64,000 nucleotides of DNA from Clostridia bacterium (GTDB lineage Bacteria; Bacillota; Clostridia; Christensenellales; UBA1242). Of the stretch, positions 1-64,000 are shown piece after piece (the first letter of the stretch is position 1; every line of letters starts with the position of its first letter). Made by a program: the position numbers and the translations under genes. The notes beneath the pieces were generated by a model. It was not told where the DNA came from, did not search any database, and saw only the letters and a program-made list of their open reading frames with translations. Where the stretch lies: the NCBI GenBank assembly GCA_016283155.1, contig JAEEMI010000025.1, positions 1-64,000 on the forward strand. The letters run 5' to 3'.

Positions 1-714
1 ATCTTCAAGTTGATATAGTTTATCTTCCTTTTCATAACCAATTCCTCTGATTGACATTAAAGAAATCTTTTTGAATTTATTACGACTAAATAAATTTTCA
101 ACTTCATTTGAACTTGGATAATATCCTTCCTGAAAACCTTTATTGGTAGCATTATTAAATTTTCCAGTCTTAAATACTCCTTGTAGATTAGCAAGGTTAA
201 CTTGTTCTGGATGCCGAAAATATCGATCAATAATTGCAATACTACCAGATAAGTATGGAATAAAACTGGCAAATACTAACCCGCCATTTTTCAACACACG
301 GTATACTTCTTGAATACATTTTTGCCTTTCTGTCTCATCCAACAAATGATAAAGTGGTCCGAATAATAGTACAACATCAAATTGGTAGTCTTCATATATC
401 GCTAAGTTTGTTGCATTGACTACATCACAAGATTTAATATTTGGATGATTGGTTCGTTTTACTTTCTCTTTAGCAATTTGAATTAATCGTTCAGATAAAT
501 CGGCTAAATACATTTTATATCCACGCTCTGCTAACGGAAAAGTATATACTCCTGTTGCTCCACCAAGATCCAAGATTGTTGCAGATTTAGGTAAATATTT
601 CTGTAGGATTCTCATTGTCATTTCAAATTCTAATTTTCCACTATTATCATTTACCAATCTTTTGTCTTCATTAAATTCATTATAATATTGTTTAATCTTA
701 TTGAAATCAGTCAT
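1..714 (-). CDS. Class I SAM-dependent methyltransferase, partial (runs off the left edge)
   Basis: Minus-strand frame from ATG at 714 is open to base 1: MTDFNKIKQYYNEFNEDKR...TILDLGGATGVYTFPLAERGYKMYLADLSERLI...FDVVLLFGPLYHLLDETERQKCIQEVYRVLKNGG. SAM motif I and motif IV/post-IV present; GGAGG upstream. Absent from the ORF track because it has no stop in the window. Confidence 0.85.
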   Translation of the reverse strand, partial: MTDFNKIKQYYNEFNEDKRLVNDNSGKLEFEMTMRILQKYLPKSATILDLGGATGVYTFPLAERGYKMYLADLSERLIQIAKEKVKRTNHPNIKSCDVVNATNLAIYEDYQFDVVLLFGPLYHLLDETERQKCIQEVYRVLKNGGLVFASFIPYLSGSIAIIDRYFRHPEQVNLANLQGVFKTGKFNNATNKGFQEGYYPSSNEVENLFSRNKFKKISLMSIRGIGYEKEDKLYQLED

Positions 715-840
715 AAGAACCTCCACTTTAATCACATAACTATTATAGGACTTTTATCCAGAAGAAATTGATTCAGAAAAGCAATCAATATTTTAATTTA
801 ACATTAAAAGCAGTTTTCAACAAGAAGAATATCTTTAAGT

Positions 841-1503
841 TTATTTTTGCTTAAGTTTGAATTTCTCGGTAACATCAGCACTGGCTTCGTCTTTCCATTT
901 TTGGATTGCAGCGTGATTACCCGAAAACAAAACTTCTGGCACCGCCATTCCATTCCAAACACGCGGGCGCGTATACTGTGGATATTCCAATTTACCATCG
1001 ACATAACTTTCCATTATTAGACTGTCTTGATTAATTACACCGCTCACATAACGCGATACGGCATCGACCAAAACCATAGCGGGAATTTCGCCACCGGTTA
1101 AAACAAATTCACCAATTGAAATCACTTCATCAAAACAAGCGTCAATTACGCGTTGGTCTACGCCTTCATAATGCCCGCACAAAATAATAATGTGTTCATA
1201 TTGTGATAATTCAACAACACGGTTTTGCGTTAAAATCGGTGCGGCTGGCGTCATAAAGATACGATGTGCCTTATGTTCTGGGTCAATCGCTTGTAAACAA
1301 TCATAAATCGGCTGACACGATAAAACTAACCCGGCGCCTGGTGAATAAGAATTATCATCAACCTTACGATGTTTATCTGTTGAATAATCGCGGAAATTAA
1401 CTAATTCAATTTGTAATTTACCGGCTTTAGTCGCACGTCCCAAAATGCTTGTTTGCAACGGCGTAAACATTTCCGGAAATAAAGTTAAGATTGTCCAACG
1501 CAT
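841..1503 (-). CDS. trmD: tRNA (guanine-N1-)-methyltransferase
   Basis: MRWTILTLFPEMFTPLQTSILGRA...ILCGHYEGVDQRVID...IGEFVLTGGEIPAMVLVDAVSR: TrmD signature. Confidence 0.97.
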   Translation of the reverse strand: MRWTILTLFPEMFTPLQTSILGRATKAGKLQIELVNFRDYSTDKHRKVDDNSYSPGAGLVLSCQPIYDCLQAIDPEHKAHRIFMTPAAPILTQNRVVELSQYEHIIILCGHYEGVDQRVIDACFDEVISIGEFVLTGGEIPAMVLVDAVSRYVSGVINQDSLIMESYVDGKLEYPQYTRPRVWNGMAVPEVLFSGNHAAIQKWKDEASADVTEKFKLKQK

Positions 1504-1994
1504 TAGACCAACTCCGATTCAAGCGCATTCGCCGTTAAAACCAACGTATGCGTAATCATATTAGTTTCAGCGATAAAATCGTCTTCATTGGGGATTAAAA
1601 CAAAACCTTGACCATCAACCGCAATTTCGAAAAAATCACCTGCTCCATAATTTTCGACCGATGCCACTGTACCAATTTTTTTACCCTTATGCACTACTTC
1701 AAAGCCAATAATTTGGCTGGAAAGAATTTCGTCGGCTTGCAAATGTAAAGCACTGTCCTCCACCATCACAATTTGGTTACGCAACTTCTCGGCTTTCTCA
1801 ACAGTTTCAACTCCTCTCAAGCGCAAATAAGCAAAACCATTCTGCACACTACCACGCAATACTTCATAAGTATGTTTTCCTAACGACACAGCTTTCAAAT
1901 CATTAAAAACCGCGGGGCGATTGTAAGTGATACCGACTTTCAGTTCACCTTGCAAACCCCGTGGTTTCAGAACTGTGCCAATGGCAACCAACAT
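1503..1994 (-). CDS. rimM: 16S rRNA processing protein RimM
   Basis: GTVLKPRGLQGELKV N-terminus, PRC-barrel-like C-terminus, adjacent to trmD. Confidence 0.92.
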   Translation of the reverse strand: MLVAIGTVLKPRGLQGELKVGITYNRPAVFNDLKAVSLGKHTYEVLRGSVQNGFAYLRLRGVETVEKAEKLRNQIVMVEDSALHLQADEILSSQIIGFEVVHKGKKIGTVASVENYGAGDFFEIAVDGQGFVLIPNEDDFIAETNMITHTLVLTANALESELV

Positions 1995-3730
1995 TAGTTA
2001 AATTCCTTCACTTGTTTGTGAACCATCGCAATAAAGTCTTCAATGGACATTTGGCCTAAATCTTGACCTTCACGCGTACGTACAGCTACTTTATTTGCTT
2101 CAGCTTCTTTCGCACCGATAATTAAACAATAAGGAATTTTTTTCAAAGTTGCTTCACGAATTTTCAAGCCAATCTTTTCGTTACGCAAATCAGTTGCAGT
2201 ACGAATATCAGCAGCCAACAAAGCACGTTTTACTTGTTCACAATATTCATCTTGAGCATTCGTAATGTTCAAAACACGAACTTGAGTTGGTGATAACCAA
2301 ACCGGCAAAGCACCCATAGTTTTTTCAATTAACATTGCTAACGTACGTTCATAGCAACCAATTGAAGAACGGTGAATTAAATATGGTTTAGCTTTTTTAC
2401 CATTTTCATCAATGTAGGTCAAACCGAAACGTTCAGACAAAGCAAAGTCTAATTGAATCGTAAACAAAGTATCTTCTTTGCCGTACGTATTCTTGGCTTG
2501 AATATCAATCTTGGGTCCGTAGAATGCCGCTTCACCATCGGCTTCAACGAATTTTAATTTGTGTGCCTTTAATGCATTACGAATTTCATTTTGACTCCAT
2601 TCCCAAGCATCAGGTAAATCAATATACTTTGCTTTGTTGTTTGGATCCCATTTTGACAAACGGATAGAAACATCATCTTCCATTTTCAAAACTTGCAAGA
2701 AATATTTGGTTAAATCCATACATTCATCAATGACTTGTTGAATTTGATCCGGACGAACAATAATGTGTCCATCACTTAAAGTATATTCACGTAAACGAAT
2801 CAAGCCGTGCATTTCACCACTATTTTCATTACGGAATTGTTTAGCGGTTTCAGCAAAACGCATTGGTAAATCTTTATAAGAACGTAATTCGCTACGATAC
2901 AACAAAATGTGCATTGGGCAAGTCATCGGACGTAACGCCATTACGTTATCGTTCAAAACTTCATCACCAATCAAGAACATTGAATCTTTATAATGTTGCC
3001 AATGTCCACTAACTTTGTATAAATCACTCTTAGCGAACGAAGGAGTTTTAACGTGCAAATAGCCACGACGAATTTCTTCGTCTTCAACAAAACGTTGCAT
3101 AATACGCAAGATGGTTGAACCTTCGGGAGTAAACAATGGCAAACCTTGTCCAACCAATTCAGAGGAAGTATAATAACCTAATTCACGGCAAATGCGATTA
3201 TGATCGCGTTTTTTAACTTCTTCTTGCCACGCATTATACGCATCTAATTCGCTTTTCTTGGCGAAAGCGACACCGTAGATGCGAGTCAACATTTTATTCT
3301 TTTCATCACCACGCCAATAAGCGCCAGTAATTTGTGTCAACTTAAAAGCTTTGATTTTGCTCAAACGATCCACGTGTGGACCAGCACACAAATCGGTAAA
3401 ATTACCCATTGTGTACATTGAAATAGTTTCACCACGTGGAATATCGTGTAACAATTCAACTTTGTAAATTTCTTTGTTCTTGTTGATAATACGCGATGCT
3501 TCGGCACGTGTAACTTCTTTACGTTCGACCGTAAAATCTTCTTTAATAATACGTGCCATTTCTGCTTCAATTTTTGGCAAGTCTTCATCTTTGATTGGTG
3601 TTGTAAAATCAAAGTCATAATAAAAGCCCGAATCAGTTGCTGGACCAATTGCCAATTTGGTGTTCGGGTAAATGTTTTTTACAGCATATGCTAAAACGTG
3701 TGCTGCAGTATGATTTAGTATTTTATCCAT
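1994..3730 (-). CDS. thrS: Threonyl-tRNA synthetase lacking the N-terminal TGS domain; likely start MDKILNHTAAH at 3730
   Basis: HTAAHVLAYAVK editing-domain motif, GLPLFTPEG, RPMTCPMHI, FAETAKQFRNE, class II aaRS core. Confidence 0.95.
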   Translation of the reverse strand: MDKILNHTAAHVLAYAVKNIYPNTKLAIGPATDSGFYYDFDFTTPIKDEDLPKIEAEMARIIKEDFTVERKEVTRAEASRIINKNKEIYKVELLHDIPRGETISMYTMGNFTDLCAGPHVDRLSKIKAFKLTQITGAYWRGDEKNKMLTRIYGVAFAKKSELDAYNAWQEEVKKRDHNRICRELGYYTSSELVGQGLPLFTPEGSTILRIMQRFVEDEEIRRGYLHVKTPSFAKSDLYKVSGHWQHYKDSMFLIGDEVLNDNVMALRPMTCPMHILLYRSELRSYKDLPMRFAETAKQFRNENSGEMHGLIRLREYTLSDGHIIVRPDQIQQVIDECMDLTKYFLQVLKMEDDVSIRLSKWDPNNKAKYIDLPDAWEWSQNEIRNALKAHKLKFVEADGEAAFYGPKIDIQAKNTYGKEDTLFTIQLDFALSERFGLTYIDENGKKAKPYLIHRSSIGCYERTLAMLIEKTMGALPVWLSPTQVRVLNITNAQDEYCEQVKRALLAADIRTATDLRNEKIGLKIREATLKKIPYCLIIGAKEAEANKVAVRTREGQDLGQMSIEDFIAMVHKQVKEFN

Positions 3731-3737
3731 AGCATCA

Positions 3738-3766
3738 ATTATAACACAATGTCGAAATAAATCAAA
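3738..3766 (-). promoter_or_regulatory. Predicted thrS promoter, TTTGAT-17-TATAAT, 7 nt before ATG
   Basis: -10 (attata, + strand) at 3738-3743; -35 at 3761-3766. Confidence 0.6.
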
Positions 3767-3811
3767 TACCAAAAATTATTAATTACTACGACAATGACAT
3801 AAACTATTGTT

Positions 3812-4483
3812 ATGAAAATTTCTACTGATGAACGTTTCAAATCTTGCATTGAACATTTGGCATTAAAATTTCACGGAAAAATAATCATAGTAAATGAGCG
3901 TTATGTTTTAACCTTAAAACCAACCGTTGACCGTTACAAATTATTTGACAGCATTATTAACCAAATTGTTACTACAATGAAGGCCCATTATTTGCGCAAT
4001 AAAATCCGCATAAAGAATGACACGCTCATCAAAGTCTTAATTAACTATGACAAAAAATCTGACACAGTAATTGCTGGATCATTGTTTCAATTATCAACCC
4101 AAATATTATTAGATTCCATTTATGATTTCGCATTAAGCCGCCTGAAATGCCGCTGGGATGAAGTTATTCAATTGGTCAATGAAAATCACAGACAATTAAC
4201 TCAAACCGTTTTATTCAATGAGTTATTACGCTTTCTAATTCTGAATATGGATTATCGCATTCCTGAAGTTCACATAATGGTAATTAATAAACATATGACA
4301 ATATGCGACCAAAAATTACAACCACTACCCCAACTTGATGAAGACATAATTAATGCTTTAATTGAAATTGCGCCAAGACAAATTTTTATTCACACTGATA
4401 CAAATTTAGCACGTGATGTCATTGAACGCATTGAAACATTATTTCCAAACTGCGTTTGCATAGAATACAACGCAGTGTTATAA
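3812..4483 (+). CDS. YtxC-like putative sporulation protein
   Basis: Domain look (LLxxIxDxxLSRLKxRWDEVIQLVNE) and position beside thrS resemble YtxC. Confidence 0.55.
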   Translation: MKISTDERFKSCIEHLALKFHGKIIIVNERYVLTLKPTVDRYKLFDSIINQIVTTMKAHYLRNKIRIKNDTLIKVLINYDKKSDTVIAGSLFQLSTQILLDSIYDFALSRLKCRWDEVIQLVNENHRQLTQTVLFNELLRFLILNMDYRIPEVHIMVINKHMTICDQKLQPLPQLDEDIINALIEIAPRQIFIHTDTNLARDVIERIETLFPNCVCIEYNAVL

Positions 4484-4484
4484 T
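4456..4484 (+). promoter_or_regulatory. Predicted ricT promoter, TTGCAT-17-TATAAT, 7 nt before ATG
   Basis: -35 4456-4461, -10 4479-4484, ATG at 4492. Confidence 0.6.
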
Positions 4485-4491
4485 TAAAATT

Positions 4492-5118
4492 ATGCGTACT
4501 TATAATGTTAGAGTTTTTAACGAAACACAAACAACTAAATTTGATAGTGACATTGCTGATTTAAAAGCAAATGAATATGTTATTGTAGAAACAGAAACTG
4601 GTGCTGAATGGGGTGTGGTCGCTGATGAAGGTGTTGAAAAGAAAAAACACGAACCAAACCACGCACAAATTTTTCGTCGTGCAACGACCAAAGATCAAAG
4701 CCAAATTAACTTGTTATTAAAGTCAGCGGAATTTGCCAAAGAAAAAGCCACAACGATGGCAGAACAATTAAAGTTGGATATGCGTGTAATGACAGCTCAC
4801 TATACATTTGATGCCAGTAAGGTTGTCATCAATTTCTCGGCTGAACAGCGCGTTGATTTCCGCGAATTAGTTCGTAATCTTGCCAGTGCCTTACATACGC
4901 GCATTGAACTACACCAAGTTGGAGCACGTGATGAAGTTAAAGCCATTGGGGCGTTAGGACCTTGCGGTCAAGAATGTTGTTGTAAACGTTTCTGTCATAA
5001 CTACCCTGATGTTTCAATCAAAATGGCCAAGGAACAGAACCTATCATTAACTCCTGATAAAATTAACGGCATTTGTGGAAGGTTAAAATGTTGCTTGTCA
5101 TACGAGTGTAAAAAATGA
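4492..5118 (+). CDS. ricT: PSP1/RicT (YaaT) family protein
   Basis: Cys-rich PSP1 signature GPCGQECCCKRFCHNYPDVSIKMAKEQNLSLTPDKINGICGRLKCCLSYE. Confidence 0.9.
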   Translation: MRTYNVRVFNETQTTKFDSDIADLKANEYVIVETETGAEWGVVADEGVEKKKHEPNHAQIFRRATTKDQSQINLLLKSAEFAKEKATTMAEQLKLDMRVMTAHYTFDASKVVINFSAEQRVDFRELVRNLASALHTRIELHQVGARDEVKAIGALGPCGQECCCKRFCHNYPDVSIKMAKEQNLSLTPDKINGICGRLKCCLSYECKK

Positions 5119-5160
5119 TAAACTTTAATAGATAAATTAAAAGCAAAGGAGCATAAAAAT

Positions 5161-5637
5161 ATGAGATGTCCAAACTGTGGTTCACACGATAATAAAGTTG
5201 TTGATAGTCGTACTAATGATAATTCTAATTCAATTCGTCGCCGTCGCGAGTGTATTAAATGTGGTAAACGTTTTACCAGTTACGAAACTATTGAGCGTGT
5301 ATCACTATTAGTTATCAAACGCGATGGCAGCCGCCAATCATTTGATGCACAAAAAATTAAAAACAGTATTATCGCTGCTACTGGTAAACGTCCAGTTTCA
5401 ATGAAACAAATTGACAACATCGTTGAAAGTATTGAAATGCAAATTGCCAATGCCGCCATTGGTGATCAACAAGAAATTGCATCCAGTGTCATTGGTGATA
5501 TGGTAATGGAAGAACTAAAAAAGATTGATGAAGTGGCATATATCCGCTTTGCGGCCGTCTATCGTCAATTCAAAGACGTTTCAACCTTTGTTAACTTCGT
5601 AAAAAACTTTGAACAAGAAATTTCTAAGAAAATTTAA
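5161..5637 (+). CDS. nrdR: Transcriptional repressor NrdR
   Basis: MRCPNCGSHDNKVVDSR..IRRRRECIKCGKRFTSYE zinc ribbon + ATP-cone; AAAGGAG upstream. Confidence 0.97.
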   Translation: MRCPNCGSHDNKVVDSRTNDNSNSIRRRRECIKCGKRFTSYETIERVSLLVIKRDGSRQSFDAQKIKNSIIAATGKRPVSMKQIDNIVESIEMQIANAAIGDQQEIASSVIGDMVMEELKKIDEVAYIRFAAVYRQFKDVSTFVNFVKNFEQEISKKI

Positions 5638-6677
5638 GCTTGAGTTTTTAACTCTGCCATACGTAAAGCATCAACCATATCGGTAATCTCACCATCAACA
5701 AACTTGGTAAGATTGTATTCTGTACGATTAATGCGATGGTCAGTCACGCGACCTTGGGGATAATTATATGTTCGAATACGTTCACTTCGGTCGCCGGTAC
5801 CAACTTGCGAATGACGTTCAGACGCATATTTTTCGTCTTCTAAACTTTGGTAATAATGTGCTAATTTAGACACCAAAACCGTCATGGCTTTTTCGCGGTT
5901 AGCCAGTTGGCTACGTCCATCCTGACACGTTACAACCATATTGGTAGGTAAATGGGTAATTCGGATTGCGCTCTCAGTTTTATTAATGTGTTGCCCACCT
6001 GCCCCAGAAGCGCGATAAACATCGATGCGTAAATCTTTTTCATCAATTTGAAAATCAACTGTTGTGGCTTCCGGCAAAACTGCCACGGTTGCCGTTGAAG
6101 TGTGGATGCGTCCTTGTGATTCAGTTTCTGGAACACGTTGCACACGATGTACACCGCTCTCGTATTTAAATTTAGAATATGCACCTGAGCCTTTAACTAT
6201 AAAAGTAACGTTTTTTACCCCACCAATTCCATTCTCTTCAATATCGGTAATCTCCACCGTAAAACCGTTAGCATTAGCATATAACGTATACATTCGTAAT
6301 AGTACTGCAGCAAATAGACAAGCTTCATCGCCACCTGCTGCTGGACGAATTTCAATAATTACATTAGCATCATCACGCTCATCTTTTGGCATTAATAAAA
6401 CTCGTAACTCTTGCTCAGTTTTTTCCAATAAAACTTGGTTCTCGGCAATTTCTTCTTTAGCTAATTCTGCTAACTCAGGATCAGTGATTTCTTGTGCAGA
6501 GGCAATGTCCTTGTTTAATTTTTGATATTTTTGATACGCTTCAATTGTTGGTGCTAATTTTGATACTTCTTTTGAAATCTGTGAATAGCGTGCCACATCA
6601 TTAAAAACTTCAGGCAAAGTTAACTGTTCAATCAGTTGCCCATACTTAATTACTAAAGCACTTAATTCTTCAAACAT
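5634..6677 (-). CDS. prfA: Peptide chain release factor 1
   Basis: GGQ motif (RASGAGGQHINKTESAIRITH), PxT-type motif (RVQRVPETESQGRIHTS). Confidence 0.97.
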   Translation of the reverse strand: MFEELSALVIKYGQLIEQLTLPEVFNDVARYSQISKEVSKLAPTIEAYQKYQKLNKDIASAQEITDPELAELAKEEIAENQVLLEKTEQELRVLLMPKDERDDANVIIEIRPAAGGDEACLFAAVLLRMYTLYANANGFTVEITDIEENGIGGVKNVTFIVKGSGAYSKFKYESGVHRVQRVPETESQGRIHTSTATVAVLPEATTVDFQIDEKDLRIDVYRASGAGGQHINKTESAIRITHLPTNMVVTCQDGRSQLANREKAMTVLVSKLAHYYQSLEDEKYASERHSQVGTGDRSERIRTYNYPQGRVTDHRINRTEYNLTKFVDGEITDMVDALRMAELKTQA

Positions 6678-7519
6678 TATACCCTTATTGTAACCACTCT
6701 ATCGCGATTTGCCAAATCTTTATAAACCTTTACACTGTGATATCCATATTCCAAAGCAATTTGTTCGACTGCAATTGCTTGGTCATAACCAATTTCAAAA
6801 ATAATCATTCCATTTGAATGTAAATGTTTTTTAGCATCAGTTAAAATTCGACGGTAAAAATAAAGTCCATCAATTCCACCATCCAAAGCAATTCGTGGTT
6901 CTTGTAAGGTCCATTGGTCTTCGACCCCAATCTCGGCAGTACGCACATAGGGTGGATTGCAAACAATTAAATCAAATTTTCCGCGCACATCTTCAAATAA
7001 ATCACTTTTAATAAAATTAATATCCGCACGATGCAATGCTGCATTTTCGACTGCAACAGATAATGCTGCTTCACTACAGTCAACAGCGGTGATTTCATAC
7101 TTTAACTCACTTTCTCGACTATGTAACCAATCACACAAATAAGATAACGAAATGCCTATAATTCCTGAACCACAACACAAATCTAAAATTCGATAAGGTG
7201 TGTGTTCGTTGCCAATTAAAGAATCAGCGATAATTTTCTTTTCAGTTAATTCGACTAGAACTTCGGTATCGTGGCGTGGAACTAAAACATCCGGCGTAAC
7301 CAAAAACTTACGATTATAAAAATAAGTACTCCCCAGTAAATAAGCCAGAGGAATACCTTTTTTATATTGATTAATAATTTCAATTGCCTTTTTAGCAATT
7401 GACTCACTAATATCTTTCACTAAAAAAACATTGGTACGTTTAGCTTCCAATAAATGGCACAAAACTTGGATTACCGCTTCGTGCTCTCCGGTTTGTGCAA
7501 TTAGTTGTGCTAACTTCAT
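6677..7519 (-). CDS. prmC: Release factor glutamine methyltransferase
   Basis: [13 protein letters not shown] and IVCNPPYV (NPPY) motifs; [14 protein letters not shown]. Confidence 0.96.
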
Positions 7520-7725
7520 TTTGAATTTGCGTAACGTTTATTAAATTTGTCAACACGACCAGCAGTATCTACAATCTTTTGTTTGCCAGTGTAAAACGGA
7601 TGACATTTGGAGCAAATATCAATTTTTACAACATTACCTTCTTTGGTAGTTCCGCAAGTGAATTTGTTACCGCAAGCACATTCAAATTCGGCTTCGTGAT
7701 AATTAGGATGAATATTTTCTTTCAT
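7516..7725 (-). CDS. rpmE: 50S ribosomal protein L31, zinc-binding type
   Basis: [22 protein letters not shown]...[15 protein letters not shown]. Confidence 0.97.
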
Positions 7726-7732
7726 AACGATG

Positions 7733-7761
7733 ATGATATCATATCATATAAAACTTGTCAA
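7733..7761 (-). promoter_or_regulatory. Predicted rpmE promoter, TTGACA-17-TATCAT, 7 nt before ATG
   Basis: -10 7733-7738, -35 7756-7761, ATG at 7725. Confidence 0.7.
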
Positions 7762-9095
7762 TCAAATGTCACGAAACTACTCTGACGCAAAAATTCACCA
7801 TTTACCACATCGCCCGCTCCACATAAAATGATAGCATCGTATTCTACCGCGTGTTGGGTTAAATATTCTGTTAATGCTTGTGGTGTCGCAAGATATTTAA
7901 CTTTTAATTGGCGGCTTAAATCTAAGGCCCGTCCTCCAATAATTGTTTTACCCCGTGCTGCAAAGGTTTTGTACAATACAAGATTAGGAACAGTCGATAA
8001 TACTTTTACAAAGTCATCCCATAATGAGATTGTGCGTGTATAAGTGTGTGGCTGAAAAATCATTAAATATTTGGAATATAAATTTTTCGCAGTTTGTATT
8101 GTTGTTAAAATCTCACGTGGATGATGAGCATAATCTAAAATCACTGGTGTTTTAACAAATCGTGCAAAGTGTTGAAAACGACGTGCAATACCTCGATAAT
8201 CCGCGATTGCTCGACAACTTGAATCGAAATCAATTTTACACACCAAAGCACAAGTAATGGCAGCTAAAGCGTTTGCAACGTTATGCAATCCAGGGACATT
8301 AGTCACAAAACGTGGAATTTGATAAAACACACCAAAAATTTGGGGATTCAAAACAATTTCAAATTCATAGTTACCACTAACCAATCGTTGTATGTTTTTT
8401 GCATGTACATCTCCATAGTCAATACCAAAAGTTATCGTGCGTTGCTTACCAAATAAATCTGCACTGTTTTCATCATTGGCATTTTTAATGACAATGTTAC
8501 TTTTTGCAGCAAATTTTTTGAAATACTGTTTAATTTTGGAGAGGTTTTTATAACAATCTAAATGGTCAGCATCAACATTAGTAATTACCGCAATTTGTGG
8601 TTTTAATTTCAAAAAACTTTTTCTAAATTCGCACGCTTCGGTAATAAACCATTGCTTACCACCAATCTGTAAATTGTCTTGTGCCCCATTATGTACGGTT
8701 GGTTCTCGTCCAGCTTGTTGAAAAATTGAACCAATCATTGCTGTAGTTGAACTCTTACCGTGACAACCGGCAATGGCAATCACTTGCCGATAATGGTGTG
8801 CAATTTGTGCCAATAAAGTTTCACGATAAATAATTTTTATTCCGTTTTGTCGAGCATATAATAATTCAGGATTATCATCTGAAATTGCCCCATTAATAAC
8901 TAAATAATGTACTGGTTCGTGTTGCAAATTATTTGCGGAATGACCAATGTAAACGGAAATACCCAATGCAGATAACTCGCGTGTATTAGCAGACTCAACT
9001 ACATCACTACCTGCAACCTGTTTTCCCTGTTTAAATAGTAATTTTGCCAACGCTGACATTGATACTCCACCGATGCCAACAAAAAAATAACGCAC
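7758..9095 (-). CDS. murC: UDP-N-acetylmuramate--L-alanine ligase (GTG start)
   Basis: MRYFFVGIGGVSMSALAKLLFKQGKQVAGSD...AGCHGKSSTTAMI...DYAHHPREI. Confidence 0.95.
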   Translation of the reverse strand: MRYFFVGIGGVSMSALAKLLFKQGKQVAGSDVVESANTRELSALGISVYIGHSANNLQHEPVHYLVINGAISDDNPELLYARQNGIKIIYRETLLAQIAHHYRQVIAIAGCHGKSSTTAMIGSIFQQAGREPTVHNGAQDNLQIGGKQWFITEACEFRKSFLKLKPQIAVITNVDADHLDCYKNLSKIKQYFKKFAAKSNIVIKNANDENSADLFGKQRTITFGIDYGDVHAKNIQRLVSGNYEFEIVLNPQIFGVFYQIPRFVTNVPGLHNVANALAAITCALVCKIDFDSSCRAIADYRGIARRFQHFARFVKTPVILDYAHHPREILTTIQTAKNLYSKYLMIFQPHTYTRTISLWDDFVKVLSTVPNLVLYKTFAARGKTIIGGRALDLSRQLKVKYLATPQALTEYLTQHAVEYDAIILCGAGDVVNGEFLRQSSFVTFD

Positions 9096-9120
9096 AGTAT
9101 CATATATGCGTTATTTTTTT
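9081..9120 (-). terminator. Perfect 14-bp inverted repeat with T7 tract; likely rpsF-ssb-rpsR terminator overlapping the murC start
   Basis: aaaaaaataacgca / cagtatcatata / tgcgttattttttt. Confidence 0.7.
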
Positions 9121-9148
9121 ATCCTGTTATAAAATTATAAAACGTGGA

Positions 9149-9469
9149 TTACAATAAACCCATATTTTTCGCAACCTTAACAGCACGTGCTAATTCACGT
9201 TGGTGAGCAGCACATAAACCAGTTTGACGGCGCGGGAAAATCTTACCACCTTCAGAAATATATTTCTTTAAGCGTGGGTCTTTATAATCGATATACAACG
9301 GACGTTTAGCTTCATCTTTTTCCATACAGAATGGGCAAACACGACGTTTTTGGCGTGGAACACGTTTTTCTTTGCGTTCTTCAGCGTTTTCTGCTGCATT
9401 CTTTTTCGCTTTGTTTTCTTGACGATTTAATTCTTCAATCACTTCGCGAGTCGATAAATTTTCTCCCAT
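9149..9469 (-). CDS. rpsR: 30S ribosomal protein S18, zinc-ligand type with N-terminal extension
   Basis: [11 protein letters not shown]...[44 protein letters not shown] upstream. Confidence 0.97.
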
Positions 9470-9484
9470 AATCTCTCCTTTTAA

Positions 9485-9874
9485 TTAAAATGGTAACGAA
9501 TCATCAGCAATTGGTTTCATTTCGACATTATTAGTTTGATCGTATGAATTGCTCGGATTGTCATCTTTACGATTCAAGAATTCGACATCAGTTGCCGTAA
9601 CTTCGACTGACGTACGTTTGTTACCTTCTTTGTCTTCGTAATTGCGGATTTGAATATCACCGCAAATAGCTACTTTGCTACCTTTCTTAATAAATTTAGC
9701 ACAATTTTCACCTAACGCACGCCAAGCAGTAATGTTATAAAAATCAGCTTCTTGGTTTCCGCCAACACGACGATTGACAGCGATCGAAAAACGGCAAACG
9801 CTAGCGTTATTAGCACCAACGGTTGACAATTCTGGATCACGAGTTAAGTTACCTACTAAAAAAACTTTATTCAT
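9485..9874 (-). CDS. ssb: Single-stranded DNA-binding protein
   Basis: MNKVFLVGNLTRDPEL...DFYNITAWR...SKVAICGDIQIR...DDSLPF C-terminal tip. Confidence 0.97.
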   Translation of the reverse strand: MNKVFLVGNLTRDPELSTVGANNASVCRFSIAVNRRVGGNQEADFYNITAWRALGENCAKFIKKGSKVAICGDIQIRNYEDKEGNKRTSVEVTATDVEFLNRKDDNPSNSYDQTNNVEMKPIADDSLPF

Positions 9875-9880
9875 AGCAAA

Positions 9881-10261
9881 TTATTCTCCTTCTTTAACTT
9901 CTTTGGAATCTTTTGATTCTTTTTCACGCAATTCTTTCTTGGCCAAGTATTCCTCGCGTGCTTTAGCACGATTTTGTTTGCGGATTACATCTTGAGCTAA
10001 CATAATGTCAGTTTTTGCAATGAACAAATGACGGTTAATACCTTCGGTAATGTTCATCAAAGCTGTCATTTTTGCAGGAACTTCCGGAGCGGCACTAAAA
10101 TTTAACAGGTAATAAAAACCATATTTCTTTTGGCCTAATTTTTCTACTGTAGTTTGTTCACCTGCCATTTTTTTGAAACCAGCGATTAATTCATCGCGCT
10201 TAGCTTCGGCTAGTTTTGCATCCACAACAATCATACATTCATATGATTTCTTGTTTTCCAT
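9881..10261 (-). CDS. rpsF: 30S ribosomal protein S6
   Basis: MENKKSYECMIVVDAKL...KLGQKKYGFYYLLNFSA; rpsF-ssb-rpsR order; AGGAGGT SD. Confidence 0.96.
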   Translation of the reverse strand: MENKKSYECMIVVDAKLAEAKRDELIAGFKKMAGEQTTVEKLGQKKYGFYYLLNFSAAPEVPAKMTALMNITEGINRHLFIAKTDIMLAQDVIRKQNRAKAREEYLAKKELREKESKDSKEVKEGE

Positions 10262-10287
10262 ATTTTACCTCCTTTTATGGTCTAACG

Positions 10288-10308
10288 CCTGCACCATTGC
10301 GATGCAGG
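10288..10308 (-). promoter_or_regulatory. Hairpin in the rpsF 5' leader (possible autoregulatory element)
   Basis: CCUGCAUC-GCAAU-GGUGCAGG: 8-bp stem, 5-nt loop, between predicted promoter (TTGCTT-17-TATGAT, 10325-10353) and the SD. Confidence 0.5.
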
Positions 10309-10324
10309 AAAAAGATATGTTGTT

Positions 10325-10353
10325 ATCATACAACATAACAGCAAAAAAAGCAA
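10325..10353 (-). promoter_or_regulatory. Predicted rpsF operon promoter TTGCTT-17-TATGAT
   Basis: -10 10325-10330, -35 10348-10353; roughly 57-nt leader. Confidence 0.6.
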
Positions 10354-10401
10354 CCATAAATATCTTGCGTTAATTCAAGAAGTTTGTTATAGTATCTATA
10401 C

Positions 10402-10477
10402 GGCGATGTAGCACAGCGGCTAATGCACCGAGTTCATACCCCGGGTATCGCTGGTTCGATTCCAGCCATCGCCACCA
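10402..10477 (+). tRNA. tRNA-Met (CAT anticodon), encoded CCA
   Basis: Acceptor GGCGATG/CATCGCC, loop TTCATAC, T-arm GCTGGTTCGATTCCAGC, CCA at 10475-10477; promoter TTGCGT-17-TATAGT upstream. Confidence 0.92.
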
Positions 10478-10480
10478 AAA

Positions 10481-10508
10481 AAACTCAATCAATTAAGGTT
10501 GAGTTTTT
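10481..10508 (+). terminator. Rho-independent terminator after tRNA-Met (possibly bidirectional)
   Basis: aaactcaa-tcaattaagg-ttgagttt followed by T-run. Confidence 0.7.
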
Positions 10509-11058
10509 ATTTGCAAATAATTTCATCTAAAAGGTTAAATAATTTTTGATACTCAGCATTCCAAGAAAAAACGACTTCACTACTATTATTTTTTACCATT
10601 TCTTTCAATTTGTTATAATCAAGATATAATACTTCGGATAATTCTTCTTTTTGTATTTTCAATTCATTAATTGGAATATATTGTAAAATATAATAATGAT
10701 GTGAAAAACAATAATTGTTAGGTTCGGTTCTTTTAATTGTTACTATTTTTTTTACTCCATATTGTTTAATATCAACACCAATTTCTTCTTTTGCTTCTTT
10801 TTGCAACGCAACTAACAAAGTTTCGTTTCCTACTACATGTCCAGCACATAAAGCAAGTTTATTAGGGTTTTGTTTCTTATTTGGACTTCGTCTTTGCAGT
10901 AAAACTCTCTGATTCGCTTTATCAATAACCCACAATGCAACTTCATTATGGTACATTTTATTAGCGTGAACAATGCTACGCTTTTCAAACCTACCAGTGG
11001 GTTCACCATTTTCATTAAGCACTTCTAAAAGTTCATCATCTTTATCGGCAATTAGCAT
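10507..11058 (-). CDS. Nudix hydrolase, IPP-isomerase-like
   Basis: ENGEPTGRFEKRSIVHANKMYHNEVALWVID; Nudix-box-like GHVVGNETLLVALQKEAKEEIGVDI; start at MLIADKDDE with AGAGG upstream. Confidence 0.85.
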   Translation of the reverse strand: MLIADKDDELLEVLNENGEPTGRFEKRSIVHANKMYHNEVALWVIDKANQRVLLQRRSPNKKQNPNKLALCAGHVVGNETLLVALQKEAKEEIGVDIKQYGVKKIVTIKRTEPNNYCFSHHYYILQYIPINELKIQKEELSEVLYLDYNKLKEMVKNNSSEVVFSWNAEYQKLFNLLDEIICK

Positions 11059-11093
11059 AACTAAACCTCTATTTTTAGCATAGCATATTAATT

Positions 11094-11900
11094 TTAATTT
11101 GAAAAAGATTTTGTTTTTATGTCTAGATAACATTTCGACAACGTCGTATTTGACGAACATTCCAACAACCACTGTTCCAAATCGGATTCGTAAAAAATTT
11201 GGTTGTTTTTATCGGTAATCACAAATTCGGTTGGATGTTTCTTATTAATCATTTTATAAGCATTAAACAAAGTGGTATTTGATAGAACAGCACAACGCAC
11301 AAATTGACCGGTTTTTGATTGATTACGATAAGTAAATTTATCAAAATATAATGATTGTTTATATTCCCAATTGATTTGAATCAAAATCATTATCGCAAAA
11401 CATGTCCACCACCAATTTTGTAAAAAAAGTGCCACAATTAAAATAAACGCAAACACAATATCTGACCATAGAAATATAATCTTCGCTTGAATATATTGTG
11501 CCAAAATTTTACCACCATCCAGTGGATAAATCGGTAATAAATTAATCACACCAACAAGAAAATTAGCCGCCACTAAATATTCAAGATAACCAAAGATTAC
11601 TGGAAAAAGCCAAACCATGACGCCAAACAACAAACTAAATAATAAACTAACAACTGGACCAGTTAAATAAATTACACACTTTTGCTGAGACGTAAGAATT
11701 CTAGTTTGTATTTTTAATGCTCCTCCGAACGGCGTCAATGTAATACGTGATACAACTGCTCCGTAATGTTTTGCCATCATCGCGTGTCCAAGTTCGTGTA
11801 AAATGACAGCGGAAATTAGTGCCAATAAAAAATCCGTAGCAGTAAAAACAATCGCAACAATAACAGTTAGAATAAACAATGGATGAATTAACAGACGCAC
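11094..11900 (-). CDS. SpoIVFB-like M50 intramembrane metalloprotease (GTG start)
   Basis: HELGHAMMAKHYGA (HExxH), LLPIYPLDGGKI (LDG), multiple TMs, C-terminal CBS-like region. Confidence 0.85.
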   Translation of the reverse strand: MRLLIHPLFILTVIVAIVFTATDFLLALISAVILHELGHAMMAKHYGAVVSRITLTPFGGALKIQTRILTSQQKCVIYLTGPVVSLLFSLLFGVMVWLFPVIFGYLEYLVAANFLVGVINLLPIYPLDGGKILAQYIQAKIIFLWSDIVFAFILIVALFLQNWWWTCFAIMILIQINWEYKQSLYFDKFTYRNQSKTGQFVRCAVLSNTTLFNAYKMINKKHPTEFVITDKNNQIFYESDLEQWLLECSSNTTLSKCYLDIKTKSFSN

Positions 11901-11909
11901 AACAAAAAT

Positions 11910-12734
11910 TTATGCATTTTGCGTTAAATTTAGAAATAGTTGTGGATTTTCCAACAAAGTACCAGCACCTAACAATGTTGCATTTTCTTCGTCATTAGCA
12001 ATCATCGTTTGCAGTTGTAAACTCCAATAAACGGCTTCAGTTAAACCACGAATTTTGGCACCAGTTCCACCAAATAAAACTCCAGTATTTAAAATTTGAC
12101 GCATAACTTCAGCACTAGCCTGCGGTAACAAGTGATTAATTGCACCAATAATCTGCGCATAAAGAGGATAAATAACTTCGCGAATTTGTTCGGCTTTTAA
12201 AATAAATTCAGGGAATTTAGCAAAGCGTGTATCATTTTTCAGTAATGATGCAACTTCATTGAATATACCATAAGCAGTTTCATAGCTGATTTCAATATTA
12301 AATTTTTCGGCAACCAAATTCATAATAGCTTCAATACAATTATCAACACCAACATCAAGGATTCCGCTATACAAGATTTTTTCACCTAAAATAATTGCTA
12401 AGTCCGTAGAAGTGTCACCGATTACTACCGACATAACCGGAATTTGTTCAGTAAAAGGATAACCGAAATATGATGCCAGCGCAATTGTTGGTTGAATATA
12501 AACCAAATCCGAGAATCCAGCATCATACAAAATCGCTTTTTCACAAGCAACACGTTCTTCAGTTTCACCAGGTGCACCGACAACAGCAATCTTTTTTTGT
12601 TCCTGATCGTTTAGAATTTTTTTAATCTTACTTTTTAAATTATCGTCGATTTCTTCATTAAAAATAATCCCCAAGCCGCGTTTGTACAGCCGAAGATTAT
12701 CGTGATTAAAATCTGCAACAATTTCAATAGGCAC
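11910..12734 (-). CDS. Divergent MreB/Mbl-like actin-fold protein with degenerate phosphate motifs (GTG start)
   Basis: VVGAPGETEERVACEKAILYDAGFSDLVYIQPTIALASYFG and GVLFGGTGAKIRGL align with MreB; DLGTANT reads DFNHDNL and DIGGGTTD reads VIGDTSTD. Confidence 0.75.
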   Translation of the reverse strand: MPIEIVADFNHDNLRLYKRGLGIIFNEEIDDNLKSKIKKILNDQEQKKIAVVGAPGETEERVACEKAILYDAGFSDLVYIQPTIALASYFGYPFTEQIPVMSVVIGDTSTDLAIILGEKILYSGILDVGVDNCIEAIMNLVAEKFNIEISYETAYGIFNEVASLLKNDTRFAKFPEFILKAEQIREVIYPLYAQIIGAINHLLPQASAEVMRQILNTGVLFGGTGAKIRGLTEAVYWSLQLQTMIANDEENATLLGAGTLLENPQLFLNLTQNA

Positions 12735-12740
12735 AAAACT

Positions 12741-12769
12741 ATTATAACTAAATATTTGATAAATTGCAA
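12741..12769 (-). promoter_or_regulatory. Predicted promoter of the MreB-like gene, TTGCAA-17-TATAAT, 6 nt before GTG
   Basis: -10 12741-12746, -35 12764-12769. Confidence 0.6.
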
Positions 12770-12770
12770 A

Positions 12771-13175
12771 TTATCTTTTTGAGAATTGCGGAGCACGACG
12801 TGCTTTTTTCAAACCATATTTCTTACGTTCTTTCATACGTGGATCACGTGTCAAGAAACCAGCCTTTTTCAATTCTGCTTTAAAGTTAGCATCTTCTTTA
12901 ACCAAAGCACGAGCAATACCGTGACGGATGGCACCAGCTTGACCAGATAAACCACCGCCATTAACGTTAACAATTGCATCAAAAGTTTTTACATCCAACA
13001 ATGCAAATGGTTGGTTAACAGTTAAACGCATAAAACCATCACCAAAATAATCTTCCAAAGATTTATCGTTGATGATTACTTTACCTGTACCTTTAACCAA
13101 ACGTACACGAGCAACACTGGATTTACGACGACCAGTGCCCAAAGTTTGTGCTGCTGCATTTTTCTTTACTGCCAT
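12771..13175 (-). CDS. rpsI: 30S ribosomal protein S9
   Basis: [20 protein letters not shown]...[25 protein letters not shown]. Confidence 0.98.
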
Positions 13176-13177
13176 AA

Positions 13178-13630
13178 TTAGTTTGCCTTCCCTTTAATAT
13201 CAATTTTGCGTGGTTTTTGTGCTTCATGTGGATGTTCCGCATTATTATATACTTTTAATTTTTTGAACATTTCACGTCCCAAAGAATTCTTTGGCAACAT
13301 ACCTTTAATTGCGTGTTCAATTACCCAAGCAGGATTTTTGGCCATTGCTTCTTTTGCTTGAGTATATTTATCACCACCAACATAACCACTATAACGGAAG
13401 AAATATTTATCGGTCATTTTCTTACCGGTAAAGATTGCCTTTTCCGCATTAACAATAATTACATAATCACCAGCATCACTGTGTGGTGTGTAAGTTGGTT
13501 TGTGTTTGCCGCGCAAAATTAAAGCGACACGGCTGCAAAGACGACCAACTGGCATACCAGCAGCGTCTACCAATAACCATTCACGTTTGGTATTTTGTTT
13601 GTCTGCAAAAAATGTTTTTTGTGCTATCAT
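13178..13630 (-). CDS. rplM: 50S ribosomal protein L13; likely start MIAQKTF at 13630
   Basis: [49 protein letters not shown]. Confidence 0.97.
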
Positions 13631-13638
13631 ATTTGATA

Positions 13639-13667
13639 AGTATAGACACTCATGCACATTTTGTCAA
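13639..13667 (-). promoter_or_regulatory. Predicted rplM promoter, TTGACA-17-TATACT, 8 nt before ATG
   Basis: -10 13639-13644, -35 13662-13667. Confidence 0.7.
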
Positions 13668-13674
13668 ATACTAT

Positions 13675-16600
13675 TTATTTTACGATACGACTCTTTTTGT
13701 GCACTCTTTCTTCCTTAAACATACTTAAATTAATAGGTTTAATACGTCGACGCATGGTAATGTAAACAGCTAATGAAGCAAATGTAGCGATGACACCAGC
13801 ACCTAAGATAACGAACATTGTCATATATTCAGTCCAAGTATTAACCTTGCCAATTTTGTCTTCTTTTTCTGTTGGTTTTTCTTCAACAGTTTTTGCACCA
13901 AGTCCATAAGTCATCATTCCAGTTGGGGTCATTGTTAATGTCTTGTTGCCATATTCTTGCACCCATTCGTTATAGCCTTCACGATAACTATTAATTGTTG
14001 CTGTATCCATACCAGACAATGCCATATATGCTTTAGCTCCAACGGCAACCATACCTGAATTATTAATAGTATTACCCTTGTCGTCCTGGAATACGCACTG
14101 AATACCTTTATCGGTTTGACTTGCCAAAATAGCAACAAATATTACATCGCGGGTTGCAGTCATATTTAAATCGTATTCACGGTCTTTCCATTGTTCACCA
14201 TTGATACCATCATCTAATGTCCAATCAACCTTTGCAGCATACCAACCTTTAATATAATAATTACCAAATAACGTTGACCAGAATTGATTATGATGTTCGT
14301 CTTCAATTACTTGTGGCAAAGTAATCAACGCATTTTGTGCAACAAACGCACCTGTTTCACGGTTTTCATAATTTGCAGCATTGAACCATTGTCCTTTATC
14401 ACGAGCCATACGATAGATTGTCATACCGTCAGTGATTACCCAATCAACGATAAATTTAACATCTTTTGTAGTGAAGAAATTAGCATAGAAAGTCTTTGAT
14501 GAGTTTTCACGATAATATGCACCACTTGGATAATTGTCGCCATTGTTCGAATTCCAACCATTTGCAACTAATGGTTCATTATTATCTGACATTTTTTGAT
14601 AAACATTTTCTTCTAACAAATAATCGACACCGTGCCACTTCCAGTAATCTGATGGAGCACTTACATTTGCTGGAAGTGTTGCGCCATTACCACTATATTG
14701 AATGTGATAAACTTCATATAGCCATACTGTCATTTCGTGTTCAGCCAATCCACGATAATAATAAACATAGTTTTCTTCTTCTAACCAATCAACTTCAATA
14801 TTTTTACGGTTTTCCAAGTTAACATAATAAGCATCAACACTTCTGTAGTAACGACTGTTGTTAGTATTAATAGTTTGAATACGAAGTACAGCACCACCAT
14901 TAAGACCAGTTGAATTAACATCGTCAAAAACACAGAATAAACCATCACCACTATTATTAACCCAACCCTCGTGTCTGAATTGTTCTGGCGTATCATCATA
15001 AAGCATTGTACCTGTAAAATCGATCCAAGCACGAACATATGGCAAAGCGCTATAGCTATTTTCAGGCATTATAATATAAACGGAACGATCCTCTGTAATT
15101 TGTACTTCATCATAAGCACCATCTTGAGTATATGGATAGAAATTTGGATCCAAGTTTTCACTATCTTGAACAATAACCCTAAACTGATATGTACCCAAAG
15201 TTAAGATTTGATTATTCCACGTACGCCAAACTTCATTACGGTTATAATTATCAAACATACGATATTCAAATCTTGAGTGTTCAGTAAACTCAGTTTTTAA
15301 ATCGTCAGAATATTCATCACTGATTTCCACCGAAACACGGTTAGTTTGTTGATTATAGACAGCACGAACTGCGCCTGAATGCAAGGAAATTGCTCCAATT
15401 GTAACAGTAAATGAACCAGTTTCAGGAATATTACCAGCAAAATCAAATATTTTTGAATTATAGCACAAACGATAATAAATCGTATATTCACCTCGATCTT
15501 TTGCTTGAATATTATCCCTTACCCAATTTTCTTGCCCTGCGATGCAATATTCAAAATATGGGATATTTTCTTCATTAAAACCATCATAGAAGTCAACAGA
15601 TGTAGTAGGTGTATTAATCAAGTTTAGTGGTTCTGCTTTATACATTAAATTATACATCGCACTAGGTGCCGTACGAATTGATAAAACGTGTTTTTCCACT
15701 AGAACTTCCAAACGTGTACCCATTGATGGATCATTATTTTGTGGTCCGGTGAACACGTTATTATCATCAACAAACACATAATAGTAAACATCCCACAAAC
15801 CAACTGCATCCACAATTGGAATATCTTCATCCCAATAACGGCCCAAAGTACCTGGAATTTCAGTTGTATAATAAACACAAACGCCTAAACCATTTTCAAC
15901 ATTCAAACGACCAGATACTAAAGCTACAGCTTCGTAACCAATACCATCATAACGTAAACCATAACGTGATTTTGGTGTTTCTTCCCACCAAATCTTACGT
16001 TTAGCAATTTCAATCGTTAAAGTATTATCAATGGTATATTGTGCAGTAGATGTATGGTAGTTACCGGAATAATTTTCACTTTGTGTATCGACCCTAACTT
16101 CATATTGAATGTAATATATACCAGCATTGATGCGTCCTGGTAATTTTTCACTCTCACCACCTTTCCAGGTGTATTTACCCAATCTAGTATCATAATAATA
16201 GAAATATTTACCAGTTAATGCATCTCCGTTTGCATCTACATACCAGAATGCAATTTCAACACCTTCTAATGCTGTACCATTACCATTTTCGAAAGTGAAT
16301 AATTGACCATATGAAATCAAATCTTGTTCTTTTTCGTTATAAATTAGGTTTAATTTAGCCGCAGGTTTTCTCTGTAAACCATAATTTGAATCGCTAGCAT
16401 CCCGAGGATCAATATAAACATTAATTTGTTCAATGTACTGTTCCCAATCCCAATTTTCGTCTGGTAAAACACTGTAATATACATTATAACCAGTCGCATC
16501 CATACCAGTAATTGTACCGACGAAATCCAAAATGCCCCATTCACTATTCCATTCACCAAAGCCGTAACGATATTGGATTGTTGTACCAATTGCATCATAG

Positions 16601-19600
16601 TATTCACCTGTCCATTGTTTATTGATTGAATTGAAATATGTTTCAGAATAATAGTAACCAGTTGGATGAAATTTAACTACCGGAGCACTATATAACAAAT
16701 CTTGCGCAGCACCAGTATAAATTCGACGCGCTTGAACATTATCACCATAATATCCTGGATTAACTGTATATGCAAGTTCTGCCTTGGCAATTGTAATTTT
16801 GCCATAATAACCAAAATATTCGTTAATGTTATCACTACCTGATACGTTAAGCCACAAATAGTAATCACCTGCATTCATACCTTGCACATTGATATCGCTT
16901 AAGTCATTAGTCCAATTCGTTGGTCGGTCATTACGTGTAGCACCTGTACCCAATCCCCAAAGAACAACAATATTTTCGTTTAAAGAACTGATGTTAACAT
17001 CTTCCACACCATTATTAATTTTAATTGTTAATTTGCCTTCACTATTCGGTGTTCTTAAATCAGCCAAAACTTGATTTTGCGCAATGTATGATAATCCTTC
17101 GTGCAACACGATACCAGAGAAATCATTACGATTATCATTCTTCAATAATGTTGCTTTGCTAATAATTGCAAATTCAGTTGATGAATAACATTTAATATAG
17201 TCAGCAACATTACCAGTACCCTCAACTTTAACCCAAATATAATAATCATTAGCATTGATTGCTTTTAAATTCGCTAAATCATCTTCATCAATCCAGGTTA
17301 ATGGAGCCACTGTTGCATCATTAGAATATCCATATTGAATTTTAGTATAATCAGTGCCTACAACAAGTTGTGCACCATTAGTGCCATTAGTGTTCTTAAA
17401 ATGTTGAATAAGTTTTTTAAACTCACCACCATTCTTTTCAATTAAAGTGTATGCAGAACCGTTATAGTCATTAGCTGTAAAAGTTAATCCACTTAAATTT
17501 ATACCATTAATACCAGCTTGAGCAATTGTTACTGAACCGACATAACGTGGGTTAACTTTGGTATGACTACGGCCCTCAGCAAATTTAACCCATACATAGT
17601 ATGTATCAGCGTATGTTTGTTTTAATTGATCTTTATTAGTATTCCAATCTTCATCTGCTACAGCATTAATATCAATCATATCTGGTGCCAGTAAACTAAT
17701 ATAGTAAGATGCTGTTCCTTTTGGCAGTTCAAGATCTAAAGTTGTATTATTGGTACGCAATTTAATAATTGCACTGGTTTTAATTAAAGTCTGCGCAGTG
17801 CCATTATATGTTCTATCATAGAAAGTTGGCATTTCAATCACAATGTTTTGTTCATCAGCAAGAGTAATTTCCGCATTATTAAACAATTCATAAATTAAAC
17901 CATCAGCAACAATGTTGTTCGATGAAACAACCAATTTTACTTCTAATTTATAGATACCAACTGATTTTGCCTTGGTTTCAGCAAAGGTATTCCATTCATT
18001 TGGATTTTCACCTTCTTTAGTGAGGCGGTATTTGACTTCATTCCAATTAATTTCATTTGAAAGATTGTAACGATTATTTTTAATGGCAACAGTTAAATCA
18101 CCAACTGCTAGCGTTTGGTAATCACCGTTATACATTTTAGTTAACTTTGAAATTCCAGTAACACTTAAATCACTTGCGGTAGCTTGTTCAATTGCAATGC
18201 GTTCGCCTGATAAACATACAGTAAACGTTTCAAAGTTACTGTCATCATCGCTAACAAACTTAATCCATAAATAATAGTCACCTTTCTGAGTTTTAGCCAA
18301 TGTTAAATAGTTTGTATGCCAATCCGTATTTTCGTCTGGTTCCTCAGTTGCACTATTGGTTAATGCATAATAGATTGTACCGATGTAATCATCTTCATTA
18401 CGTTGATTGTAAGTATTTGAAACCCCGGTTCCCTCTCCATTACGTTTTTGAATTTCAACAACTAGATTTACACTACTTACCAAGTTTTGTTCGAAACCAT
18501 TATAGTGGTAATAATTCCCTTGATTATCTTTTTGGGCGGTATAAGTTGAATTATTTAATCGAACCGAATTTTTACCTGCACGCGTTATCGTAATCTTACA
18601 ATTTGCAAAACATTGTATTTTTGCATTATGGTTATCACCAGCATTAACTTTAATCCAAGGATAATAGGTGCCAATTTGACGAATTTTTACGTCGTGATAA
18701 TCTGATTTCCAATCAGAAGGTTCTTTATTTGGATCTGTCGAAACTGCATATTCAATTGAACCCATATTACCACAAACACTGCTACTGTTGGTAATTGGAG
18801 CACCACCAAGGGTCAAAACAGTAGTGTCACTGCCGTGTTGTAATAATTTAAAGGAACCATTACCAGTGAAAACATTATAATCTGCTGACTGATAAACGAA
18901 ACTTTTTTCACCCGTTGCTGGTGCATTAATTAAAATCTCTACTTTCTTAATTTCAACTGTAATGCACATTACAGTTGAAGTATCTTCAACAATATTATCA
19001 CCAACATCGCTTAAATCAGGTTTAAAGAACAATGTATAAACACCAACATTGGTTTTGGTAAGATGAGCATCGTTATATTCATAATAAACATCCGGATCAG
19101 TGCCATCCCAACGATAAAGCAATGGAAGTTCAGCAACACCACCGCTAACCAAGGTAACTCTTGCCGACCCCTGCTTGACGATATCATTATTATCTTTGGC
19201 CAAATAATCACTCATATAGATTGGGCTACCGGTATAATAGACATTATTATCGGCTACAGGCATACGATCAGAAGTGATGGTCGCATTGGTTGGACTGATA
19301 ACCACACTGACAAACGGATATGCACTGTCATTCATCGTTTGAGTATTAAAGACACAGACACTATTTTCATCATTATATGCCGCACCACGATAATAAACTT
19401 TATAGTTACCAGCATCGCGTGCCTTAATCTGACTTGCATCTGTTGTCCAGTTTACTTTTGGTGTAGATTCTCCATCTTTTACTAATTTATATTCGACCAA
19501 TGGAGCAACCTGTGCGCTAGCACTAATCAATACTTGTTCATTGGTATTATCAGTAATTAAGCCCGTGTTTGCAACCGGAGCAATGAGTGCAAACGAAGTT

Positions 19601-22600
19601 GTTGCAATGATTTTTGCCGTATCCAGTTTGATATAATTTGTTGCACTAACATTATCATCATTAATCACCAATTTTAACCATAAATCATATGTTGCAACAT
19701 TAGTTTGTTTAGCGGCTTCAATGGAAGTTACCCATCCAGTTGTACTATCGTTTACAGTAGATGCTGTGGTTAATAAATACTGATGTGATTCAATTGAAGA
19801 ATAACTTGCATTTTTAACTTTAACTGTTGGAACTGCATTGGTTTTAAATAATGATTGTTCAACGCCAACATATTTTTTCTGGGTTTCATTAAATGTATAT
19901 TTAAATTCATATTGTTTATTAGCATTAATTGATGCAGCCGGTGTGTTGGATAATACAACAGATGAACTATTAACCCCTAGTGTTAATTTAGAAACTGTAA
20001 AACGTACTTTCTCGTCGGCATTAATTTGATAAACTTTTGAACCAGCTGCAACATTATCATTTCCGTTCCAAATAATCCACAAATAATAAGTTCCAGCAGT
20101 TTTTACTACTAAATTGGCATAATCGGCCATTGTATATTGTGTACCACTCATTGCCGAGCTACTCTTGCAGATACAAATTTTGAAAGAATTTGAGGCTGCA
20201 AAATCTGCTGCAAGGTTTGTAGTTGACGAACCATTAGTTACGCTAACGGTTGGTGCTGCTGTTGCATTAATTACTTTTTGATTAGCATTACTGAATGTAA
20301 ATTTATGTGTTTTATAGCCACTAGCAACGGTAGCAGCAGACTTAGGAGAATTAAAATCAATTCCCGAGAAATATGTTGTACTAAAATTCTTTAATTGTGA
20401 AATTGTGAAACTACCATAAACACGTCCGGCACTGGCTGCAATGTTAGCGCTTGCTTCCCATTTTACCCACAAATAGTAAGTACCAACATTGGTTTGTTTG
20501 CTTAATGCAGCAACGCTTGATTTCCACTCGTTGGTAACGGTTGGCGCGGTCGAACCATCGGTGTTAACCGCATAAGAAATCGTGCCCAATGCAATATTAC
20601 TGGTCAAACTTAATGTACCAGTGGCAACTGCGTGTTCATTGCCATCATAAACCAACGAACTCGTCATAGTAATACCAATTAATTCACTGTTAGTAACTGT
20701 ATAACCAGCCACATTGATTGTGGCAACTTTAAATTCGACAGCATCTGTCAAACTGTTGTGTTGTTTGACTTTAAACCACAAATGCCATTTTCCACTCTTG
20801 TTAACAGTTAAGGCTTTAATTGCATTATTTAAACTAGCGGCCGTATTTGTATCGGTATAAGTTTTTGTTCCATTTTCATAGACAAAACAATAACTAAGTT
20901 GGTTATAATTTCCGTCGTTATTGGACGAAATTCCGTTGAATTCAGTTTCACCATTAATTTTCAAACTAATTGATTGAGTTTTATTAAATGGGCTAGCTTC
21001 TCCACTTGTGCCATTAATTGTGATTGATTGAGTGTCCCCAGTGAATTCTAAGCCGGTAACTTCAATTCCAGTAGTTGAACTTGATTTAGCAATGATAAAT
21101 GCTGAGATCAAGGTTTTTGCTGATGTTTTAGAATTAATTTGTGCAGAATTCTTGTTAGGTGCCCAAGTTGCTGTCAATGTATAAGTACCCGCATCTAATG
21201 CTAAATTAACTTTAGTATAATCGGTGTTTTCTGTCGTTTTTGTCGTACCATTGAATCCAACGTAACTTAACTTATATGTTACAGTAATCCATTCTGGAAG
21301 TGCGGTAGAATCCGAGGCAATAATCGGAGTACCCGCAAAAATTTGGTGAGCAACACCATCATACGTCGGACTAACGTTTTCTTTCACGGTAACATCGTAA
21401 GTGGCTTTTGCAATTTTTGCCAAAATATTACCAGCCTTAGTCCAACCTTTAGCAGCAAAAGAAGTGGTAGCTTCAGAACGATAATACAAGTAATAACCAC
21501 ATTGTGTTGTGCCATTACTATAGTAAGCATTTTTTCCAGTTAAAGTACTGATATCGGTATTACCAACAGCTTCAACACCGTTTTCGTCATTACCATTCCA
21601 GTTGTTTGATGTCGAAACATAATAGTAAATTGTTGCGGTTTCAACACCACCATTGGTTTGTCCTTTACCAGTAAATAATTGCATTGGACTTCCGGTATAC
21701 ACCAAACCAGTTTTTGCTGCTAAACTACCTATTGCTAAAGTACCATCAGCTTTACCAATGGTCACTACGAAACTTGCGACTTCAGTACTGGAATAACAAT
21801 CATCAGTTCCGTCAATGTACCAACTAATGGTATAGGAATCAACGGCTTTAGCTTTTAATGCATCTGGCATTGTGGTAACTTCCTTCCATTCGCCACTATT
21901 TAATCTGTATTTTAAGACACCATATTGCGCATTAACCGAACCAAGGTCGAATAATGTCAATAAAGCACCAGTATATTTTAACCCAGTCTTTGCCCTGGGC
22001 GCAGTGTAACTTTCTGCCGGAATTACTTGCAAGCTGATTGAGACTGGCGATTGTAAGGTATAACGTTCAGTATCGGCAAAACTCTTGTTACCGGCAGCAT
22101 CCACACCACCCAAAACATAATATTCGATTACATATGAATGACCACCGTTTAAGCCCCTAATCGCATTGGGGTCACTGGTCCATTTACCATTATTATCCGC
22201 TACTCCATTGTCGTTGAAACGTACGTTTGGATGGTCAGCATCAACTGTGGTTGGGTTAGTTAATGGCGTACCATTAGCACTACACGGGTCAAGGTATGAA
22301 CTGCTGAATGCATCTTTAACGCGGTATAAAATTGTACCACCATAACTTTGTCCGCCTTTTTTAATTAATGTTTGGTACGTACCATCATAAACCAAATTAG
22401 GTTCACCGGTCGGTTCTCCATTATCAAGAATTTTCGCCGTAGCAGTGGTAATGCTTGCCGTGAAATATCCCGCCGGATCAAGATCGTTATAACCGGCAGC
22501 ACCAACAACTTTATATTCAATTGTATAGGTACCGATATTGGTCGCCACAATTGTTGTGGCATCGTTAGTCCAATTACCACCGACAAATCGGTACCACAAC

Positions 22601-25600
22601 GTACCCATTACAGTGTTAGTGTTAGGATTATTATTAACATTACCGGCATTAATTAATTGTAACGACTCACCGGTATAAATTACTGCATCACCAGTTTTTG
22701 CGGTCGGTCTTGTATATGTTGGAGTACCTTTAATCACAGAAAAAGTAAGAAATGATTCTGAAGAATCTTCATAGTATTCATTTCCAAAGACTTGATAAAT
22801 AACTCGATAATTACCAACATCCCTTATGTTAAAATACTGCCAACCACCTGAAATCCAACCAGTTTCAGTGTGGTTTGCCGTTCCACCTTCCCGACGGAAC
22901 ACGGTGATTTGTTCATTAGTATCGTTATTATACAATTTAAACTTAATAGTTCCATTGATACCGGCACCAATATTGGTTAACACCGCCTTATATTTACCAT
23001 CATACGTTAAATCCTTAGCCGCAGGTTTATTAGCATTGTTTAACGTCGCTTGACCATTGGCAATCACAATATCAAATTTAAAGTCAGATGAAATATTATC
23101 CGTATATCCATTATTACCGTGGACCATATATTCAAATTTATATGTACCCGGTAAAGTTGCTACGATATCATCAGGATTTGATGTCCAACCGTCAGCATTA
23201 GTTCCCGTTAAATATGTTGAGTCGCCTGATTTTTTCAAACGGTAATATAATGTACCATTGGCATCTTCAGTCTCGCCATTATCATTCAATAATTTCTTTT
23301 CTTCTGCGTTGTAGATTAATCCGGCCTTAGCAGTTGGTGCTCTTTTTAATTTTGCTGTACTGTCAGAAATTGAGACGTAAATTTCTCCACTACCACCATC
23401 TTTAAAATTATTATTTTTCTTGATTAATTTGTACTCAATTTTATATTCGCCAACATCTTTATGCGTAAGATACTCCGACTTGACCGTCCAACCAGCATCT
23501 CCTGAAAGTGTTACAACATTACTTGATGCAATTGTTTGACCACTTAGATTCGTCAAACTACTGGTAATCACTTCCCAGCTACCGCTACTATTTTTCTTGG
23601 AAACACGGTAATACAAGGTACCAGAATCTGTACCATTAACCGGATGCACAGTACCAACTTTTAACAATAAATTTTGATAACTGTTGTTGTATAACAAACC
23701 ACTTTGACCAGTTACAGGTACATCTAAATACGCCGTAAATGGCTGAATCACAAATGATAACGTATATTCCGGACTACTTTCGTTATTAGTTGTGTCACTA
23801 TTGCTCGGCACCGCCTTATATTTTACTGTATAAGTACCAGCACTTGTTGGCGTTAAATCAGTGGCTTTATATGACTCTACTGGTGCGCCACTATTAACAA
23901 TATATTGTATTTTACCACCCGTACTGGCAGTAGCACCACTTGCCAATAATTGCTTACTCGTACCGCTATAAGTTAAATCAATTGGATTGGCGGTCGGATG
24001 CTGAGTAACAGTTAATTTACGTATTGTAACACTTACTTTAATTTCATAAACCGCACTGTTGGCATAATTACTGTTAGTACTTTCAAACCAATATTCAATT
24101 GTATAATCACCCTTGTTTGTTTTGGTCAGTCCACTAAGATTACTTGTAGCAGCACTGTCAGCTTGTCCTTGAAATTTATATTTCACCGTACCACGTGCCG
24201 TACCAGAGCCCCCAAACAAGATGTCCGTACTATTAATTCCGGTTACGGTTGGGGCAGCAGATAATAATTGTCGACCCTGACCATTATAAACCAAATTATT
24301 TTGTGTATTTGGTTTTGGTTGTGAAACCGAAACCGACGCCTTTTCAATTGAGACTTCTATAGGATTGAAAGAAATATTGCCATAACCGACATCACCAATA
24401 ATTGAGTAATAAATTTTATAATTACCGGCATCAACTGCGTGTAAACAATTTGGATCATTTGTCCACTTACCATTACCATCAATACCACCACTATCATTAA
24501 AACGCTTTGCTGTTTCTAAGGTTGCATCAGTCGGATTTGAAACATTGTTTCCATTAGAGTTATTTGGAATAATTACTGTTGTTCCATCTGCTTTGGTTAA
24601 TTTATAAATTAAATACCCGTGACGAGACGCACCACCACCTTGTTCCGTAAAAAGTGTCTGATAAGTACCATTATAGACGAGATCATTTCGTGTATATAAA
24701 GGCTTTAAAAGTTGTGGACTACTCTGTCCCAATTGAACATTAGGGAGCACTTTTACAGGTGCGCTATCTTTATAATTATCATTTCCTTCAACATAACACC
24801 AAACATCATAAGAAACGCCATATTGACCAATTGTAATTGCTTTATAATTAGATGTCCAATTTGTATTTCCTGCAGAAACAGAAGTTCCTGCCGTAAAAAT
24901 GGCATACCTAATTCTCGCACCCATACTCTCATTTGCATTATTTGTTTTTATTGTTCCGCCAGAAGATAAAACCTGAACTGCCTCACCGGTATATTCTAAT
25001 GGATCAACTTTCTGTGGATATGTTGCAATTGCCGCTGTTCCTTTAGAAATGGACACAGAATAAAATTCAGTAGAAGGATATTCACCATCCTGATAGTTTA
25101 ATCTAATATCATCAGATGCATTATCTGCGATTGATCCTTTAACATAAATATAATATGTACCAACCGCACTTGCCTTAATATCATTCCAATCAGTACTTTC
25201 TGCAACTTGTGTTCCATCAGACTTTGTTAATTTATACGTTACAGTAACACCAGTAGTCGGAGTTGTAACTACTTTACCACTCTTTAATAGTACTATATTC
25301 TGACCTGTATAAGTCTTCGCATTACCAGTATGTTTTGCATCACTTGCAATTGACGCAGTTACAGCCAATTTACCAGCTGAAAACAATGCTGTATACGCTG
25401 GATCGCTTTCAGCATAATTTTTACCCATACTATCATCAGCAACCGCGGTAACATAGAATTTCACGCGATAAGTATCCGCATCCTTGATATATATATCACC
25501 ATATGCCGTCGAACTTAAAACATCCGTCCAGCCACCGTTTCCATCGCTTTTTTGCAATACATAATGACGTACATAACTACTTTCCTGAACTTCTTCCGTT

Positions 25601-28368
25601 TCAGCAACTTTATTAACAGTACCATTACCAGCCAGAACATATATATTACTACCAGAATATGTTCCAATAGGGTTTTTCAAAGCGGGTGCATTTACTACTA
25701 ATTTAACCTGACTGATTTTCAAAGTACTAAGCGATGTTTCACTTACATCTTCATAAAGTTGTGTACCTGTTGCTCCGCTCGTACCACCATAACTGATACT
25801 ACCACTACCATCGCCAGTTAAACGTGCCCCCATAATACGGTACTTAACTTCGTACTCTCCGGCAGCATTTCGTTGAAGATTTGCATTAGAATATGTATCC
25901 GTCCATTGACCATTCGAAGTCTGATATTCAATTTTACCGGCAGGTATGTTATCCGTACCTGGAATTGTATTAGTAACACTACCCATACTAGCAAACATAT
26001 TTTTAGAAGATGCATCATAAACCCAATCTGCTTGCTTAGTTGGTGCAGTATAAGACAAGCCTGCCTTTGTTACCGTAACGGTAAATTTATCACTTTCAAA
26101 GTAAGCATCCTCATAGTTACCCTTAGTATCTGTAATCATAAAACGCACAGTATAATCGCCAGGATACTTAGCAACTACATCACTAGCTTTCGTATATATA
26201 TAAGCACTATTATTAATACTATATTTAATCGCTATATTATTTTTGTCATAATTAGTTGTATTTACTTCCGGTGTATTACCAATTAAACACTTAGCGGTAT
26301 TATCAAATTTCCAACCACTTGCACTTGTTGGCTTGGTTTTGAACGTCGGCGTTGATTTGTTAATGGTAAAATACACAGTTGCATTGGCAGCATCTGTTAC
26401 TACAAGTGATTCACCACTTCCATAATTAGTTGTATTATTTGACACGGCCTGATATTTGATAATATATGTACCGACATCATATGCACCGACATCCCCATAA
26501 CTATTATAAGTTGCCTCAGGATCGTAGTTATTCTTGTCATTTTTTTTCAGAACCGTATATTTAACAGAGCCACCACCACTATCACTTATAGTCGCTCCAT
26601 TCGACATAAATTTATGAAATGTTCCATCATAATTCCACGTAGCACCTTCAAATTCCCATCCGCCGCCTGGGGGGGTTGCACTGAGAGTGCCGGCAACAAT
26701 TTTGATTTGTTGAGGCGTGGATTCGTAATCTTCATACCCCGTGGTTCCTGTTACTTTATATTTTACCCAATATGAACCGACTTCCTTTCCCTTCACATCG
26801 GTACTGCTTGTATATTCAACCCAAGTTGCTTTATTGTCTTTACTTAAACAATAAACAATACTTTCAGCACCAGTGCCTTTCGTCGCTTCCTTTGTAATCA
26901 AATGTTGATCTGCACCTGTATATGATAACGTACCGGCATAGGTCGGAGCAGTTATTGCTGCGGTACCATTAGAAACAACATTCAATTCGACAATTGGTGC
27001 GGTTGTAATTGTATAGTTGTCGTCGTTTGCAGCTTCGCACGGATCGGTATATTTCATACCATATGTCGGTCCAATATCATCAGTATAACCGGAAGCGTAG
27101 ATTACATATTTACTTTCCACTTCAGTAGTACCGATGCTACTACGTTTTGGAACATCTGTAGTCCAATCACTCCAAGTAGTTTCCCCTTTATTACGAGTAT
27201 GGAACACCCACGCAACGCGTATACCTAGCTCATCTTCGGAAAATCTATTATAACTAAAAAAATCATCTTCTTGCAATACACGAAATGGAGTCCAACGATC
27301 ATTTGATTGTACATCGAGTTCAGCAGTTTCTCTATATGGAACACTGCTACCCAAAGGATAAGCATCAGTACTAGGATCGATACGATAAAAACCCGCATAA
27401 CTACCACCACTTCCAAAGTACCTTCGATAAACTCTTGAATCACTAGTATTTATTGGATAGCAATTCGGCGTGCATGAACCACCACCACCCCAACCGCATT
27501 CAAAAAAAACACTGGGATAACCACCACCACCAGCATAATATCCTCCTCCTCCTCCACATCCAGTTACTTGTACATTACCACTCGGACCAGATAACGTACG
27601 TGTTACTCCATCTTTTTCTGCGTTACAACGATATGAAACCCCATTAGTACTTTGATTCGCAGGAGTGCCACCATATCTACCGTTAAAACTTTGTCCCGTA
27701 AGAGCTACGATATCAGACACGCACGCCTGCCAAGGAGAAATATTTGGAGAAGACAAACTATATCCTTTAAATGTAGCATCAGTCATCTTTTGGATAGAAT
27801 TACGATAACTTGCGTAATTATCAACTCCACCATAATCGCAAGCGCCACATCCTCCTCCAGCGCCAGCAATAGCTTTGGTGGTTGAATATTGTGAATTATA
27901 ACTACTTCCTGCAGCAGACAAGGCAAAGTTACTTCCAGAAACTGCCATAGCATCACCGCCATTACAACTACCTTGTCCACCTGTCAAATTACCACCCGTG
28001 GTATATGTTGTTATTGTACCATAATTCGCACTATTTGGTACCTTATAAAAAGCGACGCATGTTGCTCCAATTCCAGGAGACCATGCTCCCGAACCCACAT
28101 ATTGGCCACCAGAATATTGCGAGGTTTTTCCAATACCCATTTCTCCACGGAATAACAACATGTAAACCCCTTTATCAACTTGGTACGTTTTGTTTTCACC
28201 CATATAGTGATTTGTTTCACCAGTTAAATCAACTGCACCATTTATGATTACATCTCTTGATGAAATATCAAACCGTTTTAAGACATCATAGGCAACAGTG
28301 AAAAGCGCGACAGCGGAAAAAACCACCGCAAGAATTACAATCAACGCTCTTCTTCTTTTGTTCCCCAT
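13675..28368 (-). CDS. Giant surface protein 1 (4897 aa): signal/TM N-terminus, Gly-rich domain, about 34 MBG/YDG-like repeats, InlB/Flg_new-like region, C-terminal TM
   Basis: Single open frame; MGNKRRRALIVILAVVFSAVALFTVAYDV; repeats with Y(T/N/D)G..Q.L(L/I/F)...W...G.Y...Y core; C-terminal MTMFVILGAGVIATFASLAVYITMRRR; no LPXTG seen. Confidence 0.93.
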   Translation of the reverse strand: MGNKRRRALIVILAVVFSAVALFTVAYDVLKRFDISSRDVIINGAVDLTGETNHYMGENKTYQVDKGVYMLLFRGEMGIGKTSQYSGGQYVGSGAWSPGIGATCVAFYKVPNSANYGTITTYTTGGNLTGGQGSCNGGDAMAVSGSNFALSAAGSSYNSQYSTTKAIAGAGGGCGACDYGGVDNYASYRNSIQKMTDATFKGYSLSSPNISPWQACVSDIVALTGQSFNGRYGGTPANQSTNGVSYRCNAEKDGVTRTLSGPSGNVQVTGCGGGGGYYAGGGGYPSVFFECGWGGGGSCTPNCYPINTSDSRVYRRYFGSGGSYAGFYRIDPSTDAYPLGSSVPYRETAELDVQSNDRWTPFRVLQEDDFFSYNRFSEDELGIRVAWVFHTRNKGETTWSDWTTDVPKRSSIGTTEVESKYVIYASGYTDDIGPTYGMKYTDPCEAANDDNYTITTAPIVELNVVSNGTAAITAPTYAGTLSYTGADQHLITKEATKGTGAESIVYCLSKDNKATWVEYTSSTDVKGKEVGSYWVKYKVTGTTGYEDYESTPQQIKIVAGTLSATPPGGGWEFEGATWNYDGTFHKFMSNGATISDSGGGSVKYTVLKKNDKNNYDPEATYNSYGDVGAYDVGTYIIKYQAVSNNTTNYGSGESLVVTDAANATVYFTINKSTPTFKTKPTSASGWKFDNTAKCLIGNTPEVNTTNYDKNNIAIKYSINNSAYIYTKASDVVAKYPGDYTVRFMITDTKGNYEDAYFESDKFTVTVTKAGLSYTAPTKQADWVYDASSKNMFASMGSVTNTIPGTDNIPAGKIEYQTSNGQWTDTYSNANLQRNAAGEYEVKYRIMGARLTGDGSGSISYGGTSGATGTQLYEDVSETSLSTLKISQVKLVVNAPALKNPIGTYSGSNIYVLAGNGTVNKVAETEEVQESSYVRHYVLQKSDGNGGWTDVLSSTAYGDIYIKDADTYRVKFYVTAVADDSMGKNYAESDPAYTALFSAGKLAVTASIASDAKHTGNAKTYTGQNIVLLKSGKVVTTPTTGVTVTYKLTKSDGTQVAESTDWNDIKASAVGTYYIYVKGSIADNASDDIRLNYQDGEYPSTEFYSVSISKGTAAIATYPQKVDPLEYTGEAVQVLSSGGTIKTNNANESMGARIRYAIFTAGTSVSAGNTNWTSNYKAITIGQYGVSYDVWCYVEGNDNYKDSAPVKVLPNVQLGQSSPQLLKPLYTRNDLVYNGTYQTLFTEQGGGASRHGYLIYKLTKADGTTVIIPNNSNGNNVSNPTDATLETAKRFNDSGGIDGNGKWTNDPNCLHAVDAGNYKIYYSIIGDVGYGNISFNPIEVSIEKASVSVSQPKPNTQNNLVYNGQGRQLLSAAPTVTGINSTDILFGGSGTARGTVKYKFQGQADSAATSNLSGLTKTNKGDYTIEYWFESTNSNYANSAVYEIKVSVTIRKLTVTQHPTANPIDLTYSGTSKQLLASGATASTGGKIQYIVNSGAPVESYKATDLTPTSAGTYTVKYKAVPSNSDTTNNESSPEYTLSFVIQPFTAYLDVPVTGQSGLLYNNSYQNLLLKVGTVHPVNGTDSGTLYYRVSKKNSSGSWEVITSSLTNLSGQTIASSNVVTLSGDAGWTVKSEYLTHKDVGEYKIEYKLIKKNNNFKDGGSGEIYVSISDSTAKLKRAPTAKAGLIYNAEEKKLLNDNGETEDANGTLYYRLKKSGDSTYLTGTNADGWTSNPDDIVATLPGTYKFEYMVHGNNGYTDNISSDFKFDIVIANGQATLNNANKPAAKDLTYDGKYKAVLTNIGAGINGTIKFKLYNNDTNEQITVFRREGGTANHTETGWISGGWQYFNIRDVGNYRVIYQVFGNEYYEDSSESFLTFSVIKGTPTYTRPTAKTGDAVIYTGESLQLINAGNVNNNPNTNTVMGTLWYRFVGGNWTNDATTIVATNIGTYTIEYKVVGAAGYNDLDPAGYFTASITTATAKILDNGEPTGEPNLVYDGTYQTLIKKGGQSYGGTILYRVKDAFSSSYLDPCSANGTPLTNPTTVDADHPNVRFNDNGVADNNGKWTSDPNAIRGLNGGHSYVIEYYVLGGVDAAGNKSFADTERYTLQSPVSISLQVIPAESYTAPRAKTGLKYTGALLTLFDLGSVNAQYGVLKYRLNSGEWKEVTTMPDALKAKAVDSYTISWYIDGTDDCYSSTEVASFVVTIGKADGTLAIGSLAAKTGLVYTGSPMQLFTGKGQTNGGVETATIYYYVSTSNNWNGNDENGVEAVGNTDISTLTGKNAYYSNGTTQCGYYLYYRSEATTSFAAKGWTKAGNILAKIAKATYDVTVKENVSPTYDGVAHQIFAGTPIIASDSTALPEWITVTYKLSYVGFNGTTKTTENTDYTKVNLALDAGTYTLTATWAPNKNSAQINSKTSAKTLISAFIIAKSSSTTGIEVTGLEFTGDTQSITINGTSGEASPFNKTQSISLKINGETEFNGISSNNDGNYNQLSYCFVYENGTKTYTDTNTAASLNNAIKALTVNKSGKWHLWFKVKQHNSLTDAVEFKVATINVAGYTVTNSELIGITMTSSLVYDGNEHAVATGTLSLTSNIALGTISYAVNTDGSTAPTVTNEWKSSVAALSKQTNVGTYYLWVKWEASANIAASAGRVYGSFTISQLKNFSTTYFSGIDFNSPKSAATVASGYKTHKFTFSNANQKVINATAAPTVSVTNGSSTTNLAADFAASNSFKICICKSSSAMSGTQYTMADYANLVVKTAGTYYLWIIWNGNDNVAAGSKVYQINADEKVRFTVSKLTLGVNSSSVVLSNTPAASINANKQYEFKYTFNETQKKYVGVEQSLFKTNAVPTVKVKNASYSSIESHQYLLTTASTVNDSTTGWVTSIEAAKQTNVATYDLWLKLVINDDNVSATNYIKLDTAKIIATTSFALIAPVANTGLITDNTNEQVLISASAQVAPLVEYKLVKDGESTPKVNWTTDASQIKARDAGNYKVYYRGAAYNDENSVCVFNTQTMNDSAYPFVSVVISPTNATITSDRMPVADNNVYYTGSPIYMSDYLAKDNNDIVKQGSARVTLVSGGVAELPLLYRWDGTDPDVYYEYNDAHLTKTNVGVYTLFFKPDLSDVGDNIVEDTSTVMCITVEIKKVEILINAPATGEKSFVYQSADYNVFTGNGSFKLLQHGSDTTVLTLGGAPITNSSSVCGNMGSIEYAVSTDPNKEPSDWKSDYHDVKIRQIGTYYPWIKVNAGDNHNAKIQCFANCKITITRAGKNSVRLNNSTYTAQKDNQGNYYHYNGFEQNLVSSVNLVVEIQKRNGEGTGVSNTYNQRNEDDYIGTIYYALTNSATEEPDENTDWHTNYLTLAKTQKGDYYLWIKFVSDDDSNFETFTVCLSGERIAIEQATASDLSVTGISKLTKMYNGDYQTLAVGDLTVAIKNNRYNLSNEINWNEVKYRLTKEGENPNEWNTFAETKAKSVGIYKLEVKLVVSSNNIVADGLIYELFNNAEITLADEQNIVIEMPTFYDRTYNGTAQTLIKTSAIIKLRTNNTTLDLELPKGTASYYISLLAPDMIDINAVADEDWNTNKDQLKQTYADTYYVWVKFAEGRSHTKVNPRYVGSVTIAQAGINGINLSGLTFTANDYNGSAYTLIEKNGGEFKKLIQHFKNTNGTNGAQLVVGTDYTKIQYGYSNDATVAPLTWIDEDDLANLKAINANDYYIWVKVEGTGNVADYIKCYSSTEFAIISKATLLKNDNRNDFSGIVLHEGLSYIAQNQVLADLRTPNSEGKLTIKINNGVEDVNISSLNENIVVLWGLGTGATRNDRPTNWTNDLSDINVQGMNAGDYYLWLNVSGSDNINEYFGYYGKITIAKAELAYTVNPGYYGDNVQARRIYTGAAQDLLYSAPVVKFHPTGYYYSETYFNSINKQWTGEYYDAIGTTIQYRYGFGEWNSEWGILDFVGTITGMDATGYNVYYSVLPDENWDWEQYIEQINVYIDPRDASDSNYGLQRKPAAKLNLIYNEKEQDLISYGQLFTFENGNGTALEGVEIAFWYVDANGDALTGKYFYYYDTRLGKYTWKGGESEKLPGRINAGIYYIQYEVRVDTQSENYSGNYHTSTAQYTIDNTLTIEIAKRKIWWEETPKSRYGLRYDGIGYEAVALVSGRLNVENGLGVCVYYTTEIPGTLGRYWDEDIPIVDAVGLWDVYYYVFVDDNNVFTGPQNNDPSMGTRLEVLVEKHVLSIRTAPSAMYNLMYKAEPLNLINTPTTSVDFYDGFNEENIPYFEYCIAGQENWVRDNIQAKDRGEYTIYYRLCYNSKIFDFAGNIPETGSFTVTIGAISLHSGAVRAVYNQQTNRVSVEISDEYSDDLKTEFTEHSRFEYRMFDNYNRNEVWRTWNNQILTLGTYQFRVIVQDSENLDPNFYPYTQDGAYDEVQITEDRSVYIIMPENSYSALPYVRAWIDFTGTMLYDDTPEQFRHEGWVNNSGDGLFCVFDDVNSTGLNGGAVLRIQTINTNNSRYYRSVDAYYVNLENRKNIEVDWLEEENYVYYYRGLAEHEMTVWLYEVYHIQYSGNGATLPANVSAPSDYWKWHGVDYLLEENVYQKMSDNNEPLVANGWNSNNGDNYPSGAYYRENSSKTFYANFFTTKDVKFIVDWVITDGMTIYRMARDKGQWFNAANYENRETGAFVAQNALITLPQVIEDEHHNQFWSTLFGNYYIKGWYAAKVDWTLDDGINGEQWKDREYDLNMTATRDVIFVAILASQTDKGIQCVFQDDKGNTINNSGMVAVGAKAYMALSGMDTATINSYREGYNEWVQEYGNKTLTMTPTGMMTYGLGAKTVEEKPTEKEDKIGKVNTWTEYMTMFVILGAGVIATFASLAVYITMRRRIKPINLSMFKEERVHKKSRIVK

Positions 28369-28418
28369 TTACTTATATTATTTAACCACGTTATCAAAAA
28401 AATGTAAAACGATTAATG
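28366..28418. repeat. Direct repeat copy 1: promoter region of giant gene 1, identical to 43260-43312
   Basis: catttacttatattatttaaccacgttatcaaaaaaatgtaaaacgattaatg in both places. Confidence 0.97.
28380..28408 (-). promoter_or_regulatory. Predicted promoter of giant gene 1, TTTACA-17-TTAAAT, 11 nt before ATG; no SD
   Basis: -10 28380-28385, -35 28403-28408. Confidence 0.5.
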
Positions 28419-28421
28419 TTA

Positions 28422-31400
28422 TTATTTAATTGTATAAAGTTTTTTGCGCATTGGTAGGTACACCACTAACGAAGCCACAGTCATTAACAAACCAACACCG
28501 AGGATGACAAACATTGTTACATATTCTTGGAAGGAATCTTTGGTTGTTTCTGGGTTTTCGGTTGGTTTTTCCGGAGTTGAATTTGTTTGTAAAGTGAAGG
28601 TAATGGCATCATCTGGCGTAGCGTTCAAGGCTGATTGACCGTAGGTTTGCATCCATTCTTGGTAACCGTCTTGGTAGGTAGTATAAGTAGCGGTATCCAT
28701 ACCCGACAAAGCCAGGTACGATTTAGCGCCGTTTGCGACGATGCCGGATGCACTGATTTGTTTGCCTTGTTGATCTTGGAAAACACATTGGACATCGTCG
28801 GTAGTTTCTTCCAAGTCAGCAACGAAAGTCATATTAGAGGTGGCTTTCATATTGAAATAATATTCAATATTTTTCCAGTGAGGATCATTAATGCCATCAT
28901 CGATAGTCCAATCGCCGTCAGTAGTAAACCAACCTTTAATACGGTAATTGTTAAATAACGTGCCAGTCCAGAATTGATTATGGTCTTCGTCTTCAACAAT
29001 TTGCGGTAACAAGATTGGCGCGTCTTTTTCGACGTAGACGCCGGTCTCACGACTGCGGTCGTTGTTGACATTAAACCATTTACCGGTTTTCAGAGCAATA
29101 CTGTAAACATCCGTATCGTTCATAATAATCCAATTAATTTTATACTTAACAACATCGGATTTAAAGAAATCAGCATAGAAAATTTGCGACGAATTACCAC
29201 GGTAGTATGAACCACTGGGATAGTTATTGCCGTTGCCAGCACGTGCTGTATTCCAGCCATTTGGCGTCAACAATTCGTGCGTATCTGTAGTTTCTTTACG
29301 ATAAATATTTTCTTCCAACAAATAGTCAATACCGTGCCATTTCCAACTTTCATCTGGCGCTACCGTTCCCGTCATTGGAACTGCACCATTACCGCTGTAT
29401 TGAATATGATAAACTTCATACAAGTAAACACGTAAATCTGCAGTCGGTAAACCTTTATAATAGGTATCTTTTTCTTCGTTCCATTTGACCAAAGTTTTGC
29501 GGCGTGTTTCTTGATTCAATTCGTCAGCTGTACGGAAATAGTACGCATTATTCAATGTTTGGACACGCAACACTGCTTTGCCTTTAACGCCTGTCGTACT
29601 TAAATCTTTGAAAGTACAGAATAATTTATCGCCGTTAGTATTTGCCCAACCTTCGTAACGATATTGAGTTGGCGCTTCCTCATAAGTCATTGTACCAGTA
29701 AAATCAATCCAAGCACGAACGTATGCCAATGTACTATAGGTATTATTTGGCATAACAATGAACACTTTACGATCTTCTTTGATTTCCACAATTTGGTAAG
29801 ATTCAGTTTGTGTATATGGATTAAAGTTCGGGGTCGGATTAATTTTATCTTCAACAATAATTCTGAATTGATAGGTTCCCATCGGTAATTGTTGACCATC
29901 TTGTTGCCAATCTTCCCAAGTACGATTGAGATTGTATTCATCATAAATACGATATTGGAATTTCGCGTACTGGCTAAATTCATTCTGTAATGCCGTAGAA
30001 TAGCTATCTGCAGCCATTGAGACTGTTTTTGTATTAAGATCATAAGCTGCGGTTACCAAACCTTGCACAATGTACTTAGTGTAAATGACTGCATTAATTT
30101 CACCTGACATAGGAATTTTACCTGAGAAATCAAAAATGTCATCATTATAATGTAAACGATAGTAAATTAAATAATTTCCACAATCTTTCGCCATAATATT
30201 GTAATCATTCCAAACGTTACAATCAAAGCTGTATTCAAAATATGGCATATCTTCTGGATCGAATACCGAAGCATAATCTGTTGATAATGAATAATAGTAG
30301 ATTAGATTTTGATATTCTGCTGTATATTCCATATAAGTTGATTCAGGTGCGGTACGAATTGATAAAATATGACGTTCAACCAATACTTGTAAAAGTTCGC
30401 CGACTGCTGGATCATTATTCTCTGGACCAATAAAAACATTATTGTGTTTGTTATCGGCATCAAAATCTACGTAGTAATAAATATCCCAAACGCCCGTTTT
30501 ATCAACCTGTGGTAATTCAATACTCCATTCACGATTTTCTGTATACGGTTTTTGTTTTGAATAATAAACTTTAACACTATTATCGTTAATTTCGTGGTTA
30601 AAGTAACCAGCTTCAACAGCAACTTGCATATGGTTATTATATTTCAAACCATAAATTGGTCTTGGGTTGACGTGCCATTTAATTTGACGCTGAGCAATAT
30701 TAATTTCCAAACCATAAATTGCTGAATCATAATAATTATGATTATTAGTACCCGCAATAATTTGATATTGGATATAATATGTACCGTGATCCGTACGACC
30801 TGGTAATTTGCCGTTTTCCCAAACATAGTTGCTAGAAGTTTTGTTATAGTAATAATAATATTTATTATTTGGTTGATCAGTATACCAGAATGCAATCTTA
30901 GCACCTTCGTTTGCTGTACCACGATCATTGTCCATTATCGCCAAATGACCATAGGTAATTAATTCGTGTTCATTTTCATCATAGACAATACCAGTTACTG
31001 GATTAGGATTATTGATCAAACCAAAATTGTAATCGCTAGCATCAATTGGCGCGATGTACACATCAACATATTCGGATTTTTGATTCCAGTTATTACCAGC
31101 AATAACGTTATATGAAACACGATAACGGGTTCCAATATAAGTATTACTAACTTGATTAAGTATTCCAGCATCAATACCTTTTACATTTATATAATTATTA
31201 ATTGAATTACCATTATTAACCTGATATTGATATTGAACCTCACTGGCCAAATAATATGGTTTTCCACTAACAACTTCATCTGGATCAGTATAATACGTAG
31301 TTGTCGTTGGTGCAAAATACGCTACTGGTTCTCTTACCAATAATGATTGTTCAGCACAGTTATAAGTTAGTTGTGGATTAATACCATCACCGTAATATTG

Positions 31401-34400
31401 TGGTTTAACTAAATATGCAATTTGAGCTTTCGCAATACTAATCTTTGCATAATATCCGGTAAAGTCTTCAATATTATCACTACCCGTCACTTTAACCCAT
31501 AAATAATAATCAATTGCATTTTTACCAGTTATCCTACTTAAATCGGTAACCCAAGCATTTGCATTTGTCGGACCTGCGTTAGTTTCACTACCAGTACCTA
31601 ATCCCCAACGCACAACTATGTTCGGATTATAAGTTTCCAGATTAACATCGCCAACACTTGCATTAATTTTAATCGTTAATTTACCTTCAGTATTTGGTGT
31701 TAAGTCAGCCAAAACTTGATTTTTACCAATGTATGATAAACCACTGTGTGTGTTGATACCATAAAAATAACTTTTGGTTAAAATTGCTTTAGTAATTACT
31801 GCTTTTTCATTCGGGTTATCAATGGCATAGCAACGCATATAATCAGCAATGTTATATTGACCATTTTTGGGATTTGGTTTACCAGTAACTTTTACCCAGA
31901 TATAATAATTGCCAGCATTACGTGCCTTTAAAGCATCAAGATTATTTTCATCAACCCATTCTGCTGGAGCGATGCTAGGATCACTCGAATAGCCATATTC
32001 AATTTTACTATAATCATTGGTACTATTTAATGTATAACCATTACTAAACTTTTGAACAACAATATTGTAATTATCATTCGTTTTTCCAACCAAGGTATGT
32101 TCTGCCCCATTATAAGTCGATGAAGTGAAAGTCATACCACTTAAAGTGGTCTTACGTAACTCAGATTGCGGATCCGCTTGGGCAATTGTAACTGAACCAA
32201 TGTAGCGAGGTTCTAATGCAGTGTGACTTGTACCTTGATTAAATTTAAGCCAAATATAATAAGTTCCCGCGTGAAGTTGTACTAGGTTGCTACCAGTAAT
32301 TGTATAATGCCAAGTATTATCTGATGTCGTACCTGTTTGTGTTCTAACATCAGGGCTACCACTAATGTAATAATATGCCCTACCCATATCACCAACTAGT
32401 TGGTTACCATTCTTCAATCTAACCGTGGCACCAGTCTTAATGATACGTTGATTTTTTCCATTATAGGTTAAGTCATAGAATTCTGGTGCGATAACATCAA
32501 GGTAACGTTCATCAACACGATAAATTTCAGCATAATTCGGAGCTACAAACATCGCATAGATTAACGGAATTGTTCCATCAATATTTTGATAATTATTACC
32601 AGATTTAAGTGCCAACTTAACGTATAATTGATAATTACCAACTGCTAAGGCTTTAGCGGATAAAATTGCTTTCCAAGAATCATCTGTGGCCAATGGAGCT
32701 GATTCGGTCGTAGTTTTGAAGCAATATTTAACATTACCAATGTCAATCTCGTCAGTAACATCATAACCACCAATTGAAACTTTTAATTCACCCGCAATCA
32801 AGCCATCGTTGTAACCTTGATTTGCTCCATTAAACATTACACTTAAACCAGTAATTCCAGAAATACTTAGTTCAGAATATTCGGCTTTTTCAATTTTAAT
32901 TGCATCACGCGTACTACCATCATTAGTAGCATATGTTGTCAAACATTGTCTAATAGTTTCAAAGTTGCTGCCACCATCATCTTCAAACATAATCCACAAA
33001 TAATATGTACCATATTTGGATTTGGTTAAAGTTTCCCAACTTGTATGCCAACCATTTAATGATTTATTACTTGGATCAGGAGAATTAGTACTACTATCAT
33101 TCAAAGCATAATAAACATTTCCTTTACGGTCATTTTCCATTGGATTATAACCAGAAACAACATTACCATTGGCATCACGTTTTTGAACTTCGACAACCAA
33201 ATTAAAATCACTAATCATTTGACGTTCTAAACTATTGTAATGATAGGTTTGTCCACTATAAGTCGTTTTTTTCAAACTAATTGAATTTGCATCGGCAGGT
33301 TTAATTGTGATTGTATTTAATTCAAAACAAACTGGATTTAAAGCATTATGGTTATCGCCAGCTTCAACCTTAATCCAAGGATAATAAGTACCTACCTGAC
33401 GAATAGTAACATCACTATAATTAGTTTTCCATTCGCTAGGTGCTGGTTCAATTTCTGGATTAGTTGAAACACCATATTTGATTACACCCAAAGCACCATA
33501 AGTAGTGTCTGATTTATGATTAGTATATTTAATCTTAGTAGTACCATTACTTTCTTTTAAATAAATTTTGTTACCATTTACTTCATAATACAAACTATAA
33601 TCCATCTCATTCAAGAAAACTTGATATTCCGATGCTGTATAAATTAAATTATCATTTTCCTCAGTTACTAAATTACTGTTTTCAACCTCAACTTTTTTAA
33701 TTTCAACCGTAATAAATACAGTAGCTGAATCAATCGGACCAACATTATCTCCCATATTACGTGTATCTGGTTTGAAATATAAATGATAAGAACCTGCAGC
33801 AGTTTTTTGGGTCAGATTAGCATACGGAACAAAACTATTTTGTGTATCTTCCCAACTATAAAGCAAATTAATTTCCGTCATTTGATGAGTTGTTTGATTC
33901 TCATATTGAGCCGAACCTTGGTTAAAGAGGTCATCATTACTGATAGCGTGCCCCGTATAATACACGTTGTTTTTCTTTGAAGGCATCGTCTTAATTGAAG
34001 CATTGGTTTGACTAATTGAAACTTCAACATACGGGTAATTCGTTTGATTCGCCTCTAATGTCAACGCATTAAAGATAGTAACACCATTTTCGGTATATGT
34101 AGCACCGCGATAATAAATACGATAAGTTCCAGCAGCAACTCTCGTTAAAGACGTTGCATTTTCTGTCCAACTAGTACTTACACCTTCTAGCCAGTACTCT
34201 ACCGCTGGTTTTGTTTGTGTACTCTTCGTAATCAATTGATGTGCGGTTTGTGTATCAGTCACCAAGCCAGTAATTTGTTTCGGTGGAATTTGTACAAACG
34301 ACGTTGTCGGAATAATTTCCGCACTGCCAAGATCATAATATTTTACAGCATAAACGCTGGTTGTATTGTTAATTGTAATTTTTAACCATAAATGATAGAC

Positions 34401-37400
34401 ACCAATATCTGTTACTTTGGCTGCAGCAATTGTATTTTGCCAACCACCCGTAGTAGCAGCAACAGTAGTTTCATTATCATCTTTAGTTAATAAATATTTA
34501 AAGGTTGTTGAAGACGAATAATTAACACCATTAATTTGAACTACTGGAGTTTCGTCTGCTTCAAATAATTGTTGTTGGACACCTTTAAATTCTATATCAG
34601 TAAAAGTATATTGATACTGATGTTGACTAACTCCACCATAATATTTTGCGACTTTAGATTGGTTAGTTAAACTGACCAAACTACTTGCATCAGAATTTTT
34701 CTTAACTTGGAAACTAATTTTAGTTCCCACAACAGCATTGTTTTGATAGGTATTATTATCAATTTGATAGATTTTAGAACCAGCCGCAACATTGGCACTA
34801 CCCGACCAGCTTATCCATAAATAATACGTATCAACATTTTTTACGACAAGACTGCTGTAATTAGCTAATGTATAATAAGTACCAGTCATCGTTGTTTGAT
34901 TATTGCAAACACCAATTTTAAATGCATTAGATGCAGCAAATGATGTAGTAAGATTGTTAATAGTTGTGGTTGTATCTGTACTTGAACTATTAACCTTAAC
35001 CGTCGGCGTCGAAGAAGCCTTAATTACTTTTTGGTTAGTATTACTAAATGTTAAAGAATAAGTTTTATAACCATCTGCAGTAGTGCTTGAAGTTTGTGGT
35101 TCAAAACTAAGGCCAGTAAAATAATAATTAGTAAAGTTTGTTAATTGTGTAATTTTAAAGCTACCATAAACACGTCCCGTCGTTTCAGTTAAGTTATCAC
35201 TTTGATTCCATTTAATCCATAAATAATAAGTGCCAACATCAGTTTTTGTCGGTAATTCCGCAACCGTACTTTTCCAATCATTATCGACCGTAGGTGCTGT
35301 CGTTCCGTCAGAATTAATTGCGTATTTGACACCCGAATAGATTAACGATTGATCAAATGATACTGTAGCACCTGATTTTACAATTTTATATGAACTACCC
35401 TTGTAAACACTGCTACCATTTTTAATATCAGCAGAAGTTGATCCAGTAATTGTCAATCCTTTCATTGTCACATTTGTAGCATCATAACGGGTAACATTAA
35501 TTGTGGCAGCTTTAAAGATGACACCATTCTGTAAACTGTTGTGCGATAATACACTAAACCACAAATACCACGTACCTGCTGTACTGGTGCTTAAGTTTTT
35601 AATTGCCGTATTCAAACTGGATGCAGTTGTACAATCGTTAAACGAACCTAACGCTGATTCATCGCTTTCTTGAGTAAACAAATATCCTAATTGGTTATAT
35701 TCAACGTTATTGTTCACATAATTATTACTAGTAATTCCGTTATATTGATTATTGTTAAATACACTTAAATTAATATTTTGATTGGCATTAAATGGTTTTG
35801 CAGAACCATTAGCATTAATTGCCGATGAGGTTAAGGTTAAACCACTAATCGTGATACCACTGATTGAATCAGTTTGTAAAATCTTAAACACAAAACTGGT
35901 CGTACTTCCTGCAATTTGTTTACTGTAAGTTTTTCCGGCTTTTGGTGTACAAGTAAATTGCAAAGTGTATGTACCAGCGTTAGTCACTGAATTATCTGGA
36001 GTTAAATTTTCAGTAGCACCATTATAACCCACATACGTTAATACAGTTTGAACATCTACCCAAGTGTCATCGGTACCACTATTTGATGAAACAACGTATT
36101 GATTACCAGCATAGATTTTGTGTGGCAAACCATCATAAACAACATCATTGTTTTTACTAATACTTACCGAATATGTGGCTTTACCAATTGTCGTATACAA
36201 CCCAGTACAGCCCCAACCAACTTCATTATATGAGGCTGTGGCATCAGCACGATACCACAAATAATATTTGATTTGATTACCACTGTCATTATATGCTGTG
36301 GTTTTGGTTAAGGCACTAATATCGGTACTTACAACATCTTTGTCACCAGGTGCGACCGTATTTGATTGTGTGATGGCGTAATAAATTGTAGCTTTTTCGT
36401 CTTTTACAGTATCGGTTGATAAATATACTTGACTAGCAGCTCCAGTAAAGAGTTGTTGATCAGCATTGTTATAAATCAAACCACTAATACCATTCAAACT
36501 TCCACGATTAATTCCACCGCCAGTTTTACCAATCGTCACCGTAATGGCTTGAACATAACTATTTTCGTAACCATATACATCCTGTATGTACCAAGAAATG
36601 GTATAAGCAGTGGCTTTGATACCTTTAAATGAATCAGCATTCCACTCGATAAAGCTACTACTATCATTCATTCGGTACATAAACGTACCTGTATATCCCG
36701 ATTTAAACGAACCAGGCGTAATCAAATTTTGTGCTACACCTGTAAACGATAAATTGTTAATTTTTTGTGGTGCTACATAATGTGTTCCTGCTTTCAATTG
36801 AGCTTTGGCAACAGTTAACGAAATGTAGCCCATTCCACTGTCCAAATAATCAGCGTCACCTTGAACGTAATATTCAATGGTGTAATAACCGGGGTCATTA
36901 ACCGTGATATCTTTATAGTTGTATGTAGCAGTAGATACCCAGCCATTTGCGCCACTAATCACATCAGTACCTTTACCAGTAACATTACCATTGGCATCGA
37001 TAATACTTTGGTACATCTCAATTGGTTCACCGGCATTATTAACAACACGGTATTGCATTTTACCGTGTACTGGAACACCGCCAGATTGTAACAACATAAT
37101 CGGGGCACCATCTTTATACACCAAGCTAGTACCAGCACTAGCTTTTGGTTCTTGACCAGCACTAATACTTGCGGCCGCCGCACCAATCGTTACATCAAAC
37201 CAACTGACATCGGTTTCGTGATAATCATAATATAATCTGACACCACTATCCGTAGCACTGACAAATCGATATTGCACCGTATAGGTACCGGGTAAACCAC
37301 GTTTTAACAAATCGGGATATACACCAGTACCCCAGTCATCAAACCAATCGGCATCTGCCCCTTGATTGGCATCACCCTTGATCCGATATTGCAATTTACC

Positions 37401-40400
37401 AATTGTTTTACCACCTGTATTCGTCTTCAAACTACCTTGATTGAACAACGCCTTTTGCACCGCAGCGCCATTATTACCAGTTGTATAGACTAAATCTGTA
37501 CCGACTTTTGCTGTCGGTTTAGTAATTAATGAAGTCGCCGAGCCTTTATTAATAGTAACGGTAAAGAATTGAACCGGCGTGTCATAATAACATTTATATC
37601 CACCGACAGTTTTACCTTCAATGTAATATTCAACCTTATACGTATTTGGCAATTCGGCCTCAATTTTTGAACTATCATTGGTAAATGCCACCATTGCATT
37701 CGAAACGCCAACTTTGGATAATTGATACTTTAATGTTCCAGTACTTGTATCACTGGTTCCTGCATTACCTAATAAACTAAGTTTTGTTCCATTATACGCT
37801 AATGTCGCAGTCGGTGCTGCCGGCTTGTTAGTATCGTTATTACCGTATTTGGCTTGTCCCTGATCAATGGTTACCATAAAGCTGCTTTCGGGGCTATTTT
37901 CATAACCGGTACTTTTACCCTTTGCGTAGTAGGTGATAGTATATGATCCCGGATACGTTCCAACAATTTTACTGGTATCTGTCGTAAAGCCTACGTTGGT
38001 ACTGGGACCAGTAACTTTATAGTTCATTGTTCCCATTGCATTAGCCACGCCAACTTTTGAAAGTAGCCCTATTGAACTACCAACATAAGATAAACCACTC
38101 TTGCCTACAGGAGCGGTAACAACAGCCGCCTGATTTGACAGAATTGACGCCGAAATAGTACCAAGGTTACTGGTAGAATAATTACTTGATTTTGTAATCA
38201 CTTTAAATTCGATTGTATAATTGGCGACATCCTTTACCTTAATATAAGCTATGTTATTTGTCCATTCACCACTTGCAGTAGGAACGCCCGATACATTAAA
38301 TCGTTTTGCGGTATCAACCGTAGCACCTGATGGATTGGATACGGCAGTACCATTACTGTGTGGTATCACGGCTGAATATGCATTATTGGTTCCCTTTTTC
38401 AATATGCGATAAATGATAAAACCATCATCAGCGCTAACACCAGCCTCAATTGTACTTAATAGTTGTTGATAACCATTATTAAACAATTTATCTTCCGCAC
38501 TTGCCGCTGGCACACTGATTTGCAATTTCTGAATTGTCGCGATAATTGTACCAATCGCACTATTTTCACAATTATCAGTACTGTCAGCGGCAGCACGGTA
38601 TTGAATGTAATAATTCCCCGCGTTGGTACCCTTTAAATTTGCAGGCAACGTACTTGGCAAATCAGTCCACCCATCAGTTGGCCACTCGGGACTACCATTT
38701 GTGTATTTTGTAGGCACACGATATTGCATTTTCCAACCAATACCAACGCTACCATTATCAACTAACAAATTTTTTGACGTACCATCATACACTGATACCG
38801 TATTTGGTGTTGGCGCAACGACAGTTGGTGTTCCTTTATAAACAGTAATTGAAATACTTTGTGGATCGCTATCAAGATAATTATTATCAGCAGCAACAAT
38901 TTTATAATCTAAAATATAGTCACCGGCATTTGAAACAGTCATTTGGTTAATATCAGTATTCCAATTTTTACCAGTAATATATCCATTAACACCGTCACTT
39001 TGTTTTCTTAATTTGTATTGGATTGAACCCATTCTTTCTGTGGTTGAACCAAACTTAAAATTAACACTACCCTTCGTTGAATCTGATAACAATTTATGTG
39101 TCACAATTGTACCATCACTACCATAACTAACAGTGAAAGTTCGCGTTGGATTTGGGTAAGTGTCAATTGTTGCTTTATAAGCCGCAATCGTTACCGTCAT
39201 TTCGTATGGAACATGTCCACTAAGCATAAAATATCCATCTGGCCAACCATCTTCACCTACAATATAATACTGGACCGTATAAGTACCGGCCGCCGTAGCC
39301 TTCATCTCATTAATATCAATAGCTGTTTGCCAATTACCAGACGTACCAATGCGGTAGCACACAGTTCCGTGATCCGCCGTACCAGGACTTTCTAATAATT
39401 GTTGAGGACTTCCATTGTAGACAAGACCAGTATAAGGAACCGGTTGTTGTGTTAAACAAGTAACAAGATCACCAACAGCTACTTCTATACTACGTATACC
39501 AGACCGGTTGAAATTTTCGTTACCATCTACGTAAAAATATACTCTATGTTTCCCCGATTCAATTGCTGTGACTGCTGTCCAATCATCTGTCCAACCATTT
39601 ACAAAATCTGTCGTTCCGTTAGATGATGGTATTTCATCAACTACGTAATAAATCTTTGACCCCATTTTGCATTTCACACCATTATTATTCATTACTTCTA
39701 TTATAGTCGCGGGCGACTCAAGTAAACAAAGCGGATCAGATGTATAATTCAAATTTTTAGCACCTGTTGGGTTTGTAGCGCCTGCATTGTTCTTGTTAAT
39801 TACAGCAGTAAAAGAAGTTATCGTCTCAAGGTAGTTTGTTGTTTCAGGAATTTTTGCCCAAACTGTATAATTACCAGCGTCAATGCCATAAATATTACTG
39901 TAGCTCGTATACGTACCGTTTTTATCCAGTGAAAACAATATATTAGTACCCGAATTAGTCTCGTTTGCATATCCAGTACTGCCCAAAAAATGAATCTCAT
40001 TGCCATATTGATACTGATATGAATATATATTCGGTTTAGTTGTAAAACTATTCACGGCTTTGTCAATTCTTATCTCACCGTCCGTGTCAGTATTACCACC
40101 GGTCGCCCAAACATCATCGCTTTGTATATAATCATAACCATTAGTACTGTTTTGCGGACAAGCATTACACTTAACTTTGTATACACCTGCCGATTGCTGA
40201 CTGACATTCGATAATGTGTTAGTGGAAGAAGCTGAATTAGTACCAACACGATATGTTGTGTATTTTATATAATAAGCATTCGTAGGTACGTTTGCATTAT
40301 TTGCAAGTTTTGTCGTTACACTTCCGCCCGAATCTAATAATTTTTGACTGTTTTTATTATAAATAATTGACGTACTTTTCAAAACAGGAGCACTGGCCGA

Positions 40401-43262
40401 AAGTTTCAATGGTTTAATTGCTTCTTCAACAGTGTAAGTATACGTATATTCATTCCAATAAGCACTGGCTGCAACTTTAATATCAATACGATAAGTGCCT
40501 GCATGTGTCCCTCTTATATTATTTATATCGGGAGTAAACGAATTATTCCAAGAAGTAGTTGTACCACCAGCCGTATAATTTTTAAGACAGTAACTAATAT
40601 CACCATAACTGCCGCCAAATAATTTAGCATCACTTGCTAATAACTCATGGGATTGACCATCATAAGTTAAATCATAGACATCAGGAAGAGTAAGATCATT
40701 AACAGTTAACGTTAATTTTCTTATACTGAAACATTCATAAACCTCTGAACTAGTAGTATAATTTTCATTATTAGCTTCGGCCCAACAATATACATAATAA
40801 GTCCCCGGTTCTGTGGCTGTTTGATTAACATCATCTTCACCATAATCTCGATTCTCGTAGGTAAAACGATAATGTATCGTATAATTACTACTGTCAACCC
40901 CGGAATTATTCAGCGTAGCTGGTGTGTCTATAATTTTATATGCAGTATTTAATGCCCAAGTCTGATTAGAGTTTAGTTTCGGTTTGTTCATATATAACCG
41001 TACAGCATAAATGGTTAAATCATCAGATTGAGTGTATCTACTATCTGTATATAATGTTGGATTTAAAGATACTGCTCGTACTCCCAACCGATATGTACCA
41101 GCCTCTGCTACCTTACAATTTGCTTGAACGGTCTGATCAGTGGTTTCTGGTGAATACTCAACCCAATCACCCGACGATGTTTTCTTGAACAATGTATATT
41201 TAACGACAAAATCTTGATTTAGAACGGCACCAACACCTCCCGACCTAACCGACGAACTGTAAGAATTGAAATACGTGCTTGCATAATAACCATCCCAATA
41301 TGGAGTATGATATTCCCCAGAATAATTCCAAGAAATATCATCAGTTCTTGCATACCAATCAATAATATCCAACTGCCCTACGCCAATCGTTCCCCTTAAT
41401 GGTTCATCCGGTATATAATCTGTACACCCCGGAAGAGTTAACTTCCAAAAAACACAGTATTCACCAGGATTACAAGCAACGACATTTGTTGCATTATCGG
41501 TCCATCCTTCATTACCATCAAGATCCTGTCCGTTAGTTAAAACATTACCGGAACTATCAACCGCTTTAAACCAAATACGTCCTCCATTAGAATTTCGGAC
41601 GGTAGATCCATTTTCAAAGCGATATCCATAAATGCAATCATACTCAAAAACTAGTTGCTGATTTTTAGAATTATATCGCAAATCTGTTAGAAAAGCCGGA
41701 ATATTTTTTGGAACAACAGTTCCCATAGGATTCAATGTCAAAGTAATCGTTTTTGTTAGAATTGTATAATCGTAATCAGTTGCCGCATTTACAGGATCAG
41801 AGTAATACATATTATACGCAGGCGGTAATTTACCATCTGCATTCGCCACCGTTGAACCAGTTGCATATAACACATAACGGCATTCAACTTGCACCCTGTT
41901 AGCCGTACCACCAGGGCCAAGAGTTTTTAATTTAATTGATGAAGCATCAGTTGTCCATTCGTTTGTCCACGGATTTTTATAAACCCAAGCAGCGCCAACC
42001 CCAGTACTAACAGCACCATTAGTCAAATTTAAGGCAGCGGAATCAGGAGTCCATCTTGTTTCGCTGCTATTGCCAAACGCATTTTCTACCGTAACACCAG
42101 GGAAAGTATAACTATTTTCGTAAACACCCGTTACATCCTGCGGTAAAGAACTGGGATCAATTCGATAAAACCATACTGCACCATGTCCGTCACCATCAAG
42201 GCATTTGGCACCATTTACGGAATCACTAGAATACAATGGATAAACCCACGGTGAACACGAACCCCCGCCTCCAATTGGAAATCTTTTATCGACCTCTGTA
42301 TATCCAACACCATTAGAACTAGGGGCACCACCACCACCCTTTCTATAACCACCACCACCACCGGCTCCGTTAACGTACGTAGAACCATTTGCGCCTTGAG
42401 TATAAACAGTCACCGAACGTTTATAACCATTACAATTTACCTCATCAGGACCATATCCAGAACCGTCAACACAGCGGAAACCGTCACTATCCTGCGTTGC
42501 TGGCATACCTGGACAGTCTTGATTAAAAGCATTAGGATTACCATTATTAGTAGTAACTCCTAAATAACGCGCAACATCTACCCAGTCCTCTCCACTGTAT
42601 CCTTTAAAAGTTGCATCGGCGGCATTACGCCAGGCTAACTGGGGAGAATCAGATGATTGAATAATATATCCAAAACCACCACCACCACCAGCACGTGAAT
42701 AACCACCTATATGTGAAGAACTAGTGCTGTAATTACTAGCCAAATATATATATCTTTCCATATTTTGTCTTTCTTCCATTAAAGATCCGCCTGGAGTCGC
42801 AAAGTTTGTATCAACTTCGGTACATCCATACCCATCCATACCATAAGCATTATCCGAACCATTCCCAGTTCCACCAGGAATACCAATTCTTATGGTTTGA
42901 CCATTACCTTTATAAAAACCGAAGCAGACAGCACCACGTCCTGATCCATTATTTGTATATGCTTCAGTACCTCCCTTTCCAGCAAAAAAAACAATATACG
43001 TACCATTATCAAAGTTTAAAGTCGTTTGCTCCATTCTAGTTGCGGAATCACCACCAACAACATAAAAAGATGTTTTCCCGGTGGCATCTATTTCACCGCC
43101 ACCCATATATTGCGTACCAGAGCTTCCTGCTTCAACCGTATTTTCTTCCACAGAAGAAACATTGAACCGTTTTAAGATGTCATAAGCAACAACGAAAAGC
43201 GCGACAGCGGAAAATACTACCGCAAGAATTACTATCGACGCTCTTCTTCTTTTGTTCCCCAT
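28422..43262 (-). CDS. Giant surface protein 2 (4946 aa), paralogue of giant 1 with the same architecture
   Basis: MGNKRRRASIVILAVVFSAVALFVVAYDILKRF; AGGGGGYRKGGGGAPS; MBG/YDG-like repeats; C-terminal VTMFVILGVGLLMTVASLVVYLPMRKK. Confidence 0.93.
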   Translation of the reverse strand: MGNKRRRASIVILAVVFSAVALFVVAYDILKRFNVSSVEENTVEAGSSGTQYMGGGEIDATGKTSFYVVGGDSATRMEQTTLNFDNGTYIVFFAGKGGTEAYTNNGSGRGAVCFGFYKGNGQTIRIGIPGGTGNGSDNAYGMDGYGCTEVDTNFATPGGSLMEERQNMERYIYLASNYSTSSSHIGGYSRAGGGGGFGYIIQSSDSPQLAWRNAADATFKGYSGEDWVDVARYLGVTTNNGNPNAFNQDCPGMPATQDSDGFRCVDGSGYGPDEVNCNGYKRSVTVYTQGANGSTYVNGAGGGGGYRKGGGGAPSSNGVGYTEVDKRFPIGGGGSCSPWVYPLYSSDSVNGAKCLDGDGHGAVWFYRIDPSSLPQDVTGVYENSYTFPGVTVENAFGNSSETRWTPDSAALNLTNGAVSTGVGAAWVYKNPWTNEWTTDASSIKLKTLGPGGTANRVQVECRYVLYATGSTVANADGKLPPAYNMYYSDPVNAATDYDYTILTKTITLTLNPMGTVVPKNIPAFLTDLRYNSKNQQLVFEYDCIYGYRFENGSTVRNSNGGRIWFKAVDSSGNVLTNGQDLDGNEGWTDNATNVVACNPGEYCVFWKLTLPGCTDYIPDEPLRGTIGVGQLDIIDWYARTDDISWNYSGEYHTPYWDGYYASTYFNSYSSSVRSGGVGAVLNQDFVVKYTLFKKTSSGDWVEYSPETTDQTVQANCKVAEAGTYRLGVRAVSLNPTLYTDSRYTQSDDLTIYAVRLYMNKPKLNSNQTWALNTAYKIIDTPATLNNSGVDSSNYTIHYRFTYENRDYGEDDVNQTATEPGTYYVYCWAEANNENYTTSSEVYECFSIRKLTLTVNDLTLPDVYDLTYDGQSHELLASDAKLFGGSYGDISYCLKNYTAGGTTTSWNNSFTPDINNIRGTHAGTYRIDIKVAASAYWNEYTYTYTVEEAIKPLKLSASAPVLKSTSIIYNKNSQKLLDSGGSVTTKLANNANVPTNAYYIKYTTYRVGTNSASSTNTLSNVSQQSAGVYKVKCNACPQNSTNGYDYIQSDDVWATGGNTDTDGEIRIDKAVNSFTTKPNIYSYQYQYGNEIHFLGSTGYANETNSGTNILFSLDKNGTYTSYSNIYGIDAGNYTVWAKIPETTNYLETITSFTAVINKNNAGATNPTGAKNLNYTSDPLCLLESPATIIEVMNNNGVKCKMGSKIYYVVDEIPSSNGTTDFVNGWTDDWTAVTAIESGKHRVYFYVDGNENFNRSGIRSIEVAVGDLVTCLTQQPVPYTGLVYNGSPQQLLESPGTADHGTVCYRIGTSGNWQTAIDINEMKATAAGTYTVQYYIVGEDGWPDGYFMLSGHVPYEMTVTIAAYKATIDTYPNPTRTFTVSYGSDGTIVTHKLLSDSTKGSVNFKFGSTTERMGSIQYKLRKQSDGVNGYITGKNWNTDINQMTVSNAGDYILDYKIVAADNNYLDSDPQSISITVYKGTPTVVAPTPNTVSVYDGTSKNLLVDNGSVGIGWKMQYRVPTKYTNGSPEWPTDGWTDLPSTLPANLKGTNAGNYYIQYRAAADSTDNCENSAIGTIIATIQKLQISVPAASAEDKLFNNGYQQLLSTIEAGVSADDGFIIYRILKKGTNNAYSAVIPHSNGTAVSNPSGATVDTAKRFNVSGVPTASGEWTNNIAYIKVKDVANYTIEFKVITKSSNYSTSNLGTISASILSNQAAVVTAPVGKSGLSYVGSSIGLLSKVGVANAMGTMNYKVTGPSTNVGFTTDTSKIVGTYPGSYTITYYAKGKSTGYENSPESSFMVTIDQGQAKYGNNDTNKPAAPTATLAYNGTKLSLLGNAGTSDTSTGTLKYQLSKVGVSNAMVAFTNDSSKIEAELPNTYKVEYYIEGKTVGGYKCYYDTPVQFFTVTINKGSATSLITKPTAKVGTDLVYTTGNNGAAVQKALFNQGSLKTNTGGKTIGKLQYRIKGDANQGADADWFDDWGTGVYPDLLKRGLPGTYTVQYRFVSATDSGVRLYYDYHETDVSWFDVTIGAAAASISAGQEPKASAGTSLVYKDGAPIMLLQSGGVPVHGKMQYRVVNNAGEPIEMYQSIIDANGNVTGKGTDVISGANGWVSTATYNYKDITVNDPGYYTIEYYVQGDADYLDSGMGYISLTVAKAQLKAGTHYVAPQKINNLSFTGVAQNLITPGSFKSGYTGTFMYRMNDSSSFIEWNADSFKGIKATAYTISWYIQDVYGYENSYVQAITVTIGKTGGGINRGSLNGISGLIYNNADQQLFTGAASQVYLSTDTVKDEKATIYYAITQSNTVAPGDKDVVSTDISALTKTTAYNDSGNQIKYYLWYRADATASYNEVGWGCTGLYTTIGKATYSVSISKNNDVVYDGLPHKIYAGNQYVVSSNSGTDDTWVDVQTVLTYVGYNGATENLTPDNSVTNAGTYTLQFTCTPKAGKTYSKQIAGSTTSFVFKILQTDSISGITISGLTLTSSAINANGSAKPFNANQNINLSVFNNNQYNGITSNNYVNNNVEYNQLGYLFTQESDESALGSFNDCTTASSLNTAIKNLSTSTAGTWYLWFSVLSHNSLQNGVIFKAATINVTRYDATNVTMKGLTITGSTSADIKNGSSVYKGSSYKIVKSGATVSFDQSLIYSGVKYAINSDGTTAPTVDNDWKSTVAELPTKTDVGTYYLWIKWNQSDNLTETTGRVYGSFKITQLTNFTNYYFTGLSFEPQTSSTTADGYKTYSLTFSNTNQKVIKASSTPTVKVNSSSTDTTTTINNLTTSFAASNAFKIGVCNNQTTMTGTYYTLANYSSLVVKNVDTYYLWISWSGSANVAAGSKIYQIDNNTYQNNAVVGTKISFQVKKNSDASSLVSLTNQSKVAKYYGGVSQHQYQYTFTDIEFKGVQQQLFEADETPVVQINGVNYSSSTTFKYLLTKDDNETTVAATTGGWQNTIAAAKVTDIGVYHLWLKITINNTTSVYAVKYYDLGSAEIIPTTSFVQIPPKQITGLVTDTQTAHQLITKSTQTKPAVEYWLEGVSTSWTENATSLTRVAAGTYRIYYRGATYTENGVTIFNALTLEANQTNYPYVEVSISQTNASIKTMPSKKNNVYYTGHAISNDDLFNQGSAQYENQTTHQMTEINLLYSWEDTQNSFVPYANLTQKTAAGSYHLYFKPDTRNMGDNVGPIDSATVFITVEIKKVEVENSNLVTEENDNLIYTASEYQVFLNEMDYSLYYEVNGNKIYLKESNGTTKIKYTNHKSDTTYGALGVIKYGVSTNPEIEPAPSEWKTNYSDVTIRQVGTYYPWIKVEAGDNHNALNPVCFELNTITIKPADANSISLKKTTYSGQTYHYNSLERQMISDFNLVVEVQKRDANGNVVSGYNPMENDRKGNVYYALNDSSTNSPDPSNKSLNGWHTSWETLTKSKYGTYYLWIMFEDDGGSNFETIRQCLTTYATNDGSTRDAIKIEKAEYSELSISGITGLSVMFNGANQGYNDGLIAGELKVSIGGYDVTDEIDIGNVKYCFKTTTESAPLATDDSWKAILSAKALAVGNYQLYVKLALKSGNNYQNIDGTIPLIYAMFVAPNYAEIYRVDERYLDVIAPEFYDLTYNGKNQRIIKTGATVRLKNGNQLVGDMGRAYYYISGSPDVRTQTGTTSDNTWHYTITGSNLVQLHAGTYYIWLKFNQGTSHTALEPRYIGSVTIAQADPQSELRKTTLSGMTFTSSTYNGAEHTLVGKTNDNYNIVVQKFSNGYTLNSTNDYSKIEYGYSSDPSIAPAEWVDENNLDALKARNAGNYYIWVKVTGKPNPKNGQYNIADYMRCYAIDNPNEKAVITKAILTKSYFYGINTHSGLSYIGKNQVLADLTPNTEGKLTIKINASVGDVNLETYNPNIVVRWGLGTGSETNAGPTNANAWVTDLSRITGKNAIDYYLWVKVTGSDNIEDFTGYYAKISIAKAQIAYLVKPQYYGDGINPQLTYNCAEQSLLVREPVAYFAPTTTTYYTDPDEVVSGKPYYLASEVQYQYQVNNGNSINNYINVKGIDAGILNQVSNTYIGTRYRVSYNVIAGNNWNQKSEYVDVYIAPIDASDYNFGLINNPNPVTGIVYDENEHELITYGHLAIMDNDRGTANEGAKIAFWYTDQPNNKYYYYYNKTSSNYVWENGKLPGRTDHGTYYIQYQIIAGTNNHNYYDSAIYGLEINIAQRQIKWHVNPRPIYGLKYNNHMQVAVEAGYFNHEINDNSVKVYYSKQKPYTENREWSIELPQVDKTGVWDIYYYVDFDADNKHNNVFIGPENNDPAVGELLQVLVERHILSIRTAPESTYMEYTAEYQNLIYYYSLSTDYASVFDPEDMPYFEYSFDCNVWNDYNIMAKDCGNYLIYYRLHYNDDIFDFSGKIPMSGEINAVIYTKYIVQGLVTAAYDLNTKTVSMAADSYSTALQNEFSQYAKFQYRIYDEYNLNRTWEDWQQDGQQLPMGTYQFRIIVEDKINPTPNFNPYTQTESYQIVEIKEDRKVFIVMPNNTYSTLAYVRAWIDFTGTMTYEEAPTQYRYEGWANTNGDKLFCTFKDLSTTGVKGKAVLRVQTLNNAYYFRTADELNQETRRKTLVKWNEEKDTYYKGLPTADLRVYLYEVYHIQYSGNGAVPMTGTVAPDESWKWHGIDYLLEENIYRKETTDTHELLTPNGWNTARAGNGNNYPSGSYYRGNSSQIFYADFFKSDVVKYKINWIIMNDTDVYSIALKTGKWFNVNNDRSRETGVYVEKDAPILLPQIVEDEDHNQFWTGTLFNNYRIKGWFTTDGDWTIDDGINDPHWKNIEYYFNMKATSNMTFVADLEETTDDVQCVFQDQQGKQISASGIVANGAKSYLALSGMDTATYTTYQDGYQEWMQTYGQSALNATPDDAITFTLQTNSTPEKPTENPETTKDSFQEYVTMFVILGVGLLMTVASLVVYLPMRKKLYTIK

Positions 43263-43312
43263 TTACTTATATTATTTAACCACGTTATCAAAAAAATGTA
43301 AAACGATTAATG
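43260..43312. repeat. Direct repeat copy 2: promoter region of giant gene 2, identical to 28366-28418
   Basis: 53-bp identity by eye. Confidence 0.97.
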
Positions 43313-43317
43313 GAGTT

Positions 43318-44346
43318 TTACTCGACACCAAACGCGATTTTTTTAACCTGTTCAACGCGTGCCGTTACAATAGAATTTTGAATCAACGGCAACTCTGCAG
43401 CAGGTGTCCCAATGCGTGGTGAATACGGAAAAATGTGGATTTTATCCAAACGTAATTTTTGTAAATATGACAATGTTGTCTGAAATGCGGCATCAGTTTC
43501 AGTGGGAAAACCAACAATTAAATCCGTACCAAAAGTTGCATCAGGAAAAGCCGCACGTAATGCTTGAATAATATCGGCATATTCTTGCGTTGTGTAATGG
43601 CGGTTCATTGCGCGCAAAACTTCATCACAACCCGACTGTAAACAGATATGAAAATGCGGAACAAAGTTATGACATTGGCGCAAAGTATCAATTAAATTAG
43701 CAGTCATCATTGGTGGCTCTAAACTGGAGATTTCCCATTGAATACCACACGCATCAACCGCACGACATAGCGCCGCAAAATCTGGATAATAACACAAATT
43801 AATTCCACATAAAACTACGGAGGTAACATATGAACTTTGCGCCTTAATCTCTGTTATAACGTCATCAATTGGACGGTATTCAATTTTATTCCTAATATGC
43901 GGAATTATACAGTACGTACAGAAGTTCTGACAGCCATCTTGAATTTTAATGAATGCTTTTTCTCTTTGGTGGCGAACCACTACCCCAGTGGTTGAAATTA
44001 CTGATGTTTTTTTATCATTTATCTGCAATAAATCTGCGACTTCCAGTGCCACCATTTCGGCGGTCTTACGACCAAATGCGCACCCCATTGTAACGATGTG
44101 AGCTTGTGGATGGTAGCGTTTAATTTTAGAAACTCCGTAACGTGATTTCTTTTCTGCCATACTGGTAACCGCACACGAGTTAATCACAAAAACAGCTGCT
44201 GATGGCAAGTGTGAAATTGCGCCATCCGCAACCATTTGATTAACAATTCCCATTGCATTCAAATTACTGGCTACGGCTTCACTTTCGTAATAGTTCACCT
44301 TGCAACCATAAGTAATAATGTACACCATCGGTGCTTGACTTTGCAT
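43318..44346 (-). CDS. mtaB: MiaB/MtaB-like tRNA methylthiotransferase, short form without obvious TRAM domain
   Basis: TYGCKVNYYESEAVA, NSCAVTSMAEKKSR, IQDGCQNFCTYCIIP radical-SAM CxxxCxxC. Confidence 0.85.
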   Translation of the reverse strand: MQSQAPMVYIITYGCKVNYYESEAVASNLNAMGIVNQMVADGAISHLPSAAVFVINSCAVTSMAEKKSRYGVSKIKRYHPQAHIVTMGCAFGRKTAEMVALEVADLLQINDKKTSVISTTGVVVRHQREKAFIKIQDGCQNFCTYCIIPHIRNKIEYRPIDDVITEIKAQSSYVTSVVLCGINLCYYPDFAALCRAVDACGIQWEISSLEPPMMTANLIDTLRQCHNFVPHFHICLQSGCDEVLRAMNRHYTTQEYADIIQALRAAFPDATFGTDLIVGFPTETDAAFQTTLSYLQKLRLDKIHIFPYSPRIGTPAAELPLIQNSIVTARVEQVKKIAFGVE

Positions 44347-44353
44347 TGACCTT

Positions 44354-44382
44354 ATTATATAATCCTTACATTATTTTGTAAA
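44354..44382 (-). promoter_or_regulatory. Predicted mtaB promoter, TTTACA-17-TATAAT, 7 nt before ATG
   Basis: -10 44354-44359, -35 44377-44382. Confidence 0.6.
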
Positions 44383-44403
44383 TTAAAAGCGGGGTGAGAA
44401 ACA

Positions 44404-44607
44404 GTGAGTCAAGTCATCGTTGGTGAAAACGAAAGTTTGGAAAATGCTTTGAAACGTTTCAAACGCAAAGTCCAAAAAGACGGCATTTTAGCAGATATGA
44501 AACGCAAAGAAGAATGGGTCAAACCAAGTGTTGCCCGTAAATTAAAAAGTGCTAATGCCCGTAAACGTGCACGCAAAGAAGCACGCGGCGCTAAAACCGC
44601 ACTTTAA
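44404..44607 (+). CDS. rpsU: 30S ribosomal protein S21 (GTG start)
   Basis: [53 protein letters not shown]. Confidence 0.96.
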
Positions 44608-44625
44608 TTTAATTACTTCATTAAA

Positions 44626-44660
44626 CAAAAAAAAGGACTACCGTAGTAGTCTTTTTTTAT
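44626..44660. terminator. Bidirectional terminator between convergent rpsU and rny
   Basis: aaaaaaaag gactac-cgta-gtagtc ttttttt. Confidence 0.85.
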
Positions 44661-44675
44661 AGCTTTTTTTCAGTT

Positions 44676-46238
44676 TTATTTAGCCAACTCAGTCGCACGT
44701 GTCTCACGAATTACATTAACTTTAATTTGACCTGGGTATTGCAATTTTGCTTCAATTTCTTTTGCAATATCTTTTGCCATAAAGACAGCATCAGCATCAG
44801 TAACTTGTTCGGGTTTAACGATAACACGTACTTCACGACCTGCCGAAATAGCATAGCATTTGTCTACACCAGTTTTGGCTTTGCAGATGTCTTCTAAATC
44901 GTGTAAACGTTTAATGTAATTTTCTAGATTTTCGCGGCGAGCACCAGGACGTGACGAACTAATTGCATCGGCAACTTGGACGATAATTGCTTCTACAGAA
45001 TGATACGGAACATCTCCGTGGTGAGCTTCAATACAGTGAATTACTGCTTCTGATTCTTTACATCGTTTAGCCAATTCAACACCAATTGAAACGTGGGTTC
45101 CATCAACCTCGTGGTCAGTAGCTTTACCAATATCGTGTAATAAACCACCACGACGGCAAACTTGCTCATTAGCACCTAGTTCAATCGCCAACAAACCGGC
45201 CAATTGAGAAACTTCAACACTATGTTTCAAAACGTTTTGACCATAACTGTAACGGTATTTCAAACGACCTAATTGTTTGATAATTTCCATTGGTAAGCCG
45301 TTAACACGAGCATCATAGGCCGCGTGTTCACCAACATTTTTACATTGTTGTTCCATTTCTTTTTTAGTGCGCTCAACAATCTCTTCAATTCTTGCAGGAT
45401 TAACACGTCCATCCATAATTAATTTTTCTAGGGACAAACGAGCAATCTCACGACGATACGGATCAAACGAAGAAACCGTAATCACATCTGGTGTATCATC
45501 AATAATTAAGTCAACACCAGTTGCAGCTTCAATTGAACGAATATTACGTCCTTCTTTACCAATCAAGCGACCTTTAATTTCATCGCCAGAAATATTAACT
45601 GTTGAAGTTGTAATTTCATTACTGGTATCAGTTGACAAACGTTGCACAGCGTTCGTGATAATTTCACGTGCCTTTGTGTCCGCGTTCTCTTTAGCATCTT
45701 CTTCAATTTCGTGAATCAATTTTACAGCATCGGCTTTAGCTTCTTCGGTTAAGTTATCAATAATTAATTTCTTCGCTTCTGCCTTAGTTAAACCCGAAAC
45801 TTTTTCCAGCTGAGTAATCGCTTCAGCTTTAGTCTTTTCTGCTGATGCCAAATTATCTTCAGTTTGTTTTTTTGTAGTTTCAATTTGTGAACGCAATTTA
45901 TCCAATGCTAATTCTTTGTTTTCCAAATTTTCTTCACGTTTACCAAGTTGCTCTTCACGCGTTAAGATACGAGCTTCCATTCGTTGAATTTCCGTACGAC
46001 GCTCTCGAATTTCATTATCGCATTCGACTTTTAATTTGTGAATTTCTTCTTTTGCTTCTAACAGTGATTCCTTTTTCATCGTGGCAGCATCGTTAATCGC
46101 TTTTTTGGCTAATTCGCTGGCAGCTTGTCGATCTTTTTTCATTTTGCTTGATTGAAGGAACGAGCACAGTAACCATCCTCCACCCAAGCCAATTAACAGA
46201 GCCACGATAATGAGGAAAATTGCTAATCCAACATTCAT
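44676..46238 (-). CDS. rny: Ribonuclease Y; likely start MNVGLAIFL at 46238
   Basis: N-terminal TM, coiled coil, KH (IKGRLIGKEGRNIRSIEAATGVDLIIDDTP), HD (LLHDIGKATDHE); AAAGGAG SD. Confidence 0.97.
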   Translation of the reverse strand: MNVGLAIFLIIVALLIGLGGGWLLCSFLQSSKMKKDRQAASELAKKAINDAATMKKESLLEAKEEIHKLKVECDNEIRERRTEIQRMEARILTREEQLGKREENLENKELALDKLRSQIETTKKQTEDNLASAEKTKAEAITQLEKVSGLTKAEAKKLIIDNLTEEAKADAVKLIHEIEEDAKENADTKAREIITNAVQRLSTDTSNEITTSTVNISGDEIKGRLIGKEGRNIRSIEAATGVDLIIDDTPDVITVSSFDPYRREIARLSLEKLIMDGRVNPARIEEIVERTKKEMEQQCKNVGEHAAYDARVNGLPMEIIKQLGRLKYRYSYGQNVLKHSVEVSQLAGLLAIELGANEQVCRRGGLLHDIGKATDHEVDGTHVSIGVELAKRCKESEAVIHCIEAHHGDVPYHSVEAIIVQVADAISSSRPGARRENLENYIKRLHDLEDICKAKTGVDKCYAISAGREVRVIVKPEQVTDADAVFMAKDIAKEIEAKLQYPGQIKVNVIRETRATELAK

Positions 46239-46297
46239 CGTTATTTTCTCCTTTACTTTTTTTTGGGTATGCTTCATTATACCTTTTAGAGGTGCTT

Positions 46298-46879
46298 ATG
46301 TCAAAACATATTCCCAATATCATTACTACCGCACGAATTGCATTATTGCCATTTGTGTATTTGTTTTATTTAACGAATTGGTTTCCTTACAGTCAATACG
46401 TTGCGATTGCAGTTTTTATTATTGCCGCAGTAACTGATTTTTTAGACGGCAAAATTGCTCGCAAATACAACTTAGTTTCAAACATTGGTAAAATGCTTGA
46501 TCCAATTGCTGATAAGATGCTGTATTACACAGGTTTATTCTTGATTATTGTAACAGGTATTTTACCAACATGGGCTGCCGCAATCATTTATGTAATTAAC
46601 CTTTGTCGTGATTTTGCAATCGATTGCTTACGAATGATTGCCGCAACTAAAGGCTCAGTTTTAGCTGCAAATATTTATGGTAAAATCAAGACAATGATTG
46701 CCTTTGTCGCTTTACCCTGGTTATTATTACAAGGTTGTTTACCAACCGATTGGAACGGTTTATTAATTTTCCAGATTATCGGTTACATCTTAATCGGTTT
46801 ACAAACATTCTTCTGTTTATTGTCTGGTTTAATTTATTTGGTTAAAAACCGTCAAGTTTTAGTTGATGTTAAAGCGTAG
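46298..46879 (+). CDS. pgsA: CDP-diacylglycerol--glycerol-3-phosphate 3-phosphatidyltransferase; likely start MSKHIPN
   Basis: DFLDGKIARKYNLVSNIGKMLDPIADK CDP-alcohol phosphotransferase motif. Confidence 0.93.
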   Translation: MSKHIPNIITTARIALLPFVYLFYLTNWFPYSQYVAIAVFIIAAVTDFLDGKIARKYNLVSNIGKMLDPIADKMLYYTGLFLIIVTGILPTWAAAIIYVINLCRDFAIDCLRMIAATKGSVLAANIYGKIKTMIAFVALPWLLLQGCLPTDWNGLLIFQIIGYILIGLQTFFCLLSGLIYLVKNRQVLVDVKA

Positions 46880-48959
46880 TATCCACACTGATATTTACTT
46901 CTAATTTTACTGGTAAGTTAACCACGCCTTCCATATGACGTTTAACGATTTCGCTAACGACGTTAATTTCTTCAGGTACACAGTCAAACACTAACTCATC
47001 GTGAATTTGTAAAACCATTAAACTCTTCAAACCACGTTCAGTCATTTCGTGATCAATCTTAACCATTGCTTGCTTAATAATATCTGCGGCACTACCTTGC
47101 ATTGGCATATTCATCGCAGCACGCGTAGCAAACGCAACCACATTATTATCTTTTGCATATAACTCGCGAATATAGCGACGGCGACCAAACATTGTTGAAA
47201 TATAACCATTTTGTTTAGCACTGGATACACAAAGATCTAAGAACTCTTTTACCTTGGGAAACGTGCGGAAATAATTCTTAATTACATTAGAAGCTTCATA
47301 CAAGCCGCAGTTTAAATCCTTTGCTAAACCGAAAGATGAAATACCATAGATAATACCAAAGTTCACTGTCTTAGCATCACGACGTCGTTCCGGATCTCCA
47401 AACATTTTTAAAGCCGTTTCGCGATGAATATCGACACCACGATTAAAAGCATCAATTAACCCCGGTTCACCAGATAAAGCTGCCAACAAACGTAATTCAA
47501 TTTGCGAATAATCTGCCGATAAAATTTTGCCATTGGGAAAACGCGAAACAAAAATTTGGCGAAAACGATCACTATCAACTTTACGTTGTGGAATATTCTG
47601 TAAATTTGGTTCACTAGATGACAAACGACCTGTGGCTGTCTTGTCAATGTTAAATGTGGTATGAATCAGCCCTTCTAAATCGACAGCATTACCATAACCG
47701 CGCACATAAGTTGAATACAATTTATATTTGCCACGATATTCCAAGACCTTAGCCGCTAAAGGCACGGTAGGTGCTAAACGCGTTAAAACTTCTTCATTAG
47801 TCGAATAGCGAGTTTTGGTTTTAGTCTTTTTATTTAAGGTAACACCTAATTTACGTTGCAAAACATCAATCAACTCCTGTGATGATTTAATGTTAAATGT
47901 TTCACCTGCTAATTCGAAAATTTCAGATTCTAAAGTTGCAATATCTTTTTCTAAAGCGGTACCTAAAGCATCTAAAGCCACCATATCGACTTTAACACCA
48001 TTAGCTGACATTTTATGTAAAACAGGTACCACCGCATCATCGATAGTTTTACTTTCGTCTTTTACATCAGCAAACAAAGGTGCAATTGGCTGCACTACGG
48101 TCGAACCACTAACCCAAAGATTACGACGTAATAAACTTTTAAAACCTGCCTTTTCAAATTTATGTTTAACATTATCATCAAATGGAAAAATGAATGGACA
48201 ATCTTTTAATGCAAAGTTAATTGGCACTTGACAATTAATTTCTGCCAATTTTTTCGATAATTTAACCATTGCGACACTATCGTTAACTTTCTTGTTAACA
48301 CCAGCTTCAATTACGGCTTCAACGGAACCATAATTTTGGACTAATGTTACCGCAGTTTTTTCGCCAACACCAGTAGCACCTGGAATATTATCACTCTTAT
48401 CACCCATTAATGCTTTAACATCAATTAACTGACGTGGTGATAATCCATATTCTTTTTGAATTCTATCAACCGTCCATACGTCCAAGTTTGTAACACCAGT
48501 TTTAGTTAAATGTAATTCAACATTGGGAGCAACTAATTGTAATCCATCACGATCCGCCGTTAAATTAATCACGTTAACATTTTTAGCTTGTCTCGCAATT
48601 GTACCAATAATATCATCAGCCTCATAGCCAGGACATTGATAGATTTTAACTTGCATTGTTTTTAAGATGTCTTTTAACTGGTCAAATTGCACCGCTAAAT
48701 CTTCAGGCATTTTGTGACGATTAGCCTTATATCCTTGAAACATTTGGTGACGGAAAGTCGGTTGCCTCATATCAAAAGCAACACAAACATATTTTACTTT
48801 TAAATCAGTTGCGGCTTTAATAAACATATTTAAAAATCCATAAACCGCATTTGTCGGTATTCCACCGAAACTTAGTTCTCCAACATCGCCACGCCCGCCG
48901 AAAGCATAATACGCACGATTCAGTAAACTGTTACCATCAATGACTAAAAATTTATCCAC
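46869..48959 (-). CDS. polA: DNA polymerase I: 5' nuclease + polymerase, no 3'-5' exonuclease-like domain (GTG start)
   Basis: 5' nuclease motifs (GYEADDIIGT, MGDKSDNIPGATGVGEKTA), pol motifs (SADYSQIELRLLAALS, RDAKTVNFGIIYG, QIHDELVFD); 696 aa. Confidence 0.95.
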   Translation of the reverse strand: MDKFLVIDGNSLLNRAYYAFGGRGDVGELSFGGIPTNAVYGFLNMFIKAATDLKVKYVCVAFDMRQPTFRHQMFQGYKANRHKMPEDLAVQFDQLKDILKTMQVKIYQCPGYEADDIIGTIARQAKNVNVINLTADRDGLQLVAPNVELHLTKTGVTNLDVWTVDRIQKEYGLSPRQLIDVKALMGDKSDNIPGATGVGEKTAVTLVQNYGSVEAVIEAGVNKKVNDSVAMVKLSKKLAEINCQVPINFALKDCPFIFPFDDNVKHKFEKAGFKSLLRRNLWVSGSTVVQPIAPLFADVKDESKTIDDAVVPVLHKMSANGVKVDMVALDALGTALEKDIATLESEIFELAGETFNIKSSQELIDVLQRKLGVTLNKKTKTKTRYSTNEEVLTRLAPTVPLAAKVLEYRGKYKLYSTYVRGYGNAVDLEGLIHTTFNIDKTATGRLSSSEPNLQNIPQRKVDSDRFRQIFVSRFPNGKILSADYSQIELRLLAALSGEPGLIDAFNRGVDIHRETALKMFGDPERRRDAKTVNFGIIYGISSFGLAKDLNCGLYEASNVIKNYFRTFPKVKEFLDLCVSSAKQNGYISTMFGRRRYIRELYAKDNNVVAFATRAAMNMPMQGSAADIIKQAMVKIDHEMTERGLKSLMVLQIHDELVFDCVPEEINVVSEIVKRHMEGVVNLPVKLEVNISVDTTL

Positions 48960-48965
48960 AAATTA

Positions 48966-48971
48966 ATTATA
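48966..48971 (-). promoter_or_regulatory. Predicted polA -10 TATAAT, 6 nt before GTG
   Basis: Strong -10; -35 weak. Confidence 0.45.
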
Positions 48972-48977
48972 ACATAA

Positions 48978-49352
48978 TTAAGCAACTTCAACATCTTTAT
49001 TTCGTAAACGTAAAATTACCGCTGAAATCAGACCAATCAACGTTTGGAAGACCAAATCGCTGAAAGTGTTCAACCCTAAATTCAAATTACCATCAACCAA
49101 TGCAAAAATTAAAAATGTTAAAACCATATACAACAGACCGACCAAAGCACCAAACAACCAACCTTTACTTTTGGCAGGTTTAATAGCAATCGCAACAGCC
49201 ATAAAGATACAAACGACTTTCACAATTTGCATCACTGGCGAAATCACATTGTTGTTTAATCCGGTCAGTTGCAAAATTAATGCAAAACCTAAAATAAAAA
49301 GAAGTGTTGCAATTACTGCACACAACACTCCTTTACAAATACTTTTAATCAT
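48978..49352 (-). CDS. TIGR04086-like small integral membrane protein
   Basis: About 125 aa, four hydrophobic segments; position next to rpmA. Confidence 0.6.
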   Translation of the reverse strand: MIKSICKGVLCAVIATLLFILGFALILQLTGLNNNVISPVMQIVKVVCIFMAVAIAIKPAKSKGWLFGALVGLLYMVLTFLIFALVDGNLNLGLNTFSDLVFQTLIGLISAVILRLRNKDVEVA

Positions 49353-49380
49353 AGCCAAATATATGGCTAAAACCCGTTAA

Positions 49381-49629
49381 TTATTCTACTGAACAGAATT
49401 TTTTGTTATTAGCTTTACGTGTGAACTTAACTGTTCCTTCTTTTAAAGCAAACAAAGTATGATCGTGTCCACAACCAACATTGTCACCTGGTTTTACATC
49501 AGTACCGCGTTGACGCACAATAATTGCGCCTGCCTTAGCCATTTGACCATCGGCAATTTTTACGCCTAAACGTTTTGAATTACTATCTCTTCCATTGGCG
49601 GTTGAGCCGCCACCTTTATGGTGTGCCAT
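49381..49629 (-). CDS. rpmA: 50S ribosomal protein L27, no N-terminal extension
   Basis: [43 protein letters not shown]. Confidence 0.98.
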
Positions 49630-49631
49630 TC

Positions 49632-49922
49632 TTAGTTACTTCCTCCAATTTTAATTTTTGTATAAGGTTGACGATGTCCGTATTTTTTACGTACGTTATT
49701 TTTTGGTTTATATTTAAAACCATTAATTTTGTCACCTTTACCGTGTTCCACGATGGTGGCAGTTACTTTTCCTGGTTTGGTATCAATTTTACCATTGTCA
49801 TAAGACATCACAGTTGCAACTTCAACTTTGTCGCCAACGTTGCCGTCGATCTTTTCGACCACGACTTCATCGCCTGGTTGAACGTGATATTGTTTGCCAC
49901 CTTGCATAATGATTGCGTTCAT
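49632..49922 (-). CDS. rplU: 50S ribosomal protein L21; likely start [12 protein letters not shown] at 49922
   Basis: [29 protein letters not shown]...[13 protein letters not shown]. Confidence 0.97.
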
Positions 49923-49929
49923 AACGTCT

Positions 49930-49958
49930 ATGATAAAATAATTTCCTGCTTTTGTCAA
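49930..49958 (-). promoter_or_regulatory. Predicted rplU promoter, TTGACA-17-TATCAT, 7 nt before ATG
   Basis: -10 49930-49935, -35 49953-49958. Confidence 0.7.
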
Positions 49959-49983
49959 TCATTAATTAACACTGTTACAACAT

Positions 49984-50721
49984 TCAAATAACATCTTTAC
50001 CAAACGACATATATGTTCTCATTTCACGTAATACCTTTTGTTCGATTCGACTAACTTGTACCTGTGAAAGCTGTAAACAGCGTGCAACTTCACTTTGTGT
50101 TGCATTACGATAATACCTCAACAAAATCACTTGCCGTTCACGTGTTGGCAATTTTGCTAACATATTTTTAATCATTACGTGGTCAAGAAATGCACTGTCA
50201 TCACTAGCCACAAATTTATCAGCCAAACAAATTGTTTCATCATTGTCGTCGTTGTTTACATTACAAGCAAATAATGGCACTGGTAAATGCGATGCTTCCA
50301 TCGCAAAAATTACTTCTTCTTTTGTCACACCAAATTCTGTTGCAATTTCATCCACAGTTGGTGGTTCTATATCACCACTTTTTAATAATAAATATTTTTT
50401 AATTTTAACATACAAAGTCTTAACTGAACGACTAACTTTAATTGCACCATCATCACGTAAAAAACGTTTAATTTCACCAATAATTAACGGCGTAGCATAC
50501 GTGGTAAATTTTACTTGATACTTAGGATCAAACTTATTAATTGCTTTAACAAAGCCTAAACAACCCAATTGATATAAATCATCATATTCTACTCCCTTAC
50601 CAAGATATCTTTTCAACAAGGATTTAATTAGCGGTTGGTTTTGTTGAACCAATAAGTTTTTAGCTTGTTCATCGCCACCTTTGGCACGTAAGACCAAATC
50701 AATAATTGTATCTTTTTGCAT
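49984..50721 (-). CDS. sigF: Sporulation sigma factor SigF-like
   Basis: Sigma-70 regions 2-4 (YDDLYQLGCLGFVKAINKFDPKYQVKFTTYATPLIIGEIKRFLRDDG...ATQSEVARCLQLSQVQVSRIE) downstream of spoIIAB. Confidence 0.92.
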   Translation of the reverse strand: MQKDTIIDLVLRAKGGDEQAKNLLVQQNQPLIKSLLKRYLGKGVEYDDLYQLGCLGFVKAINKFDPKYQVKFTTYATPLIIGEIKRFLRDDGAIKVSRSVKTLYVKIKKYLLLKSGDIEPPTVDEIATEFGVTKEEVIFAMEASHLPVPLFACNVNNDDNDETICLADKFVASDDSAFLDHVMIKNMLAKLPTRERQVILLRYYRNATQSEVARCLQLSQVQVSRIEQKVLREMRTYMSFGKDVI

Positions 50722-50726
50722 CGGGG

Positions 50727-51188
50727 TTATTCCCCGCTGACTTGTGCTTTTTCCTTTGTAAAATGTTTTCGCATTGTTACCACTGTTCCGCCTCCATTGC
50801 GATTATTGACCGAAATTGAATCCATAAAACTCTGCATTACCGTAAAACCCATACCACTACGTTCATTATCAGGTTCAGTCGTATAAAATGGTTCCATTGC
50901 CTGTTTGATGTTAGAAATTCCCACACCACAATCACTGATTGTAACTTCTAACATCTGTGGAAACAATTTACATTCAATCGTAATTAAGTCATCTTTACTT
51001 TGTCGCTTTTGATATGCGTGCACAACACAATTAGTTACGGCCTCGCTAACCGCCGTCTTAATATCACTTACCTCATCAATGGTAGGATTTAACCCAACAC
51101 AAAAAGCTGCCACAACTGCACGTGCAAAAGATTCGTTTTCACTCTTGGCAGGAATTTGCATCGACATTGTATTGATTATTTCATTCAT
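50727..51188 (-). CDS. spoIIAB: Anti-sigma F factor SpoIIAB
   Basis: HATPase: DIKTAVSEAVTNCVVHAYQ, ISDCGVGI, RSGMGFTVMQSFMD. Confidence 0.95.
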   Translation of the reverse strand: MNEIINTMSMQIPAKSENESFARAVVAAFCVGLNPTIDEVSDIKTAVSEAVTNCVVHAYQKRQSKDDLITIECKLFPQMLEVTISDCGVGISNIKQAMEPFYTTEPDNERSGMGFTVMQSFMDSISVNNRNGGGTVVTMRKHFTKEKAQVSGE

Positions 51189-51505
51189 AAATTCGCCCCC
51201 TTTAATTTTGGCATAATTTGATATAACCCAGTCATTTGAAAAATACGCTCCGCCTGTATAGACGGATTGGCAATATAAATTGGCACACCACGATCTTTCA
51301 TCTTTTTATAGCGTCCCAACAATACACCGATTCCAGTTGAGTCCATAAATGATAAATTTGCCAAATCAATAACAATTCGATTGGCTTTAGCATTTAACAT
51401 TACTTGCTCTAATGCTAAACGTGTGTATTCCGCCGTCTTTTCATCTAGTTCACCATTTAACGAAATGTACAGCACATTATGGTGTGTCCGTGTTAAAACA
51501 TTCAT
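51185..51505 (-). CDS. spoIIAA: Anti-sigma F factor antagonist SpoIIAA (STAS)
   Basis: IDLANLSFMDSTGIGVLLGRYKKM; AAAGGAGG upstream of MNVLTRTHH. Confidence 0.93.
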   Translation of the reverse strand: MNVLTRTHHNVLYISLNGELDEKTAEYTRLALEQVMLNAKANRIVIDLANLSFMDSTGIGVLLGRYKKMKDRGVPIYIANPSIQAERIFQMTGLYQIMPKLKGANL

Positions 51506-51562
51506 TGCTCCTCCTTTATGTATCAAGCATAAAGAAAATGTAATGTTAAATAATGACGGATT

Positions 51563-51652
51563 TTATTTTTTTATTAAGAAAATTGTCGTAATGACAGTAA
51601 CGATTACAAAACCAATTCCGACACAAACATCAACCAACAAACAATCAAGCAA
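51563..51652 (-). CDS. Candidate 29-aa small membrane protein (TTG start)
   Basis: MLDCLLVDVCVGIGFVIVTVITTIFLIKK, GGAG 7 nt before TTG, overlaps the asd stop in another frame. Confidence 0.35.
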   Translation of the reverse strand: MLDCLLVDVCVGIGFVIVTVITTIFLIKK

Positions 51653-52571
51653 GTAACGACTCCATAATTTGGATGGCATTAGTAGCGGCACCTTTGCGTA
51701 AATTATCACTGACTGTCCATAGATTAATTGTGTTGCGATGTGACGCATCTAAACGCACACGACCAACGTAGACTTCATCGTGCCCTGATACTTGAGTCGG
51801 TACAGCGTAATCATCGCAATAAACCACACTTGGCGCTTGCGATAAAATTTGTTTTACACGTACCAAATCAGGACGATGATAAAATTCAACGTTAATCGCA
51901 ACACAATGACAATTTGCAACCGGAACACGGACCGCGGTAGCCGAAATTTCAATTTCATTACGTCCTAAAATTTTCCGTGTTTCTTTAATCATTTTGTTTT
52001 CCTCTTTTGTATTGCCATCTGGCATTCGTACGTCAATATCTGGTAAAACATTATTTACAATAGAATATTTAAAGCTGGGATTACGACCTGCACCGCTGAT
52101 TGCTTGATATGTTGAATAAACAATACGTTTAATTTTATAAACACGATCTAATGGTGCTAATGCCACCACAGCGCCAATTGTGGAACAATTTGGGTTTGCA
52201 ATCAGCTTACTTTCTCCGATACTGGATAAATTAATTTCTGGTACAACTAAAGGCACTTCTGGTTGCATTCGAAAAAAACTACTATTATCAATGACAGTAG
52301 TTCCCGCTGCTACAAACCTGGGGACCCATTCACGTGCAACATCAGCGCCAGCCGCAAACAATGCATAGTCAGCTTTAATTTCTGCAACACGTGTTGTCGT
52401 TAAAGTTTCAATTATATATTCCTCGCCATTGATTATCAGCTTTTCGCCTGCGTGATTTTGACTGGCGAATAGAAAATATTCACCGTTGATGTGACGTTCA
52501 TTTAAAACCTGTAACATTGTTTGTCCGACGAAACCAGTCACACCAATCACAGCAATTTTAGTTGTTTTCAT
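51645..52571 (-). CDS. asd: Aspartate-semialdehyde dehydrogenase
   Basis: IAVIGVTGFVGQTMLQVL, NPNCSTIGAVVALAPL, STYQAISGAGR. Confidence 0.96.
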   Translation of the reverse strand: MKTTKIAVIGVTGFVGQTMLQVLNERHINGEYFLFASQNHAGEKLIINGEEYIIETLTTTRVAEIKADYALFAAGADVAREWVPRFVAAGTTVIDNSSFFRMQPEVPLVVPEINLSSIGESKLIANPNCSTIGAVVALAPLDRVYKIKRIVYSTYQAISGAGRNPSFKYSIVNNVLPDIDVRMPDGNTKEENKMIKETRKILGRNEIEISATAVRVPVANCHCVAINVEFYHRPDLVRVKQILSQAPSVVYCDDYAVPTQVSGHDEVYVGRVRLDASHRNTINLWTVSDNLRKGAATNAIQIMESLLA

Positions 52572-52616
52572 AGCATTTATATATTAAAATATGTTTAAAC
52601 TTGTGATGGGGGAAAT

Positions 52617-54149
52617 ATGTTGTTTAGCTATGAAATGAAAAAAATTTGGCGACGCGTTTCACCACTTATTGTTCTAATTACCTTGTCGGCGACAGTGATT
52701 ATTACATTGATTTTAACAATGGTATTACCCTTTAAAATTAGTTACACACCAATTGAATATAAAAATGTTGATACTGCTTATGCCGCACTTGAAACCAAAA
52801 TTCAAAATTGGAACACGACAAATATCCGTGAACAATTTTCTATTGCTTTTGATACTTTTTACAATGACTACGAAATTATGAATGCTAGTACCTTATATGA
52901 TACAGATCATATTGTGGATAAATATCACGAAGCCCAAACAACTTTTAATCAATTTTATTTAGATTATTATCTTCATCCGACTTACGGAATTTATAGTCAC
53001 TATGCTGATTATTTATTAGTGCGTAGCGAATACAATGAAAAATTTAGCGAGATATTATCTACACTTAATGAATTTTTTACTAATAATTATTCTGACAGAA
53101 ATGACATCGTTCGCAATTTAAGTTCTACTAATCCAACTTGGGAAGACGCCAGTCTAAAAACAATTTTAGAAAATCTCTTTTATGTACAAAAAATTAAATC
53201 TGAAGATTTAGCCGAGTTGAAAGCATTTTTCAACACCCACCCTGCTGGTCAGGTTGGTTATGATTATACTGATGCTTATGACTATGCGATTAACCGTTTC
53301 TATATAGCGGTAAATACGGGTTCAACTTATGTTGGTAAATTGTCACAATATGCGGGATTTGAAGATTACCGGGACACTATGACGTCTACGCGTGCTTGTA
53401 ATTTGGCTGAATACCGTATAGAACACGCTGACGAAGACTTTGCAATTCCATTTGAATTTGGAAACATCTACAATAATTCCAATCAAATTAGTTTGTTCGA
53501 TTTTGTATTTACTAATTTAGAAATGGCGATGATTCCAATTTCATTATTGGTAATGGTTTGGGCAGCGTGCACCTTCTTTACTGATAATAATCAAAATACT
53601 TTAATTACACCAGTTACTGCAGGCAAACATCGTTCAACAATTATTCTAACAAAGACCGCTGTAATTTTACTTTTAATGGTAATGTCCCTACTAATCCTAA
53701 CAGGCATTTATATCACAATTGGTTTATTATTTTTCCGTGCATACGTCAGTCCGGATATTTTATTCTTGTTTAATGGTACTACACCAATAGCAATGTCATC
53801 CGCCAATTATTTTGCCGTTTACTTTCTCAATCTGGTTTTCAAATTATTACCGTTGATCGCACTTTGTGGGTTATTCTCATTTATTAAAAGCCGACCTTTT
53901 GTTATTGTTGGTTTCACCGCCTTGATTTACGTTGGAATCATACTTTGTAATCAACTTTTAGGTTGGTTCTGGTTCTATCAATTTGTTCCATTAATGGGTT
54001 TAGATCCAATGCGCTATTTTGGTGCTAAATTACTCTTTGCTCCAATGCCAAGCACTTATAACCTGTGGTATACATTTCCCATTGTCGTGTGTGGTACCGC
54101 AGCAATGTACTGGACATTGATTCATATTTTCCGTCATCACGATTTCTAA
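52617..54149 (+). CDS. Multi-pass membrane protein resembling an ABC-2 type permease (no ATPase adjacent)
   Basis: N-terminal TM, about 260-aa extracytoplasmic region, C-terminal TM cluster; GGGGG SD. Confidence 0.6.
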   Translation: MLFSYEMKKIWRRVSPLIVLITLSATVIITLILTMVLPFKISYTPIEYKNVDTAYAALETKIQNWNTTNIREQFSIAFDTFYNDYEIMNASTLYDTDHIVDKYHEAQTTFNQFYLDYYLHPTYGIYSHYADYLLVRSEYNEKFSEILSTLNEFFTNNYSDRNDIVRNLSSTNPTWEDASLKTILENLFYVQKIKSEDLAELKAFFNTHPAGQVGYDYTDAYDYAINRFYIAVNTGSTYVGKLSQYAGFEDYRDTMTSTRACNLAEYRIEHADEDFAIPFEFGNIYNNSNQISLFDFVFTNLEMAMIPISLLVMVWAACTFFTDNNQNTLITPVTAGKHRSTIILTKTAVILLLMVMSLLILTGIYITIGLLFFRAYVSPDILFLFNGTTPIAMSSANYFAVYFLNLVFKLLPLIALCGLFSFIKSRPFVIVGFTALIYVGIILCNQLLGWFWFYQFVPLMGLDPMRYFGAKLLFAPMPSTYNLWYTFPIVVCGTAAMYWTLIHIFRHHDF

Positions 54150-54179
54150 TTGCCAAGATAAAACCAGTCACATTATAAT
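54150..54179 (+). promoter_or_regulatory. Predicted rnhA promoter, TTGCCA-18-TATAAT, 6 nt before ATG
   Basis: -35 54150-54155, -10 54174-54179, ATG 54186. Confidence 0.6.
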
Positions 54180-54185
54180 AAACCA

Positions 54186-54629
54186 ATGGAAAATACCATC
54201 GCAGTTTATACAGACGGTGCTTGTAGTGGCAATCCCGGACCAGGCGGTTGGGGTTCTGTATTACTTTACCAAGGCAAAGAAAAAGAGTTGTCTGGATATG
54301 ATGCCAACACAACCAACAACCGAATGGAATTAACCGCAGTAATTCAAGGTTTATCTGCGCTTAAAACTACCACATTACCAGTTACACTTTATACTGACAG
54401 TAAATATATTGTTGATGCAATCAATCAACATTGGTTAGAGAACTGGCAAACAAAAGGTTGGCAAAATACTGCCAAGAAACCTGTAGCCAACCGTGACCTT
54501 TGGGAACAAATTATTAAATTAAACCAAATTTATCATCCCACCTACGTATGGGTTAAGGGACACAGCACCAATGCCTATAATAATCGTTGTGATGCTTTGG
54601 CAGTTCAAGCCATTCAAGATCATAAATAA
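54186..54629 (+). CDS. rnhA: Ribonuclease HI
   Basis: IAVYTDGACSGNPGPGGWG...TNNRMELTAVIQGL...LYTDSKYIVDAI...VKGHSTNAYNNRCDALA. Confidence 0.97.
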   Translation: MENTIAVYTDGACSGNPGPGGWGSVLLYQGKEKELSGYDANTTNNRMELTAVIQGLSALKTTTLPVTLYTDSKYIVDAINQHWLENWQTKGWQNTAKKPVANRDLWEQIIKLNQIYHPTYVWVKGHSTNAYNNRCDALAVQAIQDHK

Positions 54630-54635
54630 TATAAC

Positions 54636-55262
54636 TCATTCAACTTTATTGTCTTTTTCCCAGCGACCTTTTTCCGTTGTACCATCAGCATATAAATAAA
54701 CGCCTTGACCATTTTTTTGATTATTTTTCCATTCACCAACGAATTGTTCACCATTAGCAAAAACTTGACGCCCTTTACCACTACGCTGGTCATTGGCCCA
54801 ACCACCTTCGTAACCGTTACCATCACCATAATTAAGTACGCCTTGTCCTTGACGTTTACCGTTTACCCAATCGCCAGCATAGCGGCCACCATCAGCATAA
54901 ATCAATACGCCTTTACCATTTTGATGTCCATTTTGAAAGTCGCCCTGATAAATATTACCATTATGGTAACGATACGTTCCTTTACCGTGAAATTGGTTAT
55001 CAACCACTTCCCCTTCATATTGGTCATCATTTTTAAAACGATACGCAACTTTTCCTTGTAAAATGTCATTTTCCCAATTAGCTACCATTACATCACCATT
55101 GGTAAAATAATAGATACCTCGTCCGTGTCGATGATCACCGTGGAATTGACCTTCATAGCGTGCACCACTTTTGTATGTATAAGCTCCGATACCTTCTTTT
55201 TTATTATTTTCAATTTGACCCGCATAGGTATCACCATTAGGATAATTAATAACCTTTTCCAT
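54636..55262 (-). CDS. MORN-repeat protein (about 9 repeats)
   Basis: Y.nG..Y.G....g...G.G...Y every about 23 aa. Confidence 0.93.
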   Translation of the reverse strand: MEKVINYPNGDTYAGQIENNKKEGIGAYTYKSGARYEGQFHGDHRHGRGIYYFTNGDVMVANWENDILQGKVAYRFKNDDQYEGEVVDNQFHGKGTYRYHNGNIYQGDFQNGHQNGKGVLIYADGGRYAGDWVNGKRQGQGVLNYGDGNGYEGGWANDQRSGKGRQVFANGEQFVGEWKNNQKNGQGVYLYADGTTEKGRWEKDNKVE

Positions 55263-56343
55263 TTTCTTCTCCTTCATCAGTATAAGGACTAGTTGGTCGT
55301 AGCGGTAACGATGTTAAAGGTGTTAACTCTCCGTTTGATTGTGAAACACTATAAAAATAGATTGGTTTCGCTGTACCTTCAACGACTTCAGGGGTAATTG
55401 TAATCCGTTTTAAATTCTTTTCATTTGGAATATCAAACATAATGCGCGTCATAAAACGTTCACAAATTGTACGTAAACCACGCGCACCAGTTTGTAACTT
55501 CTCAGCCATTTCTGCAATCTTATCAATACTTGCTTCATTAAATTCAATTTCCACCTGTTCCACATCGAGCATCTTTTTATATTGTGAAATTAATGAATTT
55601 TTGGGTTTAACCAAAGCTTCTTTCAAGGCAGCCCGATTTAAAGCCTCCAAAACAACAACGACAGGAAAACGACCACAGAATTCAGGAATCATACCGAACG
55701 TGGCGAAGTCTTCTGCAACAACCTGTTTTAAAATCTCAAAATCACTTAATAAGATTGTATCACGTTCACCCATACGTGTACGAATAATACCTGGTAAATC
55801 AACAAATGCTCCACCGCAAATAAATAAGATGTTATTAGTATCCATCTTAACGGTTTGCCCTTTGTATTCAACCTCGGCGATGGTACCCTCAACGATTTTC
55901 AACATAATTTGTTGAATACTTTCACCTTTCATTCGGTTAACACCAGTTACCAACTTATCAATTTCATCCAAGAAAACAATACCCATTTCAGCAGCTCGTA
56001 CATCGCCATTGGTTTTATCCAGCAACTTAACTAACATCTTATTAATTTCTTCACCGACATTATCCGATGCGACAATTGCGGTTGCATCTGCCACAACAAA
56101 AGTTGTATTTAAAATTTTAGCCAACGAAGTAACTTGCAAAGTTTTACCAGAACCTGTTGGTCCCAGCATCATTACGTTACTTTTCTTAACTTCAACGCCA
56201 TCGCTTTCGCCCGCCTGTGCAAATTTAACGCGTTTGTAATGGTTGTAAACCGCCACAGCCAAAACACGTTTCGCGTCATCTTGCCCGATAACATATTCAT
56301 CGAGTTTGGCAACAATTTCAGCGGGAGTAAAAAGATTAATCAC
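55246..56343 (-). CDS. ClpX-like AAA+ ATPase lacking zinc-binding domain and canonical pore/ClpP loops (GTG start)
   Basis: EYVIGQDDAKRVLAVAVYNHYKR, GPTGSGKT, GIVFLDEIDKL, NILFICGGAF, GMIPEFCGRFPVVV, GARGLRTICE; GYVG position reads SDNVGE. Confidence 0.9.
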   Translation of the reverse strand: MINLFTPAEIVAKLDEYVIGQDDAKRVLAVAVYNHYKRVKFAQAGESDGVEVKKSNVMMLGPTGSGKTLQVTSLAKILNTTFVVADATAIVASDNVGEEINKMLVKLLDKTNGDVRAAEMGIVFLDEIDKLVTGVNRMKGESIQQIMLKIVEGTIAEVEYKGQTVKMDTNNILFICGGAFVDLPGIIRTRMGERDTILLSDFEILKQVVAEDFATFGMIPEFCGRFPVVVVLEALNRAALKEALVKPKNSLISQYKKMLDVEQVEIEFNEASIDKIAEMAEKLQTGARGLRTICERFMTRIMFDIPNEKNLKRITITPEVVEGTAKPIYFYSVSQSNGELTPLTSLPLRPTSPYTDEGEENGKGY

Positions 56344-56349
56344 AATATA

Positions 56350-56378
56350 ATGATAGCCGAAAACTACAATAAAACCAA
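56350..56378 (-). promoter_or_regulatory. Predicted promoter of the clpX-like gene, TTGGTT-17-TATCAT, 6 nt before GTG
   Basis: -10 56350-56355, -35 56373-56378. Confidence 0.5.
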
Positions 56379-56398
56379 ATCAATTTTGGTGGTAAGTA

Positions 56399-56427
56399 TT
56401 TACTTTAAAAATTTGGTAAGTTATACT
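56399..56427 (+). promoter_or_regulatory. Predicted promoter TTTACT-17-TATACT, 6 nt before ATG 56434
   Basis: -35 56399-56404, -10 56422-56427. Confidence 0.55.
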
Positions 56428-56433
56428 TCCGCT

Positions 56434-57186
56434 ATGGAAAGTGGAAAAAGGATGATGAACAGTGAATCACTTCTTCAACCTGATTCAATTGATATTCACG
56501 AAGAACGAGTTCAACACATCATCAGCAAACTTTATCAGATCTTTCAAGATGGCTATCGTCCCGCCCGAGGATTTGAACCATATAATTTTCAATTAGATAA
56601 TAAAAGAAAAGTATCAAAATTAGTTAACTGCTTTGGACACGTACTAAATTTACGCAACGCACAGTTTAATGATTATAAAATTGGACCTTACCAAATTTAT
56701 GGTTATTTCCCAAATATTTGTTCTGATACCGACCAACAAGCCGCACAACGAATGTTTGATTTTCTCAAAGAAATTGGTCTAAAAATTGAAGAATGTGCAC
56801 CTGATAAAACGATTGAAGATTTTCGGTCTTGGAAGATTGCACTTTACTTTGAAAACACGAACCGATTACACAAAGATTTTCATTTCATTTTAGAAGAGAG
56901 TCCTGACCTTTGGTCTAGTAAACTTGGGTTTTCTCCCAATATTGAACACCTGCGTGAGAAAAATCCACCAGAAGTATATCAAAACCTATTAACCGATGAA
57001 TTTAACTACGAAAGATATGGCGCATTTATAATTACTAACCCCAAAGCCGATGAAAACAATCCTTATATTAAAGGATTAGAACAACGAAAACGAAGCTTAA
57101 TAATTAAGCCAAATCATACGATCATAAAGAAACAATATCTTTTTGAAAGTTGTCCAAAACCAATTACTAAAGATTTATCAAAATAA
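56434..57186 (+). CDS. Uncharacterised protein A of a tandem paralogous pair; start at 56434 or 56452
   Basis: DGYRPARG, VNCFGHVLNLRNAQ, GLKIEECAPDKTIEDFRSWKIALYFEN, KDFHF, WSSKLGFSP shared with the next gene. Confidence 0.85.
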   Translation: MESGKRMMNSESLLQPDSIDIHEERVQHIISKLYQIFQDGYRPARGFEPYNFQLDNKRKVSKLVNCFGHVLNLRNAQFNDYKIGPYQIYGYFPNICSDTDQQAAQRMFDFLKEIGLKIEECAPDKTIEDFRSWKIALYFENTNRLHKDFHFILEESPDLWSSKLGFSPNIEHLREKNPPEVYQNLLTDEFNYERYGAFIITNPKADENNPYIKGLEQRKRSLIIKPNHTIIKKQYLFESCPKPITKDLSK

Positions 57187-57209
57187 TTAAACAAACTTGT
57201 TGTTTAGTA

Positions 57210-57238
57210 TTTACATTACAAATTCAAAGTTATATATT
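57210..57238 (+). promoter_or_regulatory. Predicted promoter TTTACA-17-TATATT, 11 nt before ATG 57250
   Basis: -35 57210-57215, -10 57233-57238. Confidence 0.55.
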
Positions 57239-57249
57239 ACTACCAAACA

Positions 57250-57996
57250 ATGGATCACGACCAAATTATCAAAGAATACGAAGAACATATCAGACAATAT
57301 ATGTTAAGTCATAATGTACCCCAAACGCAACAAACCGAACATATAATTAGAAAATTATGGCAAGTTTGGCGTGACGGTTATCGTCCAGCCCGTGGTAATG
57401 AATCTTATGAATATAGGTTAAAAAACAAAGCATTAGCATCAACAATAGTTAATTGTATGGGACACATTTTTAATTTACGTAATCAACAACTTGATGACTA
57501 TGATTTTGGTCCATTCCAAATCTTTAATGATTTTCCATCCATCAATCAAGACCCCTACGAAAAAACCGTCAAACAGATGTTTGATTTCATTAAAGAAACT
57601 GGTTTAAAAATTGAAGAATGTGCACCAGATAAAACCATTGACGATTTTCGATCTTGGAAAATTGCCCTTTATTTTGAAAATAAAATTATTAATTGTGGCA
57701 ACCAAAATATTTATCGGCGCGATTTTCATTATCAATTGGAAGAGGGTCCGCAATTATGGTCCAGCAAACTTGGTTTTACCCCTAGTGTTGAATATATAAA
57801 TACAAAAGAACCACCCCAAGTTTTTCAAAGTTCAATTAGTGAATTTGAACCAACAGTTTATAACCTTTATGGCACCTATCAATTGACTAATCCATACGCT
57901 GATGAAAATAACCGCTATTTAAAGCACTTAAATATTAATACATCGTGTGGTTTAAAAAAGGCTCCAGAACTAGACATTACGTTACTGAAGTCTTAA
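57250..57996 (+). CDS. Uncharacterised protein B of the tandem paralogous pair
   Basis: DGYRPARG, VNCMGHIFNLRNQQ, GLKIEECAPDKTIDDFRSWKIALYFEN, RDFHY, WSSKLGFTP. Confidence 0.88.
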   Translation: MDHDQIIKEYEEHIRQYMLSHNVPQTQQTEHIIRKLWQVWRDGYRPARGNESYEYRLKNKALASTIVNCMGHIFNLRNQQLDDYDFGPFQIFNDFPSINQDPYEKTVKQMFDFIKETGLKIEECAPDKTIDDFRSWKIALYFENKIINCGNQNIYRRDFHYQLEEGPQLWSSKLGFTPSVEYINTKEPPQVFQSSISEFEPTVYNLYGTYQLTNPYADENNRYLKHLNINTSCGLKKAPELDITLLKS

Positions 57997-58083
57997 ATAA
58001 CATTAAATTTTCCAGAATTAAAAGTCAATCTAAACTAAAAGTTACTGACACAAGTTAAACCTCCAGTAATGAAAATTCATAAT

Positions 58084-58112
58084 TTGACATTTAACCATAA
58101 ATTGGTTATTAT
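58084..58112 (+). promoter_or_regulatory. tRNA-Trp promoter TTGACA-17-TATTAT
   Basis: -35 58084-58089, -10 58107-58112. Confidence 0.65.
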
Positions 58113-58126
58113 ATCTTGTTAACCGT

Positions 58127-58200
58127 AGGGGGTTAATTTAATGGTAGAATGGCGGTCTCCAAAACCGCTCATAAGGGTTCAATTCCTTTACCCCCTGCCA
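58127..58200 (+). tRNA. tRNA-Trp (CCA anticodon), encoded CCA
   Basis: Acceptor AGGGGGT/ACCCCCT, anticodon arm GCGGT-CTCCAAA-ACCGC, CCA at 58198-58200. Confidence 0.95.
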
Positions 58201-58214
58201 GAATACAACTAATG

Positions 58215-59195
58215 TTAAACCAACTTTAACCAAATTTGATTGAGAACTTTTAAACCTGCTTCTGTCGCGATAATGTTGGTTGGTGTTAATCTAATTAAAC
58301 CATACTCTTGTAGCAATTTAATCTCCGTTTCTTTGTTATGTAATAAATCACGCGCCACACCACTTCGTAATCTTAATCCCAACATAATTTGTTCTTCACG
58401 AATTACTTCGGGAGTGCGTTCAATACCTGGTTCGCGGTGATATGTTAAAATATCATTACTATTACAAAAACGCTGATTATTTAATAGCGAATGTGCACCC
58501 GCACCAAAACCGATATACTCACCACCCGTCCAATAAACCAAATTGTGTTTTGACTCGTAACCTTTCCGTGCATAGTTACTTACTTCGTAACGAATAAAAT
58601 CAGCGGGTAAATTAACTGGTTCATCAGTTTCCAACACGCAATGGTCATCTTTAGTTAAAGCATAAATTGAAATATGTTGAATCATTGCCAAAACATCGGC
58701 TGGTGGCGTTACAAACGGGTGATTAGGGATATCCTTAATTAAATCGATGGAAACATTATCGAAATACTTATGAGCCGTTTTAATTGCATCAATTGCCTGT
58801 TTAACGTCGTGTAACCGCCCTAAATCGCGTAAAGTAGCCAAATCAAAAGATTGTACCCCAATACTGATACGGTTAATACCTAAACGACGATAAGCCGCAC
58901 ATTTTACATCAGTTAATGAATTTGGATTGGCTTCAATTGTGACTTCACCATTGCAAGGTGGTAAACATTTAAACAAAGTTTCTAACTGTTCTGGAGTTAA
59001 TAAACTGGGAGTTCCGCCACCTAAATAAATAGTTTTGACTTGATAATCTTGGAAATTAAAGTTTTTGATTTCGGCACAGATATGTTGCAGATATTTATCA
59101 ATTTGATTAAGCGCCGTACACGACACGAAATCACAATAACCACACCGCCTTTCACAAAATGGGATATGTACATAAACCGACAACGGCTTTTTCAT
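58215..59195 (-). CDS. hemW: HemW-like radical SAM protein
   Basis: VYVHIPFCERRCGYCDF (CxxxCxxC), TIYLGGGTPSLLTPEQL, NRISIGVQSF; downstream of lepA. Confidence 0.88.
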   Translation of the reverse strand: MKKPLSVYVHIPFCERRCGYCDFVSCTALNQIDKYLQHICAEIKNFNFQDYQVKTIYLGGGTPSLLTPEQLETLFKCLPPCNGEVTIEANPNSLTDVKCAAYRRLGINRISIGVQSFDLATLRDLGRLHDVKQAIDAIKTAHKYFDNVSIDLIKDIPNHPFVTPPADVLAMIQHISIYALTKDDHCVLETDEPVNLPADFIRYEVSNYARKGYESKHNLVYWTGGEYIGFGAGAHSLLNNQRFCNSNDILTYHREPGIERTPEVIREEQIMLGLRLRSGVARDLLHNKETEIKLLQEYGLIRLTPTNIIATEAGLKVLNQIWLKLV

Positions 59196-60976
59196 CAGAT
59201 TTTTAAAATCTCCACAAAAGCTTCACTTGGAATTTCGACATTACCTAACATTCGCATTTTCTTTTTACCTGCTCTTTGTTTTTCCAACAACTTCATTTTA
59301 CGCGTAATATCACCACCATAACATTTTGCTAAAACATCTTTACGTAATGCTTTAACGGTTTCGCGGGCAATAATTTTACCACCGATTGCAGCTTGAATTG
59401 GAACTTCAAACATTTGTCTAGGAATAATATCTTTTAAACGTTCAGCTAATGCTTTACCTTTTTGATATGCCACAGATTCGTGGACAATCAACGATAAAGC
59501 ATCACAAATCTTACCATTTAGTAAAATATCCATTTTAACTAATTCAGCACGCTGATATCCTGCAGCTTCATAATCCAAACTTGCATAACCGTGGCTGCAA
59601 CTTTTCATTCGATCGAAGAAGTCATAAACAATTTCGTTTAGTGGAATTTTGAAATTTAATAACGTGCGATTATTATCTAAATGTTGCATATCAACAAACA
59701 CACCACGTTTATTAGTAGCTAAATCCATCAAAGCACCGATATATTCGGGTGGCGTCCACATTTTTAATGCCACAATTGGTTCTTCGTAATAATCAATCTC
59801 AACGGCTTTTGGTAAATTACTTGGGTTAGATACATTTAATGTTCGACCATCATTAGTATGCACTATATAATTAACACTTGGTGCTGTTGTAATGATATCC
59901 AAATTAAATTCACGTTCCAACCGTTCTGTGATGATTTCCATATGTAATAATCCTAAAAAGCCAACACGAAAACCAAAACCCAAAGCCGTACTAGTTTCTT
60001 TAGTAAATTCCAAACTAGCATCGTTTAATTTTAATTTTTCCAATGCATCTTTTAGTTCTCCATACTTATCACCAGCAATCGGATAAATTCCGGTAAAAAC
60101 CACTGGCAAAACTTCTTTATAACCAGGTAATGGTTCGCAAGGCATTTCAGCCGAAGTAATCGTATCACCGATTTTAATTTCACTGACAGTTTTAATACTG
60201 GCACAAATATAACCAACATCACCAGCACTTAATATTTCACACGGCGTTTGTTTAGGAGTAAAAAAGCCAACTTCGGTAACTTCAAATTCTTTATTCGTCG
60301 CTAACATTTTAATCTTGTCGCCAACTTTAACTTGTCCATCGAATAGACGCACTAAACAAACTGCGCCCAAGAAATTATTATAATAACAATCAAATAATAA
60401 AGCTTTTAACGGCTGATTTTCGTCGCCAGTTGGTGCTGGTAACAATTCAATGATTTGCTCTAATACTTGGTCAATGTTAGTCCCATTTTTAGCAGAAATT
60501 GCCGGAGCTAAACCCGCGGGAATACCAATCACTTGTTCAATTTCAGTACGTACACGTTCTACATCGGCAGCTGGCAAATCGATTTTATTAATTACGGGTA
60601 AAATTTCCAAATGATTATCAATCGCTAAATAAGCATTCGAAAGTGTTTGTGCTTCCACTCCTTGGGTTGCATCAACAATCAAGATTGCTCCTTCACAAGC
60701 CGCTAAAGAACGTGAAACTTCGTAAGTAAAATCGACGTGTCCGGGCGTATCTATTAAGTTTAAAACATATTCTTCGCCTTTATAATTATATAACATTCGC
60801 GTTGGTGTTAATTTAATTGTGATACCACGTTCGCGTTCTAAATCCATACTGTCTAACAATTGGGCTTCCATATCGCGTTTAGCCACCGTCCCTGTAATTT
60901 CCAATAAACGATCGGCCAACGTTGATTTACCGTGGTCAATATGTGCGACAATACAAAAGTTGCGAATTCGCTTCAC
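59195..60976 (-). CDS. lepA: Elongation factor 4 (GTG start)
   Basis: [22 protein letters not shown]...[28 protein letters not shown]...[11 protein letters not shown]. Confidence 0.98.
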
Positions 60977-61112
60977 AATTATATCTTAACGTTTTTTTTG
61001 ATCTAATGCAATGTAAAGATTGTAATATCCAATTTCGCCCGTTGCAGTAAACAATTGCCATAACACATCTTTCAGTTCCATATTTATATTATTTACGCTA
61101 AACTATAGTTGT

Positions 61113-61676
61113 ATGCGTGAAACATTTGTCGAACTGGGAATTATCGTTAAAATTGTACGTAGTGGTGATTACGACGCGCGCTTGGCAGTTTTTACGGCAA
61201 CGGGTTTGCAATGGCGTTCAATCAAAGGTGTTTTTCGTCCCAAAGCAAAATTCGCTGCGGCCTGTGGATTATTTACTGTCGCCGAATTTACAATTTCGGG
61301 ACAATCTGTTACCAACATCAATGTTTTAGTTGCCCCTTACACTTTAGCCAAAGATATAAACCGTTATTATTTAGCATCCAGTTTTGCCGATGCTTTATTA
61401 CATTTAGAATTCGTAGAACAAGCCCCAACAGCACTTATCACGGCAGTCAATGCTTACACCGCTTTAGCCACAACAAATGAAAGTTGCTACCCAATTTTTT
61501 TAGATTTTTATCAACAAATGCTAGAAACTCTCGGTTATCACATTGAGTTAGATTTTAACCGCGAACATTTAACCCATAGTGTTGCAAAAAAGTTGGTTCA
61601 ACAAACAATTGATGCTTATCTTAATTTTGTTGATTATCAAATTAAATTTTGCGAAAATTTATATTTAAACGTTTGA
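61113..61676 (+). CDS. recO: RecO-like DNA repair protein, short (no zinc-finger cysteines)
   Basis: GIIVKIVRSGDYDARLAVFTATGLQWRSIKGVFRPKAKFAAACGLFTVAEF OB-fold; 187 aa. Confidence 0.75.
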   Translation: MRETFVELGIIVKIVRSGDYDARLAVFTATGLQWRSIKGVFRPKAKFAAACGLFTVAEFTISGQSVTNINVLVAPYTLAKDINRYYLASSFADALLHLEFVEQAPTALITAVNAYTALATTNESCYPIFLDFYQQMLETLGYHIELDFNREHLTHSVAKKLVQQTIDAYLNFVDYQIKFCENLYLNV

Positions 61677-62435
61677 TTTTTCTTGCGTAATAACATACTT
61701 GAATGCCTCAAAGAGACCAAATTTATTTCCTGCATCAAAACGTTTGGCTTTGGTAGTAATGATATTCTTTGTAGGAATTTGGTTTAGTGCGGCAACAATA
61801 TCTGTTCCTAAAGTTTGACAAAAACCTGACGGTAATAAATAGCGACCGACCGCAACCAAATTACTGGTTGGCTGTGCCGGTTTTTCAATAATTTGTCCAT
61901 CTTTAGTAATCACACCATAACAATGTGCATTCTCCCAAGGTACAGTTGCTGTAATAATGGCGGGCTGTTGTGTTTTTTGATAAGCACTTAACATTTCTGC
62001 AGTTGGATTGCCATCAAAAAATACGTCATCGCAATATGCTAACACAAATGGTTCGTTGCCAACAAAACTGCTGGCGTGTTTCACACAATCTGCCACACCT
62101 TGTGGTAAAGCGACACGACGAAAATATAAATTCATATCGCTAAAAAAATTAGTGTTTTTTTCTACTGATACGGCATCCGGTGTTTCAGCGACCCGTCGTG
62201 CCAAGTAATCATCAACCTCGTAATTCTTATCCAAATAATTCATTAAACATTCACGTCCACGGCCAATTAACAATAAAACGTCTTTAATTCCGGCGGCCTG
62301 TAATTCTTCCAGAATATAATGAATTACTGGTTTATCACCTAATGGTAACATTTCTTTAGGAACAGCTTTGGTAATCGGTAAAAACCGTGTAGCATATCCA
62401 CCAGCGGTAATTATAGCCTTGGTAATAGTTGTCAT
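61665..62435 (-). CDS. galU: UTP--glucose-1-phosphate uridylyltransferase; likely start MTTITKAI at 62435
   Basis: KAIITAGGYATRFLPITKAVPKEMLPLGDKPVIHYILEE. Confidence 0.93.
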   Translation of the reverse strand: MTTITKAIITAGGYATRFLPITKAVPKEMLPLGDKPVIHYILEELQAAGIKDVLLLIGRGRECLMNYLDKNYEVDDYLARRVAETPDAVSVEKNTNFFSDMNLYFRRVALPQGVADCVKHASSFVGNEPFVLAYCDDVFFDGNPTAEMLSAYQKTQQPAIITATVPWENAHCYGVITKDGQIIEKPAQPTSNLVAVGRYLLPSGFCQTLGTDIVAALNQIPTKNIITTKAKRFDAGNKFGLFEAFKYVITQEKSNV

Positions 62436-62453
62436 ATTGCTATATATGACAAC

Positions 62454-62484
62454 AAAAAACACGACGTGACCGTCGTGTTTTAAT
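62454..62484 (-). terminator. Rho-independent terminator after the small membrane-protein gene
   Basis: aaacacgacg-tgac-cgtcgtgttt with T-run on minus strand. Confidence 0.8.
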
Positions 62485-62502
62485 TGATTTTTGTATTTTC
62501 GA

Positions 62503-62829
62503 TTAGAACATAAACATTGATGTTTTAGAACCAGCTTGTTTAGTAACCAAATCAACGATTTGAGGAACGAAAATCAACACAGCAACCAACGCAACAATAC
62601 CAATGATAGCATAAATTAATTGTGCCTTCGCATTTTTACGTTTAGTCTCATCACTTGCCGTGAAGAATTTGTATGCCAAAACGACTGCTAAGATAACCGC
62701 ACCAACGGTTAATAAGCCGAACAAGGCAAACATGACATTTTTTACACTATCAACAATTTTGGTTATGTTAGAAGTGTTAACAGTATTTAATGTTTCTGTA
62801 GTACTCATCAAACTTTTAAAGAAATTCAT
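62503..62829 (-). CDS. Small two-TM protein resembling VirB2/T4SS-pilin-like families
   Basis: Two TM helices with FFTASDETKRKNAKAQLIYAIIGIVALVAVLIFVPQIV. Confidence 0.5.
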   Translation of the reverse strand: MNFFKSLMSTTETLNTVNTSNITKIVDSVKNVMFALFGLLTVGAVILAVVLAYKFFTASDETKRKNAKAQLIYAIIGIVALVAVLIFVPQIVDLVTKQAGSKTSMFMF

Positions 62830-62919
62830 TTTTTATTTTTTCTCCTTTTTATTGTTATTTTTAACTATTTGAATTTTATTATACCATAATAAAGTTGTCA
62901 AACGATTTTTCACACTTTT

Positions 62920-63996
62920 TTATGAGTTTTTAAAACGCAAATAATCGTATTTTTGGTCGGTATGAAACAACCGAATTTGTTTAGTATCTTGAACAAAAAT
63001 CAAGGAATCACCGGTATTACCTTGTGGTTGATACAAGACCGCAACTGGTAAAGCAATATCCGTTTTGTTTTCCGTACTATCAGTATCTTCGTCGTTATTT
63101 TCATTTTCATCGGTACTGGTACTGGTGTTTGTAGAAATCGTATCCATTGTACCATTCTTATTAACTTTATAAATTGTACTGCCAGATTGGACATAGATAT
63201 CATCACCCATTACCGCTAACACTGAATCAACGGTAACTGATGATGCCAACTTTTTAGCTTCACCATTTTCTTGATCAAGTACAATCCGATCGCCTGCAAT
63301 ACTGTAATGATATAATTTATTATCAATCGTACAGAAATTATTGGCATAAATACCAATGGTAAAGTCTTTTTTGACCCACGTACTTTGAATCGGATTTTGA
63401 TAACTGTAATTTAAATAATTTTGATTAGTAATGACACATAAATCTTTTTCAATCGTCGAAACGTTTTGGCTGGAGACTGAAATAGCAAAAACAAACTGTG
63501 CACTGGCGTGGGCGGCTTCAGTATCAACCGGTGTTACCGCCATCGGTGTAAACGTTGTTCCCTCTTCCGCGCTGCCAGAATTACCAATTTCCTCAACTTT
63601 ACCGCCATTAATAGAACAACGATACATTATATTGCCACGTGCCGTTGCATTTTCACCACGAGTTTTTGTGTAATAGACATAGCCCATCACTCCACCATAA
63701 ACTTGTGCTAAACTTTCGTTTTGTTTACCATATTGTGTTGCGGTCGGTAAAACTACATTAGAAACACTACGATCTAAAACGTCAATTTTTTGAGTTATGA
63801 CATTGATTTTTTTAATTTTAGTTTCTGGTTTGTCATTTTTGTTATCGGTTTCATTAACGATTAAATAAATATTTTCTCTAGAATCTGCCCAAACGGTAAA
63901 ATTCTTAGTAGTTAAATCTGTACTATCCGTCGTATAAATCAAAGTATGATTTTTACCATCCAAATCGACACGAAAGAAATCTAAATAATCAGACAT
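62920..63996 (-). CDS. Uncharacterised repetitive (beta-propeller-like) protein, probably continuing past the right edge
   Basis: Recurring G..iY / Y.y.i.gg.... blocks; starts 4 nt from the window edge, so the true N-terminus is probably outside. Confidence 0.5.
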   Translation of the reverse strand: MSDYLDFFRVDLDGKNHTLIYTTDSTDLTTKNFTVWADSRENIYLIVNETDNKNDKPETKIKKINVITQKIDVLDRSVSNVVLPTATQYGKQNESLAQVYGGVMGYVYYTKTRGENATARGNIMYRCSINGGKVEEIGNSGSAEEGTTFTPMAVTPVDTEAAHASAQFVFAISVSSQNVSTIEKDLCVITNQNYLNYSYQNPIQSTWVKKDFTIGIYANNFCTIDNKLYHYSIAGDRIVLDQENGEAKKLASSVTVDSVLAVMGDDIYVQSGSTIYKVNKNGTMDTISTNTSTSTDENENNDEDTDSTENKTDIALPVAVLYQPQGNTGDSLIFVQDTKQIRLFHTDQKYDYLRFKNS

Positions 63997-64000
63997 TAGG

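What the first reader, a model, noticed from the sequence alone, without database searches (positions are those of the whole stretch)
13675..43262. Tandem pair of about 4.9k-residue surface proteins occupying 46% of the window
Two adjacent uninterrupted ORFs of 14.7 and 14.8 kb share the architecture: MGNKRRR signal/TM, Gly-rich Cys-containing domain, about 34 degenerate repeats each (anchors such as LVYNGTYQTLF, LVYNGSPQQLL, LTYDGKYKAVL followed by W....GTY.V.Y), InlB/Flg_new-like segment (YHIQYSGNGA...GWN...YPSGAYYRENSSKTFYANF), C-terminal TM with basic tail. Maintaining 29 kb of coding sequence in an otherwise compact locus implies strong selection. Function is inference: a very long fibrous adhesin or surface layer.
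Basis: partly seen in the sequence, partly recalled or inferred. Interest (0 to 1): 0.8.

Follow-up and report, generated by a model that had tools for sequence, protein, structure and literature searches.

The report
Paired giant bacterial surface fibre genes
A tiny-genome gut bacterium spends about 3% of its DNA on two neighbouring genes for very long, bead-on-a-string proteins that look like surface fibres for gripping other cells or surfaces; the general kind is known, but this tip, anchor and pairing have not been described as far as I could find.

Summary
Two intact, adjacent ORFs (4,897 and 4,946 aa; 3.07% of a 0.96-Mb Clostridia MAG) are colinear paralogs (41% identity). Each has an N-terminal signal/TM, a Gly-rich domain, 33-35 degenerate ~116-aa repeats, a divergent InlB B-repeat (Flg_new) segment, and a C-terminal TM with a basic tail. 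There is no LPxTG motif, and no sortase in the genome. The same giant, single or paired, lies between mtaB and rplM in other species of the genus, and I found it nowhere else in the family.

New here:
(1) The stalk has two parts. About 17 membrane-proximal repeats correspond one-to-one across four species. Sixteen distal repeats are an expansion in this lineage.
(2) The Gly-rich tip's weak AlphaFold model matches ALK/LTK glycine-rich domains (top 12 PDB hits), although no Pfam model matches.
(3) Both genes share 75 identical bases across promoter and start; the motif precedes every giant whose start is held, and exact matches occur nowhere else in the genus genomes searched.
(4) Pairs recur in at least two other species, one with a collapsed 6.6-kb shared 3' part.

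Most likely these are sortase-free, membrane-anchored giant adhesins of a partner-dependent gut bacterium. The ligand is unknown. It is a new variant of a known kind.

The parts
13675..28368 (-). giant 1 (P1), 4,897 aa, rplM-proximal copy
   Evidence: intact ORF, orthologous C-terminus in 5 other genus members
28422..43262 (-). giant 2 (P2), 4,946 aa, mtaB-proximal copy
28291..28347 (-). P1 N-terminal hydrophobic signal/TM after MGNKRRR (residues 8-26)
   Evidence: Kyte-Doolittle 2.87
27004..28257 (-). P1 Gly-rich N-terminal domain (residues 38-455), putative ALK/LTK-like tip
21724..27003 (-). P1 distal repeats 1-16 (residues 456-2215): lineage-specific stalk expansion
15301..21744 (-). P1 core repeats 17-33 (residues 2209-4356): one-to-one orthologous with repeats of sister species
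14473..14727 (-). P1 degenerate InlB B-repeat/Flg_new segment (residues 4548-4632)
   Evidence: direct Pfam search negative
13759..13815 (-). P1 C-terminal TM helix (residues 4852-4870), followed by basic tail
43185..43241 (-). P2 N-terminal signal/TM (residues 8-26)
41787..43148 (-). P2 Gly-rich N-terminal domain (residues 39-492)
36489..41786 (-). P2 distal repeats 1-16 (residues 493-2258)
29994..36515 (-). P2 core repeats 17-34 (residues 2250-4423)
29163..29429 (-). P2 degenerate InlB B-repeat/Flg_new segment (about residues 4612-4700)
28455..28511 (-). P2 C-terminal TM helix (residues 4918-4936)
28369..28418 (-). P1 promoter/leader, 50 bp identical to that of P2 (TTTTACAT..TTAAATAATATAAGTAA-ATG), continuing 25 identical bp into the gene
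43263..43312 (-). P2 promoter/leader, identical 50 bp
43318..44346 (-). mtaB-like gene (by sequence reading), conserved upstream neighbour of the giants
13178..13627 (-). rplM (L13), conserved downstream neighbour, with rpsI at 12771-13175

Best explanation
These are two paralogous giant surface-fibre adhesins. Each chain is exported by Sec (N-terminal signal). It stays in the cell membrane through a C-terminal TM helix and basic cytoplasmic tail rather than by sortase. A divergent InlB-type beta domain sits at the base. A flexible string of 33-35 Ig-like beta domains (roughly 140 nm if extended, assuming about 4 nm per domain) crosses the cell wall and presents an N-terminal Gly-rich domain at the outer tip, which I infer is the binding part. 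The membrane-proximal half of the stalk is an old core; this lineage lengthened the outer half by duplicating repeats, then (or with) a tandem gene duplication. The pair keeps one shared promoter/start sequence, probably through gene conversion, while tips and distal repeats diverge. The likely use is attachment to partner microbes or gut surfaces by a bacterium with a reduced genome. Shown: sequence anatomy, synteny, paralogy, core/expansion split, shared leader, absence of a detectable sortase. Inferred: extended shape, orientation, binding role, partner.
For: Intact giants at the same locus in sister species. TM at both ends and no LPxTG; no sortase in the genome while 3 of 14 control genomes ring. 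Repeat model confident and beta-rich, pLDDT 85; its best though non-significant Foldseek hits are mostly Ig/FN3/PKD-type domains, including SiiE. Repeat consensus nearly reaches Lreu_0056_like (E=6e-5, 23.7 vs cut-off 26 bits) and matches a Ruminococcus albus 'adhesive domain' protein (42%, E=3e-5). The Gly-rich domain's model hits ALK/LTK structures first. Base homologous to InlB B-repeat through an intermediate. One-to-one core, 17-19 colinear pairs vs at most 11 in 2,000 permutations. dN/dS below 1. The likely family, UBA1242, is described as an obligate symbiont/parasite with membrane proteins that may serve contact with other cells (PMC12306168); assignment to UBA1242 is my inference.
Against: No binding, proteomic or imaging data. 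The N-terminal helix lacks a clear cleavage site in several orthologs, so the N-terminus may stay in the membrane. The ALK-like model has pLDDT 53 and low TM-scores. The repeat model has no significant structural match.
Confidence: 0.6

Rival explanations
1. A shield rather than a gripper: a dense brush of long Ig-domain fibres that keeps phages, predators or host defences away from the membrane, with no specific ligand.
For: Length, repeat-built stalk, lineage-specific lengthening and rapid divergence of tip and distal repeats would suit a brush under immune or phage pressure.
Against: A separate conserved N-terminal domain with invariant Gly/Tyr/Trp residues in 7 sequences suggests a specific function at the tip; one or two gene copies is little for a coat.
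Confidence: 0.2
2. A chain anchored at both ends (uncleaved N-terminal helix plus C-terminal TM) that forms a giant loop or envelope tether inside the wall and is not a free fibre.
For: Two strong hydrophobic helices, one at each end, in all complete orthologs; cleavage-site motifs are not obvious right after the N-terminal helix in G002 and G009.
Against: A basic n-region followed by a hydrophobic helix is the usual form of a Sec signal; AxA-like motifs follow (for example AVYAAET in G001b). Signal-peptide prediction could not be run.
Confidence: 0.12
3. Variable pair for antigenic or binding switching: the shared promoter/start and recombining repeats allow exchange between copies, so the pair is a diversity generator.
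For: 75 bp identical at both starts against 41% protein identity; G001 paralogs are mosaic, dS 0.29 to saturated; G005 has a collapsed 6.6-kb shared 3' part.
Against: No recombinase or inverted repeat at the locus was found or tested; homogenisation alone explains the leader; compatible with, not exclusive of, the adhesin reading.
Confidence: 0.15
4. Assembly artefact or decaying genes.
For: Source is a MAG of 32 contigs; giants in sister MAGs are often split at contig ends.
Against: No stops or frameshifts, no internal DNA repeats, complete single giants in G007 and G009 at the same locus, purifying selection in a paralog pair.
Confidence: 0.02

Closest known systems
Apilactobacillus kunkeei Giant1-5 (PMC12863079)
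   Same: Consecutive genes for 3,000-8,000-aa extracellular repeat proteins in a small Bacillota genome, purifying selection, intragenic recombination, conserved C-terminal segment.
   Different: Those have N-terminal beta-solenoids (Giant1-4), mostly alpha-helical repeats in Giant1-3 and DUF5776 C-termini; here a Gly-rich tip, beta-rich repeats, an InlB-type base and a TM anchor.
Mobiluncus mulieris giant adhesin, 7,651 aa, 51 Ig-like domains (PMC10619420)
   Same: N-terminal putative binding region on a very long string of Ig-like domains.
   Different: LPxTG-anchored and cross-linked by ester/isopeptide/thioester bonds; no LPxTG, ester (HxDxxDxxQ) or TQxxZW thioester motif here.
InlB B-repeat / Flg_new surface proteins (PF09479)
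   Same: Membrane-proximal segment is homologous through an intermediate; the genome holds 34 Flg_new matches.
   Different: The stalk repeats are another domain family with no Pfam match above cut-off.
MBG/YDG/Lreu_0056-type bacterial Ig-like repeats
   Same: Y(N/D)G...L...V.Y...W...AGTY.V.Y layout; sub-threshold Lreu_0056_like hit; MBG in 1 of 45 repeats.
   Different: Below every curated cut-off; about 116 aa and highly degenerate.
ALK/LTK glycine-rich (TG) domain (PF12810)
   Same: Foldseek top 12 PDB hits of the tip model; Gly-run pattern.
   Different: No sequence match to PF12810 or PDB; model weak; bacterial surface setting.

Membership tests
LPxTG/sortase-anchored adhesins (MSCRAMM-like) | C-terminal LPxTG | tested here: not met
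   no LPxTG in any of six giants
LPxTG/sortase-anchored adhesins (MSCRAMM-like) | sortase in the genome | tested here: not met
   PF04203 absent from G000 (88% complete) while controls ring
Ester-bond/thioester cross-linked giant adhesins | HxDxxDxxQ and TQxxZW motifs | tested here: not met
   0 occurrences
Apilactobacillus Giant family | DUF5776 C-terminus | tested here: not met
   no Pfam hit
InlB B-repeat (PF09479) | profile match of the C-terminal segment | tested here: inconclusive
   P1/P2 below threshold; G005 copy E=0.014; profile comparison with a true Flg_new domain E=3.5e-11
ALK/LTK glycine-rich domain (PF12810) | profile match | tested here: not met
   no match in own genome even at E<=10
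ALK/LTK glycine-rich domain (PF12810) | fold | tested here: inconclusive
   top 12 of 350,542 chains, E 0.007-0.11, but model pLDDT 53 and TM about 0.2
MBG/YDG/Lreu_0056 Ig-like repeats | profile match above cut-off | tested here: not met
   consensus 23.7 vs 26 bits; 45 repeats scanned singly, no consistent family
Bacterial Ig-like stalk domains in general | beta-sandwich fold | tested here: inconclusive
   AF2 pLDDT 85, beta-rich; no Foldseek hit with E<=0.001

The most novel reading that the evidence does not exclude
A genome-reduced, partner-dependent gut bacterium carries a tandem pair of sortase-free giant fibres whose tips have the fold of the animal ALK/LTK receptor glycine-rich domain. 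The two copies exchange sequence through shared ends, so tip and stalk length can be changed rapidly to track partner cells.
Probability: 0.2. Interest if true: 0.75.

Novelty: new variant of a known kind. Interest (0 to 1): 0.5.

Why it matters
Members of gut lineages with genomes under about 1.3 Mb (probably UBA1242) are thought to live off other cells, but I found no attachment device named for them. A genus-specific, heavily funded giant fibre at a fixed locus is a concrete candidate, and its core/expansion structure makes fibre length a measurable evolutionary trait. The possible ALK-like tip would extend that unusual fold to bacterial adhesion.

Tried and rejected
Pfam, NCBIfam and PHROGs on whole proteins and domains: nothing above cut-off. 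PDB by sequence: nothing significant. Viral contigs: no relative; phages: none. Own-genome Flg_new HMM and first hhalign against the C-terminus: negative (one search used wrong-strand copies and is void, and the hhalign part reused its failed input); only the intermediate-sequence route worked. First leader pattern had a one-base error and found nothing, not even its own source; repeated correctly. C-terminal tree joins P1+P2 (90/96) but with a fast P2 branch; the N-terminal tree is unresolved, so the age of the duplication is not settled. S-layer reading: no support. Giants directly upstream of rplM in other genera: none in the ten loci read.

Full report
What is there. The window (contig C3, 153 kb, of a 962,603-bp, 32-contig assembly) holds two intact ORFs on the minus strand, P2 (28422-43262, 4,946 aa) and P1 (13675-28368, 4,897 aa), 53 bp apart, between an mtaB-like gene and rplM-rpsI. 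Together they are 3.07% of the assembly. They align end to end at 41% identity, from about 20-30% in the outer repeats to about 55% at the C-terminus. DNA self-comparison finds no internal repeats, so assembly collapse inside the genes is unlikely.

Anatomy. MGNKRRR plus a hydrophobic helix; a Gly-rich domain (about 420 aa, invariant Gly runs, Tyr and Trp across 7 sequences); 33-35 repeats with median spacing 116 aa; a 500-aa C-terminal domain with a degenerate InlB B-repeat; a TM helix and a basic tail. No Pfam or NCBIfam model reaches its cut-off anywhere. One repeat folds as a beta-rich unit with pLDDT 85; Foldseek gives no significant match, and most of the best hits are Ig, FN3 or PKD-type domains. 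The consensus repeat comes close to PF22125 Lreu_0056_like and matches a Ruminococcus albus plasmid protein annotated as adhesive. The InlB reading needed an intermediate: a 12.7k-aa ORF of a family relative contains a true PF09479 domain (46.9 bits) that aligns to the C-terminal profile with E=3.5e-11 (genome search E=6.4e-13).

Tip domain. I expected an ALK-type glycine-rich domain from the Gly pattern before searching. The AlphaFold model of P1 38-470 is weak (pLDDT 53, pTM 0.62), but its first 12 PDB hits are all ALK or LTK glycine-rich domains (E 0.007-0.11), followed by a gap to 0.71. No sequence profile supports it. I treat it as a lead.

Two-part stalk. Comparing every repeat with every other, repeats 17-34 of P2 pair one-to-one and in order with repeats 2-19 of the single giant of sister species G007; P1, G009 and G002 behave alike. 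Colinear chains of 17-19 were seen against at most 11 in 2,000 permutations. The outer 16 repeats have only one or two counterparts in the sisters, and some resemble each other (P1 8/15, 12/14; P2 12/13), so this lineage lengthened the outer half. P1 and P2 share most outer positions in order, so the expansion mostly came before the gene duplication.

Genus distribution. The C-terminal domain is found in G002, G005, G007, G008 and G009. Complete single giants lie between mtaB and rplM in G007 (3,314 aa) and G009 (3,153 aa); G002 has 3,533 aa beside rplM; G001 has one after mtaB and a second beside another gene. Pairs recur. In G002 a second C-terminal tail lies upstream, sharing 137 identical bases with the downstream copy. 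In G005 three contigs overlap by exactly 127 bases in a loop (C24-C28-C24-C26), which is what tandem copies sharing a collapsed 6.6-kb 3' part would give. In 147 family genomes full-length matches to the terminal domains are confined to this genus; other genera have unrelated genes upstream of rplM in the loci read. Named relatives are Clostridia MAGs, two of them from deer caecum and buffalo rumen.

Shared leader. The 50 bases before each start and the first 25 coding bases are identical in P1 and P2, although 8 of the first 37 codons differ silently further on. The motif TTTTACATTATTTT...TAAATA, or a clear variant, precedes all six further giants whose start I could read, at nearly constant distance from ATG, with G002 the most divergent. 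Exact matches in the ten genus genomes occur only before giants. Each giant probably has its own promoter, with a very short or no 5' UTR and no Shine-Dalgarno site. Gene conversion or strong constraint could keep the identity; the 8 silent changes nearby favour a limited conversion tract.

Selection. Window paralogs are too diverged for dS. In the G001 paralog pair dN/dS is 0.15-0.57 in 100-codon windows with measurable dS, and divergence is mosaic (dS 0.29 to saturated), as in the recombining giants of Apilactobacillus kunkeei (PMC12863079).

Interpretation. The genome has no detectable sortase and the giants no LPxTG, so the C-terminal TM is the likely anchor. The family (about 0.6-1.3 Mb genomes in many genera within an order of larger genomes) fits GTDB UBA1242, described as an obligate symbiont/parasite with uncharacterised membrane proteins that may serve contact with other cells (PMC12306168). 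On that basis a partner- or surface-binding fibre is the best single explanation; shield and double-anchored tether remain open.

Novelty. Giant Ig-repeat adhesins and consecutive giant genes are known (PMC10619420, PMC12863079). The sortase-free anchor, possible ALK-like tip, core-plus-expansion stalk, shared leader and occurrence in reduced-genome gut Clostridia make this a new variant, not a new kind.

Noticed in passing
window 44346, 54186, 13627, 28368, 43262 (starts of mtaB, rnhA, rplM, P1, P2): Genes at operon heads have a -10-like box ending about 6-11 nt before ATG and no Shine-Dalgarno site, suggesting leaderless mRNAs, while several downstream genes (rpsF, ssb, rpmA) have AGGAG-type sites.
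   Followed up: partly
L065-L067 (G169 C1), L038-L039 (G034 C42), L040-L041 (G050 C29): Other genera of the family/order carry even larger ORFs (about 12.7k, 10.1k and 12.5k aa) of Flg_new or MBG-like repeats.
   Followed up: partly
L044 (G001 C23): Second giant of G001 lies next to a ToxN-like gene (by eye) and shares an 81%-identical 664-bp tract with the giant at the mtaB locus.
   Followed up: partly
window 62506-62829: Small protein matching Pfam T4SS_pilin (PF18895, E=2.9e-10), unexpected in a reduced Clostridia genome.
   Followed up: no
window 11910-12734: Short, divergent MreB/Mbl-like protein matching only positions 74-323 of the profile, beside an M50 peptidase and rpsI-rplM.
   Followed up: no
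G000 C26 and others: Own genome has 34 Flg_new matches, in ORFs of up to 3,454 aa; that largest ORF also shows BspA-like LRR sequence: a large surface-protein investment.
   Followed up: no
window 56134-57996: Two adjacent paralogous ORFs of unknown function; one has a weak, sub-threshold DUF7689 hit.
   Followed up: no
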